From the NCBI RefSeq assembly GCF_000422765.1, contig NZ_AUGR01000002.1:310001-374000 (forward strand): a stretch of 64,000 bases of DNA. The letters run 5' to 3'. The stretch's first letter is position 1; each line of letters begins with the position of its first letter. Below, piece after piece: positions 1 through 64,000 of the stretch. The position numbers were made by a program, and so were the translations under genes. This DNA is from Neptunomonas japonica DSM 18939. GTDB lineage: Bacteria; Pseudomonadota; Gammaproteobacteria; Pseudomonadales; Balneatricaceae. The notes beneath the pieces are model-generated. The model had not been told where the DNA came from and did no database searches. It saw only the letters and a program-made list of their open reading frames with translations.

Positions 1-834
1 CGAAAAGGCGGAGCCACGCACATTATTAGCTGGGTTGATTTTCTGAGATTTTGTGAAGAGACAGCCGCACGATACAACAACTCGCCACACTCATTTTTAC
101 AGAAAATAACCGATGTAGATGGCTACCGTCGCCACATCACACCCAACGAGCGCTGGGCACAATTCCAAAATAATGGATGGAAAGCCGTCACTCTCTCCCG
201 TGATGAAGCTGCCGACATTTTCCGCCCGCGTGTTAAGCGCAAAGTGGCGCGCTGCGAGATAAAGCTTAACACCAATATCTACTTCAACAACACGCTTGAA
301 GAGCATCACGGGGACTTTGTTCAGGTCGCATTTGATATGCGTAACCCCGACTTTATCTGGGTATATGAGTTAAAAAGCGGTGCATTGATTTGCAAAGCCG
401 AGTGGAACGCCAACCAGACTAGCTACTTCCCTAAAAGCTTTGTTCAACAAGGCCGTGAAAAGCGTGCAGATGGCCGCTTAAAACGCCTTGATATCAAGCG
501 TGACGAAATTGAAGCCGAGCGTGATGGTATCTATGCCATAGACCAAGAGCAAGGCGACACCATTGAGCTGGCCTCTACCTGCAGAATTAAAGAAAAAGTC
601 GCTAGGCAAATTGAAGATGCTGAGGTTATCGACGTCGAGCCTGTTCCCGTTAATGGCATTAAAAGCCCAGAGCAGATGACGTTTGACGAACGAATGGAGA
701 CCTTTGAGCAATACCAAAGCGGCGCAAAAGAAATACCCGAAGCTCATAAGTTTTGGGTGAAGACCTTCCCGCGCACCAAGGCTTATAAAGCCGCCGTAGC
801 ACGACGAGAAGATATAGCAGAAAACTGGAATTAA
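1..834 (+). CDS. Mu-type transposase A (DDE recombinase), C-terminal part
   Basis: The frame is open from the first base of the window to a TAA at 832-834, so the gene starts upstream and only about 277 C-terminal residues are seen. This part matches the C-terminal half of MuA: the end of the catalytic core, the beta-barrel domain (motif region DFIWVYE and KAEWN near 340-420) and the basic tail that contacts MuB and ClpX. MuA binds the phage ends and carries out strand transfer for integration and replicative transposition. The N-terminal end-binding domains and DDE triad are outside the window. A hairpin follows the stop codon. Confidence 0.9.
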   Translation, partial: RKGGATHIISWVDFLRFCEETAARYNNSPHSFLQKITDVDGYRRHITPNERWAQFQNNGWKAVTLSRDEAADIFRPRVKRKVARCEIKLNTNIYFNNTLEEHHGDFVQVAFDMRNPDFIWVYELKSGALICKAEWNANQTSYFPKSFVQQGREKRADGRLKRLDIKRDEIEAERDGIYAIDQEQGDTIELASTCRIKEKVARQIEDAEVIDVEPVPVNGIKSPEQMTFDERMETFEQYQSGAKEIPEAHKFWVKTFPRTKAYKAAVARREDIAENWN

Positions 835-841
835 AAAAGGA

Positions 842-861
842 CTGATGGTTGCCCCCATCAG
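842..861 (+). other. hairpin between transposase A and B genes
   Basis: CTGATGG at 842-848 and CCATCAG at 855-861 form a perfect 7-bp stem with a 6-base loop in the 54-base gap between A and B. There is no following T-run, so it is more likely an mRNA-stability or attenuation element than a terminator. Confidence 0.5.
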
Positions 862-888
862 CCCCTAACACACTATAAGGAGCACAGT

Positions 889-1623
889 ATGAGTAATGAA
901 TCTTACGCTATCAATGGCATAGCTGACATCGTTAATTTGAGCCTATGCGATGTAGCCCTTGAGCGCGCCATGTCACGCACTAACAGCCTGCCTGGCATGG
1001 TGTGTATGTATGGTCCATCGGGTTTTGGTAAATCGGTATCCGCGACCCACGTAGCCAACCGCCGCCGTGCTTACTACGTGCAAGCCAAAAGCGTGTGGAC
1101 GAAAAAAGCCACGCTCAAAGCAATTCTGCAAGAAATGGGGATACGCCCACTGGCCACGATCCCAGACATGCTTGATCAAGCAGCCGAAGAGCTGGCCAAA
1201 TCTGGCCGCCCTCTGATTATCGACGAGATGGATCACTTAGTGGATAAGAAAGCCGTTGAGCTGATCCGTGATCTATACGAAGCCAGCCAAGCCGCCATCC
1301 TGTTAATCGGCGAAGAACAGCTACCCAACAAGCTGAAAAAATATGAGCGTTTCCATGGCCGCATTCTGGCATGGGTACCTGCTCAACCAGTGACGTTAGA
1401 AGATGCCAAAAAGCTAACGCCGCTCTATGCGCCGTTTGTCGAGATAACCGGCGACCTGCTCAGCCACATTGTGCAGTTATCTGCAGGAAGTGTGCGCCGT
1501 GTTGCTGTGAATATGGAAATGATCCAGGAAGAGGCCAATGAGATGGGCTGGTCGAGCGTCGACAAGGCCACTTGGGGCAAGCGTGAACTCTACACAGGCG
1601 AAGCGCCTAAGCGCCGAATTTAA
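889..1623 (+). CDS. Mu-type transposition target ATPase B
   Basis: A 244-residue AAA+ ATPase with Walker A GPSGFGKS at residues 42-49 and Walker B LIIDEMD near 109-115. MuB binds target DNA with ATP, delivers it to the MuA transpososome and gives target immunity. The protein is shorter than the 312-residue Mu B and resembles the compact TnsC/ExeA-like B proteins of B3/D3112-type phages. A ribosome site (AAGGAG) lies at 876-881 before the ATG. It directly follows transposase A, as expected for an early A-B operon. Confidence 0.9.
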   Translation: MSNESYAINGIADIVNLSLCDVALERAMSRTNSLPGMVCMYGPSGFGKSVSATHVANRRRAYYVQAKSVWTKKATLKAILQEMGIRPLATIPDMLDQAAEELAKSGRPLIIDEMDHLVDKKAVELIRDLYEASQAAILLIGEEQLPNKLKKYERFHGRILAWVPAQPVTLEDAKKLTPLYAPFVEITGDLLSHIVQLSAGSVRRVAVNMEMIQEEANEMGWSSVDKATWGKRELYTGEAPKRRI

Positions 1624-1636
1624 GGTGAGAGCTGAG

Positions 1637-2311
1637 ATGGGGACGATGATGCAAGTAGCAGAGGAACAACACGTGGCAGAGCTGCAACGTAAAACACCGC
1701 GTAAAGGTATACGAAAGCCTTTACAGATGGAGTTGATAGGCGGTAAGCCCGCACGCCAGCGTGTGTGGGAGCAGATCAAACAACATAAGGAACTGTTCAA
1801 AATCTACGATATATCTCGCCAGGCAAATGCAGACGACGAAACCGTAAAGACTTACCTGCAAAGCTTGGTAAACGGTGGGTATGTGGTTCGCCTAACAGAA
1901 TCGAAGTTTGAAAAATCTGAGTTCCAACTCATTAAAGACACGGGCATTGAAGCGCCTCGCCTTAACCGCGACGGCACTCCTGTCACGCTGGGGCTAGGGC
2001 AAGAAGCCATGTGGCGATGTTTACGTAAGCTGGGTGCAATGGATTCCCGCCAACTGGCAAGCCATGCATCAACCTGCGGCGTAGAGGTAAAAGAAGCAAC
2101 CGCGAACCGTTATGTAAAAGCACTCAAAAAGGCTGGTTATTTGAAAGTGGTTTTTCCCTGTAATCCACGTCAACGCAAGCTTGAAGTGCTCCAGCTGATT
2201 AAGCGCATGGATACAGGCCCACGCGCCCCACAAATCCAGCGCGTTAAAACCGTTTACGACCCTAACCTCAACAAAGTAATGCACGCAGAAGATCCGGAGG
2301 AGTTGTCATGA
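1637..2311 (+). CDS. early phage winged-helix protein, unknown role
   Basis: About 224 residues. The start is set at ATG 1637 because AAGGTGAG lies just upstream (1622-1629); a longer frame reaching back to 1538 would overlap the B gene by 86 bases and has no ribosome site. Two repeated sections (about residues 30-90 and 120-190) read like winged-helix units: a run through ISRQANADDETVKTYLQSL, then SHASTCGVEVKEATANRYVKAL. This suggests a tandem DNA-binding protein. I do not recognise a named family. It overlaps the next gene by 4 bases (ATGA), so the two are translationally coupled. Confidence 0.7.
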   Translation: MGTMMQVAEEQHVAELQRKTPRKGIRKPLQMELIGGKPARQRVWEQIKQHKELFKIYDISRQANADDETVKTYLQSLVNGGYVVRLTESKFEKSEFQLIKDTGIEAPRLNRDGTPVTLGLGQEAMWRCLRKLGAMDSRQLASHASTCGVEVKEATANRYVKALKKAGYLKVVFPCNPRQRKLEVLQLIKRMDTGPRAPQIQRVKTVYDPNLNKVMHAEDPEELS

Positions 2312-2670
2312 AAACAGATATCAGTAACTGGGGTGAGCAACCGCCAGAGTTTATACAGCTGCTTGCTAGCGCCGTAGAAGAAGCTGGCTCCATCAAGTCT
2401 GTCGCTAAAAAGCTGGATATATCACGTACTAGTGCAAGTTTGCTACTGAGCAATAAGTACACCAGCCCTAGCGTTAGAAAAATGGAATCGAAAATTCTTG
2501 AAAAGTTGGGAGTGGTTGAGTGCCCCGAGTTGGGTGAGATCGCTGTCCAAACGTGCCGAAAAAACTGCGCAGTGCAGTTTCCACCTAACCACCCCTTGAA
2601 GCTGCAACTCTGGAGGTCATGCTCGATCTGCGAGCACAACCCTGCCTCAATTAAAGGGAAAGCATCATGA
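2308..2670 (+). CDS. HTH protein with C-terminal cysteine cluster
   Basis: 120 residues. Residues about 30-60 (KSVAKKLDISRTSASLLLSN) form a helix-turn-helix of Cro/C1 type. The C-terminal half holds four cysteines (CRKNC, then CSIC) that could bind a metal. Similar small proteins occur in the early operons of Mu-like prophages, where their role is not settled. Starts at an ATGA overlap with the upstream gene and ends in an ATGA overlap with the next, so it is part of a tightly packed early operon. Confidence 0.65.
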   Translation: MKTDISNWGEQPPEFIQLLASAVEEAGSIKSVAKKLDISRTSASLLLSNKYTSPSVRKMESKILEKLGVVECPELGEIAVQTCRKNCAVQFPPNHPLKLQLWRSCSICEHNPASIKGKAS

Positions 2671-2927
2671 ACGCACAAAACACCCATATCGTTAGCAAGC
2701 TGCAAGAAGCGCAAGTCGCTGTTGCCAACTTAGTTGATGCAGGTATGACCGTCACCCACATCAGCATCGAAGGCCGTATGCCACGTATCAACCTGCAGCA
2801 CCCGCCGCGCAAAAACATGACCGTGTGCTGGAAGGCCATTCGTCCCCGTAAAGCCGGTGGCCGTGAATGTGAAATGGCAGCGTTGTTGAATGGCTGCGAA
2901 GTTCGCTGGACAGAGGAGAACTACTGA
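2667..2927 (+). CDS. small early phage protein, unknown
   Basis: 86 residues, overlapping both neighbours by 1 to 4 bases. The protein is basic in its second half (PPRKNMTVCWKAIRPRKAGG) and could contact nucleic acid. No family is recognised; reality is supported mainly by the packed operon context and by consistent codon use. Confidence 0.55.
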   Translation: MNAQNTHIVSKLQEAQVAVANLVDAGMTVTHISIEGRMPRINLQHPPRKNMTVCWKAIRPRKAGGRECEMAALLNGCEVRWTEENY

Positions 2928-3217
2928 TGAGCGCTTATTACGTGATCGATTTACAACGCACTGATATTCAAAAAGGCATCGTCGTATTTTTGGCAGCAGA
3001 CATGAAAACCCGCACCCGCTTTTTGGAAGATGCAGGCAGTTTTATGGAAGAGTTTATCAATGAAAACTTAGAGCGCTTTGATAACGGCAGCACCACACGG
3101 GCCGTGTTAACCAGCGCAGTAAAAACTAATAGCCGCACTATTTTACCGCTGAGGAGTTTGCACCTTAGCTCTTTGTTTCATGCATATAGCGACAACATTC
3201 GGAGACAAGCGATATGA
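2927..3217 (+). CDS. small early phage protein, unknown
   Basis: 96 residues, ATG overlapping the previous stop by one base (TGATG) and ATGA overlap with the next gene. Mixed charge, no clear motif, no membrane segment. Function unknown; its place between B and the DUF3164 gene is where Mu-like phages carry small semi-essential early proteins. Confidence 0.55.
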   Translation: MSAYYVIDLQRTDIQKGIVVFLAADMKTRTRFLEDAGSFMEEFINENLERFDNGSTTRAVLTSAVKTNSRTILPLRSLHLSSLFHAYSDNIRRQAI

Positions 3218-3834
3218 ACCAGCAACTCAATATTCCTGTTGGATACCTTAAGGATAACCGTGGCAGATTAGTGCCGATTGAGAACGTAGAGCAGATTGAT
3301 ATTGAGCGCAATGACATGGTTCTTGAGCTAATTAAAAAAGCGAAAGAGCTGCGTGAAGAGATGCTCAAATTCAAACTTGATGGATTTGGCGATGTTGCTG
3401 CTTTGGTCGAGCTGTCGCTGGAACAGTACGGCGTAAAAGTTGGCGGAAAAAAAGGCAACGTTAGCCTCACCAGCTTCGACGGAAAATACAAAATACAGCG
3501 ATCTATCGCCGAGCATATTGAGTTTGATGAGCGCCTGTTAGCTGCCAAAGCTTTAATAGACAAATGCATCCATCGTTGGACAGAAAACTCAGGGAACGAG
3601 ATCAAAGTGTTAGTAGAGCAAGCCTTCCAAGTAGACAAGCAAGGCAACCTCAGCACTGCACGTATTCTCGGCCTACGTCGGAGCAAAATAGATGATGCCG
3701 ATTGGCTAAAAGCGATGGAAGCAATCGCCGACTCTATTCAGGTAACGGGGAGTAAGTCGTACCTGCGCTTTTATGAGAGATGCGGCGAAACCGACCAGTT
3801 CAAGCCTGTTTCATTAGATCTAGCAAAGCTCTAG
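3214..3834 (+). CDS. DUF3164 family phage early protein
   Basis: 206 residues matching the DUF3164 family found in the early region of Mu-like prophages: an N-terminal section with GYLKDNRGRLVP, a helical middle and a conserved C-terminal half (residues about 80-200, with SFDGKYKIQRSIAE). The family is often misnamed sulfate transporter in databases; nothing here is membrane-like. The molecular role is unknown. It sits at the position of early accessory genes between B and gemA. Confidence 0.8.
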   Translation: MNQQLNIPVGYLKDNRGRLVPIENVEQIDIERNDMVLELIKKAKELREEMLKFKLDGFGDVAALVELSLEQYGVKVGGKKGNVSLTSFDGKYKIQRSIAEHIEFDERLLAAKALIDKCIHRWTENSGNEIKVLVEQAFQVDKQGNLSTARILGLRRSKIDDADWLKAMEAIADSIQVTGSKSYLRFYERCGETDQFKPVSLDLAKL

Positions 3835-3842
3835 GAGGCGTT

Positions 3843-4085
3843 ATGACCATCTACACCGAACAGTCCGTTATCAATTACGTCGCAGGTAAAGGGATGCTAA
3901 CCCAAGGACAAGCGACGGCTGCAGTCAATGCGATTCAACACATGATTGTTGAAGCCTGTAAGCGTGGTGATGAACTGCACTTGGAATGCGGCAACTTTGA
4001 AAAAATCCAGAAAGGCGGCGTTAACGGGATTGTATTTCGTCAGGATGAAGCTGTTAAGGAGTATCTCAATGGCTCCTCAAATTAA
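3843..4085 (+). CDS. small phage protein, possibly HU-like
   Basis: 80 residues from ATG 3843, with AGGAGG at 3833-3838 as a clear ribosome site; an upstream start at 3780 would lie inside the previous gene. The segment GDELHLECGNFEKIQKGG resembles the beta-arm approach of HU/IHF proteins (compare GDEVVLIGLGKF in the gene at 4598), so a divergent HU-like fold is possible. That is inference from one short motif. Confidence 0.55.
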   Translation: MTIYTEQSVINYVAGKGMLTQGQATAAVNAIQHMIVEACKRGDELHLECGNFEKIQKGGVNGIVFRQDEAVKEYLNGSSN

Positions 4086-4239
4086 ACAGTCTGAAGCTGA
4101 TGTCGCTGAGGTCATCGCCTGGACCGAAGAGCACCGCATGGGGGAAACAACCGACCACGAAGATGGCACCTACGAAGACGGCGTTTATGACGCCCTTATG
4201 TGGGCGCTGGGATACATCCAAACACGACCTGATCAGTAG
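4069..4239 (+). CDS. small acidic phage protein, unknown
   Basis: 56 residues from ATG 4069, overlapping the previous gene by 17 bases; AAGGAG at 4056-4061 supports this start. The product is acidic with an aromatic C-terminal half (EDGVYDALMWALGYIQ). Function unknown. Small acidic proteins of early phage operons often act as inhibitors or DNA mimics, but there is no direct support here. Confidence 0.5.
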   Translation: MAPQIKQSEADVAEVIAWTEEHRMGETTDHEDGTYEDGVYDALMWALGYIQTRPDQ

Positions 4240-4249
4240 GAGTGGCAGC

Positions 4250-4504
4250 ATGGCAAAGCAAAAAATTGTAGATCAAGAAAAAGTAGCGCAGTTCATTCGT
4301 GACAATAACGAGAACATGTCCGGTGCTCAAATGGCAGAAAAGCTGGAGATATCCGTATCAATGGTGACTCGTATTCGCCGTAAAGCAGGCGTTATATCGC
4401 CGAAAATGAAAGCTCGTCTTGATTCCACAAGAGATAGCGATGAAATGAGAAGCCATGCAATGGCTGGAAGCATGAGTCTGGATGGCTTGCGCCACCCTTG
4501 GTAA
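4250..4504 (+). CDS. small HTH protein
   Basis: 84 residues from ATG 4250 (TAGGAG at 4237-4242). Residues about 20-50 (MSGAQMAEKLEISVSMVTRIRRKAG) form a helix-turn-helix with an arginine-rich recognition helix. Probably a small DNA-binding regulator of the early region; no named family. Followed by an intergenic gap with nested hairpins. Confidence 0.6.
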   Translation: MAKQKIVDQEKVAQFIRDNNENMSGAQMAEKLEISVSMVTRIRRKAGVISPKMKARLDSTRDSDEMRSHAMAGSMSLDGLRHPW

Positions 4505-4511
4505 TAGCGAA

Positions 4512-4559
4512 ACGCCCAGCTTTTTAAAGCAACGGGCGTCTATCCAGCGTGGCAGCTGG
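4512..4559 (+). other. nested hairpins in gap before HU-like gene
   Basis: ACGCCC (4512-4517) pairs with GGGCGT (4534-4539); inside it GCTTT and AAAGC (4519-4530) form a second stem. CCAGC (4544-4548) and GCTGG (4555-4559) form another. No T-run follows. Likely RNA structure setting expression between 4504 and 4598. Confidence 0.45.
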
Positions 4560-4597
4560 GTACTGATGAGCAGCCAATAAAACCAAAGGAAACACAC

Positions 4598-4909
4598 ATG
4601 AACAAGTCTGAACTGATCGAAGTAGTAACCAACAAAATGAAAATTGAGCATGATCGGGCCGTGAGCAAAGCGGATGTAGAAGCCCTGTTGAATAGCCTTA
4701 CTTCAGTGACAACAAACGCGCTAAAAACAGGTGATGAAGTCGTACTAATAGGCTTAGGCAAGTTCAGCACCGGCCATCGCGCAGCCCGCATAGGTCGAAA
4801 CCCTCAAACCGGTGAGCCTTTGGATATTGCAGCAGCTACAACAGCCAAGTTTACACCGGCTAAAGCGCTAAAAGACGCGCTGAATAACCCGTTTAATCGA
4901 GCCGTGTAA
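4598..4909 (+). CDS. HU-family histone-like DNA-binding protein
   Basis: 103 residues with a full HU/IHF fold: N-terminal helices (MNKSELIEVVTNK), the GLGKF turn near residue 50, and the arm region with GRNPQTGEPL near 70 followed by AKFTPAKALKDAL. HU bends DNA and is a required host cofactor for assembling the Mu transpososome and for the strong gyrase-site loop; a phage-borne copy would fit that job. It stands alone between two hairpin-containing gaps, so it may be expressed separately from its neighbours. Confidence 0.9.
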   Translation: MNKSELIEVVTNKMKIEHDRAVSKADVEALLNSLTSVTTNALKTGDEVVLIGLGKFSTGHRAARIGRNPQTGEPLDIAAATTAKFTPAKALKDALNNPFNRAV

Positions 4910-4934
4910 CCACAAACTACACGAAAACGATTAC

Positions 4935-4959
4935 CAGTGGCCGCCCAGCGCGGCCACTG
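4935..4959 (+). other. perfect 10-bp hairpin after HU-like gene
   Basis: CAGTGGCCGC (4935-4944) and GCGGCCACTG (4950-4959) form a perfect GC-rich 10-bp stem with a 5-base loop, 26 bases after the HU-like stop codon. No T-run follows, so a factor-independent terminator is unlikely; a transcript-end protecting or attenuating element fits better. Confidence 0.55.
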
Positions 4960-4986
4960 CTGTGTAAAGAACATAGGAATCAACAA

Positions 4987-5415
4987 ATGATAACTAAAGA
5001 ACAGTGGATCGAAATTGAAAATGACTTAACTGGCATGTTTGCATCCGTAAAGTTTCAATACGGCGAGCATGAGATAAGTGTGTCTAGAGAGAGGGTTGGT
5101 GAGGGTAAGTACGAGCTGATGGTGTACGTGGATGGTTCCATTAAAGGTGCGTGGCACATGCCTGACAAAGAAGGCTTTCTTCCCGTTATTAAAGACGTAT
5201 GGCGCACTCGTAAAAAAGCTATTTACTCACCACAAAAGAAAGCAAAAATTATCAAAGATCTAGGGAAACGGCTTACTAAAGAGGTTTATCCAGAATTGGA
5301 TAAAACCATCGTCTACTACAGCCCTGATTTCACTACGGCCAAGTCGCTGGTGCGTCAGTATAAAAAGCTAGAAGGAATAACTCTGATCAAGCCGGAGGAT
5401 GGCTTTAATGGATAA
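4987..5415 (+). CDS. phage protein of unknown function
   Basis: 142 residues, no signal or membrane segment. It is basic in the middle (RKKAIYSPQKKAKIIKDLGKR) with a YYSPDFTTAKSLVRQYKK section near the end. No family is recognised. It overlaps the DUF2786 gene start by 8 bases and carries that gene's ribosome site, so the two are coupled. Confidence 0.65.
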   Translation: MITKEQWIEIENDLTGMFASVKFQYGEHEISVSRERVGEGKYELMVYVDGSIKGAWHMPDKEGFLPVIKDVWRTRKKAIYSPQKKAKIIKDLGKRLTKEVYPELDKTIVYYSPDFTTAKSLVRQYKKLEGITLIKPEDGFNG

Positions 5416-6181
5416 CAAGAAAGTATTAGAGAAAATAAAGAAGTGCCTAGCGTTAGCGCAATCAGATAACCCCAACGAAGCCGCCGCTGCCATGCGACAA
5501 GCTCAAGCCTTGATGGCCAAATACAACATTGATAATGATGCCGTTGAGTTATCCGATGTGAATGAGTTTGCGGCAAAGGTTGGGAGTACAAAAAAACAAC
5601 CCGCGTATGTGCATGGCCTTTGTAATGTTATTTGCCGTGTTATGGGCGTCGAAGCGTACTTTAGGGTCGAATCAGGATGGGGACGTGCAGCATCATCTGT
5701 ATGTTTTTTGGGTGTTGGAAGTCGTCCTGAATTAGCTGGTTATGCCTATGAAGTGCTGGCGAGGCAGTTAAAGAAGGATCGAACGGCATACTTGAAAACA
5801 CTAAAACGGTACAAGCCAGCGAATAAGTCCCGCAAAGCAGACCTGTTTGCAGAGGCGTGGGTATTTGCTGTTATGTCAAAGATCACAGAGTTTGCTATTA
5901 GTGATAAAGAAAAAGGGCTAGTGGTTCGGTTTAAAGAACAAAATATGAAAGATCTAAAAGAAGGTAAGTTTAGCAAAAATCACAAATCTACAAGCCGAGA
6001 CTGTGATGCCCAACAGGCTGGATATAGCAAAGGTAGAGAAGCTGCATTACATCGCGCTACAGGTAGTGATAAACGTGCTGCTCTGAGTTGCCGCGCCTTA
6101 AGCAAAGGCGCGGACTTTTTACCCCATCGAGCACGTTCCTTATGCTCGCCGGTTGTCGCTCCTGAATCGCCCCTAATTTAA
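5408..6181 (+). CDS. DUF2786 family phage protein, odd C-terminal extension
   Basis: The start is set at ATG 5408, 9 bases after GGAGG (5394-5398); ATG 5399 is too close to it. The N-terminal 45 residues (KKCLALAQSDNPNEAAAAMRQAQ) are the DUF2786 helical domain, and the middle part up to GYSKGREAALHR near residue 220 is typical of phage members of this family. The last 40 residues are not: they are read through a terminator-like hairpin (6091-6120) and a second inverted repeat, and look like translated non-coding DNA. A lost stop codon or small frameshift near 6060-6086 is likely; a TGA sits in the next frame at 6084-6086. Function of the family is unknown. Confidence 0.75.
   Translation: MDNKKVLEKIKKCLALAQSDNPNEAAAAMRQAQALMAKYNIDNDAVELSDVNEFAAKVGSTKKQPAYVHGLCNVICRVMGVEAYFRVESGWGRAASSVCFLGVGSRPELAGYAYEVLARQLKKDRTAYLKTLKRYKPANKSRKADLFAEAWVFAVMSKITEFAISDKEKGLVVRFKEQNMKDLKEGKFSKNHKSTSRDCDAQQAGYSKGREAALHRATGSDKRAALSCRALSKGADFLPHRARSLCSPVVAPESPLI
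6091..6120 (+). terminator. factor-independent terminator overlapping the DUF2786 gene end
   Basis: CCGCGCCTT (6091-6099) and AAGGCGCGG (6105-6113) form a perfect 9-bp GC-rich stem with a 5-base loop, followed by AC and five Ts (6116-6120). This has the form of an intrinsic terminator but lies inside the open reading frame above. A second short repeat (CGAGCA 6128-6133 and TGCTCG 6143-6148) follows. Confidence 0.65.
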
Positions 6182-6203
6182 CTAACTACCACTCACATAG
6201 CTA

Positions 6204-6218
6204 TAGGAAAAATTCCTA
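6204..6218. promoter_or_regulatory. inverted repeat upstream of gemA-like gene
   Basis: TAGGAA and TTCCTA flank three As, 16 bases before the ATG at 6234; it overlaps the approach to the ribosome site AAAAGGAG (6218-6225). It could be an operator for the middle genes or an RNA hairpin; nothing decides between them. Confidence 0.35.
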
Positions 6219-6233
6219 AAAGGAGTCTTTTTA

Positions 6234-6674
6234 ATGACTGATAAACGCGACACCCCACCCACTAAAGATAACCGTAAAGCCATTACCGCCCGTATTCACA
6301 TTGCTAAAAAAGAACTGGGACTGGATGACGACACTTACCGAGCCATGCTCCAGCAAGTAACTAAACATAATAGCTGTGCTGATATGCACATTCGTGATCT
6401 GTATCGCGTGATGGAACATCTTAAAACGTTGGGCTACAAACCCGCTGCGCGCAAGTTTGGTAAGCGGCCAAACCCGCCTAAAGATAAAGCGGCACTCATG
6501 AGTAAGGTGGAAGCGTTGCTGGCAGATAGAGGGCTGCATTGGAACTATGCGCACGCTATGGCTCAGCGTATGTTTAAAGTGGAGAAAGTGGATTGGCTAG
6601 ATAGAGATCAATTATGGAGGTTGGTTGCCGCGTTAGAAAAAGCCGTAAAACGTGTTAAGCCTACCAAGATTTAA
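6234..6674 (+). CDS. GemA-like regulatory protein (gp16, DUF1018)
   Basis: 146 residues matching the Mu GemA/gp16 family: IHIAKKELGLDDDTYRAML near residue 22-40 and the C-terminal helical part with WLDRDQLWRLVAALEK. In Mu, GemA alters host gene expression and DNA topology and lies just before mor. The same order is kept here, with one extra gene between. It follows the terminator at 6091-6120, so it may begin a separate transcription unit. Confidence 0.85.
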   Translation: MTDKRDTPPTKDNRKAITARIHIAKKELGLDDDTYRAMLQQVTKHNSCADMHIRDLYRVMEHLKTLGYKPAARKFGKRPNPPKDKAALMSKVEALLADRGLHWNYAHAMAQRMFKVEKVDWLDRDQLWRLVAALEKAVKRVKPTKI

Positions 6675-6719
6675 CGCAAAATCAGCTACAATAAAACAGA
6701 TATAAGATAAGGAGGTTTT

Positions 6720-7289
6720 ATGTTTAAAGAGATCGAGTTTGACCCTGCTTCTTTTCGAGAATGTTTCTGGCACTTCATCAAGCACACCACATTAAAAGAA
6801 AAACTAGCTGCCCAAGCTTTATTTGAGCTTCTTGAAATAAAGTCTGTCAGTAGTTCCGTAGTCAATAAGGCGCTCAGGAAGTGGTTTGAAGAGGATGGAG
6901 GTATCAGCTGGAAGAACCCTGAATATGCTTATATGTGCGGAATGCAAAAGCGCGATAAAGCGTGTACGTTTATTCAGCAGCTAGATTTTTTGGTAGCCGC
7001 TATGCTACACCGCTACAGTTTCAATTGGCATTTTCAATACAGTTTAACCATGAACAATGATTTAAAGGTCGAGTTACTAGCGGCGGTAGAGCCTCATTAC
7101 AGTTGTGTAATTCATAGTGCAGATGCATTTAAAATGGTTGATCCTGTTGCTTACGTTAGCACTAAGCCGTTTGCCGACGTGTTTGAATGCAAGTGCTTGT
7201 TGAATTGGGCACCTGCTTCGCAAAGGAACCAGAGTAGCTGGAAAGCACGTATTGAAAAATATAAGGCTGAGCGTCAAAACTCCCGCTAA
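6720..7289 (+). CDS. phage protein of unknown function
   Basis: 189 residues, preceded by a strong ribosome site (AAGGAGG at 6710-6716). No signal peptide; aromatic-rich (ECFWHFIKH, SFNWHFQYS). I do not recognise it. It sits between gemA and mor, a slot that varies between Mu-like phages, and its codon use is slightly more AT-rich than the flanking genes, which would fit an acquired accessory gene. Confidence 0.6.
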   Translation: MFKEIEFDPASFRECFWHFIKHTTLKEKLAAQALFELLEIKSVSSSVVNKALRKWFEEDGGISWKNPEYAYMCGMQKRDKACTFIQQLDFLVAAMLHRYSFNWHFQYSLTMNNDLKVELLAAVEPHYSCVIHSADAFKMVDPVAYVSTKPFADVFECKCLLNWAPASQRNQSSWKARIEKYKAERQNSR

Positions 7290-7316
7290 CAAAAATCATT
7301 TTTTTCTAACGCACCG

Positions 7317-7356
7317 ACCCCTTACACTGAACAGCATCACCCTTGAGGCTGTTCAG
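7317..7356 (+). promoter_or_regulatory. 9-bp inverted repeat ending flush at the mor start codon
   Basis: CTGAACAGC (7327-7335) and GCTGTTCAG (7348-7356) are a perfect dyad; the right arm ends at the base before the ATG at 7357, and the likely ribosome site TGAGG (7344-7348) lies in the loop. ACCCCTT at 7317-7323 matches the core of the late-promoter motif seen at 7814, 16292 and 31769. The repeat could be an autoregulatory operator or an RNA hairpin that controls mor translation. Confidence 0.5.
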
Positions 7357-7800
7357 ATGACTACTCAAATCGCCAAATTACAAAGCCTATTACCCGACTC
7401 GATCCATGCGGTTGCAGCGGCCATTGGTATGCCTGCAACACTGAAGTTAGTCGAACGGTTTGGCGGTACTACATTGCCTATGCGCTTGGGCGCTAACCGT
7501 TTGGGTCGTGCGGCGCTTGATGCTTTGTCTCAACAGATAGGCCATGATGAAACCCAAAAGCTTGCACTGTATGCGGGCGGTGAACCGTTGTATATACCTC
7601 AGTGTCATGTTGCCGTTCGCCGCTTACGTGACCTTGATATCTGCTCTGCATTTGAGGCGGCGGTACGTGACGGTAAAACGGCGAACGCTGCTGTGACTGA
7701 GCTAGCTTTAAAATATAAACTGACTGATCGGTGGGTGTGGCGTATTTTGAAAGAGACGCCGATTCAGGTTGAACCAGCCACGCCTGATCTATTTAACTAA
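7357..7800 (+). CDS. mor: Mor/C-type transcription activator
   Basis: 147 residues with the Mor family layout: an N-terminal helical dimerization part (AAAIGMPATLKLVERFGG) and a C-terminal HTH (TELALKYKLTDRWVWRILKE, about residues 112-131). Mu has two such proteins, Mor for the middle promoter and C for the late promoters. Only one is seen in this window, as in B3/D3112-type phages, so it probably activates all late operons. The start at 7357 is chosen because the longer frame runs into the preceding gene. It lies immediately upstream of the first late-promoter motif. Confidence 0.85.
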   Translation: MTTQIAKLQSLLPDSIHAVAAAIGMPATLKLVERFGGTTLPMRLGANRLGRAALDALSQQIGHDETQKLALYAGGEPLYIPQCHVAVRRLRDLDICSAFEAAVRDGKTANAAVTELALKYKLTDRWVWRILKETPIQVEPATPDLFN

Positions 7801-7813
7801 GTCGTTCGACCAG

Positions 7814-7860
7814 CCACTGAACCCCTTCCCCTAATCCCTTCACACCACACTTAATACACT
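7814..7860 (+). promoter_or_regulatory. late promoter 1 (activator motif) before lysis operon
   Basis: CCACTGAACCCCTTCC (7814-7829) is the first of three exact copies, the others at 16292 and 31769. Similarity continues as CTAATCCCTT, shared with copy 2. An AT-rich candidate minus-10 (TAATACACT, 7852-7860) follows. No gene lies in 7801-7917. Position just after mor and before the lysis genes equals the Mu lys promoter, which is activated by C. Confidence 0.7.
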
Positions 7861-7917
7861 GCTGACATCACCACTATTGATCTGTGATTTTTTAACAGTT
7901 TTATAAGGAATGTCAGC
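7861..7917 (+). promoter_or_regulatory. inverted repeat flush with holin start codon
   Basis: GCTGACA (7861-7867) and TGTCAGC (7911-7917) are perfect 7-base arms enclosing the leader and the ribosome site TAAGGA (7903-7908). The right arm abuts the ATG at 7918, as in the mor repeat. Pairing of the arms in RNA would bring the ribosome site into a closed loop. Confidence 0.45.
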
Positions 7918-8193
7918 ATGCTTGAAAAACTACCGCGACTCACTATTTGGATTGTCATTGCTATGGCGTTGACTGCCGGTATCGGCTTACTCGCACCACA
8001 CCAGCTCCCTGTTACCCTTTATAAAGTTAGCTTGGTTGTACTAGCCGCAGTGCTAGGTTATTGGGTTGATCGTTCACTGTTCCCCTATGCTCGACCTGAT
8101 AACCCTAAAATTGATTGCAGTAAAAGTACCGCGATGATCCGACGAGCCATTGTCGTGTCGGCTATCATCATCGCCATTGCGCTAGGTGCCTAG
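7918..8193 (+). CDS. putative phage holin
   Basis: 91 residues with three hydrophobic segments (about 8-25, 33-49 and 72-90) and a short charged linker (DRSLFPYARPDNPK). This is the size and topology of a small holin, which forms lesions in the inner membrane to release the lysin. It is the first gene after late promoter 1 and is followed directly by the lysin and spanins. The family identity is by context and topology; the start has a good ribosome site. Confidence 0.75.
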   Translation: MLEKLPRLTIWIVIAMALTAGIGLLAPHQLPVTLYKVSLVVLAAVLGYWVDRSLFPYARPDNPKIDCSKSTAMIRRAIVVSAIIIAIALGA

Positions 8194-8194
8194 T

Positions 8195-8842
8195 ATGCCT
8201 TTGTCACCTAAACTCGTGGCGGCTCTGTTGATGTTGTGGCTTGTTGTGTCTGTGGTCTACATCACACCCGCAAACGCTGCCCAAATCCCTCACGAGTCTA
8301 GTCGCTACCGCAACGAGCTAACCCGCCAAGCACGGTTGATATGGGGTTTAGATGCCCCTATCGCGGTGATGGCGGCACAAGTTCACCAAGAGAGCGCCTG
8401 GAACAAGAGCGCCGTGAGTGCTGTAGGGGCAAAAGGACTTGCCCAATTTATGCCAGGCACAGCACGCTGGATTCCTGCCATTGATAGCCACTTAAAAAAC
8501 CCTCAACCAACTAATCCTACCTGGGCGCTGCGAGCGCTCGCTCGTTATGATTTTTGGCTCTATTCCCGCCTTAAAGCCGACACCCACTGCGACCGCTGGG
8601 CGTTCACATTGAGTGCGTATAACGGTGGTTTAGGCTGGGTGCTACGTGACAAAAAAGCCGCTAACGCTGCCGGTGATAGCCGCTGGTTATGGTGGGCCAA
8701 TGTTGAGAAACATAACGCGGGCCGCTCTATTGCTAACTTCAATGAGAACCGAGGTTACTCACGTCGTATTTTATTGTTATTAATGCCCCGCTACCAAAAG
8801 GCCGGATGGGGCCAAGACGTATTTTGTAGAGGTGTAATGTGA
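8195..8842 (+). CDS. SLT-domain lytic transglycosylase, phage lysin
   Basis: About 215 residues. An N-terminal hydrophobic segment ending PANAAQ near residue 30 looks like a signal or signal-arrest sequence. The SLT domain follows with QVHQESAWNKSAVS (catalytic Glu in HQES), GAKGLAQFMPGTA and the FTLSAYNGG motif. It cleaves the peptidoglycan glycan strand during lysis. The start is ATG 8195; a GTG at 8186 overlapping the holin stop is the alternative. Its stop overlaps the GTG start of the spanin gene. Confidence 0.85.
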   Translation: MPLSPKLVAALLMLWLVVSVVYITPANAAQIPHESSRYRNELTRQARLIWGLDAPIAVMAAQVHQESAWNKSAVSAVGAKGLAQFMPGTARWIPAIDSHLKNPQPTNPTWALRALARYDFWLYSRLKADTHCDRWAFTLSAYNGGLGWVLRDKKAANAAGDSRWLWWANVEKHNAGRSIANFNENRGYSRRILLLLMPRYQKAGWGQDVFCRGVM

Positions 8843-9384
8843 CCCTTAAAAACCAATTATTCAGCATCCTTTTTATCGCGTTTCTCTGCTCTATCGGCGG
8901 CTATTTGTATGGCTACAGCACTGCTAATGAGGCCCACGAGGCCCAGCAATCTAAAGCCATTGCCGCCGTAGAGCAGACCTTACGTAAGCATTACCAGCAA
9001 CAGCTCACCACGGCCAACGAGAGTGTTGCTCAGTTACGCCAACAAAAAGCCGCGTTGGCCAAAACAGCCACCGAACTAGAACGGAGAATCGCCCATGTAT
9101 CGCGCCCTGATTGCGTTATCAATAATGGTTTTGTCGGGTTGTACAACCGCGCCATCGGTGCAGATTTGCCCACCGACTCAATTGCCCCCGGAGCTGATCG
9201 AACGCCCAGCGCCACCCAAACCGCTGATTCATCAAAGTATGACACCACCGTTAGCGATGTTAACCAGCAAGACATTCTGCGCCATGTCATTGAGTACGGT
9301 GAGCGGTGCCAGGCTGTTGAAACCCAGCTTATCCAGCTGATCGAATTTGAAGAGAAAATGAATGAATCACGAAGAGCGCCTTGA
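8839..9384 (+). CDS. inner-membrane spanin (Rz-like)
   Basis: 181 residues from a GTG that overlaps the lysin stop. One N-terminal membrane segment (residues about 7-26), then a long coiled coil (about 30-90) rich in Gln, Ala and Lys, as expected for an i-spanin that spans the periplasm. It links to the outer-membrane spanin encoded inside it in another frame and disrupts the outer membrane in the last lysis step. The C-terminal part continues to an ESRRAP tail overlapping the next gene. Confidence 0.8.
   Translation: MTLKNQLFSILFIAFLCSIGGYLYGYSTANEAHEAQQSKAIAAVEQTLRKHYQQQLTTANESVAQLRQQKAALAKTATELERRIAHVSRPDCVINNGFVGLYNRAIGADLPTDSIAPGADRTPSATQTADSSKYDTTVSDVNQQDILRHVIEYGERCQAVETQLIQLIEFEEKMNESRRAP
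9095..9340 (+). CDS. outer-membrane spanin lipoprotein (Rz1-like), nested
   Basis: 81 residues read in a different frame wholly inside the i-spanin gene. The N-terminus is a lipoprotein signal with lipobox LSGC (Cys16), followed by a proline-rich stretch (PPTQLPPELIERPAPPKP), the hallmark of Rz1 proteins. Full nesting of Rz1 in Rz is the lambda-type arrangement. The last 30 residues are probably unconstrained, since they share DNA with the i-spanin. Confidence 0.8.
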   Translation: MYRALIALSIMVLSGCTTAPSVQICPPTQLPPELIERPAPPKPLIHQSMTPPLAMLTSKTFCAMSLSTVSGARLLKPSLSS

Positions 9385-9571
9385 AGTCGCCAGTGCAACG
9401 ATGCAAGCCGATATAGACAAGCAAGCCAATGCTATTAGTCAAACCTTTACGGGTGAATCGGCCACCCATTGTGTTGATTGTGGAGAGCCGATACCGGAAG
9501 CGCGGCGAGCAGCACTACAAGGTGTGGAGTTGTGCGTGAGCTGTAAACAACGGAGCGAGTGGCATGGATAA
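9362..9571 (+). CDS. DksA/TraR-type C4 zinc finger protein
   Basis: 69 residues. Cys37, Cys40, Cys58 and Cys61 form the C4 zinc finger (CVDC and CVSC) of the TraR/DksA family. TraR-like proteins insert into the RNA polymerase secondary channel and mimic DksA with ppGpp, shifting host promoters. Small members are a standard item between lysis and terminase genes in Mu-like phages. It overlaps the spanin by 23 bases and the next gene by 8. Confidence 0.85.
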   Translation: MNHEERLEVASATMQADIDKQANAISQTFTGESATHCVDCGEPIPEARRAALQGVELCVSCKQRSEWHG

Positions 9572-9875
9572 GTACGATTACAACGCGCTGAAATTTTATT
9601 TAGATATGGCGCAATGGGTAGCGACGCTATTACTGGGTGTATTTATGTGGGTCGACAAACGTCGGCGCGATAACACCAGTGGTATCGATAAGCTTAATAG
9701 CAACCACGTATCACTAGAGCGCCGTGTTGTAACGGTTGAAGAACATTTACGCCATGCACCCACTCATGAAGATATAGCCGCACTGCGTGAACAAAATGCA
9801 GCACTGCAAAGCAAGCTAGATAGGGTGACGAATACTCTGGATCGTATACACGACTATTTAATGAATAAGGGGTGA
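9564..9875 (+). CDS. DUF2730 family phage protein (Mu gp25-like)
   Basis: 103 residues: an N-terminal membrane segment (about 12-29) followed by a coiled coil (about 40-100). This is the DUF2730 layout found before the terminase genes in Mu-like phages. Its function is unknown; anchoring to the membrane by the N-terminus is inferred. Confidence 0.8.
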   Translation: MDKYDYNALKFYLDMAQWVATLLLGVFMWVDKRRRDNTSGIDKLNSNHVSLERRVVTVEEHLRHAPTHEDIAALREQNAALQSKLDRVTNTLDRIHDYLMNKG

Positions 9876-9877
9876 TC

Positions 9878-10171
9878 ATGCCGTTTAAGCAAAAGGAAAC
9901 CGAAGATCAGCGGTTGGTTGTTCTGCGTAGTCTGATCGACTTTGGTTATTCCGCTAATGAATCCATCATTCAAGATTTCCTTGAAATGTTTGGCCACACG
10001 GTAAGCCGTGACAAAGTGCGTTCTCATTTCGCCTGGCTGGATGAGCAAGGTCTTATTACATATGAAGATGTGCTCGGTTGTTATGTCGCCAAATTGACCG
10101 CACGTGGTCAAGATGTTGCGGAAGGGCGTGTACTGGTGCCAGGTATTAAGAAGCCTCGTGCGGGAGCCTGA
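9878..10171 (+). CDS. VpaChn25_0724-type winged-helix phage protein (gp26-like)
   Basis: 97 residues from ATG 9878, chosen over GTG 9872 because AAGGGG (9867-9872) is the ribosome site. It matches the small family of Mu-like phages with the pattern LRSLIDFGYSANESII, FGHTVSRDKVRSHFAWL and LTARGQDVAEGR, an ArsR-like winged helix. Always located just before the terminase small-subunit-like gene. Role unknown. Confidence 0.8.
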   Translation: MPFKQKETEDQRLVVLRSLIDFGYSANESIIQDFLEMFGHTVSRDKVRSHFAWLDEQGLITYEDVLGCYVAKLTARGQDVAEGRVLVPGIKKPRAGA

Positions 10172-10172
10172 G

Positions 10173-10745
10173 ATGGCCGAAAAAAGAACGCGTGGTCGTC
10201 GCTCTAAAATCGACGTGTTACCAACAGATATCAAAGCCGCGCTTAATTCTATGTTGCGCGATGGGCAGCTAGATCAGCAAGAAATCCTAACCATTGTTAA
10301 TGACTATATAGAAGAAGCAGGGTTAGAGGATGCGGCTAAGTTATCGCGCTCTGGGCTCAATCGTTATGCCAGCAAAATGGAAGGTATGGGCGCTCGTATT
10401 AGACAATTGCGCGAAGTGTCCGAAGTGTGGGTGGCTAAACTGGGCACAGCACCAACGTCTGACGTAGGCAAAATGCTGCAGGAGATAGTCCGTACGTTGG
10501 CGACCGAGACAGGCCTTGCAATGAGTGAATCCGATAAGCCCATCGAGCCAAAAGTACTGGGGCAGTTGGCACTTGTCGCACAGCGTGTAGAACAAGCCGC
10601 TATGGCCAGCCATAAACGTGAAACCGAGATTCGCACCGCCTTTGCTGAAGAAGCTGCGAATGCAATGGAAGAAGTGGCCAAGAGCCAAGGCTTAACCCGT
10701 GACGGAGTTAAGGCGATCAAGCAACAGATACTGGGGATTGTGTAA
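10173..10745 (+). CDS. DUF3486 protein (Mu gp27-like), likely small terminase
   Basis: 190 residues from ATG 10173. It begins with a basic segment (MAEKRTRGRRSKID) and is otherwise helical, as in the DUF3486 family that occupies the small-terminase position next to the Mu gp28 large subunit. Likely recognises phage DNA ends for headful packaging. Its stop overlaps the terminase start by one base (TAATG). Confidence 0.85.
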   Translation: MAEKRTRGRRSKIDVLPTDIKAALNSMLRDGQLDQQEILTIVNDYIEEAGLEDAAKLSRSGLNRYASKMEGMGARIRQLREVSEVWVAKLGTAPTSDVGKMLQEIVRTLATETGLAMSESDKPIEPKVLGQLALVAQRVEQAAMASHKRETEIRTAFAEEAANAMEEVAKSQGLTRDGVKAIKQQILGIV

Positions 10746-12331
10746 TGACGATCCTCGACCAGCCCCTTGGCTCGATAGCCGATCAGAACCTTAAAGATCT
10801 TCAACAGTTTGATGCAGCTGAAGTCTTACTGGGTTACCAGAAACGCTGGATCGCGGATGAGTCACCGCTCAAGATTGCCGAGAAGTCACGCCGTACCGGT
10901 TTAACCTGGGCCGAAGCGGCTGATGCTACCTTGTGCGCTGCTACCGCTAAAAGCGAAGGTGGCTGTAACCACTTTTATGTCGGCTCTAACAAAGAGATGG
11001 CCCGCGAATTTATCGAAGCCGCCGCCATGTGGGCCAAGGCATTTGATAAAGCAGCTGGTGAGATCCGCGAAGAGATCTTTATTGATGCCGGTAAAGACGG
11101 CAAAGAGATCCTCACCTTCGTGGTTAACTTTGCGTCTGGTTTTAAAGTACAAGCGCTTAGCTCCAACCCTGCTAACTTACGAGGTATGCAAGGGAACGTC
11201 ACTATAGATGAAGCCGCCTTTCATGATCGTCTCGCCGAGGTACTCAAAGCCGCATTAGCCCTCACCATGTGGGGCAGTAAAGTACGGCTTATCTCCACCC
11301 ACAACGGTGTGGACAACTTATTTAATACCCTGATTCAAGATAGCCGTGCGGGGCGTAAGCGTTACTCGGTGCATACCATCACGTTAGATGATGCCTGTAA
11401 CGAAGGGCTCTATCAGCGCATATGCCAAATAACCCGCAAAGTGTGGAGCCAAGAAGCCGAGGATCAATGGAAGGCTGATCTACTACGCGATACGGCTACA
11501 GAAGAAGACGCACTAGAAGAGTACTACTGCACGCCTAAGCAGGGCGGTGGTGCCTATATCAGTCGTGGCTTGATTGAACGCGCTATGCATCCAGAAAACC
11601 TGGTCATTGCTTTTGAGTCCCCCAAAGACTTTGAGAAGTGGCCAGTGATCCAACGTGAAGCTGAAATAAACGAGTGGCTAGAGGAACACGTAGCGCCGTT
11701 TTTGGCACTGCTAAACCCCGATAATAACCATGTGTTCGGGGAGGATTTTGCGCGCAAAGGCGATCTATCCATCTTTGCCGTGGGTGCCATTCAGCCGGAT
11801 ACCCGCATTCGTGCGCCGTTTCATTTAGAGCTGCGCAATGTGCCCTACAGCCAGCAAGAACAGATCATGTTCTACGTGATCAATAACTTACCACGCTTTA
11901 CCGGTGCTGCCTTTGATGCCACGGGTAACGGTGGATCACTGGCCGAGAAGGCCGCTGATAAATACGGCACTGAAATGATCGAGCAAGTGATGCTTAACCA
12001 GCCGTGGTACCGCGAGTGGATGCCTAAGCTCAAAGCCAAGTTTGAAGACAACGACATCGAGATTCCAAAGTCATTAGATGTGGTCAGTGACCTGCGCAAA
12101 ATCGTGGTGAACCGTGGCATACCGCAAATCGAAAAAGGCTCAGGTACCGGTGAGGATGGCAAGCAGCGCCACGGCGATAGTGCGGTGGCTTACGCGATGA
12201 TCGTGAGGGCATCGTATATGGAAGGCGCGCCCATTGAATTCACTCCCTTGCCCGATCGGCACGGTGGCAGTGGTGATCCAGACGATGACGACTATCAAGA
12301 CAATAACGATTACAAAGGCGGTGCCTGGTAA
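10745..12331 (+). CDS. phage terminase large subunit (Mu gp28-like)
   Basis: 528 residues. The N-terminal ATPase has a Walker A variant near residues 45-57 (EKSRRTGLTW) and VTIDEAAF as Walker B near 155. The C-terminal nuclease part begins around FGEDFARKGD (near 330). It cuts and pumps phage DNA, with host flanks as in all Mu-like phages, into the prohead through the DUF935 portal encoded next. Length is normal for the family. Confidence 0.93.
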   Translation: MTILDQPLGSIADQNLKDLQQFDAAEVLLGYQKRWIADESPLKIAEKSRRTGLTWAEAADATLCAATAKSEGGCNHFYVGSNKEMAREFIEAAAMWAKAFDKAAGEIREEIFIDAGKDGKEILTFVVNFASGFKVQALSSNPANLRGMQGNVTIDEAAFHDRLAEVLKAALALTMWGSKVRLISTHNGVDNLFNTLIQDSRAGRKRYSVHTITLDDACNEGLYQRICQITRKVWSQEAEDQWKADLLRDTATEEDALEEYYCTPKQGGGAYISRGLIERAMHPENLVIAFESPKDFEKWPVIQREAEINEWLEEHVAPFLALLNPDNNHVFGEDFARKGDLSIFAVGAIQPDTRIRAPFHLELRNVPYSQQEQIMFYVINNLPRFTGAAFDATGNGGSLAEKAADKYGTEMIEQVMLNQPWYREWMPKLKAKFEDNDIEIPKSLDVVSDLRKIVVNRGIPQIEKGSGTGEDGKQRHGDSAVAYAMIVRASYMEGAPIEFTPLPDRHGGSGDPDDDDYQDNNDYKGGAW

Positions 12332-13923
12332 TGAGCAACCGATTAATAGACATCAATGGCAACCCGTTGGCATGGCCGAGCGAGAATGAGCTACAGACCG
12401 ATGAATCTAAACTTAGTCATCTACAAAAGCATTTTGCCGAACACCCCAGCAGTGGTTTAACACCGTCACGTTTGGGCAGCATCATGCGCGAAGCCGAGCA
12501 AGGCAACATCATTGCACAGTCTGATTTAGGCGAAGATCTAGAAGAGAAAGACGCCCATATATTCAGTGAGCTGCAAAAGCGCAAACTAACCCTGTTAACG
12601 ATTACCGGTAGCGTTGAGCCGTGCCGTAATGCCTCCGAGTCAGAAAAGAAAGATGCCGCCTTAGTGCAAGAGCTCTTGGATGAGATCCCCGACTTTGAAG
12701 ATGTGGTCACCGATATGGCCGATGCAATCTTAAAAGGCTTTTCAAATATCGAGCTGGAATGGGCGCAGTGGGGCAGTAGCTGGTTAATTAATGCCGCTCA
12801 CTACCGCCCACAAAACTGGTTTCAATTACACCCCGATAATCGCAACGAAATACGCCTGCGTGATAATAGCCACGAAGGTGCAGAACTGCAGCCCTTTGGC
12901 TGGGTTAAGCATATCCACCGCTCTAAATCGGGCTACCCAGGGCGCAATGGATTAACCCGTGTACTGGCGTGGCCATTCCTGTTTAAGAATTACAGCGTGC
13001 GTGATCTGGCCGAGTTTTTAGAGATCTACGGTTTACCGCTGCGCCTGGGTAAATACCCCGCCGGTGCCAGCGATAAAGAGAAAAGCACCTTGCTGCAGGC
13101 GGTGATGAGCATAGGTCATAATGCTGGCGGCATTATCCCCAAAGGTATGGAGATCGAATTTCAAGAAGCCGCTAAAGGTGCCAGCTCTCCTTACGAAGCC
13201 ATGATGAATTGGTGCGAACGCTCTCAATCAAAAGCCATATTGGGCGGTACACTCACCAGCCAAGCGGATGGTAAAAGCAGCACTAACGCATTGGGCAATG
13301 TACATAACGAAGTACGCCAAGAGCTACGCGATAGTGATTTACGCCAACTGGCCAGCACAATCACACGCGATATTGTTTACCCGCTATGGATGCTTAATGG
13401 CCGTGCTGCCGGTGATCCACGTCGCCACCCTAAGTATGTATTTGATACTAGTGAGCCGGAAGATATCGCCACCTACAGCGAACGTTTGCCAGGCTTGGTA
13501 TCGCTGGGTATGCGTATTCCACAAGCCTGGGCGCATGAAAAACTGATGATTCCAGAAGCTGAGAAAGACGAACCGATTTTAGGTATGCCTCAACAACCAG
13601 CACCGGAAGATGACAAAAAAGCCGCTAAAGCTACTGATAAACAAGAAACACCCGACGCTAAACTGGCCGCCCTCAAAGCGCAAGAAACCGCTGATGTGGT
13701 GGAGGCTTACGTTAGCCAGCTACAGTCTACCGCCAACAAAGCCACCACAGAGATGATCGACCAGATCAAAACCTTAGTGGATAACGCCGCCTCATTAGAG
13801 GAGATACGCGAGGGCTTGCTGGCATTAGACATGCCGGTTGATCAATTAGCCGATGCCATGAGCCAAGCACTGTCAGCCGCCAGCTTAGCGGGCCGTTATG
13901 AGCTGCTGCAGGATGCACAATAA
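12331..13923 (+). CDS. DUF935 portal protein (Mu gp29-like)
   Basis: 530 residues of the DUF935 family. Conserved sections include ILKGFSNIELEW near 130, YGLPLRLGKYPAGAS near 235 and GGTLTSQADGKSS near 305. It forms the dodecameric portal vertex through which DNA enters and leaves the head. A low-complexity, Lys/Ala-rich linker lies near residues 420-445, before a helical C-terminal region. One-base overlap (TAATG) with both neighbours. Confidence 0.92.
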   Translation: MSNRLIDINGNPLAWPSENELQTDESKLSHLQKHFAEHPSSGLTPSRLGSIMREAEQGNIIAQSDLGEDLEEKDAHIFSELQKRKLTLLTITGSVEPCRNASESEKKDAALVQELLDEIPDFEDVVTDMADAILKGFSNIELEWAQWGSSWLINAAHYRPQNWFQLHPDNRNEIRLRDNSHEGAELQPFGWVKHIHRSKSGYPGRNGLTRVLAWPFLFKNYSVRDLAEFLEIYGLPLRLGKYPAGASDKEKSTLLQAVMSIGHNAGGIIPKGMEIEFQEAAKGASSPYEAMMNWCERSQSKAILGGTLTSQADGKSSTNALGNVHNEVRQELRDSDLRQLASTITRDIVYPLWMLNGRAAGDPRRHPKYVFDTSEPEDIATYSERLPGLVSLGMRIPQAWAHEKLMIPEAEKDEPILGMPQQPAPEDDKKAAKATDKQETPDAKLAALKAQETADVVEAYVSQLQSTANKATTEMIDQIKTLVDNAASLEEIREGLLALDMPVDQLADAMSQALSAASLAGRYELLQDAQ

Positions 13924-15206
13924 TGCCAGGCGTTGCAGAGTACGGAAGCCGCCCGTTTAAAGAAGCCATCGACTACTTTAATCAAAAACTACCCTTGCCC
14001 AACACCGGCTGGCAAGACGTCTACGGCCAACAGCACGACCATGCCTTTATGGTGGCCGGTGCGAATAAAACATCCATCATCGAGGGCTTTGCTAATGCAC
14101 TACAAGGGGCGATTGAGGGTGGCGAGACACTGCAAGACTTTCGCAAGCGGTTCGATTCCATCGTTCAAAAACAAGGCTGGGATTACAACGGGAGTCGTAA
14201 CTGGCGTAGTCGTCTCATTTACGAGACGAACATCAGGCAGGCATACAATGCAGGGCGAGAAGCACAGATGGCCGATCCGGCATTCCAGAAGCAGTTTCCC
14301 TATAAGGAGTACCGTCATAGTGGCGCAGAGCACTACCGGCCTCAACATAAAAGCTGGGACAGGTTACTCTTATTAGCGAATGATCCATGGTGGCAAGTAC
14401 ACAGCCCGTCCAATGGCTATGGCTGTAAATGCAAAGCATTCCCCAGATCCGAGCGCTGGATGCAACGCAACGGTAAAACACTGCCGGACCAAGCACCCGC
14501 TGATGCGTTTAAAGAGTTCCTAGATAAGCGCACCGGCGAACTTAAGCAAATCCCGCTGGGTATTGATCCAGGCTTTGAGCATCGCCCTGGTGCAAGTTGG
14601 TTGCGCCACGCCACGCTCAAACCGACAGAGCTGCCGACGGTTAAGCCTATACCCATTGGGCCAGCCGCTAAGCCACCGCTACCTGCGCCCACTGCTGTGC
14701 CAGAATCTGTATTGATGGCGGATGGCCTCGCTGATGAGATCTACGTTAAAGCCTTTCTGGATGAGTTCGGTGCTACGGGTGCGATGGTGTTTAAAGACGT
14801 TCAAGGCGAAGCGATAGCCATTAATGATTATCTGTTTCGTGATGCCAGCGGGCAGTACAAGGTTAGTAAAGATAAAATACGTCACCGCTATATTCGATTA
14901 TTGGCTAGGGCGTTAATTGCACCAGATGAAGTTTGGGCGTTGCTAGAACCAGATCAAGTACGCCCAGGTAAATATAAGCTCAAACGTCGCTATATTGCTC
15001 GCTGGGTTGTTGAAGAGTCAGGGCAGGCGGTGCATGGCTTTAGTGCGTTTGAATACGGTGGCGGGGCGTGGACGGGTAGTACGGCATTTACGCCATACAG
15101 TACCAGGAAAGGTAAGCGAGTACCGCAACGAGACAGTTATCTGCAAAAACAGCGTGCAGGCGTATTGTTGTATCGCAAAGAAGAAAACAAAAACGAGAAT
15201 AAATAA
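13923..15206 (+). CDS. gpF-like head morphogenesis protein with C-terminal PBECR-type nuclease domain
   Basis: 427 residues. The first 230 are the Mu F/gp30 head-morphogenesis domain, with RLIYETNIRQAYNAGREAQ and the NGYGCKCKAFP cysteine motif near 165. A proline-rich linker (residues about 235-262) leads to a C-terminal domain of about 150 residues with a conserved end (STAFTPYST, then QKQRAGVLLY). This resembles the phage Barnase-EndoU-ColicinE5/D-RelE-like nuclease domains (PBECR2 type) known on the tails of Mu F proteins. The family match is from memory. The protein is probably packaged in few copies; a toxic or RNase role after ejection is inference. Confidence 0.85.
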   Translation: MPGVAEYGSRPFKEAIDYFNQKLPLPNTGWQDVYGQQHDHAFMVAGANKTSIIEGFANALQGAIEGGETLQDFRKRFDSIVQKQGWDYNGSRNWRSRLIYETNIRQAYNAGREAQMADPAFQKQFPYKEYRHSGAEHYRPQHKSWDRLLLLANDPWWQVHSPSNGYGCKCKAFPRSERWMQRNGKTLPDQAPADAFKEFLDKRTGELKQIPLGIDPGFEHRPGASWLRHATLKPTELPTVKPIPIGPAAKPPLPAPTAVPESVLMADGLADEIYVKAFLDEFGATGAMVFKDVQGEAIAINDYLFRDASGQYKVSKDKIRHRYIRLLARALIAPDEVWALLEPDQVRPGKYKLKRRYIARWVVEESGQAVHGFSAFEYGGGAWTGSTAFTPYSTRKGKRVPQRDSYLQKQRAGVLLYRKEENKNENK

Positions 15207-15208
15207 AA

Positions 15209-15300
15209 GAGGTAGGTAGATCGCCCCGTCGTTCTACCTCACTACTGGTTCTTAGGGCGCACCTCGGAGTGCTATAGGCCAGTAAGCGTACCCACAGTAT
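15209..15300 (+). other. structured gap between gpF-like and gpG-like genes
   Basis: GAGGTAG (15209-15215) pairs with CTACCTC (15234-15240), and CTGG (15245-15248) with a CCAG near 15280 encloses GCAC and GTGC. The 104-base gap is otherwise non-coding. It could be an RNA element between head genes; no T-run follows. Confidence 0.35.
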
Positions 15301-15310
15301 AGGACATGAC

Positions 15311-15778
15311 ATGGCCGGAACTCAAACCAACATCAGCATTGATTACGACAGCCAAGCTGTTACCACCGTACTAGATCGGCTCATTGCTAACGTGAGCGAT
15401 ACACAACCGGCCATGATTGAAATAGCCGAATACCTGCACGAACGCACCCGCGATCACTTCGACAACCAGCAAGATCCAGACGGCACCCCATGGGCACCAC
15501 TGGCCCCATCCACACTAAAAGCCAAGCAGCGCAAAGGCGTACCGGTGGATAAAATACTCCACGGCCAGCACCTGCACCTGCGTGATACCATCTTCCCGTT
15601 TTGGAGCAATAACGAAGCAGGTGTTAGCACCGGCCCAGGCACAGAAGCCTATGCGGCTACTCAGCAGTTTGGTGCTGACGAAAGGAGTATAGAAGCACGA
15701 CCCTTTTTAGGGGTAAACGCAGAGGATGAGACAGAGGTAATCGAGATCATGAATCAGTTTTTGACTGGCGGTTTATGA
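15311..15778 (+). CDS. virion morphogenesis protein (Mu gpG-like)
   Basis: 155 residues of the gpG/virion morphogenesis family: EYLHERTRDHFDNQQDPDGTPWAPL near 38-62 and the ARPFLGVNAEDE end. In Mu, gpG takes part in head-tail assembly. It closes the first late operon; the AT-rich gap and accessory gene that follow separate it from the protease gene. Confidence 0.88.
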   Translation: MAGTQTNISIDYDSQAVTTVLDRLIANVSDTQPAMIEIAEYLHERTRDHFDNQQDPDGTPWAPLAPSTLKAKQRKGVPVDKILHGQHLHLRDTIFPFWSNNEAGVSTGPGTEAYAATQQFGADERSIEARPFLGVNAEDETEVIEIMNQFLTGGL

Positions 15779-15886
15779 GATATTTGTGATTATTGGGAGA
15801 GAGTCAGTTTCAGTTTTAGCATAAGTAGTCTTTAATAATATTAAAAGAGTAGGCTTTTATATTTTAGTTTTTAAAAGGAAGAATTT

Positions 15887-16117
15887 ATGCTGTATACATG
15901 GAATATCGAATTCAAGCGAGTGGACAATATCTACAACATACAGGTTGAGCGTTCAGAAAAGCCACATGACAACCTTGTTGCCAGTATCATAATAAATCAT
16001 TTGCGCAATAACGAATCAGAAACGTTGCTGTCTTCATCTGTACGTGGAGCATCATTTTCTGATCAACTAATTGAGTATAAGGTGGAGTCAGTAGAAACAA
16101 CTAAAGTTTCTTTATAA
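15887..16117 (+). CDS. small AT-rich accessory protein (moron candidate)
   Basis: 76 residues with ribosome site AAAAGGAAG (15873-15881). It lies in a clearly AT-rich stretch (15779-16290) between two GC-richer late operons. Alternating polar and hydrophobic residues suggest a small beta-sheet protein. No family recognised. Base composition and position fit a moron, a gene carried for the host or for superinfection exclusion, but that is inference. Confidence 0.55.
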   Translation: MLYTWNIEFKRVDNIYNIQVERSEKPHDNLVASIIINHLRNNESETLLSSSVRGASFSDQLIEYKVESVETTKVSL

Positions 16118-16291
16118 GCTTTAGACTAGCTGCTTGTAAGCTGTTTTAAGGCGCTTTGTTGATATAGAAGGCTGTTGATACGTATTTAGTCTGAAAAGGA
16201 TTTCTAACGCGGGTCTAACGGGGTTTGTTGGTGTTTTGTTAGGGTTTGTGGACGTCGATTTACCATAAGTTTTTAGATTTAAGGCTGTAAC

Positions 16292-16344
16292 CCACTGAAC
16301 CCCTTCCTCTAATCCCTTGCCGCTAGATTCCTTAATCTGGCGGC
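16292..16344 (+). promoter_or_regulatory. late promoter 2 and start-flush hairpin before protease gene
   Basis: CCACTGAACCCCTTCC (16292-16307) is the second exact copy of the late motif, followed by CTAATCCCTT as in copy 1. Then GCCGC-T-AGATT (16319-16329), loop CCTT, and AATCT-G-GCGGC (16334-16344) make an 11-bp stem with one T-G pair. The stem ends at the base before ATG 16345, and its right arm contains the candidate minus-10 TAATCT. This matches the Mu PI promoter position. The region 16118-16291 holds nothing else I can name. Confidence 0.65.
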
Positions 16345-17460
16345 ATGAAGACATCAAGCCCTTACCCTCTTGCAGTATTAAGTACCACACCCGAACCGGT
16401 GGCGGTGCTTTCGCTCGACCTAAACTCAGATGATAACGGCTGGCAGCAGCTTTTACCCGCGGGCAAGTTTCGTGCTGTCGATGGTCGCCCGTTTGATGTG
16501 CCAGGTAATCACTGGTTTATCGATGCGGAGGTGGCTAACCAGCTGATCATGCTGGCTAATGAACGTCTGAATGATCTCGTCATTGACTACGAACACCAAA
16601 CTCTAAAAGCTGAAGAGAACGGTCTGCCAGCACCCGCTGCTGGTTGGTTTAAAACAATGGAATGGCGCGAAGGTTCCGGTTTATGGATTAAACCTCAGTG
16701 GACGCCTCGCGCTACCGACTTCATTAAAAACGGCGAGTACAAATACCTGTCCGCTGTTTTCCCTTACGACGCTACCACCGGATGCCCATTGCGGCTGCAT
16801 TCGGCTGCGCTGGTAAACCGCCCTGGCATTGATGGCATGCAAGCCGTTGAAGCGTTGGCGGCGCTTTCTCTTTCTAACCCCACTCTTGACCCTAATAAAA
16901 CGGAGCATTCTATGGATGAGCTATTAAAAGCAATGCTGGCACAGCTTGGCATTGTTGTTGAAGACGGCAAAGCACCCGATAACGCTGCTGTATTGGCTGC
17001 ACTCAGTGAGCTGCAAACCAAAGCAGGCTCAGCTGAGACGCTAGCCACCGAAGTGGTCGCCCTTAAAGCGGGCAACACGCTTCCGATTGTAGATCCAGCC
17101 AAGTATGTACCGGTTGAAGCTGTACATCAGTTACATGCTCAGATTGCGGTGCTATCGGCTGAAGGGGCTTCCACGCAGCTGGATCAGGTTATCGATAAAG
17201 CCAAACAAGAAGGCCGACTCGTTCCAGCGATGGAAGCCTGGGCGCGTGATCTGGGTAAGCAAGATCTGGCAGCCCTGCAATCCTTCCTGGATAAGTCACA
17301 ACCCATTGCAGCATTAGCGGCCATGCAGACTAATGGCAAAAAGCCGGATGCAGATAACACCGACCCACTGGCCACCCTCAGCGCAGATGAAAAATCCATG
17401 TGCTTAGCCATGGGTATCCCTGAAGAAGACTTCCTCAAAACCAAGAAAGGTGATGCGTAA
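16345..17460 (+). CDS. phage prohead protease and scaffold (Mu gpI-like)
   Basis: 371 residues. The N-terminal half (to about 185) is the Mu I protease: DYEHQTLKAEENGLPAPAAGW carries the family's conserved His, followed by KYLSAVFPYD. The C-terminal half is an acidic, helical scaffold like Mu Z. The protease cuts the scaffold and itself during head maturation. The start has no strong ribosome site and sits directly after the hairpin of late promoter 2, so it may be leaderless or structure-controlled. Confidence 0.88.
   Translation: MKTSSPYPLAVLSTTPEPVAVLSLDLNSDDNGWQQLLPAGKFRAVDGRPFDVPGNHWFIDAEVANQLIMLANERLNDLVIDYEHQTLKAEENGLPAPAAGWFKTMEWREGSGLWIKPQWTPRATDFIKNGEYKYLSAVFPYDATTGCPLRLHSAALVNRPGIDGMQAVEALAALSLSNPTLDPNKTEHSMDELLKAMLAQLGIVVEDGKAPDNAAVLAALSELQTKAGSAETLATEVVALKAGNTLPIVDPAKYVPVEAVHQLHAQIAVLSAEGASTQLDQVIDKAKQEGRLVPAMEAWARDLGKQDLAALQSFLDKSQPIAALAAMQTNGKKPDADNTDPLATLSADEKSMCLAMGIPEEDFLKTKKGDA
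16912..17460 (+). CDS. internal scaffold protein start (Mu gpZ-like), same frame as protease
   Basis: An in-frame ATG at 16912 lies 6 bases after CGGAG (16901-16905), exactly where the protease domain ends and the acidic helical scaffold begins. Starting here gives 182 residues (MDELLKAMLAQLGI...). In Mu, scaffold Z is made from an internal start in gene I, and this copy keeps that design. Use of the start is inferred from the ribosome site and the domain boundary. Confidence 0.65.
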   Translation: MDELLKAMLAQLGIVVEDGKAPDNAAVLAALSELQTKAGSAETLATEVVALKAGNTLPIVDPAKYVPVEAVHQLHAQIAVLSAEGASTQLDQVIDKAKQEGRLVPAMEAWARDLGKQDLAALQSFLDKSQPIAALAAMQTNGKKPDADNTDPLATLSADEKSMCLAMGIPEEDFLKTKKGDA

Positions 17461-17855
17461 TGTCAGCTCTCACTACTAACCGTAACACCCTGCGCCGTGC
17501 CCAAGGCTCACACGTTGATCCCGTAGCCGCCGGTGCAGTGATTCATTCCGGTGCCTTGATTGTGCTTAACGCAACGAGCTTTGCTCAACCGGCCACGGCA
17601 GCCGTTGGCTTACGTATTCGCGGTGTGGCTGAACATGCCTGCAACAACGTGGCGGGGGCTGATGGGGCTGGCTCTATTGTCACCAAAGTGGGTGCGCACT
17701 TCTTGGCTAATGCCGGTGATATCGACCGTTCACACATTGGTTCCACTGCCTATATCTCAGATGACCAAACCGTGACAGCCGTCAGTACCGGTAGCTCTGC
17801 TGTCGGGCGTATTGAAGATGTGGAATCTGGCGGCGTGTGGGTCTTTATCAGCTAA
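17460..17855 (+). CDS. head decoration-type protein (gp33 position)
   Basis: 131 residues, Ala/Gly/Val-rich with a regular beta pattern (SAVGRIEDVESGGVWVFI at the end). The ATG overlaps the protease stop. Small beta-rich proteins at this place, between protease and major capsid, are capsid decoration proteins in many phages. The assignment rests on position and composition; no clear signature motif was found. Confidence 0.65.
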   Translation: MSALTTNRNTLRRAQGSHVDPVAAGAVIHSGALIVLNATSFAQPATAAVGLRIRGVAEHACNNVAGADGAGSIVTKVGAHFLANAGDIDRSHIGSTAYISDDQTVTAVSTGSSAVGRIEDVESGGVWVFIS

Positions 17856-17904
17856 TTGATAACGCTCGATAGCGCCCCCTTTACTTAATTTTTTGGAGAG
17901 ACAC

Positions 17905-18798
17905 ATGGATATCAATGCCACTAATCTGAGCATCCTAAATACCGCTGTTAAAACAGCCTTTAACAATGCGTTTGCCGGTGCGCAATCACAATACCAGCGT
18001 GTAGCAACGGTGATCCCATCAACCGGTGCAGCCAACACCTATGCATGGTTGGGGAACTCCAGTCAGATCAAAGAGTGGTTGGGCGAACGTGCGATTAACC
18101 GCTTAAAAGATCACGATTTCACCATCAAAAACCGCAAGTTTGAAAAGACCGAAGCGATTCCACGTGATGTGATCGAAGATGATCAGTTTGGTGTCTATAC
18201 CCCGCTGTTTGCACAGATGGGCCAAGATGCCGCCGAGTTCCCAGATCTGATGATCTTCGCGCTACTAAAAGACGGATTCTCTACGCCGTGCTACGACAAG
18301 CAGAACTTCTTTGATACCGATCACCCTGTGGGTAACGGTGCCGATGTGGCGTCCGTTTCCAACATGCAAGCCGGTGCAGGTGATGGTTGGTACCTGCTCT
18401 GCACTAAACGGGCGATTAAGCCACTGATCTGGCAAACCCGCCGCCCCTTTAATCTGGTGATGAAAAAAGACGCTAACACCTCAGATCACGTCTTCATGAC
18501 AGATGAGTACTTATGGGGTACGGATGCTCGTTGTAACACCGGCTTTGGCTTATGGCAGTTAGCGTTTGGTTCTAAAGCAGACCTGAACGAAGAGAACTTT
18601 AATGCCGCACGCATAGCGATGACCAAGCAAAAGAACGATGCCGGTTCACCTCTGGGTGTTATTCCCGACCTGATGGTAGTTGGCCCAGACAATATGTCGA
18701 AGGCTGAAACCCTACTTGAAGCCCTGAACAAAGCCGGTGGTGAAAGCAATACCAGCTACAAGAAAGTTGAGCTGCTTGTTTGCCCGTGGTTGGCATAA
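17905..18798 (+). CDS. major head (capsid) protein, Mu gpT-like
   Basis: 297 residues from ATG 17905 (TTGGAGAG ribosome site at 17893-17900). It matches the Mu gpT family: YAWLGNSSQIKEWLGERA near 47, DDQFGVYTPLFAQMG near 95, and NFFDTDHPVG near 138. It forms the HK97-fold icosahedral shell. Just past the stop codon lies a strong hairpin. Confidence 0.93.
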   Translation: MDINATNLSILNTAVKTAFNNAFAGAQSQYQRVATVIPSTGAANTYAWLGNSSQIKEWLGERAINRLKDHDFTIKNRKFEKTEAIPRDVIEDDQFGVYTPLFAQMGQDAAEFPDLMIFALLKDGFSTPCYDKQNFFDTDHPVGNGADVASVSNMQAGAGDGWYLLCTKRAIKPLIWQTRRPFNLVMKKDANTSDHVFMTDEYLWGTDARCNTGFGLWQLAFGSKADLNEENFNAARIAMTKQKNDAGSPLGVIPDLMVVGPDNMSKAETLLEALNKAGGESNTSYKKVELLVCPWLA

Positions 18799-18828
18799 GC
18801 CCCGCACCCTTTATGTAGGTGGGGCTTA
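18796..18828 (+). other. hairpin spanning the capsid gene stop codon
   Basis: TAAGCCCC (18796-18803) and GGGGCTTA (18821-18828) form an 8-bp stem that includes the stop codon; extra pairing CACC with GGTG is possible in another register. No T-run follows. Such structures often protect or define the end of highly expressed capsid mRNA. Confidence 0.5.
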
Positions 18829-18862
18829 GCCCTGCCTCCTGTTACTCAGGAGAGATAATGAA

Positions 18863-19243
18863 ATGCCTAAGAATACTCATGCTACTCATATCCGTATTAC
18901 CGCCGCCGTTGAAGGTTTCCGCCGTGCAGGCATCGCCCATTCAACTGAGCCCACTATCTATGCCGTGGATGATTTCAGTGAAGAACAGCTGGAGCAACTT
19001 CACAAAGAACCGCGCCTGGTCGTTGAGTTTGTCGAAGCCCCTGAAGCAGATCAGGCAGACAACGAGGAAGGGGCCGTGGGGCCGGACGGTGTGGGTGCAG
19101 CGCTAAAAGATATGACCGTGCCGCAGCTCAAAGAGATTGCCGCTGCCGGTGAAATTGTTGGTTTTGCCAGCATGAACAAAGCCGCGTTGATTCAAGCGAT
19201 TGAAGACGCTCGCGCCGCTCAAATCGCACAGGCAGAGGCGTAA
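18863..19243 (+). CDS. Mu gp35-like protein (HI1506 type)
   Basis: 126 residues from ATG 18863. The first half is a small folded unit (ITAAVEGFRRAGIAHSTEP); an acidic linker follows; the last 45 residues (MTVPQLKEIAAAGEIVGFASMNKAALIQAIE) resemble a SAP/Rho-N-like helix-extended-helix unit. This is the layout of FluMu gp35/HI1506 proteins next to the capsid gene. Role unknown. Confidence 0.75.
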   Translation: MPKNTHATHIRITAAVEGFRRAGIAHSTEPTIYAVDDFSEEQLEQLHKEPRLVVEFVEAPEADQADNEEGAVGPDGVGAALKDMTVPQLKEIAAAGEIVGFASMNKAALIQAIEDARAAQIAQAEA

Positions 19244-19245
19244 CC

Positions 19246-19668
19246 ATGTACGCCGTTAAAGCCGATATGACCACGCGCTTTGGTGAGGAGGAGTTGATCC
19301 TCCTTACCGACCACGATGCCGACGCGGGTGTGATTAATGATGCCGTGTTGGATCAAGCCTTGGCTGATGCCAGTGCCGAGATCGATGGTTATTTAGGCGG
19401 GCGTTATACCTTGCCCTTACCAACGATACCGGCAGTACTTACACGCATTAGCTGTGATATTGCCCGTTATCTGCTGCATGACGAACACGCCCCGGAGCGC
19501 ATTGAAAAACGCTACGACGGTGCAGTGAGTTTCTTAACTAAATTGGGTAACGGCTCAATTAGTTTAGGTATGCCCGACGAAGGTGCCGCCAGCCCTAGCA
19601 ATAACACAGCACAAATCAGCAGTGCTGGCAGTGTGTTTGGTCGCCAGAACAGCCAGGACTTTATCTGA
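19246..19668 (+). CDS. DUF1320 head-tail connector protein (Mu gp36-like)
   Basis: 140 residues of the DUF1320/gp36 family: an N-terminal segment MTTRFGEEELILLTD, then ASAEIDGYLGGRYTLPLP near 46, and RISCDIARYLLHDE. It is likely a head-completion or neck adaptor protein joining portal and tail. One-base overlap with the next gene. Confidence 0.85.
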   Translation: MYAVKADMTTRFGEEELILLTDHDADAGVINDAVLDQALADASAEIDGYLGGRYTLPLPTIPAVLTRISCDIARYLLHDEHAPERIEKRYDGAVSFLTKLGNGSISLGMPDEGAASPSNNTAQISSAGSVFGRQNSQDFI

Positions 19669-20078
19669 TGCTTGATCTGCAGGAGGACTATTTAGCCGCT
19701 GAAGGCCACTTAGTCGAAAAGCTCGGATCAATCGAGGGTATCCGCAAAGTGTACTGCTCCTGTGATCTAGCAGAAATGAAAGAAGAAGCTCAAAACACGC
19801 CCGCACTACATGTGATCTACAACGGCGACACTGTGACAAATAATGCGCAAGGAGGCGTGTTATCTCATCCGAAACAAACATGGGTGATTGTGCTCGCTGT
19901 CAACCTGCGCAAAAAAGGCGAAGCCGGTGTGCTGCTAGCTAAAGTGCTTAAGCATATGGCTGGAGCGCATGGGCCGTTAGGCAGTTTTAAGCGAGTAAAC
20001 GCCAGCCGTCCCAGCTTTACCCGAGGCTTTGGTTATTACCCTATGGCCTATGAAATTACTTTCCGCGTTAAACGTTAA
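19668..20078 (+). CDS. Mu gp37-like protein (DUF1834), likely tail terminator
   Basis: 136 residues in the position and size of Mu gp37/DUF1834 proteins. It reads as an alpha/beta fold (ALHVIYNGDTV, TWVIVLAVNLRK, YYPMAYEITFRVKR), consistent with a tail-terminator or head-tail joining protein. It is the last Mu-like gene before the siphovirus-type tail block. Confidence 0.75.
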   Translation: MLDLQEDYLAAEGHLVEKLGSIEGIRKVYCSCDLAEMKEEAQNTPALHVIYNGDTVTNNAQGGVLSHPKQTWVIVLAVNLRKKGEAGVLLAKVLKHMAGAHGPLGSFKRVNASRPSFTRGFGYYPMAYEITFRVKR

Positions 20079-20102
20079 TTTAATAATCAACAGGAGAACG
20101 CC

Positions 20103-20855
20103 ATGAGCGGACTACTCTTAGCAGGCGATGTATACATCGACCGGTACGACGATAACGGCTTATCAACCGGTTTGGTTGGCCCACTTAACGCGACCCAGCT
20201 GCAGATCAATACCCCGTCTGAATCAAAAGACCGACCCTCCAAACGTAAAGGCAGCTATGGGCAAGCGCTGGATAGCGTCACGCTGGCGCAGGCTACTGAA
20301 GTGACGATCGTCTTTGATGATCAACCCACAGAAATGTTGGCGATGGCCATGATGGGTGACTTTGAAGAACAAAACCAAAGTGCCGGTACTGCTACCGAAA
20401 CACTGATCACATTACCAAAGAGTAACCGCTGGGCAGCTCTGGTACACCGCAACCTTACCAATGCGGGTGTAGTTGCACTGCTAGCCGCCGATGACAGCCC
20501 CATTGCTGATACCGGTTATGAAATCAATTACGCCGATGGCCTGATCCGCACTGTGCCAGGCGGCGCACTGGATACCGGCACGCCCACACCCATTAAGCTG
20601 ACGTATACCTTTATGGCGGTGAATAAAACCGTTATCAAGGGTGGCATTAAACCCACGATTAAGGCGCGCATCCTGCTCAAAGGTGTGAACCTGGCTAACT
20701 CCAAAGGGGTTGAGTGCGACATTCTGGAAGCGTCGCTGGCCCCCACGCAAGCGGTGGACCTGCTCGCTTCTGAGTACGTCAGCACCACGCTAGCCGGTAA
20801 AGTCATTTTACGTGATGGCGAAACCGCCGCGTTTTATCTAACGCAGGATAAATAA
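20103..20855 (+). CDS. siphovirus-type major tail tube protein
   Basis: 250 residues, rich in beta strands with the pattern LLAGDVYIDRYDDNG at the start and VILRDGETAAFYL at the end. In contractile Mu this place holds the much longer sheath protein plus a small tube protein; here only a single mid-size tube protein occurs, directly followed by the tape measure. That indicates a non-contractile tail. Confidence 0.8.
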   Translation: MSGLLLAGDVYIDRYDDNGLSTGLVGPLNATQLQINTPSESKDRPSKRKGSYGQALDSVTLAQATEVTIVFDDQPTEMLAMAMMGDFEEQNQSAGTATETLITLPKSNRWAALVHRNLTNAGVVALLAADDSPIADTGYEINYADGLIRTVPGGALDTGTPTPIKLTYTFMAVNKTVIKGGIKPTIKARILLKGVNLANSKGVECDILEASLAPTQAVDLLASEYVSTTLAGKVILRDGETAAFYLTQDK

Positions 20856-20860
20856 GCATC

Positions 20861-23545
20861 ATGGCTCTGCGCGAAACCGCACTTAGCATTCTAATCAGAG
20901 CTCGTGACCTAGCCAGCGCGCCGTTGGCTAGGTTTCGGCGCGAGGTTGAAAGCACCGATAACAGTAGTCATCAAGCGACAGCCTCAGTTGATGAGCTTGG
21001 TGACGCGCTCAGTAATAGTGCTCAGGAGGCGAGTCTATTTTCACAAGGGCTTTCTTTTGTTAGCGCTCGTCTGGGTGGTTTGCTGGCCGGTGCAGCGGCA
21101 TTAGTGGGCTTTGGCGGTGCATTACAAAGCAGCCGTGAGTTTGAGGCGCAGCTCTCTAAAGTCAACGCGGTTGCTGGTGCATCTACTGAGGAATTTTCTC
21201 AACTTAAAGCCGCCGCCGAAGAAGCGGGCAGCACAACACGTTATACCGCAACACAAGCAGCCGAAGGGCTGGAGATTTTAGCCAGGGCCGGTGTGGGCGT
21301 TAACGATTCTATTTCATTACTACCTACCTTGCTAAACGTTGCCACCGCCGAGCAACTTGGCTTGGCAGAAGCTGCCAGCTTAGTGACTGATACCCTCTCA
21401 ATCATGGGGCTGGCCATTGATAAAGGGGCAAGCTCTGCCGATATCCTGGCAAAAGGTGCATCGCTTTCTAACACCACCATGCAGCAGCTCGGCCAAGCGA
21501 TCAGTTACACGGGCCAGTATGCTAAAGAATCTGACTTTGATCTGGCGAAATTAGTTGCCACATTAGATGTGCTGGCTTCTAACGGTTTACGTGGTGAGCG
21601 TGCCGGTACCGGTTTACGCTCTATTTTGGCGCAGTTATCTGATCCCGCGACGAAAGCGGCTAAGGCTGTTTCTGGTTTGGGTATCGATGTAAAAGACTTT
21701 GATGCCGTGATCGAGGGCTTAAAAAGCCCAGCAGCAGAAGCGCAAGCCGCCATCAATGCGTTTGGTATTGAAGCAGGTCCAACCCTGCGCGCATTGATCG
21801 CAGAAGGCACAGAAGGAATTGATACGTTTAAGGCCGCTTTGCAAGGCTCAGAAGGTGCCGTCAAGCAGATGGCCGACACGGTTAGTAATAACCTTGATGG
21901 TGCCATGGTGGGTTTTGATAGCCGACTAGACTCAATAAAACGTAAGTTAACAGACCCATTATTAAAGCCGTTAGCGCGTGATTTAAAAGACTTTACCCAG
22001 AGTCTAAGCGAGCTTTCTCCTGCGTTTGCCACCTTTGGTAATGGCGTTACCTTTATCTATGATCGAGTATCAGGGGTCGTTAAGTTCTTTGGTAACTCCT
22101 TTGCGCTAGCGTTGGAAAGTGCCGCTGCTGTCGGTGCCACTATTCCTATCGTATTGGCTGAGATAGAGCTGGCTGTGGATAAGCTGCTCAATAAAGCAGG
22201 CTTGGTCGAAGATGCCACCGTCAAGCGTTTAGAGATTCAAGTAGGCGCGTTAAAAGCAGCACGTAATGCGTTAGTAAAAGAAGCGGTAGAAGATGCGAAC
22301 GATGCTGAAAATGCCATTAAGCAACTATTTGGTGCGTTAGATCAGGCCGGTGATAAAAGCACAACCGTTACCAGCAAAGCAGCCGAAGGCATCAAAGGTA
22401 TTGGTGATGCCGCTGATGAGGCGAGCCCTAAAGTAAATAGTTTTTCTGATGCGGCTAAGGCGGCGAAAGCTGCTTTTAATCAGATGACTCAGTCTGATGT
22501 TAAAAAGTACATTAAGACACTGGCAAGCGGTATCGAAGACCTGGATGAAAAGTTCAAAAAGGGTACGCTCACGGTTGAGCAATACACGTTGTCAAAAGAA
22601 CATCTATCCAAAGAGCTGGCTAAATCTAAAAAGCTGATCAACGAAGAAACTGAGGCCGCTAATAAGAATAACCAGGCGATAGAGAAACGCACCACTGCTG
22701 TTGAAGACAACACCGACGCCACCGATAAAAACACCGAGTCAGTGCGCGCCAATCGTGGTGCCGCGCTAACCCTTGCAGGCCAAACCGGTGCAGCCTGGGA
22801 TGCGGCCAGTGAACAGATGGGCGCAGCCTATGACCGGTTAACCGATGGCATGGCGAATGCCGTGAGTAAGTTTGGTAGCCTCCCACGTGCGGCGTTCTCC
22901 TATGTTAAGGATTTTGCGAACGCTTATTGGGATGCTGAAAAAGCCGCTGTGCGTTTGCAAAAGTCGTATGATCAACAACAAGCCTCACTGGAGCAACATC
23001 TCACTAGCCTGACCGAAGCCGATACCGTCACTGAGGCCATGGTGGCCAATGCCGAACGCGCTGTTAATTCCTATGATTTATTGGGTGAACAGCAGCTCAG
23101 CCCGCTACGCAATGCGATTTCAGCGATTAAGTCAGATATGGATAGCCTAACCGGTTCGTTAGAAAGCACGGTATCGGGCCTGCAAGATGAGCTGGATCGC
23201 CTCAATGGTGATGCTGTTGCCATTGAAGACCGCGCATACAAAAAGAAACGTGACGCCCTGGAAGAACAAGCCGACCTAGCGGCTAAACAAAACAATAGCG
23301 ATGCCAGCAGTGAAGCCCGTGAGGCGTTACGCCTGTTAGAAAAGACCTATCAGATCAAACGCAGCCAGGCACAAGAACAACAAGCACAGAGCCAGCAAGC
23401 ACCTAGCGGGCAAGGACTGCCCAGCAAAACAGTACGCGTTGAGTTTCAAAACGCTACCGGCGGCAGCTATAGCGGTGACTTTGATAATGACGGTGCGGCG
23501 CAACTTTTGGCACAACTTGAAGGCGCGAGGTTTGTATCCTCATGA
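20861..23545 (+). CDS. tail tape measure protein (TP901 type)
   Basis: 894 residues. Residues about 85-330 are the TP901 core (FEAQLSKVNAVAGASTEEF, TTRYTATQAAEGLEILARAG). A hydrophobic stretch lies near 405-440, and long coiled coils occupy about 590-850. The protein sets the tail length and is ejected with DNA. It begins 5 bases after the tube gene, so the pair of tail-assembly chaperones with a programmed frameshift usually found in this gap is absent. Confidence 0.9.
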   Translation: MALRETALSILIRARDLASAPLARFRREVESTDNSSHQATASVDELGDALSNSAQEASLFSQGLSFVSARLGGLLAGAAALVGFGGALQSSREFEAQLSKVNAVAGASTEEFSQLKAAAEEAGSTTRYTATQAAEGLEILARAGVGVNDSISLLPTLLNVATAEQLGLAEAASLVTDTLSIMGLAIDKGASSADILAKGASLSNTTMQQLGQAISYTGQYAKESDFDLAKLVATLDVLASNGLRGERAGTGLRSILAQLSDPATKAAKAVSGLGIDVKDFDAVIEGLKSPAAEAQAAINAFGIEAGPTLRALIAEGTEGIDTFKAALQGSEGAVKQMADTVSNNLDGAMVGFDSRLDSIKRKLTDPLLKPLARDLKDFTQSLSELSPAFATFGNGVTFIYDRVSGVVKFFGNSFALALESAAAVGATIPIVLAEIELAVDKLLNKAGLVEDATVKRLEIQVGALKAARNALVKEAVEDANDAENAIKQLFGALDQAGDKSTTVTSKAAEGIKGIGDAADEASPKVNSFSDAAKAAKAAFNQMTQSDVKKYIKTLASGIEDLDEKFKKGTLTVEQYTLSKEHLSKELAKSKKLINEETEAANKNNQAIEKRTTAVEDNTDATDKNTESVRANRGAALTLAGQTGAAWDAASEQMGAAYDRLTDGMANAVSKFGSLPRAAFSYVKDFANAYWDAEKAAVRLQKSYDQQQASLEQHLTSLTEADTVTEAMVANAERAVNSYDLLGEQQLSPLRNAISAIKSDMDSLTGSLESTVSGLQDELDRLNGDAVAIEDRAYKKKRDALEEQADLAAKQNNSDASSEAREALRLLEKTYQIKRSQAQEQQAQSQQAPSGQGLPSKTVRVEFQNATGGSYSGDFDNDGAAQLLAQLEGARFVSS

Positions 23546-23901
23546 ACACCTTAGATGCGATTACCTTACCTGATGACCTGGTCTGGCCTGACGAGTTGGA
23601 ATGGTCGCCAGTAGAGCAAACCATCGACTACGCCACAGGCGGCTCGCTCATCATTCAAACCGGCGTAAAGCTGGCTGGACGGCCCATTAATTTGAGCGGT
23701 TTTATCACACGCAGCGTGCTGCTCAATCTGCGCACGCTGGCCGTTACACCGGCAGAACATACGCTCACCTTTAACGGCCAGGTCTACACCGTGCGCTTTC
23801 GTTATGCCGACGGCGCTATAGCTGCTCGCGAGCTGGTTGGCTATGCCGATCCAGACGCCAGCGACTACTACGAAACGACTTTACGCTTTATTGAGGTTTA
23901 A
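23542..23901 (+). CDS. small tail protein after tape measure
   Basis: 119 residues, ATGA overlap with the tape measure stop. A mostly beta protein (TGGSLIIQTGVKLAGRPINLSG, HTLTFNGQVYTVRFRYADGA) that looks like a distal-tail or tail-tip adaptor. Similar small proteins follow the tape measure in D3112/B3-type phages; I cannot assign a specific name. Confidence 0.65.
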   Translation: MNTLDAITLPDDLVWPDELEWSPVEQTIDYATGGSLIIQTGVKLAGRPINLSGFITRSVLLNLRTLAVTPAEHTLTFNGQVYTVRFRYADGAIAARELVGYADPDASDYYETTLRFIEV

Positions 23902-23904
23902 CCG

Positions 23905-26031
23905 ATGATCACCCGCGACGAGATCCGTTTATACAAAGCCCAGGACAACACCGACAATGATAACGGCGGCGGATCGATGACCGGTGTTGAAGTTGTCGAT
24001 GGTGAGATTAACAACCTCTTTCCTGATATATCACGCATCGATACCGTCAATGGCGATGTCTCTATGCGAAAGATGTTTTCTGCCGTTATCACTGAAAATA
24101 CCGATATCTACTACGGGGCACATTCGATAGTACGTAAGAATCCAGATGATGCCCGCGTCTCTGTTGTCCTGGCACACACCGATGATCCACACGATACGCG
24201 CATCCAGGCACAGCAGCGTGTTGAGTCCTATATGTCACTCTCGTATGAAGCCATTTTTTACCTGTACGGCAACCACATCCAAGGTATGAAGGCGCTCACA
24301 TTTTTATCACGCCCGGAGAATGATTCGCCAGAGATTGGCGAGGTGTACGTGCTAACCAATGGCACCCACACGCAATACGTGCGCGTGCAGGCTGTTGATG
24401 ATACTGAAGTGTTACTAAGTTTTTCTAGCGGCGGAAACTTCACAGATTACAAACGAAAGCTATCAATCGTCACCATTACACAAGCGTTAGAACATGACTT
24501 TGAAGGCTCTGCGTTTAGCCCTGCTGGCAATCTCTCCGATGTGCATACGTACCATACAGCAATCGCGAACGCGACCAAGTTCTATGGCACAAAGACCCTT
24601 GCTGAAGATTTCACGACGAGCCAAACGGGCTTGGTAGTCGATTCAATTCATCAACAACTGGTGCCATCAACGCTACAGCAAACACCCATGGTGAATAAGC
24701 CAGGCACGCCAGACCTTAACGTATTGATCACTGCAACAGACCTCAATACGGTGTCTAATGCATTACCGCACTATGCCAATAGAATACCCGTGCCTACTCA
24801 AAGCGTTTACTTTTCCGCAGGCAATAACTACGAAGATACGTTAAAAACAGGCATGCCCATCGAACCAGGTTCGCTGTCTTCAATATGGGGAAGTTCGGAT
24901 GATGGCTCCGGTGTTTTGACGGGTACATCTTATGGATTTACGGCGCGTGTAGATTATTTGGCGGGGATTATTTACTGCAAAACTACCACCACTGTCGGTA
25001 CATCATTATCGCTCTCTTTTAAACCAGCAGCGCTGATCACAGTGCCCGCTAAGTTCACCTCTTTCATCGACATTACCACGCTAAATAATAGCTTAGTGTT
25101 TGTTAAAAACATCTCACCGCCCCCTTCACCCGCCTCTCTACGTATTGATTATCGTAGCGGTGGTAAATGGTATCGCATTGATTCCTCTGGACTACGAACA
25201 CTCGGCAACGACTCAAGCATTGGAATTGGTGCGATTGCCTATAACGGCGATGGAACAGCGACCGTTTCCGTTACATTAGGTGCTGAGCCTGACGTAGGAT
25301 CAAAGGTTATTTATACCTGGGCGTCGGCATGGGGATATAAAAACCTGACAGGGATATACGAGGCTATTAGCCGCTTTGAAATACAGCTGCCTGCTGCTTC
25401 AGAGAACATAAACCGTATCTCTGTTTCGTTCGTCTACAGCAATAGTTACACCTTTGTTTGGAACGGTAGTCGCTTTATAAAAACAGCGGGCGGCACAGCA
25501 GAGCTGGATGCCACGTTTGATCCAGACACTAATAAAATATTGATTAACAAGTTTGTGCGTAACGGCATTGATATTGTCCCTGCGACTATCATTTACGACT
25601 ATGATGTTGATTCTGGTGCAGGGTCAGAATTCACCCCGCAAACCACGACAAACGTACCTGATGGCTCTGGCGTAGTAACCGTCACGCTAGGTGCTTCGGT
25701 GACCGGTGGTGATTTTTATATCAGCTACCCGTTGGTGATGGACTACTTCGGCGAGAGCACCACCTTTACGGTGATGGTTAACCAGGCGGGACAGATATTC
25801 TCACTGTCATTAAGCGGCGGGGAGCATGTCAGTTTACTGTCTGTCTTCAATACACAAACGCCAACCCTCACCAATTTCACCGTCAATGCAGGCGCAGGCA
25901 CCGTGGTGTTTCATCCTTCCGATGGCTTGTCTGGCCTTATTAAAACCTACAGCGTCACCACCCCTGTTTACACAGCCCCCGAATCCGTATCGCGCGACGG
26001 GAACAATAAACTCAATATTATGAGCGCTTAA
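23905..26031 (+). CDS. large tail tip structural protein
   Basis: 708 residues, acidic and Thr/Ser/Val-rich, with a repetitive beta pattern (SGVVTVTLGA and GTATVSVTLGA recur near 590 and 450). There is no enzymatic motif, signal or membrane segment. It fits one of the large tip or central-fibre proteins of transposable siphophages. It is read in step with the next gene (3-base gap), which shares style and composition. Confidence 0.65.
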   Translation: MITRDEIRLYKAQDNTDNDNGGGSMTGVEVVDGEINNLFPDISRIDTVNGDVSMRKMFSAVITENTDIYYGAHSIVRKNPDDARVSVVLAHTDDPHDTRIQAQQRVESYMSLSYEAIFYLYGNHIQGMKALTFLSRPENDSPEIGEVYVLTNGTHTQYVRVQAVDDTEVLLSFSSGGNFTDYKRKLSIVTITQALEHDFEGSAFSPAGNLSDVHTYHTAIANATKFYGTKTLAEDFTTSQTGLVVDSIHQQLVPSTLQQTPMVNKPGTPDLNVLITATDLNTVSNALPHYANRIPVPTQSVYFSAGNNYEDTLKTGMPIEPGSLSSIWGSSDDGSGVLTGTSYGFTARVDYLAGIIYCKTTTTVGTSLSLSFKPAALITVPAKFTSFIDITTLNNSLVFVKNISPPPSPASLRIDYRSGGKWYRIDSSGLRTLGNDSSIGIGAIAYNGDGTATVSVTLGAEPDVGSKVIYTWASAWGYKNLTGIYEAISRFEIQLPAASENINRISVSFVYSNSYTFVWNGSRFIKTAGGTAELDATFDPDTNKILINKFVRNGIDIVPATIIYDYDVDSGAGSEFTPQTTTNVPDGSGVVTVTLGASVTGGDFYISYPLVMDYFGESTTFTVMVNQAGQIFSLSLSGGEHVSLLSVFNTQTPTLTNFTVNAGAGTVVFHPSDGLSGLIKTYSVTTPVYTAPESVSRDGNNKLNIMSA

Positions 26032-26033
26032 TC

Positions 26034-27674
26034 ATGCCGACCACGTATGTAACCAAACAAGTCTCAAAACTGGTGGCTGAGAATATCGCACTGGCTGCTC
26101 CTAGCTTCACTTTTGCCGCTTCTCATGGCGCAGGAACTCTAGCACCTAGCGGTACAAATGTAGTCACCGTCGCCACAGCAAACAGCAGCCTAAAACCTGA
26201 CCTGTTTTTTCATGTGCCTAACAACATTGTCGGTGAAATAATATTCAGCTTTGCTGATAGAACTTACGTTACCGTAGATGGCATTGTTTATATCAGTTTC
26301 GATACGATAACGGGGGTTGGTACAGCCGCCGGAGCCTTTGATCGTGCCAGCGGCATTATTAAATTATCGGGCAATGTGCCTAGCAGCTATTATCTGTATA
26401 AGAACCCTATTTTTAAAATTATCAGCATGACCGTGGATGAGTTCTCAAGTAATAAACGCCCTGCAGGCCATATCTCTTTCAGAACATCCATATCTAACGT
26501 GAATTCCAGCTCATTGCAGATACGCGGTAGCCGCTATCAAATTCAGCAAGTAGCCGCTTTAGACGAGAACTCTGACGCGTTTAACACCGAAGACTTTACC
26601 GCTGAAACCGCTTTCACTGTCACGGTTGATGTGGCCACCAATATGCTTATTGGTGATGTTCAAGTCGATGGTGACTTTGATGGCGCTAACGGTACGGTGA
26701 CGATATTCGGCCTGAATGGCTGGGTAATTGATCCCGACTCCATCCGCTATGATGCCGTATCTGAAGTGCGTATGCCGATGAACGCAGAGCTATTAGGGCT
26801 TAATCCTGTACGCCTACCCTCTACCGGAAAAGTCCCCGTGATTAATAACGGGGACACGTTAGTGATTTTTAACGAAGAGGATCAAGTCGTGGTGCCGGTA
26901 GCTGGTGCAACGGTGAGTTGTGGGCGCATTGATGTGGCGTTAATGGAAGTGATCGACTCCCAGGGCTTAAGATTGGACTATCACCAGTACAGCGTTGACC
27001 GTGACTTAGGTGAGCTGACCTTTGAAGATCCATTATCGCTTGTTGATATATCAACCAATACATTAATTGGCCCCTACAAGCTGGTTAACCGTATCGAGAA
27101 CATGCGCTTGGCAAGCAACGTAGATATCACGGGCAACGTGTCAGTAACGGCACCGCCTGACCGCGACTTCCCTGCAGGTTCACAAGTGGCCAGTGCCCTT
27201 GTGTGGGGTGATACGGGCGCGCGGGTATTTAACTTTTTTCACCAGGAGAGCTGGAATTCAGGCTCGCCGGTTTGGTCAGATGCACGTATTGGCGATGACA
27301 CAACAGCCAAATATGACGCAATCAATAATCCGTTTGAGGTCGTCAATAAAGGCTCAATGTCGGAACGCTGGACGATTCGTTTTATCAGCTCAACCGGTAT
27401 CCAAGTGATAGGAGAAAAGCTCGGTGTCGTGTTAGACAACCATTCTATCTCTCTTGCTAATAACGATATTGCACCGATCAACCCCTCTACAGGCTCACCG
27501 TATTTTATTATCAGACAAGTGGGCTTTGGCACAGGCTGGGTCACTAATAATGTGATTCGCTTTAACACTGATGGCGCAAATCAGAACATGTGGGCGATAC
27601 GCACAACGCAACCAGGCGCAGCAACCGAAAACAAAGACGCGATAGAGATTGAAGTACGCGGAGATGCTAACTAA
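26034..27674 (+). CDS. tail tip structural protein
   Basis: 546 residues, beta-rich with a TFAASHGAGTLAPSG start and a near-C-terminal section on line with VRFISSTGIQVIGEKLG. It has no recognisable enzyme motif. It begins 2 bases after the previous stop and overlaps the next start by one base, so it belongs to the same tip operon. Function beyond structure unknown. Confidence 0.6.
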   Translation: MPTTYVTKQVSKLVAENIALAAPSFTFAASHGAGTLAPSGTNVVTVATANSSLKPDLFFHVPNNIVGEIIFSFADRTYVTVDGIVYISFDTITGVGTAAGAFDRASGIIKLSGNVPSSYYLYKNPIFKIISMTVDEFSSNKRPAGHISFRTSISNVNSSSLQIRGSRYQIQQVAALDENSDAFNTEDFTAETAFTVTVDVATNMLIGDVQVDGDFDGANGTVTIFGLNGWVIDPDSIRYDAVSEVRMPMNAELLGLNPVRLPSTGKVPVINNGDTLVIFNEEDQVVVPVAGATVSCGRIDVALMEVIDSQGLRLDYHQYSVDRDLGELTFEDPLSLVDISTNTLIGPYKLVNRIENMRLASNVDITGNVSVTAPPDRDFPAGSQVASALVWGDTGARVFNFFHQESWNSGSPVWSDARIGDDTTAKYDAINNPFEVVNKGSMSERWTIRFISSTGIQVIGEKLGVVLDNHSISLANNDIAPINPSTGSPYFIIRQVGFGTGWVTNNVIRFNTDGANQNMWAIRTTQPGAATENKDAIEIEVRGDAN

Positions 27675-29035
27675 TGGCGATCCCTGATTCATGGTTAGTG
27701 CGTCACTACAGAGGGGTTACCAACCCTGGGAACACGTTATTAACTGATGAGACAGGAGGTCATAACGCTACCGTTTACGGGAATCCTGATTCTAGCCACA
27801 CTGATAGAGGCGCCGCCTTCGATTTTGACGGAGTAGATGATTATTTAGCGGGGTTTGGCTCTGGCGTGTTTATGGATGCTCTGAGCTTATGGATTTACTT
27901 TCCAAACGATATAACAGCAAGCACAACAACGGTTCCCATTGGCGCTGTTTATCCTCAGTCGGGGGGCATGGGTGGAGGCGTGCTGTCTTCAAATATCTCA
28001 GGGGAAACGTTGTGGATTGGTAATTATCCTTCATCTTCTTTGTTTAGATTTCGGTGGTGTAGCGGCGTTGTTGGTAGCGGATGGCGAAATATTGTTTTTA
28101 ATTGGAATGGGGCCGATTACGATATTTGTGTTGATGGTATAACAAGAGCTACATCAACCTATATGAACGGTTCGCAAGCTACGCTAGAGGGGCGTCAGTT
28201 GATCGATGATCTGCAAATAGGCAAGAGCGCATTTGCGGGTGGTCTATCTAGTCTCTCGGTAGCCAATATAAAAATATTTTCTAACGGAGGATTAGGCTTA
28301 ACGCCTGAGCATCTTCTTGATGTTTATAATGATGCTGTATCTCACGAAATCACAGGCGAAGTTTCCAAGGATGGGCAGCCGGTAATAGCTGATATAAGGA
28401 TATACAACGCATCTTCTGGTGCGCATTTAACCACTGTTGCCTCTGATTCGTCGGGCCATTATTCCGCCCCGCTAGGTAATAATGAGCCTGTCTACCTAAT
28501 GGCTACCCCACCAATAGGTTATAGCCCTGAGATACGCGGCGCTATTACGCCAGAAATCCCGCCCGCAGGCGCACCTGTTGATATCGCATTTGTTCCATTA
28601 GCTGAACCCCTTGAATATCACGCGTGGGTACGTGGAACTGTCACCAAGTACAATGAACCTGTTGCGTTAAAAGTGACGGCCTTTGCTGTTTTGGGCTCCC
28701 CAAAGATAGTGGGTGAAGCCACTACCGACCCATTAACGGGCATGTATGAAATCGATGTGGCGCCGCATACCGGTGAAGTAATGGTCGTTGCAGCAATGGA
28801 CTATGGCGCGCAGTGGTCGCCTAATATGCTGATACAGCACGCGGGCAAAGTTATTCATCCAACGGCACACAACCGGCATATCTATGTCTCTTTAGTGCCT
28901 GGCGTATGTGGCAGCGTAGAGCCTAATTGGCCGACCAGCGGTAACATCACGTCGGGGGGTGTGATCTTTACGGCACAGCCATTGTTTGAGCCGTTGGCCG
29001 GTGGGTATCTAAAGCCAACCATAGAGCCTAAATAG
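27674..29035 (+). CDS. tail protein with LamG-like lectin domain and Ig-like repeats
   Basis: 453 residues. Residues about 25-220 read as a concanavalin/LamG jelly roll (AAFDFDGVDDYLAGFGSGVFMD). Residues about 230-320 resemble a carboxypeptidase-regulatory-like beta unit (ITGEVSKDGQPVIADIRIYNASSG), and a second such unit follows (VRGTVTKYNEPVALKVTAF). Such modules bind surface glycans or act as spacers in tail fibres. A receptor-binding part is likely. Confidence 0.65.
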   Translation: MAIPDSWLVRHYRGVTNPGNTLLTDETGGHNATVYGNPDSSHTDRGAAFDFDGVDDYLAGFGSGVFMDALSLWIYFPNDITASTTTVPIGAVYPQSGGMGGGVLSSNISGETLWIGNYPSSSLFRFRWCSGVVGSGWRNIVFNWNGADYDICVDGITRATSTYMNGSQATLEGRQLIDDLQIGKSAFAGGLSSLSVANIKIFSNGGLGLTPEHLLDVYNDAVSHEITGEVSKDGQPVIADIRIYNASSGAHLTTVASDSSGHYSAPLGNNEPVYLMATPPIGYSPEIRGAITPEIPPAGAPVDIAFVPLAEPLEYHAWVRGTVTKYNEPVALKVTAFAVLGSPKIVGEATTDPLTGMYEIDVAPHTGEVMVVAAMDYGAQWSPNMLIQHAGKVIHPTAHNRHIYVSLVPGVCGSVEPNWPTSGNITSGGVIFTAQPLFEPLAGGYLKPTIEPK

Positions 29036-30756
29036 TGCCATTACTTATTGCGGGTGCGACTTCTTCCTGGAAGAAGGTTGATGCAGCGGTGAGCGATTGC
29101 ATATCTGCAGGTTACGAAAAAGCAGCTCCCCAAGATAAAGCGCCATCAATGGCGTGGGTAAAGCCTGTGCCAAAACAAGCGCTAAATGGCTTGGCATATA
29201 AGCCTATTCCGAAAATTGATACTGGTACAAAATTGGTATTTGGCTCGATTATCAAAGCTATTGATAAGCAAACCCTGCACCCTGTAACGGCTATTTATCA
29301 GACAGATAACACCGATGGGCTAGCTTACGGTGATGTAATCCACCCCAATGATTTACAGGCGCTCACCCCGTTTTATGGCGCGCTACCGGCTAAAGACCGT
29401 GTACGAGCGCATCATTACCACGCCGTCTACCGGTTCAAGAGCAAGCCTGTACGGGTTGCTTATGAGTTTTACATTCCGTCCTTTAATTTTGAATACGCCG
29501 CATCACCCGCGAAGTTAACGTTTAACTTTACCGATCCAGATACAAAAGAACCTTATACGCTACCGTCGCCCGTCGATTCAAGTAGCGAGGCTCCTTGGGA
29601 TCACACCCGCAAAGTCGATATCTACAACAACACTAAGTACGGCCATTCACGCCATCGTTCCATCATTGCTGGCCCATACCGCACTGTGTTTTTAGTGCCC
29701 GAACCTGAGCCAGTAGACCCCGATCCAGACCCAACCGACCCGCCCGTCGTAGAGAAGGTAGTCCATGTTATGAACATTGTTAATTTAGTCTCGCTGCCGG
29801 ATCTAACACCGATAGCTTTTAGCAAGGCAACGCTCAGCCGCGATATCGACTCGTACGCCTGGACGCTCAACGCTAGTCTAATGAATCAAACCAGTGTTGA
29901 TCTTATTTCACCACGGGGCGGCATGATTAAAGAAATAAGGCTCACCATCAATGGCGATGTGTGGGAGTTCTTTGTCTCTAAAATCAGCGAGACAGAGCGC
30001 TTTGCGAATAAGACATGGACAGTGGTGGCCTACAGTAAAACCAAGCTGCTCTCATCACCCTACAGCGTACAAAAAACACATACCGAAACCAGCGGCTCAA
30101 CCGCCGCACAGATAGCCACTAACGAACTGTTTGGTACAGGCTTTACACTCAACTGGAGCGCGGTGGATTGGTCGATCCCAGCCAACGTATTCAGCTATAG
30201 CGCCAAAGCACCCATTGCATCAGTGTTAAGCCTAACCAATGCGATTAGTGCAGTGATCGCTCCGCACCCCGCTAACAATGAGTTAACGGTTAAACCGCGC
30301 TTCACTCATTCGGCATGGCACTGGGATACCGCCACAGAAGACCGCACCATCCCGCGTGCCCTGTTTAGCGAGATGTCAGAAGAGTATCAGCCCCAAATCA
30401 AATACAACGCCGTGTACGTGGCCGGTCAAGAATATGGCGCATTGGCTAAAGTAAAGCAGCTCGGCACGGCAGGCAATAGTTTGTTGCCTGACATCGTGGA
30501 TAACTTGCTCACGGATGCTATCGCTAACACGGAGCGTGGCCGCATCGAACTCTCTAAATCAGGTCATAAAGAAGTATTCAGCGGGCGTATATTCTACGAT
30601 CAAGCCACAGGCTTTGTGGATATCGGAGAGCTAATCAAGATCGTAGCCAGCGATGGCTCAAGTTGGAAAGGCGTTGCCACCGCTAACAGTATCGCTATCT
30701 CTAAAATGGGGGCGGTGGTCTATCAAAACCTAAGTATACTGAGGCACTACGAATGA
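29035..30756 (+). CDS. tail tip/hub protein with proline-rich linker
   Basis: 573 residues from a GTG overlapping the previous stop. The first 220 residues are one globular part; a Pro-Asp-Glu linker (PEPEPVDPDPDPTDPP, near 222-238) separates it from a C-terminal part that looks like a baseplate-hub fold (VNLVSLPDLTPIAFSKATLSRDID, IKEIRLTINGDVWEFFVSKI). The C-terminal half resembles hub proteins of D3112-type tails. The linker suggests a fusion of two genes that are separate in other phages. Confidence 0.6.
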   Translation: MPLLIAGATSSWKKVDAAVSDCISAGYEKAAPQDKAPSMAWVKPVPKQALNGLAYKPIPKIDTGTKLVFGSIIKAIDKQTLHPVTAIYQTDNTDGLAYGDVIHPNDLQALTPFYGALPAKDRVRAHHYHAVYRFKSKPVRVAYEFYIPSFNFEYAASPAKLTFNFTDPDTKEPYTLPSPVDSSSEAPWDHTRKVDIYNNTKYGHSRHRSIIAGPYRTVFLVPEPEPVDPDPDPTDPPVVEKVVHVMNIVNLVSLPDLTPIAFSKATLSRDIDSYAWTLNASLMNQTSVDLISPRGGMIKEIRLTINGDVWEFFVSKISETERFANKTWTVVAYSKTKLLSSPYSVQKTHTETSGSTAAQIATNELFGTGFTLNWSAVDWSIPANVFSYSAKAPIASVLSLTNAISAVIAPHPANNELTVKPRFTHSAWHWDTATEDRTIPRALFSEMSEEYQPQIKYNAVYVAGQEYGALAKVKQLGTAGNSLLPDIVDNLLTDAIANTERGRIELSKSGHKEVFSGRIFYDQATGFVDIGELIKIVASDGSSWKGVATANSIAISKMGAVVYQNLSILRHYE

Positions 30757-30977
30757 ACGTATTCTCACGATTCAAAGCCCTTATTGGTAGCGCCAACAAT
30801 GAGCTGGTGAACATTACCGCCAACAATGGAGACGGTACCAGCACCGGCACAACCCTCGCCGGTAATACGGTAGTGGTGAAAGGCGAGAGTGTCAGTGCTG
30901 GGAATAGAGCGCTAGTGAGAGATGGAGAGGTGGTTAGGCAGATGCCTGGGCTAGTGGTGATTGAGGTGGATGTTTAG
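30753..30977 (+). CDS. small tail protein
   Basis: 74 residues, ATGA overlap with the hub gene. A compact beta pattern (DGTSTGTTLAGNTVVVKGESVSAGNRALVRDGEV) with no signal. Likely a small component of the tail tip; unknown otherwise. It ends the tail operon before the minus-strand accessory segment. Confidence 0.6.
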   Translation: MNVFSRFKALIGSANNELVNITANNGDGTSTGTTLAGNTVVVKGESVSAGNRALVRDGEVVRQMPGLVVIEVDV

Positions 30978-30985
30978 ATTATGGA

Positions 30986-31428
30986 CTCGTGTATTATTCA
31001 GAGCAAATCTGCCAATATCGCCAAGCTTTCATTCATATATAAATCAACTAAAGCTCCCCCCCATTAGAGCTAAGCGCCTGCTATCGGCATGTAAAGCTAG
31101 ATATACTTCTTTTAGCAGTTCGCACCATTCTGTGGGAAGCTCGTCTGCCACTTTGGTAACTGTCGTGATACTTGAGGTGGATAATACTCTTCCTCTAATT
31201 CGTCATACTCAGAAAAGTAGAATTGACGTTGAAGTGATATGTTTTCGCAACCGTAGCACTCCGGCATTTTATAAGTAGTTTTCCAGCGGACTTCATACCG
31301 ACAATATGAATCTCTGGGGCGGCTAATTCACTTTCCGAGTTAACACGTTCTGCGACAATAAAGTGCTTGGTTTCATGTAGGTACTGATTGCGGTGGGACT
31401 TTGTAACGCTAAATTTTTCATTACTCAT
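30986..31428 (-). pseudogene. decayed DUF4145 gene
   Basis: On the minus strand the intact N-terminus runs 77 codons from ATG 31428, then the frame is lost. The DUF4145 signature is readable only by changing frame: CYGCENISLQRQFYF and EEEYYPPQVSRQLPKW in one, LPTEWCELLKEVYLALHADS in the next, then ALVDLYMNE and LGDIGRF in two more. A G-run (GGGGGGG on the minus strand, near 31058-31064) is one likely slip site. At least three frame changes make it a clear pseudogene. Intact family members are small helical proteins often carried on mobile elements; their function is not well known. Confidence 0.75.
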
Positions 31429-31440
31429 CTGATAATCTTA

Positions 31441-31725
31441 CTAATTTTTCATATCGAAATGATAAGACGTTATGGCCTCTGCATTTGATGAAAATCTTTC
31501 AATGGCTTCATCTAAATATGGCTGTGCATATTTTCCTGGATATAGATTTCCCGCTAGTAAATGCATGGCCTCTTTAAAATCATCATAATGAATTTGATAG
31601 CCATGCACTTCGTAAGCATTTTTAAGTGCTTGATGGAACCTGCTGTAATCTGAGGGATGTGTGGTAAGCCAAGTGTCTACTTGCATCCAAGGCTTAAGTG
31701 ATTCGGCTAACTTCTCTATATTCAT
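31441..31725 (-). CDS. small minus-strand accessory protein, unknown
   Basis: 94 residues, opposite in direction to all phage late genes and AT-rich compared with them. Helical, with aromatic and His residues (AYEVHGYQIHYDDFKEAMHLLAG). No family recognised. It lies just upstream of the decayed DUF4145 gene on the same strand (12-base gap), so the two formed one accessory cassette. Being the intact half, it could have its own role in host fitness or phage exclusion; that is inference. Confidence 0.55.
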   Translation of the reverse strand: MNIEKLAESLKPWMQVDTWLTTHPSDYSRFHQALKNAYEVHGYQIHYDDFKEAMHLLAGNLYPGKYAQPYLDEAIERFSSNAEAITSYHFDMKN

Positions 31726-31768
31726 AACAACCCCATTGTTTAAGAACTCAATATCCGACCAATATAGA

Positions 31769-31835
31769 CCACTGAACCCCTTCCTGTAAGCCTATGAGCG
31801 CGCAGCTGATTAAATAGATTCTGCCGAATTTAATT
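31769..31835 (+). promoter_or_regulatory. late promoter 3 before fibre genes
   Basis: CCACTGAACCCCTTCC (31769-31784), third exact copy of the late motif, 81 bases before the ATG at 31850. A dyad ATTAAAT (31809-31815) and ATTTAAT (31829-31835) follows and includes a minus-10-like TTAAATAGATT. This promoter would restart late transcription after the opposite-strand accessory cassette, and is the only visible candidate for driving com-mom. Confidence 0.65.
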
Positions 31836-31849
31836 AAAGAGCCGCACTG

Positions 31850-32110
31850 ATGACCGATACCGTAACAAAAAACGCCAACGCCACCTATACGCAGTGGGCT
31901 GATGGCGCAACACATACTGATGTCACTATTCAAAACCGTGGTGATGAGGCCGTCGAGATTGTTATCGCTGCAGCTGTAGCAAGCGAATCAGATACCGGCT
32001 ACTTGATCAATGCAGGTGATGAGCGCCAATTCAGCGGCTTTACCGGCATCATCTCAGGGCGTGCGCCTTTTGGTACACATTCATCTATTGTCGTACTGCT
32101 GAGGTCATAA
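31850..32110 (+). CDS. small late phage protein
   Basis: 86 residues, beta-rich (HTDVTIQNRGDEAVEIVIAAAV, GYLINAGDERQFSGF), without signal. It is the first gene after late promoter 3 and overlaps the fibre gene by one base. Probably a structural or assembly partner of the fibre; similar short proteins with a GDxRQF-type turn precede fibre genes in tailed phages, but I do not have a named family. Confidence 0.6.
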   Translation: MTDTVTKNANATYTQWADGATHTDVTIQNRGDEAVEIVIAAAVASESDTGYLINAGDERQFSGFTGIISGRAPFGTHSSIVVLLRS

Positions 32111-33504
32111 TGCTGATCAAAGGCCATAGGGTTGGTGGATTACGTCAGAGAGGGCATTTGGTAGGATTTGGAGGTGTTCCGATCACACCGGTTGTGCAGC
32201 GCTATTTCACTGAAAACCTCGCCGCAGGTGGCATGTATAGCGCGATGTCTTCCTCTGTGCCAATACTCGGAGACTTTGAATTAGAGTTCGATTTTTACCG
32301 TTCATCTCCAACAGGCGGCTCATTCATCTTCTCAAATTACGATACGGTTGCGGGTAAATATGGTTTAAGTATTTATTCCACCGGAGATTATGGAGCCGGT
32401 GCTGGTACGCTAAAAGTATTCGGGGGTACTTCTCCGCTCATTAGCGGTTTAAGTAATAATAAATATTACAAAGTTGCGTTCAAGTATGTATCGGCAACCG
32501 GAAAAATGACCACGTATTTAAACGGTGCGATCTACAGCGGGCCGGTTAACTCCACGCTACCGTCGGGCATGGGTACATCTGACGTATCAGCGATTGCTAG
32601 AGCGGCACAGGGCTCCTTCTATTTCGCAGGTATCGTCGCTAATTTGAAATTGTGGCTAAGTGCTAATAGAGACCCAAGCAGTCTTCGGATAGATATGCCT
32701 CTTGATGAACCTGGCACAGAGCCTGTGTTTAAAAATAACGCGACTATGCTGGGAAGTAATCTGTGGGTAAATCCAGTGCTCAACGGGTGGGTAGATAATA
32801 CAGACGGCTCATACACACTAGTCGGTGATGGCTCTTTCCAAAACCTATTAATACCAACACCGACAGCGGGAACAGCTTATTTATTAAGCTTTGAGGTGGT
32901 CTCCGTTGATGGCTCTATGAAAATCCAATCATCCGGTAATATTTTTGGATTTAGTTCGGCCAAAAAATATGAATTAGCACTTACGGCCACGGCAAATTTA
33001 ATAGGATTTGCAAGGAATTCCGGCGCAGTTAACTGCACTATCAAGAATATCATTATAAAAGAAATTCCAGCAGCCACGCCTTACGCTGCCCGCATTAACC
33101 AATCCGTGGATGATACTGAATTATATAGCCAGATAGATATCGGTTGGTTAGGGCAAAACTTTCTCAGAAATGGAAGCTTTGACGTAGACCTTAGCTGGAA
33201 TAAAAGTGGTAACTGGACGATAGCAAACGGGCATGCCGTCTCGGATGGAAGCGTATGGGGGCTTTTATACCAAGCGGCACCACGCTCATCTAAATACAGG
33301 ATATCTGTAGATATTTTGTCCACGAATAATGGCGTGAGATTTTACAACGGAGCTGCATATACAAGCCCATTCGGAGTTGGGCATCATGTATTTGACGTTG
33401 AGAATGCAAATCAAGGGTACGCATATTTTTCTATGAAAACAGACTCTGGCGTTACAGCGGTAATGGATAACGTATCGGCAAACCGCTTATTGGAGATGGC
33501 GTGA
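32110..33504 (+). CDS. tail fibre candidate with LamG-like and CBM-like domains
   Basis: 464 residues. Residues about 35-195 read as a concanavalin/LamG fold (FELEFDFYRSSPTGGSFIF, YYKVAFKYVSATGKMTTYLNG). Two further beta modules follow, the last (FLRNGSFDVDLSWNKSGNW to MDNVSANRL) resembling carbohydrate-binding CBM-type domains. It is likely the main receptor-binding protein. AT-richer codon use than the head genes suggests separate acquisition. Confidence 0.7.
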   Translation: MLIKGHRVGGLRQRGHLVGFGGVPITPVVQRYFTENLAAGGMYSAMSSSVPILGDFELEFDFYRSSPTGGSFIFSNYDTVAGKYGLSIYSTGDYGAGAGTLKVFGGTSPLISGLSNNKYYKVAFKYVSATGKMTTYLNGAIYSGPVNSTLPSGMGTSDVSAIARAAQGSFYFAGIVANLKLWLSANRDPSSLRIDMPLDEPGTEPVFKNNATMLGSNLWVNPVLNGWVDNTDGSYTLVGDGSFQNLLIPTPTAGTAYLLSFEVVSVDGSMKIQSSGNIFGFSSAKKYELALTATANLIGFARNSGAVNCTIKNIIIKEIPAATPYAARINQSVDDTELYSQIDIGWLGQNFLRNGSFDVDLSWNKSGNWTIANGHAVSDGSVWGLLYQAAPRSSKYRISVDILSTNNGVRFYNGAAYTSPFGVGHHVFDVENANQGYAYFSMKTDSGVTAVMDNVSANRLLEMA

Positions 33505-33975
33505 ATGTGGGCAATATATAAAACATCACAAACATTAATAGAAGGGACTGAGGCTTACAAGTTAAGTCAGCAATTCCCGCATGCCGTGTCTCATGATGAC
33601 GTTAACACGGTCTTTGTTACTTCGTTAGAATCGCCAGCTAACGCATTCGTGCTTCCGTCAATAGATAGGGATGGTAATGTTCTTCCGATAGATCAAGTGG
33701 CATTACTAGCTGCTCAGTACCTATTTGGCGAGCAGCCGCACGGGATGATTCTTACTAAGTTGCAGGCTATTACCTTATTTACGCACCCAGCTCATAAGCT
33801 TTGGTGTGCAAAGTATGAAGATGATCAAAGAGATCAATTTAAGGCTGATTATAATTACGTTGGTAGTTTTATAACCGCAATGGGTGATCACGTAGCATGG
33901 CCAGCATTTACACCCGAACTAACACCAGCAGAAGCGCGGCAATACATGCTGATGGGGTTAAGCCAGATCAATTGA
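33505..33975 (+). CDS. protein encoded after fibre gene, possible fibre assembly factor
   Basis: 156 residues, starting directly after the fibre stop. The N-terminal part (SQQFPHAVSHDDVNTVFV) is followed by a helical region ending in ELTPAEARQYMLMGLSQIN. Position suggests a fibre chaperone or accessory, but no motif proves it. Confidence 0.55.
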   Translation: MWAIYKTSQTLIEGTEAYKLSQQFPHAVSHDDVNTVFVTSLESPANAFVLPSIDRDGNVLPIDQVALLAAQYLFGEQPHGMILTKLQAITLFTHPAHKLWCAKYEDDQRDQFKADYNYVGSFITAMGDHVAWPAFTPELTPAEARQYMLMGLSQIN

Positions 33976-33999
33976 AATGAAGTAAAACAAAGAGGAAGC

Positions 34000-34121
34000 G
34001 GTTCGATCTCCTGTAGAGAGTTGATCGAACCCCAATCCACAGTGAGTGAACACTGTGAACCAGCTAAGGCTCCCTCACCACGACGTCATGGCGGGGGTAG
34101 CCTATCAAATCTAACGATAGG
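34000..34121. promoter_or_regulatory. three inverted repeats upstream of com
   Basis: Repeat 1: GGTTCGATC (34000-34008) and GATCGAACC (34023-34031), perfect, with a GATC in each arm. Repeat 2: CACAGTG (34038-34044) and CACTGTG (34051-34057). Repeat 3: CCTATC (34101-34106) and GATAGG (34116-34121), whose right arm holds the AGG ribosome site of com. The Mu mom region is controlled by Dam methylation of GATC sites and by OxyR; GATC sites in a dyad here suggest comparable control. Confidence 0.5.
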
Positions 34122-34128
34122 TTCACAC

Positions 34129-34311
34129 ATGTTAAAGGATATACGTTGTACTAAATGCTCAAAATTATTAGCAAAAGCTATTTTTTCTGAAATCGAAATC
34201 AAGTGCCCACGTTGTCGGCACATCCAGAGGGCCGTGAGCCCCATCACTAAAGATGGAGTACTTAATGGCCCAGAAGCTTTCCCGAACAATAGGCAAGCCA
34301 GCCCCCGTTGA
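34129..34311 (+). CDS. com: Com-like zinc-finger translational activator of mom
   Basis: 60 residues from ATG 34129. Two CxxC pairs (CTKC near residue 7 and CPRC near 26) form the zinc-binding site, in the order and spacing of Mu Com. Com binds mom mRNA, opens a hairpin that hides the start site, and so lets mom be translated. Its 3' end overlaps the mom start by 47 bases, as in Mu. Confidence 0.85.
34229..34271 (+). promoter_or_regulatory. two-tier RNA hairpin hiding the mom start site
   Basis: GGGCCGT (34229-34235) pairs with ATGGCCC (34265-34271), which includes the mom start codon (one G-U pair). Inside it CCATC (34241-34245) pairs with GATGG (34252-34256), which overlaps the ribosome site GGAG (34255-34258). 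Both start signals are thus closed. This is the expected target of Com; Mu uses the same logic at a different sequence. Confidence 0.65.
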
Positions 34312-34966
34312 GCATGCAGGCGAAATCATAGGGTATGGCTCAACTGATTTACGCGTTGAAACCATACCTTGCTGGTTGGCTCGCACTATTATTGCTGCTC
34401 GTCACTATAGCCATCGCTTTGTTAATAATAGTTACCTGCATTTAGGGGTTTTTGCAGAGCGTGAATTAGTGGGGGTAATGCAATGGGGTTACGCGCTTAA
34501 CCCGAACAGTGGGCGGCGTGTAGTGCTGGATACAGCCAACCGCGAATACATGGAATTAAACCGTTTATGGGTACATGATAAGATGCCCAAGAACACTGAA
34601 TCTCGTGTTATGAGTTATGCCTTAAAAACCATAAAGCTTATTCACCCGAGTGTTCAATGGGTTCAAACGTTTGCTGATGAGCGGTGCGGGGGTGGCGGTG
34701 TTGTTTACCAAGCCTGTAACTTTGACTTTATTGGTAGTCACTTCAGTACATTCTATGAATTGGATGGAGAGTGGTATCACGAATTAGCTAAAACACGGGG
34801 AAGCAAAGGAGGTGTAAGAGGGCGACACTTGAAGGCAAACTTCCATCGAGCCACTGCTCACAAGTTTCAGCAGTTTCGATATATCCGCTTCTTAAATAAG
34901 CGAGCAAGGAAGAGATTGAATACAAAACTATTCAGTTCTAAACCTTACCCAAAGCCGAAACATTAA
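34265..34966 (+). CDS. mom: Mom-like DNA adenine modification enzyme
   Basis: 233 residues from ATG 34265 (GGAG 34255-34258). It matches phage Mu Mom: [22 protein letters not shown] near the N-terminus, [11 protein letters not shown] near 70, and the [21 protein letters not shown] section typical of the GNAT-like Mom family. In Mu the enzyme converts adenines in phage DNA to N6-carbamoylmethyladenine, which blocks many host restriction enzymes. The last 30 residues are basic. It is the last phage gene, as in Mu. Function is transferred from family knowledge. Confidence 0.85.
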
Positions 34967-35014
34967 AAAAATATAAATGATTACTGTCTAACCAAGAAAA
35001 CAGCTGGTTTGCGT

Positions 35015-35082
35015 GTGACAAAAAGTGCGCAAATCAGTGCCAAAAAGACCGCAAATTTACAAAAAGGCTGAGAATTTACACA
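35015..35082 (+). repeat. right-end transposase-binding-type repeats and prophage right boundary
   Basis: Two 22-base direct repeats (35015-35036 and 35037-35058) share GTGnCAAAAAGnnCGCAAAT; a third, looser copy (CAAAAAG then AGAATTT, 35060-35077) follows 19 bases later. Spaced direct repeats near the right end are what MuA binding sites look like. The end is set near the CA at 35081-35082, since Mu ends carry terminal TG and CA; CA at 35079-35080 is equally possible. Confidence 0.6.
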
Positions 35083-35147
35083 AGAATAAATATGCCAAAC
35101 GCCAGATACAACAAAGCCCCACATTTGATAGTGAGGCTTGTGTACTT

Positions 35148-35223
35148 TGGTGCCCGGACGCGGAATCGAACCACGGACACGAGGATTTTCAATCCTCTGC
35201 TCTACCGACTGAGCTATCCGGGC
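35148..35223 (-). tRNA. tRNA-Phe (GAA)
   Basis: On the minus strand the 76-base cloverleaf runs GCCCGGATAGCTCAGTCGGT at the 5' end, has anticodon loop TTGAAAA (anticodon GAA), T-loop GGTTCGATTCC, and ends in encoded CCA. Acceptor stem GCCCGGA pairs with TCCGGGC. The prophage right end lies about 65 bases from its 3' end. Confidence 0.97.
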
Positions 35224-35283
35224 ATCTCAAAGAGGCGCGTATTAAACCCTTAATCAGCTTACCTGTCAATACCTTAGTGTAAA

Positions 35284-35556
35284 TTATTTAGAAGGAGGGA
35301 CGTAACCTTCTGCTTTTTCGTAGTCGCCACCGTCCATGAACTTTTCCATCTCTTCTTGTAGGAACTTGCGCGTAGCAGGATCCATTAAGCTCATGTGCTT
35401 TTCATTGATGATCATCGTTTGGTGTGCGGTCCAGTCTGCCCAAGCTTTTTGGGATATTGTCTCGTAAATTTCTTGTCCTTTGGGGCCAGGATAAGGTGGC
35501 TTTTCAAGACCTGCTAGTTCCTCTTTGTATTTACGGCACATAACAGTACGGCTCAT
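35284..35556 (-). CDS. yggX: Fe(2+)-trafficking protein YggX
   Basis: 90 residues, the usual YggX length, with the conserved [16 protein letters not shown] start and [12 protein letters not shown]. YggX protects iron-sulfur proteins from oxidative damage and helps iron supply. It sits 14 bases downstream of mutY in the operon, an old linkage in gammaproteobacteria that fits, since MutY carries an Fe-S cluster. Confidence 0.96.
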
Positions 35557-35570
35557 CTAACTCTCCAAAT

Positions 35571-36623
35571 CTATTTGCTAATGCGGGTATATTTTTGTAA
35601 CAGCCGCTTAACTGGTGCGGCTAACCCGATGTTCTGTGGTTGTTGTATGTTATACCAGAGAGTGGAGTCGCCTTCCATGACACAGTCTGTAAGGTTATTA
35701 CAGGGGATGCGTACTGGTGTGATATCCAAATGGAAGTGGCTGAACGTATGTCGCACAGGTTCCAAAGGCTCAGCTTTATTGATATCCAGAGAGAGCCCGG
35801 TGATGTTATTGGCATCACGAAGGTCTGCAACTTCGGGTAAGCTCCAAAGCCCGCCCCATAATCCGGTTGGAGGGCGTTGCTGAAGCAGTGTTTGCTGCTG
35901 CTCGTCTTGAAGCAACAGCATAATAGTCTGTTTAACAGGGATCTTCTTTTTAGGCTTAGGGTGTGGGAACTCGCTACTTCGGCCTAGTTTAAGCGCTGTG
36001 CAGTGGTTTTGAAGAGGGCAGCTGGAACAACTTGGCTTGCTTCGAGTGCACAGCGTTGCTCCCAGGTCCATCATGGCTTGTGTGTATTCGCCCACTCGCT
36101 GTTGAGGTGTGTTGCGCTCGGCATACTCCCAGAGTGTCTTTTGGTTGGCGGTAGAGCCGGTCCAGCCTTCTAACGCGTAGAAACGTGCTAACACTCTTTT
36201 TACATTGCCGTCGAGTATAGCGGCGCGCTTGCCCGTGGATATAGATAAGACGGCCCCCGCCGTTGAGCGGCCGATACCAGGCAATTGTTCTAGTGCCTCA
36301 ACAGTTTGCGGAAACTCGCCATAGTAGTCTGTAGCAACAATTTGCGCCGTTTTGTGTAAGTTACGTGCGCGAGCGTAATAACCAAGCCCTGTCCATAGAT
36401 GAAGTACTTCATCCTGCTCGGCGTTAGCGAGGCTCTGAACATCCGGAAAGCGTTCAATAAATCGCTCAAAATAAGGAATGACTGTCGTTACCTGAGTCTG
36501 TTGTAGCATGATCTCTGAGATCCAGGTGAAGTATGCCGTTTTGTCTTGTTGCCAGGGGAGGTTGTGCCGGCCGTGCTGGTCGAACCAGCCCAGCACGGCA
36601 GTATTAAATTGCTGTGGAGTCAT
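35571..36623 (-). CDS. mutY: A/G-specific adenine glycosylase MutY
   Basis: 350 residues. Catalytic Glu37 lies in [12 protein letters not shown]; the helix-hairpin-helix [12 protein letters not shown] is near 115; catalytic Asp is in ILDGNVKRV; the Fe-S cluster ligands are in [17 protein letters not shown] near 192-208. A C-terminal NUDIX-like domain recognises 8-oxoguanine. It removes adenine mispaired with 8-oxoG. It lies two bases after asmA, in one operon. Confidence 0.97.
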
Positions 36624-36625
36624 GT

Positions 36626-38782
36626 TTATTTAAAAAGCCCTTTTAATAACCCTTTTACCGCATCGTCGCCGCCAAGTTTGTCTTTTAATTTATCTTGGAC
36701 CTTAGTGCTCAGTTCATCTTTAATTTTGCTAGTGATAGCTTTTTTAAGGATGTTACGAATTGCTTTAGCATCAGGCTTACATAGCTGAGTGGGTTCAAGA
36801 TCGAAGGAGCCTTTGCAACGCATAGGCCACTCAACTCCCTCAAGGCGGTTGTTGACGGGGCAGGTTTTCTTGAAGAGGTTCTCTTCTATGATGAGTGCTA
36901 GTTGGTAGTCGATCAGAGCTTTGGGTAAATTAACAGCGCCTTTGCCTTTAATGTTCATCGCATCAAGTCTTACACCTAAATCTTTGTTGCTGATGACACC
37001 TTTCTTGATGTTGAAGTTGCCACCCATTTTGGCAAATGGGGTTGATTGATCAACCGTTTTTGCAGGTTTTACAGAGCCCGCAGCAGAAAGGTTATTGATT
37101 GTCTGGCAAAGCTCTTGTGCTACGTTAATACCTTTTACCACACCGTTTAGAACAGTGATGTTAGCCGTGCCGTTCATGCTGTTTACAATGCTGTGGGCCG
37201 ACTGGCCGTAAGAGGTTACATTCGCTTTTGTGTTGAGTGTTCCCGTTAATTGGGCCTCACCTGCAAGATCTGTTAGCAGATCGCCGATCTGCAAGCCACT
37301 GACTGATTTTTTTGTAGTGATTTTCAGTGGTTTTTTGCGGGCATCTAACGTCACGCTATTGCGGATTTTTCCTCCATACATATCTACATTGATACGTTTA
37401 GCTTTAACAACTCCGTTGTTGGCGTCTACGGCTAGGTCGATATTATTCATTTTGAATTTCTGGTAAGTAGCAGACTTCAAAGAGATAGCGGCGTCTAGGT
37501 TCAGGCTTTGTAGTGGCTCAGTTGGTATGATTTCTTCTTTTGAGTAGCGCTCCCCGGCTGTGTTAGAAGAGTTGTTAGCCATTTTTTCTGTCGTAGCTGT
37601 TTGTTCTTCTGCTGCAGGTAGATAGCGATCCAAGTTGATACTGTTACCCGCGAGCTTAAGCTTTATACGGCTGGTTTTTAGATTAATACCCGCATTGCCA
37701 TCAAAACTCGTATCGTCGAGTTTGATAGTCAGAGATGAGGTATTAATAGCATCGGCGTTGCCACTAAACGTACTGATTAGGCCAATGTTATTAAGTACTG
37801 CAGGGTCTGATGTTTGTACTGGTGTTTGTCCAAGCGTCGTGAGTAGTGGGTTAAGTGCGAAAGGAGCCGCCGTCACTGTGCCGCTCATATCTAGAGTGTC
37901 TAGGTTAGTAATGGTGAGCTTGCCGTTAAGATGTAAGTTGGCAACTTCTGCATTCCAGTTATCCACAATCAGTCGGCGTGTGATTAAATCAATATTGGCA
38001 TTGGTCTTAAACTGGACCTGCAAGTTGGTACTGTTTTGGATGTTTAGCTCGCCGATAAAGTCTTTTAACTGATACTGCTGCTTGTTTAGATCGAGAAGAA
38101 CCTGTCCATCAAATTGAGTAGCTGCTTCCAGAACCTGCTTGCCGTTTTCTAATTGTTTAGCATTAAGGCTCAGACTAAAGGGAAACAGTTCGTTGTTAGT
38201 AATACGACCGGTTTTAAGGTTGATATTATCCAATTGAAATATTTGCGCTGTTTGCTCATCGCTATAGTTCACTGTACCGCTAATGACCTGGACACTTTCA
38301 ATATCTATTTTAAGACTTGTACCTGAGGTAGCAGGTGCTGGTTTAGTCGGGCTGCTTTCTTGTGGTGTGTTACTGTTGGCTACGTCACTACTTGTGCTGC
38401 TTTGCCAATTAACTTTTCCGGCTTTGTTTTTTGCTAAATCAAGGTTTAAACCCTCGATAATAATGCTGTTCATCTGCACATTACCGGAAAGGAGCTCCAT
38501 AACACGAACAGAAATTTGTGCTTGTTGCAGGTGAGCAAGAGAAGGTTGCTCAGGGAAACGCACGTCAATATTGTCTACCGCTAAGCTTAAGCGTGGAAAC
38601 ACTGACCAATTGATATCGCCACCGATCTTTAATTCGATACCGCCTTGATCAAGCGCTGCTTGCTCAATTTCGGCCTTATAGTCATTCGGGTCAACAAATG
38701 CGCTTAGTAGCGCACCGCCTGCTGCAATTAGTATGACGCATACTAGTAGCAGACCGAGAACGATCTTAATCAACTTACCCAT
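36626..38782 (-). CDS. asmA: AsmA family protein
   Basis: 718 residues. An N-terminal membrane anchor (residues about 5-28) is followed by the AsmA N-terminal domain ([31 protein letters not shown]) and a long repetitive beta-rich body, with the conserved [19 protein letters not shown] section near 545. It is an inner-membrane anchored periplasmic protein of the bridge-like lipid transfer group involved in outer-membrane phospholipid balance. First gene of the asmA-mutY-yggX operon; divergent from hisB. Confidence 0.9.
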
Positions 38783-38985
38783 AATGACCTATTTCCTTTT
38801 ATGATTAGCAGACCCAGTAAACAATTACTGACCGTCAGTGTAGCGAAAACTATCAACACATGTATCTATAGCATGCACGTAAGATGTGAATACGACGTTA
38901 ATCATCTACTGCGGTGCATCCTGAGGCTGGTAGTTATATAATGCTGATTTTGTGTTTTGAATAGCTTTGAACATCGGAGAGCAGC

Positions 38986-39579
38986 ATGACTGAGCGTAAG
39001 GCTACAGTAAACCGGGAAACTCTGGAAACTCAGATCACCGTATCTATTAACCTTGATGGCACTGGTAAGTTTAGTGCCGATACGGGTGTGCCATTTTTAG
39101 AGCACATGATGGACCAGATTGCTCGTCATGGGCTGATTGATATTAATATCGAAGCTAATGGAGATATTTATATTGATGATCACCATACGGTGGAAGATAT
39201 AGGTATTACGTTAGGGCAGGCGTTTAAAGAAGCCGTAGGCGATAAAAAAGGCCTAACGCGCTATGGGCATGCTTATGTACCACTGGATGAAGCATTATCG
39301 CGCGTGGTGATTGATTTTTCTGGCCGCCCAGGACTCAGCTTTAACTGCGAGTTTACACGGGGTTCTATTGGCCGTTTGGATACTCAGCTGTTTTGGGAGT
39401 TTTTCCAAGGGTTTGTTAATCATGCCGGTGTCACTTTACACATTGATAATATTAAAGGCTTTAATGCCCACCATCAGGCAGAAACCATTTTTAAAGCGTT
39501 TGGTCGTGCTTTACGTATGGCACTGACGATTGATCAGCGTGCAGCTGAGATGATGCCATCAACTAAAGGTGTTTTATAA
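38986..39579 (+). CDS. hisB: imidazoleglycerol-phosphate dehydratase HisB
   Basis: 197 residues, the monofunctional type without the phosphatase domain. Metal-binding motifs DDHHTVED near 64 and NAHHQAET near 160 are intact. It makes imidazole-acetol phosphate in histidine synthesis. A TATAAT box (38937-38942) lies 44 bases upstream but its minus-35 is weak. It stands divergent from asmA with 203 bases between. Confidence 0.97.
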
Positions 39580-40227
39580 ATGAGTACCATTGCCGTTATT
39601 GACTATGGCATGGGTAACCTACACTCCGTTGCTAAGGCGCTGGAGCATGTACAGCCTGGTGTTGAAGTGTTGGTAACATCAGACCCTAAGCAAGTCGCCA
39701 ATGCAGATCGTGTACTTTTGCCAGGTGTCGGTGCTATTCGTGACTGTATGGCTGAGATCTATAAGCAAGGTGTTGATAAAGAAGTGGCTGAAGCGATTCG
39801 TTCGGGGCGTCCTTTTTTAGGTATCTGTGTTGGATATCAGGCATTGATGCAGTCATCAGAAGAGAATGGCGGTGTCGATTGTTTGGGTGAGTTTGAAGGC
39901 TCAGTTAACTATTTTGGTGATCACCATAAAGATGAACAAGGTGAGCGCTTAAAAGTACCGCACATGGGTTGGAATGAGGTAATGCAAAGTGGTGAGCATC
40001 CACTTTGGCAGGGAATAGAGAACGGTAGTCGTTTTTATTTTGTGCATAGTTATTATGTTAAGGCTGCTCAGCGCCAGCAGGTAGCTGCCACGTGTAACTA
40101 CGGCGTTGATTTTGATGTGGCGCTAGCGCATGACAATGTGTTTGCTGTGCAGTTTCATCCGGAAAAAAGTCATACGGCCGGGCTGCAGTTGTTGAAAAAC
40201 TTTCTGAACTGGAATGGGAAGCCTTAA
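39580..40227 (+). CDS. hisH: imidazole glycerol phosphate synthase glutaminase HisH
   Basis: 215 residues. The glutaminase triad is present: the nucleophile Cys in FLGICVGYQ near 85, and His and Glu in FHPEKSH near 190. It releases ammonia from glutamine for HisF. The ATG follows the hisB stop directly. The next gene is hisF; hisA, usually between them, is absent. Confidence 0.97.
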
Positions 40228-40253
40228 GCAAAGCCATTGGCACAAGCTTAAGG
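40222..40253 (+). other. inverted repeat at the hisH end, in the place of hisA
   Basis: CCTTAAGC (40222-40229) and GCTTAAGG (40246-40253) are perfect 8-base arms around the hisH stop, with a 16-base loop. No T-run follows. The 60-base gap to hisF is what remains where hisA usually lies. Confidence 0.5.
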
Positions 40254-40287
40254 TCTTCTAACGTGAGCCCTTCTAAGGAGAACTAGC

Positions 40288-41061
40288 GTGGCATTAGCAA
40301 AACGAATTATCCCTTGTTTGGATGTTGAAAATGGGCGCGTAGTTAAAGGTGTTCAGTTTTTGGATATCCGCGATGCAGGTGACCCAGTTGAAGTCGCCAA
40401 GCGTTATGACGAGCAAGGCGCAGACGAAATCACCTTTCTGGATATCACGGCAACGCATGAAGGTCGTGAAACTATGGTGCATACGGTTGAGCGTATGGCA
40501 TCTCAGGTATTTATCCCATTAACTGTGGGTGGTGGCATACGTACCTGCGATGATATTCGCGCCATGTTAAATGCCGGTGCCGATAAAGTTTCTATCAACA
40601 GTGCAGCAGTGACCAATCCTGATTTTGTTCGCCAAGCGGCAGAACGCTTTGGCTCGCAATGTATTGTTGTCGCAATTGATGCCAAGAAAGTTTCCGCTGA
40701 GGGTGAACCCGATAAGTGGGAGATCTTCACGCATGGTGGCCGTAAGCCAACGGGCTTAGATGCGGTGGAATGGGCTAAAAAAATGGTTGATCTGGGAGCG
40801 GGTGAAATCCTGCTAACCTCGATGGATCAAGATGGTGTTAAGAACGGTTACGACTTGGGCGTTACTCGTGCCATTTCGGATGCTGTGAACGTACCTATTA
40901 TTGCCTCAGGTGGTGTGGGTAATCTAGAGCATCTTGTTGATGGCGTGATTCAAGGAAAAGCAGATGCTGTATTAGCTGCATCAATTTTTCACTTTAATGA
41001 ATACTCAATACCCGAAGCAAAAGCCTATATGCGGGAACGGGGTATAGAAGTACGCTTGTAA
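40288..41061 (+). CDS. hisF: imidazole glycerol phosphate synthase cyclase HisF
   Basis: 257 residues from a GTG with AAGGAG at 40276-40281. A (beta-alpha)8 barrel with the catalytic Asp in [15 protein letters not shown] near 11 and the second in [15 protein letters not shown] near 130. It closes the imidazole ring with ammonia from HisH. A terminator follows at 41076. Confidence 0.97.
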
Positions 41062-41075
41062 CTTGTTACTATCAT

Positions 41076-41100
41076 AAACCCGGCTTTGGCTGGGTTTTTT
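41076..41100 (+). terminator. intrinsic terminator after hisF
   Basis: AAACCCGGC (41076-41084), loop TTTG, then GCTGGGTTT forms a 9-bp stem with one G-U pair, ending in a run of six Ts (41095-41100). It ends the hisBHF operon. Confidence 0.85.
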
Positions 41101-41157
41101 GTATGTGTCAAACGGCTTGTAATCACAAATACCAAGGGAATTAAAAGGGTAAGGGAA

Positions 41158-42258
41158 ATGAATAAGAAGTACCGGGTTATTACCTGCTTAGTCATGTTGC
41201 TAGGAGTGCAGAGTGTCTGGGCCGATACGACGCTGGTTCGAGTGAAACCGTTAGCAGAGGTTTTACAGCAAGTATCTTATTCAGCACCGGCTGATGTAGT
41301 TAATGAGCAGCATGTCTCACTCAGTACGGAGCTTGCCGGGGTGCTGGCTGCTTTACATGTACAGGTAGGTGACTCTGTACTTAAAGGGCAAGAGATTGCA
41401 GCATTAGAGTGTCAAGATTACCGTTTATCACAAGCGCAGGCAAAGCAAGGTGTTAGTGCGTTAGCAAGCCAGGTAACACTTGCTCAACAGCAATTTAAAC
41501 GGACCCGTACACTGCAAAAATCAGGCAGCGCCTCTATTGAGCTACTTAACCAGCGCCAAACAGAATTAAGTGCATTGGCAGCTCAGCTCAAAGGCCAAAA
41601 AATTCAAGTGCAGCAAGCACAACGCAATACCAAGCGTTGTGTTATTAAAGCGCCTTTTGATGGTGTAGTTACACAAGTCATGACAGCCCAAGGTGCATAC
41701 TTGCCAGTCGGCGCACCACTCGTAAAGTTACTGAATGTAAAGCAGGCTGAGGTGAGTGCCCGTTTATTGCCAAAGCAGGTTTTGTCGCTGCAAGTTGGGA
41801 CAAAAGCACATTTGAAAGTAGCGAAGGAGAAGTACCCCGTTTCTGTTAGATCGACTATCCCGCTGATCAATCAAGCCGCTAGAACACAAGAAGTACGTCT
41901 TAATTTTACTAACCAAACTGCATTGACTGGTGTTTCAGGTGAGCTTGTGTGGCAATCCTCGTTTTCTTCTATTCCTCCTGAATATTTAGTCAGAAGAGAC
42001 GGCGCCCTAGGTGTGATGCTGGCAGATAATGGTATCGCAAAATTTATTGTTTTAGCGAATGCTAAAGAAGGGCAAACGGTTGAACTTGATACCTCGGCTA
42101 CATCAAGGTTGGCTCCTACTTCTAAAAATAATGTAATGCTCATTGTGCAGGGGCAACATGTACTTGAAGAGGGAAACAAAATAGAGGTTGAAGTCGTAGG
42201 TATTAATAATGACTCAAAGGATGAGGTAAAGGCTGATGCTGGCACGCCTGCTCAATAA
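41158..42258 (+). CDS. RND efflux periplasmic adaptor (MFP) protein
   Basis: 366 residues from ATG 41158 (the frame extends further up through the terminator, which is not real coding). A signal peptide ends near VWADTT, residue 22. The lipoyl/barrel-sandwich domain appears as STELAGVLAALHVQVGDSVLKGQEIAALE and its second half KAPFDGVVTQVMTAQGAYLPVG, with a coiled-coil hairpin between. It joins the RND pump to an outer-membrane channel. It overlaps the pump gene by 23 bases. No TolC-type gene is in the window. Confidence 0.92.
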   Translation: MNKKYRVITCLVMLLGVQSVWADTTLVRVKPLAEVLQQVSYSAPADVVNEQHVSLSTELAGVLAALHVQVGDSVLKGQEIAALECQDYRLSQAQAKQGVSALASQVTLAQQQFKRTRTLQKSGSASIELLNQRQTELSALAAQLKGQKIQVQQAQRNTKRCVIKAPFDGVVTQVMTAQGAYLPVGAPLVKLLNVKQAEVSARLLPKQVLSLQVGTKAHLKVAKEKYPVSVRSTIPLINQAARTQEVRLNFTNQTALTGVSGELVWQSSFSSIPPEYLVRRDGALGVMLADNGIAKFIVLANAKEGQTVELDTSATSRLAPTSKNNVMLIVQGQHVLEEGNKIEVEVVGINNDSKDEVKADAGTPAQ

Positions 42259-45200
42259 TCATGTACTGGCTAATCTGACCTTTGTTTTGGTGCTGTTAAT
42301 CGGCACCATTGCCTACATGCTGTTACCTCGCCAGCAAGACCCTACGATTAATTTTAATTGGATTGCGGTGACCACGGCACTGCCCGGAGCCTCTGCTCAG
42401 GATGTTGAGCTACGAGTCACTAACCCTTTGGAAGATGCGGTTCGCAATATAGCGGATATTCGTTTTGTTTCATCCAACAGTCGCGAAGGCATATCCAGTA
42501 TGCTGATTCGCTTTGAGGACATTGATGAGCGAACATTTGATAAACATGTCAGCTCTATTCGCCGTGAAATTCAAAACGCCGAACGAGATTTACCCGCAGA
42601 ATCGACAGAACCTTATATTTTAGAGATCACCTCTTCCAACGCATTTCCTAGCGCTATGTTGGCGATCACGGCAGTGTCTGACGATGACAATTTACGCCAA
42701 CAAGCTGAAAACATTAGAAAAGACCTTGAACGTATAAAAGGGGTTGATCGGATTGACCCTGTAGCCTTAGATGACCCTGAGCTACAAGTAAACCTAGACT
42801 TGGATGAATTACAGTCGCTAGGTTTGTCACCGATGCAGGTATCGAATTCAGTTGCTCTGTGGTTTAAAGATGTTTCCGCCGGTAGCGTCAATGTAGGCGA
42901 TCAAAGTTGGTTGGTGCGCTTAGAAGGGCGTAATGCTGCACCAGACCAAGTAAAACAGATCCCACTTGTCGGTAGTGAAGGAGATATCCGTTTAGATAGA
43001 ATTGCAGAGGTGGTAAGTGGTCACGAGAAGCCAACACAGTTAGCTCGTTTAAATGGCCGCCCGGCCGTGATGATGGCTATTTTAAAGAAAGAAAGTGCTA
43101 ACACGCTGGAACTAATTGAAAGTGTTAAGGCGTACATGGCAGAGCGCAACGAACTTGAAGTACAAGCGGGTGTTCGACTCGAGCTGATTGATGATCAAAC
43201 AGTACCGACCAGTGAAGCGATTACCTTAATGCAAAACAACGCCAGTATTGGCTTATTGTTTGTTCTACTGGTGGCATGGCTGTTTTTGGGCCTGCGTATC
43301 GCTTTACTTACTGCGATTGGGATTCCTTTTATTCTTGCTGGCACTTTTTGGGTGTTATGGGGAATGGGAGAGACGCTCAATGTGGTTGCTTTGTTAGGCG
43401 TAGTGATTGTACTTGGGATGCTGGTAGATGATGCTGTGGTGGTGGTGGAGGCGATCTATTATCGTTTGCAGCATGGCGACAGTCCGATGGATGCAACACT
43501 CAGTGCTTTGCGTGAAGTCGCCCAGCCGGTTTCAACCGCTGTACTCACAACCATGGCGGCATTTTTGCCCTTAATGTTACTGCCAGGTATTCTTGGTGAC
43601 TTTATGCGCGTCATCCCGATGGTGGTGACTATTGCATTGGCTATTTCTCTTTTTGAAGCATTTTGGATGTTGCCTGCGCATGTGCTGGTGGCAAAAATTT
43701 CTTTAGATAAGCCTTCGCGTACTCAGTTATTACGCCAATCCATGACACGTAAAATACAGCGCTTTTATATTCGTACTTTATTAAAAACACTGCGCCGGCC
43801 TGTTATTACACTCGTTTCTATGGTGATGTTGTTCGTAGGCTCAATTGGTCTGATTGCATCGGGGCAAATAAAAATGGACTTCTTTGCAGCTGATCCGCTA
43901 CGGCTCTTTTATGTGAATATCCAAATGCCTCCCGAAATTCCATTGGAGCGTACCTTGGAAAAGGTGTTGGAGGTTGAGCAAATTGTGAAAGCTCACCTTA
44001 ATGCGGAAGATGTTAGAGCGGTAGCCAGTTATGCAGGGCAGATGTTTACTGAAATGGAGCCTTTCTTTGGTGATCAATACGGGCAAATACTGGTTGGATT
44101 ACAGCCTAAGACGGAGCAAAACAGAAGCGTTGATGAAATCATGGAGGCTATGCGTGCTGAGGTAATGCGTGTTGCCGGCCCTGTACGCGTGTCTTTCTTA
44201 CGTATGGCGGGCGGCCCGCCTGTATCCAAACCTATTAGCGTTAAAGTGCGTGGTAATGATTATGCAGAAATAAGCCACGCAGCGAGGGATATGCAACAGA
44301 TGTTGCTGGACCTGCCCGGTGTGAAAGATATTGGCGATGATGCTGCAAATGGCCGTATGGCAATGACGCTGAAGCCCGATTATCGAGCGATTACTGCTGC
44401 AGGCATTAACCCCTCTGAAGTGCTGCGTACTCTGCAGTTATTGGTTGATGGCGAAGTGGTCGCTGATATGCAATCACGTGGTAAAAAACTCGAGGTTCGT
44501 GTGCGAGCTCAGCCTAAGCCGTATCAGAACATTGATGATTTGTTGGCGTTTCGCCTTCCTGATGCGCAGGGGAGCATGATCCCGCTCTCGTCACTGGTAT
44601 ATGCTGACTATCAAATGAGCATTGGTAATATTCGCCATTATAATTTTCGCCGTGCGATTACGGTAGAAGCGGATATAGAAGAAGGAGGAATGGATACAGT
44701 ACAAGCGAATGCTTGGTTGCTAAGCCATTGGGACGAAGAATATAAACCTCGTTACCCGAATATTAATTTGGATTTCTCGGGAGAACTTGATGATATCCAA
44801 GAGAGTATGGATGCAATAGCGCTGCTATTTTTGTTTGGTGCAGGCCTTATGTATCTTATTTTAGGCACTCAGTTTTCAAGTTACTGGCAGCCTTTTATGA
44901 TCATGGCTACGGTGCCAATGGCCTTTACCGGTGTAGTCTTAGGCTTGTGGGTAACTCAAAATCCATTGAGTTTATTTACCTTGTATGGTGTCGTGGCATT
45001 AGCGGGCATTGCTGTAAATGCGGCTATTGTGTTGATATCTGCTGCAAATCAGCGCTTAGAAAGCGGTATGAGCGTTTTACATGCGACACTTTATGCATCG
45101 CGTCGACGTGTGATTCCTATTTTGATTACATCACTGACTACCATCGCTGGGTTGTTTTCACTGGCTACCGGTTTAGGTGGGCATTCATTGATATGGGGCC

Positions 45201-45352
45201 CGGTTGCTACCGCTATTGTCTGTGGATTAGCCTTTTCCACTGTTCTTACATTGTTTGTCGTGCCACTGTTGTATCGTCTGTTTATGGGGCGCTCCCCTAA
45301 AAACAAGAGGCGCAACGCAGGGTTGATTGAAAAGGCAATGGTGAGGGTATAA
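42236..45352 (+). CDS. RND family inner-membrane efflux transporter
   Basis: 1038 residues, the normal AcrB-type length with 12 membrane segments in two halves. The proton-relay aspartates are present in GMLVDDAVVVVEAI near 400. N-terminal LPRQQDPTINFNWIAVTTALPGASAQDVE matches the porter domain start of HAE1-type pumps. Exports drugs or solvents with proton exchange; substrate not predictable. It pairs with the adaptor upstream and ends convergent to the EAL gene. Confidence 0.94.
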   Translation: MLARLLNNHVLANLTFVLVLLIGTIAYMLLPRQQDPTINFNWIAVTTALPGASAQDVELRVTNPLEDAVRNIADIRFVSSNSREGISSMLIRFEDIDERTFDKHVSSIRREIQNAERDLPAESTEPYILEITSSNAFPSAMLAITAVSDDDNLRQQAENIRKDLERIKGVDRIDPVALDDPELQVNLDLDELQSLGLSPMQVSNSVALWFKDVSAGSVNVGDQSWLVRLEGRNAAPDQVKQIPLVGSEGDIRLDRIAEVVSGHEKPTQLARLNGRPAVMMAILKKESANTLELIESVKAYMAERNELEVQAGVRLELIDDQTVPTSEAITLMQNNASIGLLFVLLVAWLFLGLRIALLTAIGIPFILAGTFWVLWGMGETLNVVALLGVVIVLGMLVDDAVVVVEAIYYRLQHGDSPMDATLSALREVAQPVSTAVLTTMAAFLPLMLLPGILGDFMRVIPMVVTIALAISLFEAFWMLPAHVLVAKISLDKPSRTQLLRQSMTRKIQRFYIRTLLKTLRRPVITLVSMVMLFVGSIGLIASGQIKMDFFAADPLRLFYVNIQMPPEIPLERTLEKVLEVEQIVKAHLNAEDVRAVASYAGQMFTEMEPFFGDQYGQILVGLQPKTEQNRSVDEIMEAMRAEVMRVAGPVRVSFLRMAGGPPVSKPISVKVRGNDYAEISHAARDMQQMLLDLPGVKDIGDDAANGRMAMTLKPDYRAITAAGINPSEVLRTLQLLVDGEVVADMQSRGKKLEVRVRAQPKPYQNIDDLLAFRLPDAQGSMIPLSSLVYADYQMSIGNIRHYNFRRAITVEADIEEGGMDTVQANAWLLSHWDEEYKPRYPNINLDFSGELDDIQESMDAIALLFLFGAGLMYLILGTQFSSYWQPFMIMATVPMAFTGVVLGLWVTQNPLSLFTLYGVVALAGIAVNAAIVLISAANQRLESGMSVLHATLYASRRRVIPILITSLTTIAGLFSLATGLGGHSLIWGPVATAIVCGLAFSTVLTLFVVPLLYRLFMGRSPKNKRRNAGLIEKAMVRV

Positions 45353-45397
45353 ACATGCTCGTTATTGATGCAGTAGATGTTCAGAAATCTTTATCAC

Positions 45398-47029
45398 TCA
45401 CTTACGTCTTGAACCATCGTAATTAAATAACTCCGGGAGCGACTCTGCCGACATAGGTTTTCCGTGGAACCAACCTTGTTGTATGTCGACATCCATCTCT
45501 TGTAATTGAGCCCACTGTGACTCGGTCTCGACTCCTTCAGAAACGGTTGCCAGCTTGAGTGTTTTGGCCAAGTTGATAATGGTTTGCAGAACATCCGCAT
45601 TGACAGAATCAGTACCCATCGAGGCGATGAAGCTCTTATCAGCTTTTAAAATACTAACGGGTAAGGAGCGTAGGTAACTCAAGCCGCAATATCCCGTACC
45701 AAAGTCATCTATCGCAATGGGTATGTTTGCTTTGTTTAAGCGCTCTAATGCTTTGCGTATCTGACTTGATTCTAATTCTAGCATCGTACTTTCAGTAATC
45801 TCTAATACCAGACCGGGTATCTGTTCACGAAATGAAAAGAACTCGTTGAGGCTATCTTCATTTAGTAAATGACAAGCCGCGATGTTGATATGCACCAGAC
45901 AATTTGGGCAATGTTTAATGAAGGGGGCTAGGTCTTTAGTACTTTGTTTCAACTGTTGGCTAGTCATCTGCATTAATAGGCCGGATTGTTCTGCCTGTGG
46001 AAGAAACGTAAGCGGCATACGTAATCCATCAACAGGGTGGTTCCAGCGGACTAATGCTTCAACGCCAACCAATTGTCGGGTGCGTGAGTCAACGAGAGGT
46101 TGGTATACAGAAAAGAACTCGTTGTTACGGATAGCTTTTTTGAGCTGAAGAGTCGGATTGGTCAGTTGTCGTTGGAAGAATGCACTACAAACATACAGAA
46201 AGATAAAGAGGCTAAAAGCTTCCAAATACCAAGTGTGAGGAATGTCATTAACCCCTTGATAGAGGATCTCTTGATCTTCGCTAATGGCAACACTTAGGCT
46301 GGGCAATGTTAATAAGGGCAGTAATATGACCGACTGCTTACGACCATTATCAAATACTCCTTCGACAAGGCGAGAAGATTGAATAGGGAATCTTACCGGT
46401 GTTGGTTTAAGTGGCAGACTATAACGACCATTTATTGCAATAGGTACGCCGCTCTTAGTGTCTATTAATGCCGTAAAGCCTTTGGTGCTTGTATGGTTGC
46501 TATGGTTGCGTAATTGGTCTTTGAGCCAGCTAATTCGAAATAGAGCGTTTACTTCCCCTTTGTTCTCGGTCGTTCTAGCTAAAACAAAGGTAGGCTGTTG
46601 CATAAACTCTACAGTTAACGGGCCTAGAAAGCGTAATCCGTAGGCATCTGGAGGCTTAGATACTTTTATACTATCTCTGACTTTCTCCCAACTGGTGCAG
46701 AGTAATGTTCCATAGCGGTCAACAAAGCCTATTTCTACGATTTGGGGTAGTGCAAACAACATACTACGGACTTTGAAAAGAGTGTTTTTATCACAGTTTC
46801 CATGAAAAGTTTCTATTGAAAATAGGGCATTATTGATTGAGCTAAAGTTTTGATCGAGCCAATCAGCAACTAAAACTGCTTCATTGCGCAGAGATTCACG
46901 ACGAGATTTTTTTTCATCTTCTATCTGCTCGACTATGAACGAGGCGCTGATCAAAACTGTTAGCGTTAAGCTAATGAGCAGGGGAGGCAAGTAGGTTTTA
47001 AAGGTTGCCCAATTAACCTGAATGTTCAA
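45398..47029 (-). CDS. CSS-motif EAL phosphodiesterase (c-di-GMP)
   Basis: 543 residues. A first membrane segment (about 12-30), a periplasmic CSS-type sensor domain with LLCTSW near 110, a second membrane segment near 272-288, and a cytoplasmic EAL domain. All catalytic residues are seen: EALVRW near 323, HINIAA, EITEST, DDFGTGY, LKADKSF, SEGVE and the DIQQGW Gln. It should be an active c-di-GMP phosphodiesterase under periplasmic redox control, by analogy to other CSS-EAL proteins. Convergent with the RND gene. Confidence 0.92.
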   Translation of the reverse strand: MNIQVNWATFKTYLPPLLISLTLTVLISASFIVEQIEDEKKSRRESLRNEAVLVADWLDQNFSSINNALFSIETFHGNCDKNTLFKVRSMLFALPQIVEIGFVDRYGTLLCTSWEKVRDSIKVSKPPDAYGLRFLGPLTVEFMQQPTFVLARTTENKGEVNALFRISWLKDQLRNHSNHTSTKGFTALIDTKSGVPIAINGRYSLPLKPTPVRFPIQSSRLVEGVFDNGRKQSVILLPLLTLPSLSVAISEDQEILYQGVNDIPHTWYLEAFSLFIFLYVCSAFFQRQLTNPTLQLKKAIRNNEFFSVYQPLVDSRTRQLVGVEALVRWNHPVDGLRMPLTFLPQAEQSGLLMQMTSQQLKQSTKDLAPFIKHCPNCLVHINIAACHLLNEDSLNEFFSFREQIPGLVLEITESTMLELESSQIRKALERLNKANIPIAIDDFGTGYCGLSYLRSLPVSILKADKSFIASMGTDSVNADVLQTIINLAKTLKLATVSEGVETESQWAQLQEMDVDIQQGWFHGKPMSAESLPELFNYDGSRRK

Positions 47030-47561
47030 ACTGGTAATCCGCCTACATTAGTTATTAGGAATGAACGTGTCGATATTCTCACCAAACTTTACGGACAGCA
47101 TTAACGATAGTTAATAGGTTTGCAATAACCTGGTGTATTTTAAATAATTACCAATTGTTTTCAGCTTCATTAGAATAGCTCTGCACAGCTTATTTTTATG
47201 TGTCGGGTTTAAGCTGAAGAGCTGGTTGACTGGTTTTCAATGTTATTTTTTGAGTGTTATTGATTCAGTTTCTTTATTTTGCCGGAATAAGTAAAGCGTG
47301 TTGAGCACACGTGAACGACCTTGGTGTTGTGGGCTAAATGTCGAATAAAACGAGTGTCTAGTGATGAGTTGTCGTTAACCATAATGTGAGTTAGATATAT
47401 GGGATGAGTTGATGAACTTTTATTTTGGGATTTTGTCCCCATAGTATGAAGATGAATGCTCCTGCTACCAACTACAATGCTTGTAGAGGGTGTAAGGCCA
47501 TATGCTAATAAGTGATTTAAGTATCAATGCGTTAGCAAATTATTGTATTAAGTGGGAATAA
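47030..47561. other. 532-base AT-rich intergenic region
   Basis: The region lies between the divergent EAL and DUF475 genes and must hold both promoters. No conserved gene, tRNA or strong repeat was found. A minus-strand ORF at 47257-47442 has no ribosome site or recognisable product. A short dyad CGTGT and ACACG (47298-47312) is the only symmetrical feature. Confidence 0.4.
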
Positions 47562-48590
47562 TTGATTTTGGAAAATTTAAAGTACTTTACCGGCAGCTTT
47601 ATCGTAACGATTGTCGGCCTGATTTTGGCTTTGGTCGTTGGAGGTCCAAGTGCGCTCTTCATCGTAGCAGTACTGGCTGTATTGGAAGTATCACTATCCT
47701 TTGATAATGCCGTGGTAAACGCTACGGTGCTGAAAGATATGGACGCAGTATGGCGTCGACGTTTCCTTACGTGGGGGATACTCATCGCTGTTTTTGGTAT
47801 GCGTATTGTGTTCCCTGTGCTTATCGTTAGCATTTTGGCTGGCGTGTCACCGTGGGGAGCGATGGATATTGCCATCAATTCACCTGAGCAATATGCCGCT
47901 GTGATGACAGAAGCTCATGTATCTGTTATGGCCTTTGGCGGTGCATTTTTGATGATGGTTGGTTTTTCATTCTTTTTCGATGACGATAAAGATCACTGGA
48001 TTCCAATGATTGAAAAGCCGCTGGCACAATTGGAGAAAATGAAATTTGCAGCAGAGTTGCTAACGCTAGTACTCATTGCTGCTGTCGCTCTATTTATGTT
48101 GCCTGAGGCTGATAAAAAGACATTTGCATTGTCCGGTATAGCTGGTGTTACGACTTTTTGGGTCATGCACCAACTTACTGCTTTTATGGAACGCCGAGAG
48201 CAGGCCCGCGTTGCTACGCATGCGGCTAAAAGTGGTGCCGCTATGTTTATTTATTTGGAATTACTAGATGCGTCTTTTAGTTTAGACGGCGTCATAGGTG
48301 CATTTGCGATCACTACAAACCTGTTCATTATTGCTATTGGTTTAGGTATTGGCGCAATGTTTGTACGCTCGCTGACTATTCTCTTAGTAGAGAAAGATAC
48401 CTTGTCTGAATACGTGTACCTCGAACATGGTGCTTTTTATGCCATAGTAGCGCTGGCTATCATGATGTTTTTAAAGACCTTTTTGCATATACCAGAAGTA
48501 GTGACGGGTTTTATAGGTGCAGGTCTTATCGGTGTGGCATTTATTCACTCGCAAATGCTTAAATCAAAAGAAAGTAAAAGCAGTGTATAA
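47562..48590 (+). CDS. DUF475 / TerC-superfamily integral membrane protein
   Basis: 342 residues, nine or so membrane segments. TerC-type metal-site signatures are EVSLSFDNAVVNA near 43 and DASFSLDGVIGAFAI near 237, plus FFDDDKDHW. It starts at TTG 47562 or, better spaced from GGGA (47554-47557), at TTG 47568. TerC-like proteins export Mn or other metal ions and occur with TerD proteins. It opens the Ter gene island and is read in the same direction as all of it. Confidence 0.88.
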   Translation: MILENLKYFTGSFIVTIVGLILALVVGGPSALFIVAVLAVLEVSLSFDNAVVNATVLKDMDAVWRRRFLTWGILIAVFGMRIVFPVLIVSILAGVSPWGAMDIAINSPEQYAAVMTEAHVSVMAFGGAFLMMVGFSFFFDDDKDHWIPMIEKPLAQLEKMKFAAELLTLVLIAAVALFMLPEADKKTFALSGIAGVTTFWVMHQLTAFMERREQARVATHAAKSGAAMFIYLELLDASFSLDGVIGAFAITTNLFIIAIGLGIGAMFVRSLTILLVEKDTLSEYVYLEHGAFYAIVALAIMMFLKTFLHIPEVVTGFIGAGLIGVAFIHSQMLKSKESKSSV

Positions 48591-48701
48591 ATAAATATAA
48601 ATGATGGGTCGCTATTTAGCTTTTGATTAGGTAGTTTTTGCTGAATTATGGTCATCGTACTAAACACTTAACTGATTAATTAATGAGTGAAGGATATATA
48701 A

Positions 48702-49307
48702 ATGTCTATTTCTTTAGAGAAAGGTCAGCGGATTAGCTTAGAAAAAAATGGTTCAGGGTTAGATAGGGTTTGCGTAGGTGTCAACTGGGGCGCTATTGAG
48801 AAAAAAGGCTTTTTCGGTACGAAAAAAGTTGCCGTTGATCTAGATGCAAGTATTGGCCTATACACTGAAGGTAAAGACTTAGCTGATATCGTATATTTTG
48901 GTCAACTGAAAAGTAAAGATGGTTCTGTAGTTCACAGCGGTGATGACAGAACTGGAGATTTAGACGGCGATGATGGTTTAGATAACGAGATCGTATCTGT
49001 CGAGCTAGGAAAGGTGCCCGCGAGCGTTAAAAGTATCGCTATCGTCTTGAATAGCTACCAGGGACAAGATTTTGCCAGTATTCCGTTTGCTAGTGTGCGT
49101 CTTTATGAAGGTACGCCAAGTCGAGTAGACAATATTATTGCAAATTATAATATCGCTCATGAAGACAAGTTTAACGGCTCTGTTTCTATGGTGTTAGGTG
49201 TACTTTACCGCCATAACAGTGCATGGAAATTTCGTGCTGTTGGCGAGCCGACTGCTGATAAAAAGTTAGAGAAGTTGTTCGAAACAGTCGCGGCTAACTA
49301 TTTATAA
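48702..49307 (+). CDS. TerD family protein (TerZ-like)
   Basis: 201 residues. TerD fold with Ca-binding residues in VDLDASIGLY near 46 and DDGLDNEIVSVEL near 89-101, and the closing LYRHNSAWKFRAVGE motif. TerD proteins bind calcium and take part in stress responses to tellurite, colicins and phage. A KKGFFGTKK insertion near 35-43 is seen in TerZ/TerF-type members. ATG follows AAGGATATA. Confidence 0.9.
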   Translation: MSISLEKGQRISLEKNGSGLDRVCVGVNWGAIEKKGFFGTKKVAVDLDASIGLYTEGKDLADIVYFGQLKSKDGSVVHSGDDRTGDLDGDDGLDNEIVSVELGKVPASVKSIAIVLNSYQGQDFASIPFASVRLYEGTPSRVDNIIANYNIAHEDKFNGSVSMVLGVLYRHNSAWKFRAVGEPTADKKLEKLFETVAANYL

Positions 49308-49335
49308 TTAATCGCTGATTTTTGGGAGCACCAGA

Positions 49336-50463
49336 ATGGCAATAACACAGCTAGTAGCAGGGCAAAACATTTCTATCCCTAGTGACCGTGCTTATTGCTT
49401 TTCGTTGCATATTGCTAATTGGCAGTGGGGTGTTGTTGTCTCTAGAGAAAATGCTCCTGTGAGCCTTTTAGAGTCGATAGAAGGTGTTTCCACTCGAGAT
49501 AATAAGTTGTTACTTAACTTACCTGATATTCCAGAGGGTGTAGAGAAGCTAGCAGTTTATATTGCGGCTAATAACAATAGCTCAGCAGGCTCAACTGCTG
49601 ACATGTCGGCAAGCCTGAGTGATTTGGTTGGTGCTGATGAATTTGCCAATATTGATATTTCTCATCAATTAACAGGTCAGACGGCAGTTAGTTTAATTGA
49701 AGTGTATCGTCGTAATGGTGCTTGGAAAATACGCTGTGTATTGCAAGGCTATCAAGAAGGGTTGCCGAAATTACTAGAAAGTTTTGGTTTTACCCGTGAT
49801 TCATATGCGTCTGCTGTATCTAAAGTTTCAACGACAGTAAGCGCACCTATTGAGCAAAACGCTACGCAAATACAAGTTAGTCGGTCACCAGTTAATCAAA
49901 ATTATGGTGATGCTAGTATTACCCTTGTATGGAAGTCTGGCCGAGGCAATTTACGATCAGCGGCGCGCTATTTTATGGGTGAAAATTTCAAACCTGTATC
50001 GGACTTACGCATTGGTTGCTTCTATGAATTAGAAAATGGCCAGCGGGGTATTGTGTATAGCTTTGACGAAAGCTTAGAAGGTTCATTTGATGGCGTTCCT
50101 TATATTAAGGCAAACCGAGCAGAGAATGAGCATTGGGAGCAGTTGCTTATTAACGAACGCTTTCGTCATAAGCTGAACAGGTATTTAGTCTTTGTTAGCA
50201 TGATGGACGCTCATGATAGCTGGGAAGCCCTTAGTGTAAGCGTTGATTTTCAGCTGCCGGGCTTAGCCGCGAAGAAGCTGTCGCCGACGACGCTCATGTC
50301 AAAGCCAATCTATGCGGTTGCTATGATTGATTTTAATGATGACCAAACAAAAGCCACACCACTGAATGAGTATTTTCAAGATCTTGCTGAAATGGATCGT
50401 GCTTTTGCTTGGGGATTGCCGTGGCGGTGTGAAAATAATTCTGATAATGAGGATCAAACATGA
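49336..50463 (+). CDS. TerA-like protein
   Basis: 375 residues. The N-terminal 155 form a TerD-like domain that keeps the closing motif VYRRNGAWKIRCVLQGY but lacks the DxDxS calcium residues, so it is degenerate. A linker (about 160-190) leads to a TerA C-terminal domain (ARYFMGENFKPVSDLRIGCFYELENGQRG). TerA proteins scaffold TerD and TerB in the Ter complex. ATGA overlap with terB. Confidence 0.85.
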   Translation: MAITQLVAGQNISIPSDRAYCFSLHIANWQWGVVVSRENAPVSLLESIEGVSTRDNKLLLNLPDIPEGVEKLAVYIAANNNSSAGSTADMSASLSDLVGADEFANIDISHQLTGQTAVSLIEVYRRNGAWKIRCVLQGYQEGLPKLLESFGFTRDSYASAVSKVSTTVSAPIEQNATQIQVSRSPVNQNYGDASITLVWKSGRGNLRSAARYFMGENFKPVSDLRIGCFYELENGQRGIVYSFDESLEGSFDGVPYIKANRAENEHWEQLLINERFRHKLNRYLVFVSMMDAHDSWEALSVSVDFQLPGLAAKKLSPTTLMSKPIYAVAMIDFNDDQTKATPLNEYFQDLAEMDRAFAWGLPWRCENNSDNEDQT

Positions 50464-50912
50464 GTTTTTCTAATTTTATGTCGACAATTAAGCAAAAATC
50501 AAATGAGCTTAAGGGCGAAGTTTTAAAGTTTAAAAACAAAAAATTTCTTAATGCCGCTACCGCAGGAACGGCATTAATTGCACGTGCGGATGGAGACGTG
50601 TCCTCTGAAGAAAAGAAAAAAATGCTGAAAATCATTGAAAGCAATGATGCACTATCAGTATTTAAAACTTCAGATGTGATTGAGGCGTTTAACGGCTATT
50701 TAGGCAATTTTGAGTTTGACGAAGATGTAGGTGAATCTAAAGCTTTTGAAGCACTAAATTTGCTGAAAGGTGATGATGTTGCATGCCGTACAGTAATGCG
50801 TCTTATCTTATCAATTGCAGCTGCAGATGGCGTATTTGATGATGATGAGAAGGTTGTTGCTCGTAAGGTAGCACTTGAACTAGGTTTAGACCCTGCAGGT
50901 TTTGAACTGTAG
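50460..50912 (+). CDS. terB: TerB family tellurite-resistance protein
   Basis: 150 residues of all-helical TerB fold. Two similar metal-binding motifs occur: IARADGDVSSEEKKKM near 40 and AAADGVFDDDEKVVARK near 120. TerB binds TerC at the membrane side and links it to TerD-type proteins. It overlaps the TerA-like gene by 4 bases. Confidence 0.92.
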   Translation: MSFSNFMSTIKQKSNELKGEVLKFKNKKFLNAATAGTALIARADGDVSSEEKKKMLKIIESNDALSVFKTSDVIEAFNGYLGNFEFDEDVGESKAFEALNLLKGDDVACRTVMRLILSIAAADGVFDDDEKVVARKVALELGLDPAGFEL

Positions 50913-51081
50913 CCTTTAAACAACAAAATATTATTTATGATGTCATTGCTGTGCTGCACGCATTAAAGGGCCACAGCTAAGGGGTATTGTAAATATGAGA
51001 AGAATGAATAAGTTGGACAATATTTAACCTGTCCATGTTTCAGTGACGAAAATACACAAACGTAATCAGGAGTTTTATAAC

Positions 51082-51660
51082 ATGGGTGTATCACTACAGA
51101 AAGGCGGTAACGTTTCACTAGAGAAAGTGGCTCCAGGCATGACTAAAATGCTATTAGGCTTGGGCTGGGACTCACGTGCTACAGATGGCACGGACTTTGA
51201 CTTGGATGCATCTGTATTCATGGTTGGTGATGATGGAAAAGTACGCGGCGATGGTGACTTCATTTTTTACAACAACCTGAAATCAGCGTGTGGCTCTGTT
51301 GAGCACACTGGTGATAATACAACAGGTGAAGGTGACGGCGATGATGAGTCTGTTAAAGTAGATTTGAGCCTAATTCCTGCTGATGTAAATAAAGTTATCG
51401 TGGGTGTTACTATTCATGATGCTGAAGCTCGCAACCAAAACTTTGGGCAAGTCTCTAACGCTTTCATCCGCGTTGTAAACCAAGAATCTAATGCGGAAGC
51501 CGCTCGTTACGACTTGTCAGAAGATTACTCTACTGAGACGGCATTGGTTTTTGGTGAACTATACCGCCACAATAGTGAATGGAAATTCAAAGCTATCGGT
51601 CAAGGTTTTGCTGGTGGTCTTAAGCCAATGGCACAGCAGTATGGTGTTAATGTAGGTTAA
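51082..51660 (+). CDS. terD: TerD family protein (TerD/TerE)
   Basis: 192 residues from ATG 51082 (CAGGAG 51067-51072). The full calcium set is present: [10 protein letters not shown] near 41 and [14 protein letters not shown] near 83, and the [16 protein letters not shown] end. This is the canonical, probably most abundant, TerD. A 169-base gap before it suggests its own promoter, and an intrinsic terminator follows. Confidence 0.95.
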
Positions 51661-51680
51661 TCTTGGCGTTGTGACGTATA

Positions 51681-51703
51681 AGCAGTCTTCGGACTGCTTT
51701 TTT
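51681..51703 (+). terminator. intrinsic terminator after terD
   Basis: AGCAGTC (51681-51687), UUCG-type loop TTCG, GACTGCT (51692-51698) and a run of six Ts. A textbook terminator that splits the Ter island into the terD part and the PRTase-HAD-StiP part. Confidence 0.93.
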
Positions 51704-51875
51704 ATAGCTTAAGCGGTCAGCACTCAGCTGCTTATCTTATTTTAATAGCATGGTAATATTGATCAGATTCTAATATCGCTATAGCCGTAGCGATATAATG
51801 ATCACCACGTACTGTTCATCTCGCTTTAGTAAATCGCTCGCTCGTGTGTAGCCTAGCTGAAGCATCTTTTTAAAT

Positions 51876-53024
51876 ATGGAATTTGTCACTATGCTAAACC
51901 GATGCGATGTTGAATTGCAGACTGGCCTGCTGCAAATATCGGTTCACAATGCGCGCTATCCGCTTGAAAAATTACTCACCTTTGGTGCACGTCAGAACCC
52001 TAAACGCCGCTACTTATTTATTTCTAAGGTATTAGGGAAGTATGTTCCTTGCCTGCCTAGCGATATGCGTGAAACTTATCAAACGTTAGCGAAAGCCGTT
52101 AGACAGTCGCTATTGTTGCACAGTAATACTTGGGTTTTAGGTGTTGCAGAAACAGCAACGGGCTTGGGAGCTGGTGTTGCTCAAGAGTTAAAACGAAGCG
52201 GTTTGCAGAAGGTGATTTATAGTCACACGACACGGTGTGATTTGGATCGGGATATCGGTTTTTCGATCACAGAAGCACATAGCCACGCACCTTCGCATTT
52301 AATTTACCGTCTTGATAGCACCTTAGCAGAACAGCAGGTTGAGTCTGTTGTTATAGTCGATGATGAAATAAGTACCGGAAAAACGCTAGAGCAATTAAGC
52401 CAAAAATTGCAGCAAAACCTTTCCCAATTGAAGGCAATCGTATGGGTCAGCTTAGTTAATTGGTTATCATTAGAGCAACGAGAAGCGTATCGACAAGCCT
52501 ACCCTCAGCTATCATTTACATTTATTAGTTTATTGGACGGCAGTTATCGCTTTTATGCCGATGAGCAGTTTCCACTCCAGTTACCCGATAAAACCGCCAG
52601 TGGTATTAGTAGTGCAAACAGTAGGGAGGATATTGGCAGAACAGGATATTTAGCATCGGAAGAGCCTGAAGTGTTCTTTTATACTCCGCAGGGTGCCCGG
52701 CTGGATATCAATCAGCTCAATTCTGCTGAAAAGTACACGGTCATCGGCACGGGTGAGTTTACATTTCAACCTTTCTTATTTGCAGAAGGTCTTCAAGAGC
52801 AAGGCGTAGATGTTGTTTTTCAATCTACTGGTCGCTCACCGGTTCTGGAAGGGGCGGGAATAACGAGCAAGCAAAGTTTTTTCGATGAGGCCCAGAGAGG
52901 CGTTTATTATTTATACAACCTGCAAAAAAATCGACAAGCCATTATTTTATATGAAACACATGAGCAGTATTTCTCTTGTCCATTTCGCTTAAAACTCAAT
53001 GCTATAACCGCTATTCTCAATTAA
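51876..53024 (+). CDS. phosphoribosyltransferase with TRSP domain (Ter-associated)
   Basis: 382 residues. An N-terminal PRTase domain (about 30-215) has the PRPP-loop motif VVIVDDEISTGKTLEQL near 160 and WVLGVAETATGLG near 87. A C-terminal TRSP domain (about 255-380) carries FTFQPFLFAEGLQEQG and the STGRSPV motif it is named for. These pairings are known only from Ter stress-response loci, where the enzymes are proposed to make or modify a nucleotide-like metabolite. Confidence 0.85.
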   Translation: MEFVTMLNRCDVELQTGLLQISVHNARYPLEKLLTFGARQNPKRRYLFISKVLGKYVPCLPSDMRETYQTLAKAVRQSLLLHSNTWVLGVAETATGLGAGVAQELKRSGLQKVIYSHTTRCDLDRDIGFSITEAHSHAPSHLIYRLDSTLAEQQVESVVIVDDEISTGKTLEQLSQKLQQNLSQLKAIVWVSLVNWLSLEQREAYRQAYPQLSFTFISLLDGSYRFYADEQFPLQLPDKTASGISSANSREDIGRTGYLASEEPEVFFYTPQGARLDINQLNSAEKYTVIGTGEFTFQPFLFAEGLQEQGVDVVFQSTGRSPVLEGAGITSKQSFFDEAQRGVYYLYNLQKNRQAIILYETHEQYFSCPFRLKLNAITAILN

Positions 53025-53040
53025 TTTTAAGGGTATTTGT

Positions 53041-53769
53041 ATGTCGATCGTTGTTTTTACTGATATTGATGACACCTTGATTCAAACAAAAAGAAAGTGC
53101 GAAAGTGGTGTAGAGATGGCGGTTACTGCCATTGATAAAGACGCTCAACCCGCCTCTTTTTCATCTGTCGAACAATTGCATTTTTACAATCTGTGTAATG
53201 ACCAACGACTGATTCCTGTTACTGGGCGAAATAAAGAAGCATTAGATCGAGTGTCTTTATCTTTTAGCACGTATAAGGTAATTGACCACGGTGCCATTAT
53301 TCTTAATGAAGAAAACGAAGTTGAAGCTGATTGGTTACAGGTACTTACTCAAGAGAGTAGCCAATGGCAGGAAATATTAGACAGTTATGTGGAAGAGGTG
53401 TTGTCCATCATTGCGGAGCAACAGTTATCACTTCGGTGTCGTGTCATAAGTGATTTTGGTTTCCCTTGTTATATATCGATTAAAGGCGAGCCTACAGATC
53501 TTACTAAGCTAGAGGGAGTTGCTGAGCGTTTTTGTCAGCAAGCGGGGAATGCTCGAGTACATGTCAACGGAAATAATATGGCTCTTTTACCCCCTTATGC
53601 CTGTAAAAAACGGGCGGTGGAGTTTTTACAGAAAATACTAATCGCTCACCAAAGCAATTTATTATTTCTTGGCGTTGGCGATAGTACGAGTGATTTGGCT
53701 TTCATGTCATCTTGCCATTTTCAAGTCATCCCTTCGGTTAGTCAGATTAGCCAAGATAAGTTGTTATGA
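53041..53769 (+). CDS. HAD-superfamily hydrolase (Ter-associated)
   Basis: 242 residues. HAD motif I is FTDIDDTLIQT at residues 5-15 (nucleophile Asp7), motif II VTGRNKE near 60, and the C-terminal GVGDSTSDLAFMSSC motif. It resembles sugar-phosphate phosphatases of the Cof/SPP type. In Ter loci this protein is taken to dephosphorylate the PRTase product. It overlaps the next gene by 4 bases. Confidence 0.85.
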   Translation: MSIVVFTDIDDTLIQTKRKCESGVEMAVTAIDKDAQPASFSSVEQLHFYNLCNDQRLIPVTGRNKEALDRVSLSFSTYKVIDHGAIILNEENEVEADWLQVLTQESSQWQEILDSYVEEVLSIIAEQQLSLRCRVISDFGFPCYISIKGEPTDLTKLEGVAERFCQQAGNARVHVNGNNMALLPPYACKKRAVEFLQKILIAHQSNLLFLGVGDSTSDLAFMSSCHFQVIPSVSQISQDKLL

Positions 53770-54866
53770 GTATGAAGTTACAGACAGTTTTGAAGCCTTT
53801 AAAAGGTAGCTACTCAATAGACGATTGCCAGTTTCTACTCCAAGCTATCGATATCCCTATGTTGACTGTAGAAGAGAAAGAGCGACAAATGCAAATTGGG
53901 GGGCAGCACTATTCAGCGATGATCTCGCAAGAGTACCCACCCAGCGATCAGTACTTAACGTTGTTTTTCGGTTTAGTCGATAAGTACAAACAAAGACTCG
54001 CAGCTGAAGTAGCGGGTTTGGCGAAACAGATTTTTGATAAGAAGGGAGATACCGTCACTCTTGTTTCTTTAGCGAGAGCAGGTACACCGATCGGTGTTTT
54101 ATTAAATCGAGCATTAAAACATTACTATAATGTCGATGTTAGTCACTATTCAATATCGATCATTAGGGATAAGGGCATCGATAGGGCGGCACTTTCGTAC
54201 TTGGAAAAAGCGGGTCATGCAGCTGAGAGTATACTGTTCGTAGATGGTTGGACTGCAAAAGGGATCATTACTCAAGAATTAAAAGCGGCGATTGCGGATT
54301 GGAATAACGGAAGTGATTACAAAGTTTCAGATGAACTTTGTGTGATTTCAGATATAGGCGGGATGGCAGACCTTGTTGCCACCGTTGATGATTACACTAT
54401 CCCATCTGGTATCCTTAATAGTACGGTCTCAGGGTTGGTATCAAGAACTATCCTCAGACCAGAATATCAAGGCTTTCATCAGTGTGTTGTTTACTCACAT
54501 TTGGCCAAACATGATTTGAGTAATTGGTTTGTGGATGAAGTGTCTGCGCTGTTTAGCACAACTTCTCCTGACGAGAGCGCTCAGCGTGACGAAGTAAGTA
54601 ATGAGCGACATCAGAAAATGAAGGTCTATATCGACCAGTTGATGGTGCAGTATGGCGTAACTGATATCAACCGGGTTAAACCGGGCATTGCCGAAGCTAC
54701 ACGAGTTATGTTGCGTCGCGTACCGAAGCTATTAGTCGTTAAAAATAGGAACAGCGCAGATGTTTCTCATTTATTAGTATTAGCTAAAGATAAAGGTATT
54801 CAAGTCTACCAAGATGGCGGCATGCCGTTTAATGCAGTTGCTATTGTTGCCAATGTAAGCGAATAA
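53766..54866 (+). CDS. StiP-type PRTase-like protein with PELOTA RNA-binding domain
   Basis: 366 residues. The N-terminal 270 are a StiP/PRTase-like domain (VTLVSLARAGTPIGVLLNRALK near 95, ESILFVDGWTAKGIITQEL near 157). A helical linker leads to a C-terminal PELOTA-like domain (KLLVVKNRNSADVSHLLVLAKDKGIQ, near 315-345). The combination is specific to Ter loci. The older name cysteine protease StiP is based on a fold guess; the domain is now read as PRTase-like. Confidence 0.83.
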   Translation: MSMKLQTVLKPLKGSYSIDDCQFLLQAIDIPMLTVEEKERQMQIGGQHYSAMISQEYPPSDQYLTLFFGLVDKYKQRLAAEVAGLAKQIFDKKGDTVTLVSLARAGTPIGVLLNRALKHYYNVDVSHYSISIIRDKGIDRAALSYLEKAGHAAESILFVDGWTAKGIITQELKAAIADWNNGSDYKVSDELCVISDIGGMADLVATVDDYTIPSGILNSTVSGLVSRTILRPEYQGFHQCVVYSHLAKHDLSNWFVDEVSALFSTTSPDESAQRDEVSNERHQKMKVYIDQLMVQYGVTDINRVKPGIAEATRVMLRRVPKLLVVKNRNSADVSHLLVLAKDKGIQVYQDGGMPFNAVAIVANVSE

Positions 54867-54980
54867 ATAGGTGTAGCGCACTTATTGAATGCAATAGCAG
54901 CCTATTTTCGTGATGCTTCAGAAGAGCCTGTTTGTTCGCTTCTTTAGAGTAGCTAGTCACTGCTTTTTGTATGCTATAGC

Positions 54981-55574
54981 TTAAGCTGTAGCCGCTTGTT
55001 GCCCTGCTTCGAACGCCGTTTCGTTGAGTGCTAGTAATTTTGCTCCTTTATCTTTGAAACGTGCCAGTAAAGCTGCTTTCAACACGTCAGAGCTAAAAGG
55101 TAGTTGCTTAGCAATCGCTCCTAGCATAATAGAGTTAACTAACCGTCGGTCACCTAGCTCTATTGATAGCGAACCTGCATCAAAGCTGATCAGCTCAATA
55201 GGGTGGCTTTGCAATTGTGCTTCAGGTTGTTCTGGGTAGTTAAATAAACCAATAGAGACAACCGGTGGTGCTTGTGGGTAAGTATTCACCATTACAGTGG
55301 CTTGGTCTTTTACATGTGTTACCCAGCGCAGTGCTTCGGCGGGTTCAAATGCCAGCATAAGGTCAGCAGTGCCGGGAGGAATAGAAGGGGACAGCACTTT
55401 TTTGCCAAAGCGTACATGCGAAGTAACAACGCCGCCGCGTTGCGCCATACCTGCTACTTCAGTTTTTTTAACGTCGTACCCTTCCATTATTGCTGCTTGG
55501 GAGATGATATCGGCAGCGGTCATGACGCCTTGTCCACCGATGCCCACGACCATAATATTAGTGATCTGTTCCAT
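54981..55574 (-). CDS. iorB: indolepyruvate ferredoxin oxidoreductase beta subunit IorB
   Basis: 197 residues with the POR gamma-type domain (MVVGIGGQGVMTAADIIS, EVAGMAQRGGVVTSHVRFG). With IorA it oxidises aryl pyruvates to aryl-acetyl-CoA, passing electrons to ferredoxin, in aromatic amino acid breakdown. It overlaps the iorA stop by one base. An 8-bp hairpin (GCTATAGC 54973-54980 and GCTGTAGC 54985-54992) covers its stop codon. Confidence 0.95.
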   Translation of the reverse strand: MEQITNIMVVGIGGQGVMTAADIISQAAIMEGYDVKKTEVAGMAQRGGVVTSHVRFGKKVLSPSIPPGTADLMLAFEPAEALRWVTHVKDQATVMVNTYPQAPPVVSIGLFNYPEQPEAQLQSHPIELISFDAGSLSIELGDRRLVNSIMLGAIAKQLPFSSDVLKAALLARFKDKGAKLLALNETAFEAGQQAATA

Positions 55575-57436
55575 TATTTGATCTCCACCGCATTAAAATG
55601 TGCGACATTAATTAGGGGAACGATGGCATCAGGCGCGCAAGTGTTAATACACAGATTGCATCCGGTGCAAGCGGCGGTATCGATCTTAACAAAAGAGAGT
55701 TCTTTCTCTTTGCCGTTAGGTTTTACCACTATTTCTCGCCTTGTCACTAAAATAGCTGGGCAACCAACATCTAAACAGTTACTGCATCCCGTGCATTTAT
55801 CATCTTCAACAGTCAGGGGTGGTTGCTTGGCGTAGCGCTCAGTTAATACACAGGGCTGGTTAGTGATGATCACTGAAGGTTCTTTAGCTTTGACTTCTTC
55901 ACGTAATGCTTTGAAGAGCGTGGGCAATTCATAAGGGTTGAGCTCATGAATACGCTCTGGCTTGACGCCTAATGCTTCGCAGAGCTTTCGAAAATCAACT
56001 TGAATGGTGGCTTCACCATGGATATCAATACCAGAAGAGGGGGCGTTTTGGCCTCCCGTCATGCCCACCGCGCGATTATCTAGCAGTAGAATAGTGATGT
56101 TGCCCTTGTTATATGTAATGTCTAAAAGGCCCTGCATGCCCATATGTAGAAAGGTGGAATCTCCGATAACCGCAATCACATTCTTGTTAGCATCTTCCTC
56201 GCTACGCCCTTTATCGATTCCTTGTGCGACGCTCAGTGATGCACCCATGCTAATGCACGTATCTAGTGCATTCCACGGGTGGCCTGCTCCTAAGGTGTAG
56301 CAACCAATATCACCAGCGATAATGGTGTTTTTTACATGTGATAAGCAGTAGTAAATCCCTAGATGTGGGCATGCAACACACATGGTTGGTGGGCGAGGAA
56401 ATACATCTGTCATGCCAATAGTGGCAATGCTTTTTTCTTTGCCCAGCAAGCGTTCAATTGCTGGAGTGATAACGGTTGGTGTTAGCTCGCCAATACGGGG
56501 GACGACATCTTTACCAAATAGCTCAATACCGGCAGCCCTTAACTCTGTTTCCAGTAGGGCTTCTACCTCTTCTATGACAACTAGTTTATCAACGCTTTGA
56601 GCAAACTCTCTGATCAGTTCGATAGGAGCCGGGTGACTAAGCCCCAACTTGATTAATGGTGCATCTGGAAATGCCTCCCGAACATGGCAGTATGCTGCGC
56701 CGGAAGTAATAAAGCCGATAGTGCGGTTCTCTCCTTGCTCCATTATATTTAGTGCGCAGGATTCAGAAAAATTCGCCAGTGTTTTATCTCGCTCAAACAT
56801 CAGGGGAATACGCTGTTTGGCATTGCCTGGAACCATCACAAAACGGCTAGCATCTTTATTGAACTTGTGACCTTCTTCTACTTGAGGTGTGGATAACGTT
56901 ACTAACCCTTTTACATGACAGATTCGAGTGGTTAAGCGCACAATTACGGGGACGGCGTATTGTTCTGACAGACCAAAAGCAAAGCGGGTTATATCGTAAG
57001 TTTCTTGTGAATCTGAAGGCTCCAGTACAGGAAGGTGAGCAAAACGCCCCCAGTAGCGGGAGTCTTGCTCATTTTGTGAAGAAGATAACCCCACATCATC
57101 AGCAACAACAATCACTAAGCCGCCGACAGCGCCAATTAATGTTTGTGTCATAAGTGCATCAGAAGCGACATTCATACCGACGTGTTTCATCGCACATAAA
57201 GCTCGGCTACCCGCTAGTGAAGCACCTATTGCGACTTCTAATGAAACTTTCTCATTGATTGACCATTCAGAGTAGAGATTAGGGTAAGCAGAAATATATT
57301 CTAAAATTTCTGTGGACGGCGTACCAGGGTAGGCAGATGCAACCCGACAACCCGCATCTCGAGCGGCGAGTGCGACGGCCTCGTTCCCAGAAATGAAAAT
57401 GCGTGGATTGTTCTGGTCTTGCTCAGCAGCCGACAT
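55574..57436 (-). CDS. iorA: indolepyruvate ferredoxin oxidoreductase alpha subunit IorA
   Basis: 620 residues, full length. The N-terminal pyrimidine domain (ALAARDAGCRVASAYPGTPST), a middle dimer part, the thiamine diphosphate domain (GDIGCYTLGAGHPWNALDTC, and GDSTFLHMGMQGLLD) and two C-terminal 4Fe-4S motifs (CTGCSNCLDVGCP near 550, CTGCNLCINTC near 595) are all present. The enzyme is oxygen sensitive, which fits the possible FNR/ANR site upstream. Confidence 0.95.
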   Translation of the reverse strand: MSAAEQDQNNPRIFISGNEAVALAARDAGCRVASAYPGTPSTEILEYISAYPNLYSEWSINEKVSLEVAIGASLAGSRALCAMKHVGMNVASDALMTQTLIGAVGGLVIVVADDVGLSSSQNEQDSRYWGRFAHLPVLEPSDSQETYDITRFAFGLSEQYAVPVIVRLTTRICHVKGLVTLSTPQVEEGHKFNKDASRFVMVPGNAKQRIPLMFERDKTLANFSESCALNIMEQGENRTIGFITSGAAYCHVREAFPDAPLIKLGLSHPAPIELIREFAQSVDKLVVIEEVEALLETELRAAGIELFGKDVVPRIGELTPTVITPAIERLLGKEKSIATIGMTDVFPRPPTMCVACPHLGIYYCLSHVKNTIIAGDIGCYTLGAGHPWNALDTCISMGASLSVAQGIDKGRSEEDANKNVIAVIGDSTFLHMGMQGLLDITYNKGNITILLLDNRAVGMTGGQNAPSSGIDIHGEATIQVDFRKLCEALGVKPERIHELNPYELPTLFKALREEVKAKEPSVIITNQPCVLTERYAKQPPLTVEDDKCTGCSNCLDVGCPAILVTRREIVVKPNGKEKELSFVKIDTAACTGCNLCINTCAPDAIVPLINVAHFNAVEIK

Positions 57437-57528
57437 AACATCACTCCAATACCATATGATAATTTTTTATTAGTGTTTTTATAAAAATGCGTCATTTTCG
57501 AGTGTAGCGGTGCTGATAAGGGAAAATA

Positions 57529-57542
57529 CCGATCTAGATCAA
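57529..57542 (-). promoter_or_regulatory. possible FNR/ANR box upstream of iorAB
   Basis: Read on the minus strand, TTGATCTAGATCGG (57542-57529) matches TTGAT-N4-ATCAA at 8 of 10 positions, 93 bases before the iorA start. The inner GATCTAGATC is a perfect palindrome. Anaerobic control of an oxygen-sensitive ferredoxin enzyme makes sense, but the second half-site is imperfect. Confidence 0.4.
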
Positions 57543-57713
57543 TAAAGCAGAATAGATTGGGCGAAGGTATAAGGAGGTGCGTGTTTGTGGACTTGAGCTA
57601 TAGAGGCGCTAAAAAAGGGCGTGCACCCTATTCGATATTGAGCATGAAAGGTTAGTATTAGGGCAAATCAGCTTGGCCCTAGGATGATAACAATCAGGTT
57701 ATCAGAGGTGTTT

Positions 57714-58400
57714 TTAGCGGGCGATTACCTGTTCTTTACATCGTTTACGATAGTGAAAAAACTGAATGATTATCCCTAACTTTAACAGTGCACTGATAGT
57801 GCCTAACAATAGTAATGGCCAGCCATCGGTAAATCCTAACACCAGTCCAAAGGCTACATTAGCAAGATCTTTGCACATAAAAACTGTATTCATTGGTAGA
57901 GAGAGTACGCCGGTCGTTTTCTCTTTATGAATTTTGCGTATCTGCTGTATACCACCCTGCAGCATAACTAGCGTTGCGCCAAGGGCCAGAGCTATGGAAG
58001 TGGAGCGCCCGATGACCAATACATCCTCTCGATATAAAAAAGCCAGACAGGCTATTGCCATACAAACTAGACCGGTGATGAAAGGTATTTTCTGGGATAT
58101 GCGATCTCTGTCAATATAGATTTCATACAGAATGAATAGAGTCATTGAAGCGGCAAAAAAGCGCGTTACTAACATATAGTATTCGACTTCATCCAGCATG
58201 ATGGAATAAAGAAAAAAGGCATAGAATGCGATGAAGCTGGAAAAGAATGCGTTGGCTGAAATTGATTGTGTAGCATAGCCAGGTGCTGTTGATAATCCGT
58301 CACTCTTACGTTTTATGATCCGTCGTAGTTGATCCACAAGACCAAACAGGCAACCAATAAAAAATATAGAACTGAGCATTCCCACTGCGTTATATAACAT
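57714..58400 (-). CDS. PQ-loop-like integral membrane protein
   Basis: 228 residues with about seven membrane segments in two similar halves. Each half has a loop of PQ-loop type (LFGLVDQLRRIIKRKSDGLST near 25 and GGIQQIRKIHKEKTTGVLSLPMN near 150, each with a Gln-x2-3-Arg-x-hydrophobic and a Thr/Ser-Gly). PQ-loop/SWEET-like proteins move small solutes. The substrate is unknown; the classical PQ pair is replaced by variants. It stands alone. Confidence 0.6.
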   Translation of the reverse strand: MLYNAVGMLSSIFFIGCLFGLVDQLRRIIKRKSDGLSTAPGYATQSISANAFFSSFIAFYAFFLYSIMLDEVEYYMLVTRFFAASMTLFILYEIYIDRDRISQKIPFITGLVCMAIACLAFLYREDVLVIGRSTSIALALGATLVMLQGGIQQIRKIHKEKTTGVLSLPMNTVFMCKDLANVAFGLVLGFTDGWPLLLLGTISALLKLGIIIQFFHYRKRCKEQVIAR

Positions 58401-58423
58401 TACGACCCTTTAAAAACGAAGAA

Positions 58424-58449
58424 AACGGGAGTCTATAAAGAGTCCCGTT
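58424..58449. other. inverted repeat between PQ-loop and GGDEF genes
   Basis: AACGGGA (58424-58430) and TCCCGTT (58443-58449), perfect 7-base arms. It lies downstream of the GGDEF gene stop (minus strand) and upstream of the PQ-loop gene. In the minus direction it is not followed by a T-run, in the plus direction by ATTTGTCTATT; a weak terminator or operator. Confidence 0.35.
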
Positions 58450-58577
58450 ATTTGTCTATTCTGCATTAAATAGCTAGAGAATTATAAACGTTATTGAAAG
58501 TTAATAAACGCCTGTAAACGGCATCACTCGTCTGTCAAAGATGTAAGGCGAGTGATGATAAAGGGCTGCATTCACAA

Positions 58578-60266
58578 TTAAATATGAGAAGTAATACCTT
58601 TATCTTCATGAGGGTTCAGTAACGCTTTTTTACTGCGTTTATGTGCATACATTCTCTTGTCGGCTAATGACATGCATTCTGATTGATTGTTGCCTTCTAG
58701 GCTGGTGGCGATTCCATAACTAATACCGGCACTATGCCAGCCTTGTTGTCGTAATTCGTTCTCACATTCGTTTACTAGGGTGTTTGTTTGTCGTACTAAT
58801 GCGGTTAAATCATTTTTGTGATTAACATCAAATAGCCAGACAAACTCGTCTCCCCCAGTACGGAATACATCACCTTTATCATTGGTTTTTCTTTTCATGA
58901 GCGCAGCACCTTCGATCAAAAACAGGTCACCTTTTTCGTGCCCAAATTGGTCATTAATCGACTTGATACCATCAAAGTCAATAAACACAATAATGAAGTG
59001 GCTTTTTAGGCCGGCGAATTTTTCACTCATTAAATGCCGATTGCCAGTATTGGTTAGCGGGTCAATGCGGGCAAGGTAGATTGAACGGTTATAATTTCTC
59101 TGTTGGCCATAAAGCCATTCAGCTAAGGACAGTAGTATGCAAATGCAGTCTATCGCTAATGCAGATAAAACAATCAACTCTGGGTATACATTTGCTTCAA
59201 TTATTCTGGCATGTAACAGAACATAAATTAGCAAAGCTACGCCGTAGCTGGCGTTGCCTAAGAGGTAATATTTTGCACGAGAAAATTTTCTTCGTAGCAT
59301 TTTTATACCAATTGCTACGCTCGACGTTATCCAAATTAATGCGATAAGGTGTGAGATGGTAAAGGCTAAAGAATAGTTAACCCAAGGGAGTAAAGCGCCT
59401 ACTGCAACGCAGGCTAGTGTCAGGATATTAAGGTAGCGAGCGAGTAAGAAATGCTCTTGTTGACAGTTAAATAGTAGTTTTGTGAACTGGCTGGCAAATG
59501 CGATGGCGAAAGGAAAAATTAAGATGCCTGTATAGCTTAAATTGACGCTGCCTATCGAAAAAATATCATCGAGTAACCCCGCGGCAGAGGCCCAGCCGAG
59601 ACCATGTAATCCTATATATCCGGCACATGCTATCGTAATACTATTTTTTGTTCTGAAGAAAATAATCACCGCAATGAGCGCTAGTGTCAGCATCACAGCT
59701 ATTGCCGTTATTGTTATAACGTTAACAATAAATTGATTTTGATAAAACGCTGCGGTGTTATAGATTTTAATGGATAAAGGGTTCACATATTGTTTGGCGT
59801 CAACATATAACCATAAGTACCCTTGTTCTTGCTTTTGTGTGATAAGGCTAATTGCCTGTGAGTGCATTAATACTGGTGTTCGATAATCGTTTAATTGAGA
59901 AAAGTCATCGAGTCTTTCTACGCTTCCGTCATCGCGTTGCCAGAAGGCGAGGCCAATGTCGACAAAGATTAAGTTGGGGTTTACGAACCAAGTTTGAGTT
60001 GCATCGCTATTGTTTATTAAAGCGATCTTGGCAACATAGCTACCTGAATGCCCAACTAATGTGCCTTCAACTGGTTGAGTATGTGTCAGCGACTTCTCTA
60101 TTGAAGAAAAGTTTGAGAATTGTTCTTGTGGGTCAACTTTATGCCATATACCTATTTCGCTTATTTCTAGAGTATTCTTGCCAGCGAGATTGAAAAAATC
60201 CCCAGCCAACGTTTGGCTGCAAAAAAGTAAAATCATCAGTGATTTCAGAAGAAAGGTATATCGCAT
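58578..60266 (-). CDS. 7TMR-DISM diguanylate cyclase (GGDEF)
   Basis: 562 residues. A signal peptide ends near CSQTLAGD; a 7TMR-DISM extracellular domain follows (about 25-175); then seven membrane segments (about 180-385); then a GGDEF domain with active motif FRTGGDEFVWLF near 470. No RxxD inhibitory site is seen before GGDEF. It makes c-di-GMP in response to an external, perhaps carbohydrate, ligand. A second c-di-GMP enzyme after the EAL protein at 45398. Confidence 0.93.
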   Translation of the reverse strand: MRYTFLLKSLMILLFCSQTLAGDFFNLAGKNTLEISEIGIWHKVDPQEQFSNFSSIEKSLTHTQPVEGTLVGHSGSYVAKIALINNSDATQTWFVNPNLIFVDIGLAFWQRDDGSVERLDDFSQLNDYRTPVLMHSQAISLITQKQEQGYLWLYVDAKQYVNPLSIKIYNTAAFYQNQFIVNVITITAIAVMLTLALIAVIIFFRTKNSITIACAGYIGLHGLGWASAAGLLDDIFSIGSVNLSYTGILIFPFAIAFASQFTKLLFNCQQEHFLLARYLNILTLACVAVGALLPWVNYSLAFTISHLIALIWITSSVAIGIKMLRRKFSRAKYYLLGNASYGVALLIYVLLHARIIEANVYPELIVLSALAIDCICILLSLAEWLYGQQRNYNRSIYLARIDPLTNTGNRHLMSEKFAGLKSHFIIVFIDFDGIKSINDQFGHEKGDLFLIEGAALMKRKTNDKGDVFRTGGDEFVWLFDVNHKNDLTALVRQTNTLVNECENELRQQGWHSAGISYGIATSLEGNNQSECMSLADKRMYAHKRSKKALLNPHEDKGITSHI

Positions 60267-60332
60267 CCTGCACTTGGTTCTCTAAAGGATTAATGAGTTA
60301 CATTTTCAACGTCTTTATTAAAAAATAGTCTC

Positions 60333-60368
60333 ATTTTAGTGAAAACCAAACTTAGTTTTCACTAAAAT
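60333..60368 (-). terminator. perfect 14-bp inverted repeat downstream of elbB
   Basis: ATTTTAGTGAAAAC (60333-60346) and GTTTTCACTAAAAT (60355-60368) are perfect arms around an 8-base loop. On the minus strand it is followed by GAGACTATTTTTTA, so it is a reasonable though AT-rich terminator for elbB. It could also act as an operator for the GGDEF gene, 67 bases upstream of that gene's start. Confidence 0.6.
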
Positions 60369-60452
60369 ATTTTGGCAGATGCTTCTTGTTAGTTGTGAGC
60401 CTCTACTTAGCAAGTAATGTGTAGATTTTTTAAACGAGCCGTAGTGCTTTAA

Positions 60453-61106
60453 TTACGCTCGCTGTAGCACTTCATCCACTAGCTTATTAATGCCACTAGC
60501 CGCTTCGCTTATGGAGCCCGCTAGCATATATGCTGGTGTGCTGATGATATTACGTTCTTGATCGATGACTATTTTACTAACAGGGCAGTTCTGGTGTTTA
60601 CCTCCCATTACTTCGATTGCCCCGGCTATGTCATTATCGGTGCCAATGGTGCAAGTGGCTCCTTCGCCAAAGATGAGTGGTGTCATGGTAGGAGCAATGC
60701 AGATAAGGCCAACGGGCTTGCCTGATTTGTGTATGGCTTAGGCAAATAGTTTTACCTGCTTATTAACACTGCATTGCGCGCCATTAACAGCGAAGTCTGA
60801 AAGATTTTTGGCAGCACCAAATCCGCCGGGAATAATCAATCCAGCATAATCATCTGGGTTGGCTGTGGCCAAGTCAATAATTGCACCCCTAGCTAAGCGT
60901 GCGGCCTCAACCAGTACATTGCGTGACTCACCTTCAGCTACTTCACCATTGAGGTTATTTATCACATGAAGTTGTTCCATATTGGGTGCCATGCATTGAT
61001 ATTTTCTTCCTTATTGTTCAATCCGCAGCAGGGTTAAAACAGATTCGTAAATTTCCGATCCGTCGAATACTCCGCAGCCAGATAAAATAACCGCAATTTT
61101 TTTCAT
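60453..61106 (-). pseudogene. elbB: elbB (isoprenoid biosynthesis glyoxalase) with two in-frame stops
   Basis: Reading from ATG 61106 on the minus strand, 217 codons end at the stop at 60453, the same length as E. coli ElbB. All parts are in one frame: MKKIAVILSGCGVFDGSEIYE, LIIPGGFGAAKNLSDFA, VGLICIAPT (active Cys loop), TPAYMLAGSISEAASGINKLV. The frame is cut by TAA at codon 32 (61011-61013) and TAA at codon 123 (60738-60740). No frameshift is seen, and the rest is conserved, so decay is recent or the stops are sequence errors. ElbB is a DJ-1/PfpI-type glyoxalase. Confidence 0.85.
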
Positions 61107-61172
61107 GGGTTATTCCTCTATGTCTGTTGGTTATCTTTTGTCTATAGTTAGAGGGTAACATTGTAAGGTGTT

Positions 61173-62039
61173 GTGAAATTAGCACTCAGATCATGGACGG
61201 TTTACATTTTCATGCCCGACAAGTGCGGCTATACTTTCGGTCCTCTTTTTAGTCTTGTAGCGAATACCGCCGTGTCTTGGTTTTCAGGAAAACAAAAAAC
61301 ACCTGTGTTGACTCACCAAGCGCCACTTTATCCATCGCTTGCGGATAGTATCTGTATTGAGCAGGTTGATTTGCAGCGTGCTGATAATCATTTATTTCAG
61401 CAGTTATCATTACGTTGGAATGAAACGCGTGTTGGACTGATTGGTAATAATGGCTCAGGTAAAAGCTCGTTGGTGCGCTTACTTAATGGGCTAATTGCAC
61501 CGGAGCAAGGACGGGTGTCGGTATTTGGTTATGATACGGTGAAGCAAGCAGCGTTGATGCCTGCGCTGGTCGGATTTATTTTCCAGAACCCTGATCATCA
61601 AATGATATTTCCAACGGTCGCAGAAGAACTGGCGTTTGGTTGTGAGCAGTTAGGTCAGTCCGCGCAAAAAGCCAGAGCTTCGGCGCTGGCCTTATTGGCT
61701 GAGCAAGGGATTGAGTCCTGGGCTGATCGACCTGTAACTCAGTTGTCAGAGGGGCAAAAACAGCGCGTATGTATTCTGTCCGTATTGATTATGAAGCCTC
61801 GTCTATTGATATTGGATGAGCCGTTTTCATCGCTTGATTTACCCACAAGACACTTGCTACTTGCGCTTATCCATAATACAGACACACATGTGCTCCTTAT
61901 TAGTCATGACTTTAGCGTGTACGGTGATTTTGATAGGCTTATTTGGGTGGATGAAGGCCAGATTAAAGCAGATGGTTTGCCGGATGAAGTGATACGCTCA
62001 TATCTCGCTAGCGTTGATAACCTTTCAGTTTCCTTATGA
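61173..62039 (+). CDS. bioM: biotin ECF transporter ATPase BioM
   Basis: 288 residues from GTG 61173; the true start could be later (ATG 61212 or GTG 61272), because the ABC domain begins only near residue 60. Walker A GNNGSGKSS near 92, signature LSEGQKQR near 190, Walker B LLILDEPFSSLD near 209, and the H-loop in LISHDF. It powers biotin uptake with BioN and BioY. ATGA overlap with bioN. Confidence 0.9.
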   Translation: MKLALRSWTVYIFMPDKCGYTFGPLFSLVANTAVSWFSGKQKTPVLTHQAPLYPSLADSICIEQVDLQRADNHLFQQLSLRWNETRVGLIGNNGSGKSSLVRLLNGLIAPEQGRVSVFGYDTVKQAALMPALVGFIFQNPDHQMIFPTVAEELAFGCEQLGQSAQKARASALALLAEQGIESWADRPVTQLSEGQKQRVCILSVLIMKPRLLILDEPFSSLDLPTRHLLLALIHNTDTHVLLISHDFSVYGDFDRLIWVDEGQIKADGLPDEVIRSYLASVDNLSVSL

Positions 62040-62665
62040 TTACCCTCTATTTGGCACGCAGCAGTTGGCTGCATCACTTGCCCGCGGGTTTTAAACTCTG
62101 CTTATTAGCTGCTTCTAGCATGTTGATTTTGCCGGTTACTCAGCTTGAGTTGATGCTTGCGTCTATGCTTGCAACGGCATTGTTATACGTAACACTCGGT
62201 GGCCGTGGCTGGCAGCACCTAAATATGGTTAAACCGTTGTTGCCATTTTTGGCTGTCATCATGGCGTTTCATTTTTGGGCAGGCTCTGCTTATGAGGGCG
62301 GCGTTTCTGTGCTGAGGCTGGTAACTATGTTCTTGCTGGCAAACCTGATAACGCTGACGACCCGTATGACAGACATGATGGCTGCCTTGCAGCCAGTATT
62401 TTGGCCTTTGCAATGGGTCGGTATCTCGCCACGCGCGTTGGCGCTGGCGGTTGCATTAATGGTGCGTTTTGCTCCGGTGCTGGTATTGGTTATGTATAAC
62501 CTGGATGAAGCGTGGAAAGCCAGGGGTGGGAAAAAACAAAAATGGCGCTTAATAGTGCCGCTTATTATTCAGGCGATTCGTTTATCCGATCATGTCGCCG
62601 AAGCATTAACCGCACGGGGTGGCAGTAGTAAAATCTCTGTTCGTCCCATAGAAGTCAGGAGATAA
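62036..62665 (+). CDS. bioN: biotin ECF transporter transmembrane component BioN
   Basis: 209 residues of CbiQ/EcfT type with about five membrane segments and the coupling motif AWKARGGKKQKW near 162 and ALTARGGSSK near 190 (the two Ala-Arg-Gly coupling helices). It links the ATPase BioM to the substrate protein BioY. Overlaps bioM by 4 bases, and bioY follows after 5. Confidence 0.93.
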   Translation: MITLYLARSSWLHHLPAGFKLCLLAASSMLILPVTQLELMLASMLATALLYVTLGGRGWQHLNMVKPLLPFLAVIMAFHFWAGSAYEGGVSVLRLVTMFLLANLITLTTRMTDMMAALQPVFWPLQWVGISPRALALAVALMVRFAPVLVLVMYNLDEAWKARGGKKQKWRLIVPLIIQAIRLSDHVAEALTARGGSSKISVRPIEVRR

Positions 62666-62670
62666 AAAGT

Positions 62671-63225
62671 ATGAACAAAGATAGAACTCTCGTGCAGATA
62701 GCACTCTATGCAGCAGTGATTGCCGCATTAGGGCTGTTACCTAAATTTAATATCCCAGTGGCGGGCGGTGTCCCGTTAACGGCTCAGACACTAGGCTTAA
62801 TGTTAGCCGGTATCATGCTGGGGCCTGTGCGAGGTTTCTTATCGGTGGCGCTGTTTATTTTGGTGGTTGCGTTAGGCGCGCCTTTATTGGCTGGCGGGCG
62901 TGGTGGATTGGGAGTGTTTGCAGGGCCTACCGTTGGGTTTATTGTTGGTTTCCCGTTTGCAGCGCTGGTCACCGGGTTAATGATGCAGCAGCTTAAAAAC
63001 GTTAATCTCTTTGCGGCTGCGCTTATCTCGTCAATAGTTGGTGGTATTATAGTGCTGTATGCCTTTGGTATACCGGGTATGGTGGCGATGACGTCATTAG
63101 ATTTTTCAGGTGCAGCGAAAGCTATTCTTGTGTTTATTCCGGGTGATATTATTAAGGCGCTTATTGCTGCATTAATAGCTCAGTCTGTTCTACGCGCGAT
63201 GCCGGGCATTATCCCTTCTCGATAA
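62671..63225 (+). CDS. bioY: biotin ECF transporter substrate-binding protein BioY
   Basis: 184 residues, six membrane segments. Typical BioY motifs: GLLPKFNIPVAGGVPLTAQTLGLMLAG near 22-48, LGAPLLAGGRGGLGVFAGPTVGFIVGFP near 70-97, and FIPGDIIKALIAALIA near 150. It binds biotin in the membrane. It completes the bioMNY operon, so the cell can import biotin. Confidence 0.96.
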   Translation: MNKDRTLVQIALYAAVIAALGLLPKFNIPVAGGVPLTAQTLGLMLAGIMLGPVRGFLSVALFILVVALGAPLLAGGRGGLGVFAGPTVGFIVGFPFAALVTGLMMQQLKNVNLFAAALISSIVGGIIVLYAFGIPGMVAMTSLDFSGAAKAILVFIPGDIIKALIAALIAQSVLRAMPGIIPSR

Positions 63226-63447
63226 ATATAAAGTTGTGCCTGACGACATAGATATAAGCAGCTGGCGGTTCTGCTGGCTGCTTTTCTACATTAGACCTAC
63301 CTACTGATGCCTGTCATATTCATTTTCATCCAGAATACGTTAAGATAAAAGCCATGAGCAGTTGCCTCAACGCAGCGTTGAAGCAGATGGAATGTGGCGT
63401 TTGTCATCAGTTTGTCATATAGATTTAGTTAAATTTACTCAGATTAA

Positions 63448-64000
<553 letters not shown>

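Follow-up and report, generated by a model that had tools for sequence, protein, structure and literature searches.

A 16-base motif, CCACTGAACCCCTTCC, stands before the lysis, head and fibre operons of a Mu-like prophage and is very probably the operator of the prophage's own Mor/C-family activator. A Mor dimer would bind the dyad within it, whose centre lies ~43.5 bases before the predicted RNA start, and the bound protein would activate host sigma-70 RNA polymerase at promoters with a −10 element and only a degenerate −35; one Mor protein would thereby switch on all three operons. The fuller account, in which this operator sets an RNA start ~38 bases after the motif, a leaderless head message and a gate on read-through RNA, is in our judgment likely. 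Co-occurrence, geometry, co-variation, start-codon position and a covarying repeat were read from sequence, and from these we infer binding, activation, RNA starts and gating. The window is the whole analyzed stretch of 64,000 nucleotides from Neptunomonas japonica DSM 18939. Its relevant features, with promoter offsets counted after the motif, are as follows.

7357..7800, + strand: mor, encoding a Mor/C-family activator of 147 aa, recognition helix around DRWVW
7814..7829, + strand: operator copy 1, lysis operon, exact motif
7855..7860, + strand: −10-like TACACT at +26 to +31, a spacing fixed across families; putative RNA start near 7867
7861..7917, + strand: inverted repeat GCTGACAT (7861-7868) / ATGTCAGC (7910-7917), adjoining the holin ATG at 7918; fold z −2.8
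7918..8193, + strand: holin gene, first of the lysis operon (PF13272, phrog_1528), with Shine–Dalgarno AAGGA
16292..16307, + strand: operator copy 2, head operon, exact motif
16318..16345, + strand: 12-pair inverted repeat TGCCGCTAGATT / AATCTGGCGGCA, flanking the −10 and extending to the A of the start codon; fold z −3.3
16333..16338, + strand: −10-like TAATCT at +26 to +31, including a TAA stop in the protease frame
16345..17460, + strand: head protease/scaffold gene I (PF10123, E 4e-110), ATG at +38, the predicted RNA start
31769..31784, + strand: operator copy 3, fibre-region operon (ATG 31850), exact motif
31810..31816, + strand: −10-like TTAAAT/TAAATA at +26/+27, with RNA predicted to begin near 31822; read-through fold z −3.0

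The initial annotation had reported the three exact copies, and we recovered all of them, on the + strand and 104, 53 and 81 bases ahead of the next start codon (ATG 7918, 16345 and 31850), with CTAATCCCTT following copies 1 and 2 (7831-7840 and 16309-16318). At up to three mismatches the window held four matches, relative to a shuffle mean of 0.25. That the three copies reflect chance or a copying artefact, as their identical letters might suggest, has a negligible probability: none of 100 shuffles reached four matches, the flanks are unrelated, other phages carry the same site, and the motif occurred in 49 stretches of viral contigs against 3 for its letters reversed. The whole genome contains five exact copies, three in the window and two on a contig (C16) with a second Mu-like prophage, and all lie before late operons of these two prophages. 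Among 369 genomes drawn from the class, the exact motif was found in the window's own genome only, so this sampling gave no host range. Two or three copies are present in 18 of the 29 matched viral contigs, two of the 18 being the prophages described here. A near-identity search with one viral head locus found no match in phages and E. coli genomes, and Rfam returned nothing at the three operator sites. Constitutive sigma-70 promoters had no sense-strand match at these sites; the single sense-strand match, at 15966, lay apart from the head site.

The Mor protein belongs to family PF08765 (55.1 bits; cut-off 24.9) and matches the late transcriptional activators of phrog_836 (E 6e-37). Helices are predicted at residues 109-119 and 124-133, and D124, R125 and W128 are invariant in 14 relatives. 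A Foldseek search with the Mor model gave 1rr7 as its top match, a weak one (E 1.9), and the sequence profile matched Mu C chains (E 5e-4 and 7e-4) more closely than it did 1rr7 (E 0.02). A profile search of the order found matches in 7 of 293 genomes. The proposal that a single Mor/C-type protein is encoded holds for the window; the genome carries a second Mor-family gene, in the second Mu-like prophage.

Mor relatives, collected by protein alone, lead back to the motif. In 62 of 80 viral loci (the best 80 of 167 relatives, many of them near copies from Pseudomonas phages), it was present downstream of mor with three or fewer mismatches; at the same threshold and in the same 80 loci, it was found in none on the other strand and in none upstream of mor. 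The operator letters also tend to vary together with the Mor recognition helix, a partial co-variation. The pairing test used 56 of 80 loci, those whose sequence extended far enough upstream of the protease, and 28 of these held a Mor gene; its controls scored up to 16/18, and by this test several loci with an R-type helix (L324, L098, L314, L333, L335 and L349) showed no shared site. Of 69 nonredundant protease loci, 24 had the pattern GAA-N4-TTC with an in-frame ATG at an offset of 37-41, compared with 15 matches at all other offsets from 1 to 120 together. Few proteases at large are preceded by the strict 16-mer, which occurred in 9 of 80 loci at three or fewer mismatches and 19 of 80 at four or fewer (best 80 of at least 571 relatives; control, 0 of 80), and Mu, MuM16-1 and Vibrio ZX4290 had no match at three or fewer.

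CCACTGAACCCCTTCC is a relaxed form of the dyad TGAA-N4-TTCA, which reads TGAA-CCCC-TTCC in the window, followed at a fixed distance by a −10-like hexamer. Over 39 nonredundant site families, which include two probable chance matches (L050 and L081) and two with the ATG at +40 (L122 and L130), the −10 signature fell at +26 in 23 and at +27 in 9, with at most 7 at any other offset. The dyad centre and −10 coincide with those of four annotated Mu late promoters, whose sites were taken from the annotated record: as in Mu C-dependent promoters, 31.5 bases separate the dyad centre from the −10 that follows it, and there is no good −35. The Mu half-sites TTAT...ATAA are replaced by GAA-CCCC-TTC, and Mu contains no exact GAACCCCTTC. 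Aligning the AACCCC in the motif with that in Mu PI and PP was rejected, as the two fall nine bases apart once the −10s are aligned; the dyad centres coincide instead. The initial annotation had called the motif a new regulon code distinct from the Mu C site. The letters do differ, but position and dyad geometry match those of Mu C sites, which indicates the same kind of site written in other letters; nor is the code private: many other Mu-like phages, those of D3112 type among them, share it with variation.

The prophage encodes other helix-turn-helix proteins, and the motif might in principle belong to one of these or to another regulator, a repressor or host factor, with Mor acting elsewhere. 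We consider this very unlikely, because the motif was reached from the Mor protein alone, occupies the position of the Mu C site and varies with the Mor helix. The earlier proposal of a Mor-type activator site at all three late operons is very probably right. Its extension to autoregulation of mor is not supported. The partial core ACCCCTT is present at 7317, but the best full-motif alignment there has six mismatches (five at neighbouring 7324), and GAA-N4-TTC does not occur at 6701-7400. Autoregulation through this core is rejected because none of the 80 loci has an upstream site at three or fewer mismatches and because a −10 set by the core at 7317 would fall at the mor start codon.

In 25 of the 39 families the start codon lies at +38 to +40, at or within two bases of the predicted RNA start, so that the message would be leaderless; the window head operon is one such case. 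The 24 families with ATG have it 6-8 bases from the −10 and show no Shine–Dalgarno match over 4 bases, the arrangement of leaderless promoters, and the window head operon shares it; the head protease family of sites is without Shine–Dalgarno. The apparent leaderless head-operon start and the inverted repeats across predicted RNA starts were absent from the initial annotation. We regard leaderless late mRNAs in these families, including that of the window head protease (ATG 16345), as fairly likely. The head and D3112-type lysis messages could instead begin further upstream and carry a short leader without Shine–Dalgarno, as the poor −10 letters of GC-rich phages (CACCAT and GACCAT) might allow. 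Such leaders are unlikely: in 24 families the ATG keeps its distance from both the motif (38-40 bases) and the −10 (6-8 bases), and the window protease frame has a stop codon inside the −10, leaving no in-frame start upstream.

An inverted repeat with covarying arms extends across the predicted RNA start. The stem covaries in 36 promoters, scoring 19.3 compared with 15.0 when arms were swapped (largest of 300, 16.4), and 29 of the 39 families have a fold z below −2; the head-operon stem recurs in prophage B (fold z −4.6). With its left arm before or across the RNA start, the repeat would fold only in RNA begun upstream, and read-through RNA would hide its start codons; late genes would therefore be translated mainly from late-promoter messages. 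We rate such a translational gate on read-through RNA as about an even prospect. D3112-type promoters and the window lysis operon fit it less well. The D3112-type is not among the 29 families, its promoters L139 and L093 folding no better than shuffles, as do L115 and L127, and in the predicted fold of the late lysis RNA the holin AUG is largely still paired. Alternatively, the repeat may act on DNA, as a cruciform or symmetric operator, or as an end signal of the upstream operon, a possibility to which we give appreciable if lesser weight. In the leadered lysis promoters L059, L063, L165 and L171 it surrounds the −10 and stops short of any start codon, and in MuM16-1 and L183 a terminator-like T run follows the stem. 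Against these, the arm sequences vary between phages while pairing is kept, which makes them ill suited to one protein's operator, and most stems lack a T run in the listed sequences.

The possible translational gate, with the probable operator and leaderless starts, suggests a generalization that we offer tentatively: a large Mu-like group outside the Mu branch may combine a Mor/C dyad with a readable specificity code, a leaderless head, lysis or baseplate operon (−10 6-8 bases before AUG) and a covarying hairpin formed in read-through RNA only, the RNA start setting the timing of both transcription and translation. With this operator, late promoters can be predicted across a large group of transposable phages, for which general programs otherwise supply guesses; the activators and their sites also form a natural series in which to study specificity change in a small helix-turn-helix activator. 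Leaderless mRNA is usually held to be inefficient in Gram-negative bacteria; if the starts are real, phages of these bacteria would rely on it for structural and lysis operons. The hairpin rule, if true, would be a simple means against premature lysis and head proteins from early read-through. A literature search by title and abstract, most subscription journals lying outside it, returned no account of the motif or of leaderless late genes in Mu-like phages, and a search with the letters GAACCCCTTCC gave, among the matches listed, no title concerned with phage regulation.

The arrangement resembles several known systems. In lambda, the cI message from PRM is leaderless, with a −10, six bases and then the ATG at the RNA start. 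The Mu-like sites have the same layout relative to the predicted start, but serve lytic structural and lysis operons, whereas PRM serves the repressor in lysogens. In the D3112/LPB1-type Pseudomonas phages (Casadabanvirus) the operator recurs, at 2-3 mismatches, both downstream of mor and ahead of the protease, likewise with GGCGGC-ATG at +32 to +40; two sites were found, compared with three in the window prophage, and the stem is no better than shuffles. Their promoters were predicted with general programs in PMC4378225, and we found no paper naming the site. In T4 gene e, as described in PMC3014915, a helix in the long early RNA conceals the start region, and the late RNA starts inside that helix, minus its 5′ part. 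The helix proposed here would likewise cover the start region and lose its 5′ arm in late RNA. T4 works through a late sigma factor and messages with leaders, whereas these Mu-like phages would use an activator and often no leader. As at Mu Plys, PI, PP and Pmom with C, a PF08765 activator is paired with a dyad centred 31.5 bases before the −10. Unlike Mu, which has TTAT/ATAA half-sites and separate Mor and C, the prophage has GAA/TTC and one protein; the Mu gene I leader is ~26 bases by annotated positions, whereas the prophage gene I ATG lies at the predicted start. In both, one activator would serve the lysis, head and tail operons.

A Mu-like prophage sits in the window; judged by its Mor protein, the nearest named relatives of the genome are Neptunomonas. 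The initial annotation reported an exact 16-base motif repeated before the late operons of the prophage and took it for the likely binding site of the single Mor/C-type activator. A search of the window recovered three exact copies, all on the forward strand, and only one further match at ≤3 mismatches (12756, reverse strand). Across the genome we found five exact copies, all in two Mu-like prophages, the second of which lies on contig C16.

Exact copies of the 16-mer
7814, + strand, window prophage
16292, + strand, window prophage
31769, + strand, window prophage
contig C16, second prophage, before the head protease
contig C16, second prophage, before the fibre-region operon

The second prophage has its own Mor gene, and the gene end directly 3′ of it is the counterpart of the window gene just upstream of the head operon, so that the lysis copy of the motif and its region are both missing. 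In this prophage (locus L009, 11354-14843), nothing from lysis to portal remains 3′ of mor; the head operator is preceded by two open frames (12303-13676 and 13682-14785) that have no counterpart in the window. Two other features of the window were recorded: a type II Hammerhead ribozyme in the prophage early region (4505-4579, + strand; Rfam RF02276, 64 bits, E 3e-11) and, outside the prophage, open frames at 48702-51660 that may encode TerD-type stress proteins.

We used an alignment of 14 Mor proteins to select viral relatives by protein alone, taking the best 80 of 167. Among these 80 loci, 62 have a sense-strand match to the 16-mer at ≤3 mismatches within 1.5 kb 3′ of mor, and by the same measure none of the 80 has one on the opposite strand; the 62 are not independent events, as many loci are near-identical and come from Pseudomonas phages. 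The sites are nonetheless diverse: 120 of them form 39 families when grouped at 20% divergence of the flanks. The motif is confirmed, and its assignment to the activator is very probably right. The proposal that Mor also regulates its own gene is not supported, as none of the best 80 of 167 loci has a ≤3-mismatch site upstream of mor. Immediately 5′ of the mor ATG in the window is an inverted repeat, CTGAACAG/CTGTTCAG (7327-7356), and a similar one precedes mor of the second prophage. In viral contigs, the 16-mer occurs in 49 stretches versus 3 for its reversed letters. Matches at ≤1 mismatch were found in 15 of 116 genomes of the family sample, with several copies in three (the host, G070 and G076) and a single copy in 12; in the class sample (369 genomes), the host alone has an exact copy.

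Before head proteases generally, the strict 16-mer is uncommon: among 80 loci found by protease protein, 9 have it at ≤3 and 19 at ≤4 mismatches, and the opposite strand gave no match in any of the 80. Of these loci 69 are nonredundant, and 24 of the 69 carry the dyad GAA-N4-TTC with an ATG in frame at offset 37-41; all remaining offsets from 1 to 120 together gave 15 hits, at most 3 at any one. Some loci have perfect arms (CTGAA-GCCC-TTCAG, CCGAA-ACCC-TTCGG). For 8 of the 24 loci, Mor could be identified through the contig name, and all 8 proteins have a [D/E/Y]R helix. We also sought the best 18-mer common to the mor and protease regions in the 28 loci containing both. GAA-N4-TTC was common to both in 8 [D/E/Y]R-helix loci, 5 of them D3112-type; Mu-C-like helices went with other common sites in 6 loci, ATAAACC in 3. 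Six loci with an R-type helix (L324, L098, L314, L333, L335 and L349) gave no common site by this test, and the best shared 18-mers of L280 and L292 scored about the same as the control. Mor proteins with a DRH/DRQ helix pair with ACTGACACC-type sites at unchanged spacing in L132, L149, L158, L162, L164 and L172; the site is less clear in L176, and none was found within the stretch examined in L161, L168 and L175.

In the 39 families, a weak CTnA stretch comes after the 16-mer, and beyond it a −10 signature, defined as A at position 2 and T at position 6 of a hexamer. The signature lies at +26 in 23 families and at +27 in 9, and no other position between +8 and +41 has it in more than 7. In 25 of the 39, a start codon follows at +38 to +40, ATG in 24 families and GTG in one. 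Where the codon lies at +38 or +39 (23 families), its frame runs for 111 codons or more, or until the examined stretch ends, and no Shine–Dalgarno match in the 24 ATG families exceeds 4 bases. If the usual spacing holds, the RNA would begin on or adjoining the A of the ATG, which leads us to predict leaderless starts in late operons. One of the 24 is the window head protease, where an in-frame TAA lies within the −10.

Motif-spaced starts
window, + strand, head protease: TAATCT, then GGCGGC, then ATG at 16345
D3112 (L094) 2895-3242, 115-residue first lysis gene, not annotated
LPB1 (L093) 3088-3435, 115-residue first lysis gene, not annotated

In LPB1, the annotated protease start is the corresponding motif-spaced ATG. 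The lysis operons of D3112 and LPB1 open likewise, and the LPB1 115-residue protein matches phrog_3648 from residue 1. The D3112 record has a frame of just 57 codons from the putative leaderless ATG before the protease (L094 11939-12112), versus 368 open codons in LPB1. Assuming the same spacing, leaders of ~51 bases for the lysis operon and ~28 bases for the fibre operon would be expected in the window.

An inverted repeat lies beside the start codon. The best stem there averaged a score of 19.3 over 36 nonredundant, putatively leaderless promoters, compared with 15.0 when left arms were swapped among phages (largest of 300, 16.4) and 9.4 on shuffled sequence (highest of 100, 10.6). On average the AUG has a probability of 0.36 of being unpaired in read-through RNA versus 0.77 in RNA starting at the AUG; values below 0.3 occur in 16 of the 36 promoters in the first case and in none in the second. 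Of the 39 families, 29 have a read-through segment with fold z < −2 and 28 have at least 6 pairs across +38. Fold energies are −23.4 versus −5.9 kcal/mol, a contrast due in part to length (76 versus 43 bases). D3112-type promoters fold no better than shuffles. The window lysis promoter reaches only −0.8 because its right arm lies outside this segment, and segments containing both arms give z of −2.8, −3.3 and −3.0 for the three window promoters. In these folding models, a read-through gate looks strong at the fibre start and moderate at the head start; at the lysis start it is doubtful, since the first two AUG bases would still be paired in the predicted late RNA. In Shewanella MuM16-1 and locus L183, a T run 3′ of the stem makes it resemble a terminator whose left arm sits at the RNA start. 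The predicted read-through gate, in which the stem would hide start codons, has a known precedent in T4 gene e (PMC3014915).

The initial annotation was right that the letters of the site are not those of Mu. In the four annotated Mu late promoters, the right half ATAA occupies positions 14-17 and the −10 begins at position 42, and the dyad of Mu Pmom, TTAT-GCCCCA-ATAA, is centred at 10.5; PMC4287176 places the Mu Mor dyad centre at −43.5. In the window-type site, the centre of GAA-CCCC-TTC falls at 10.5 of the motif as well, and the −10 at 42. MuM16-1, which has a Mu C-type activator but with helix TERR, carries GAAACCTTTC at both lysis and protease genes; here too a −10-like hexamer lies at +26. 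The coinciding dyad centre and −10 position make the site a positional counterpart of that of Mu with different letters, best regarded, on sequence grounds, as a novel variant of the Mor/C operator.
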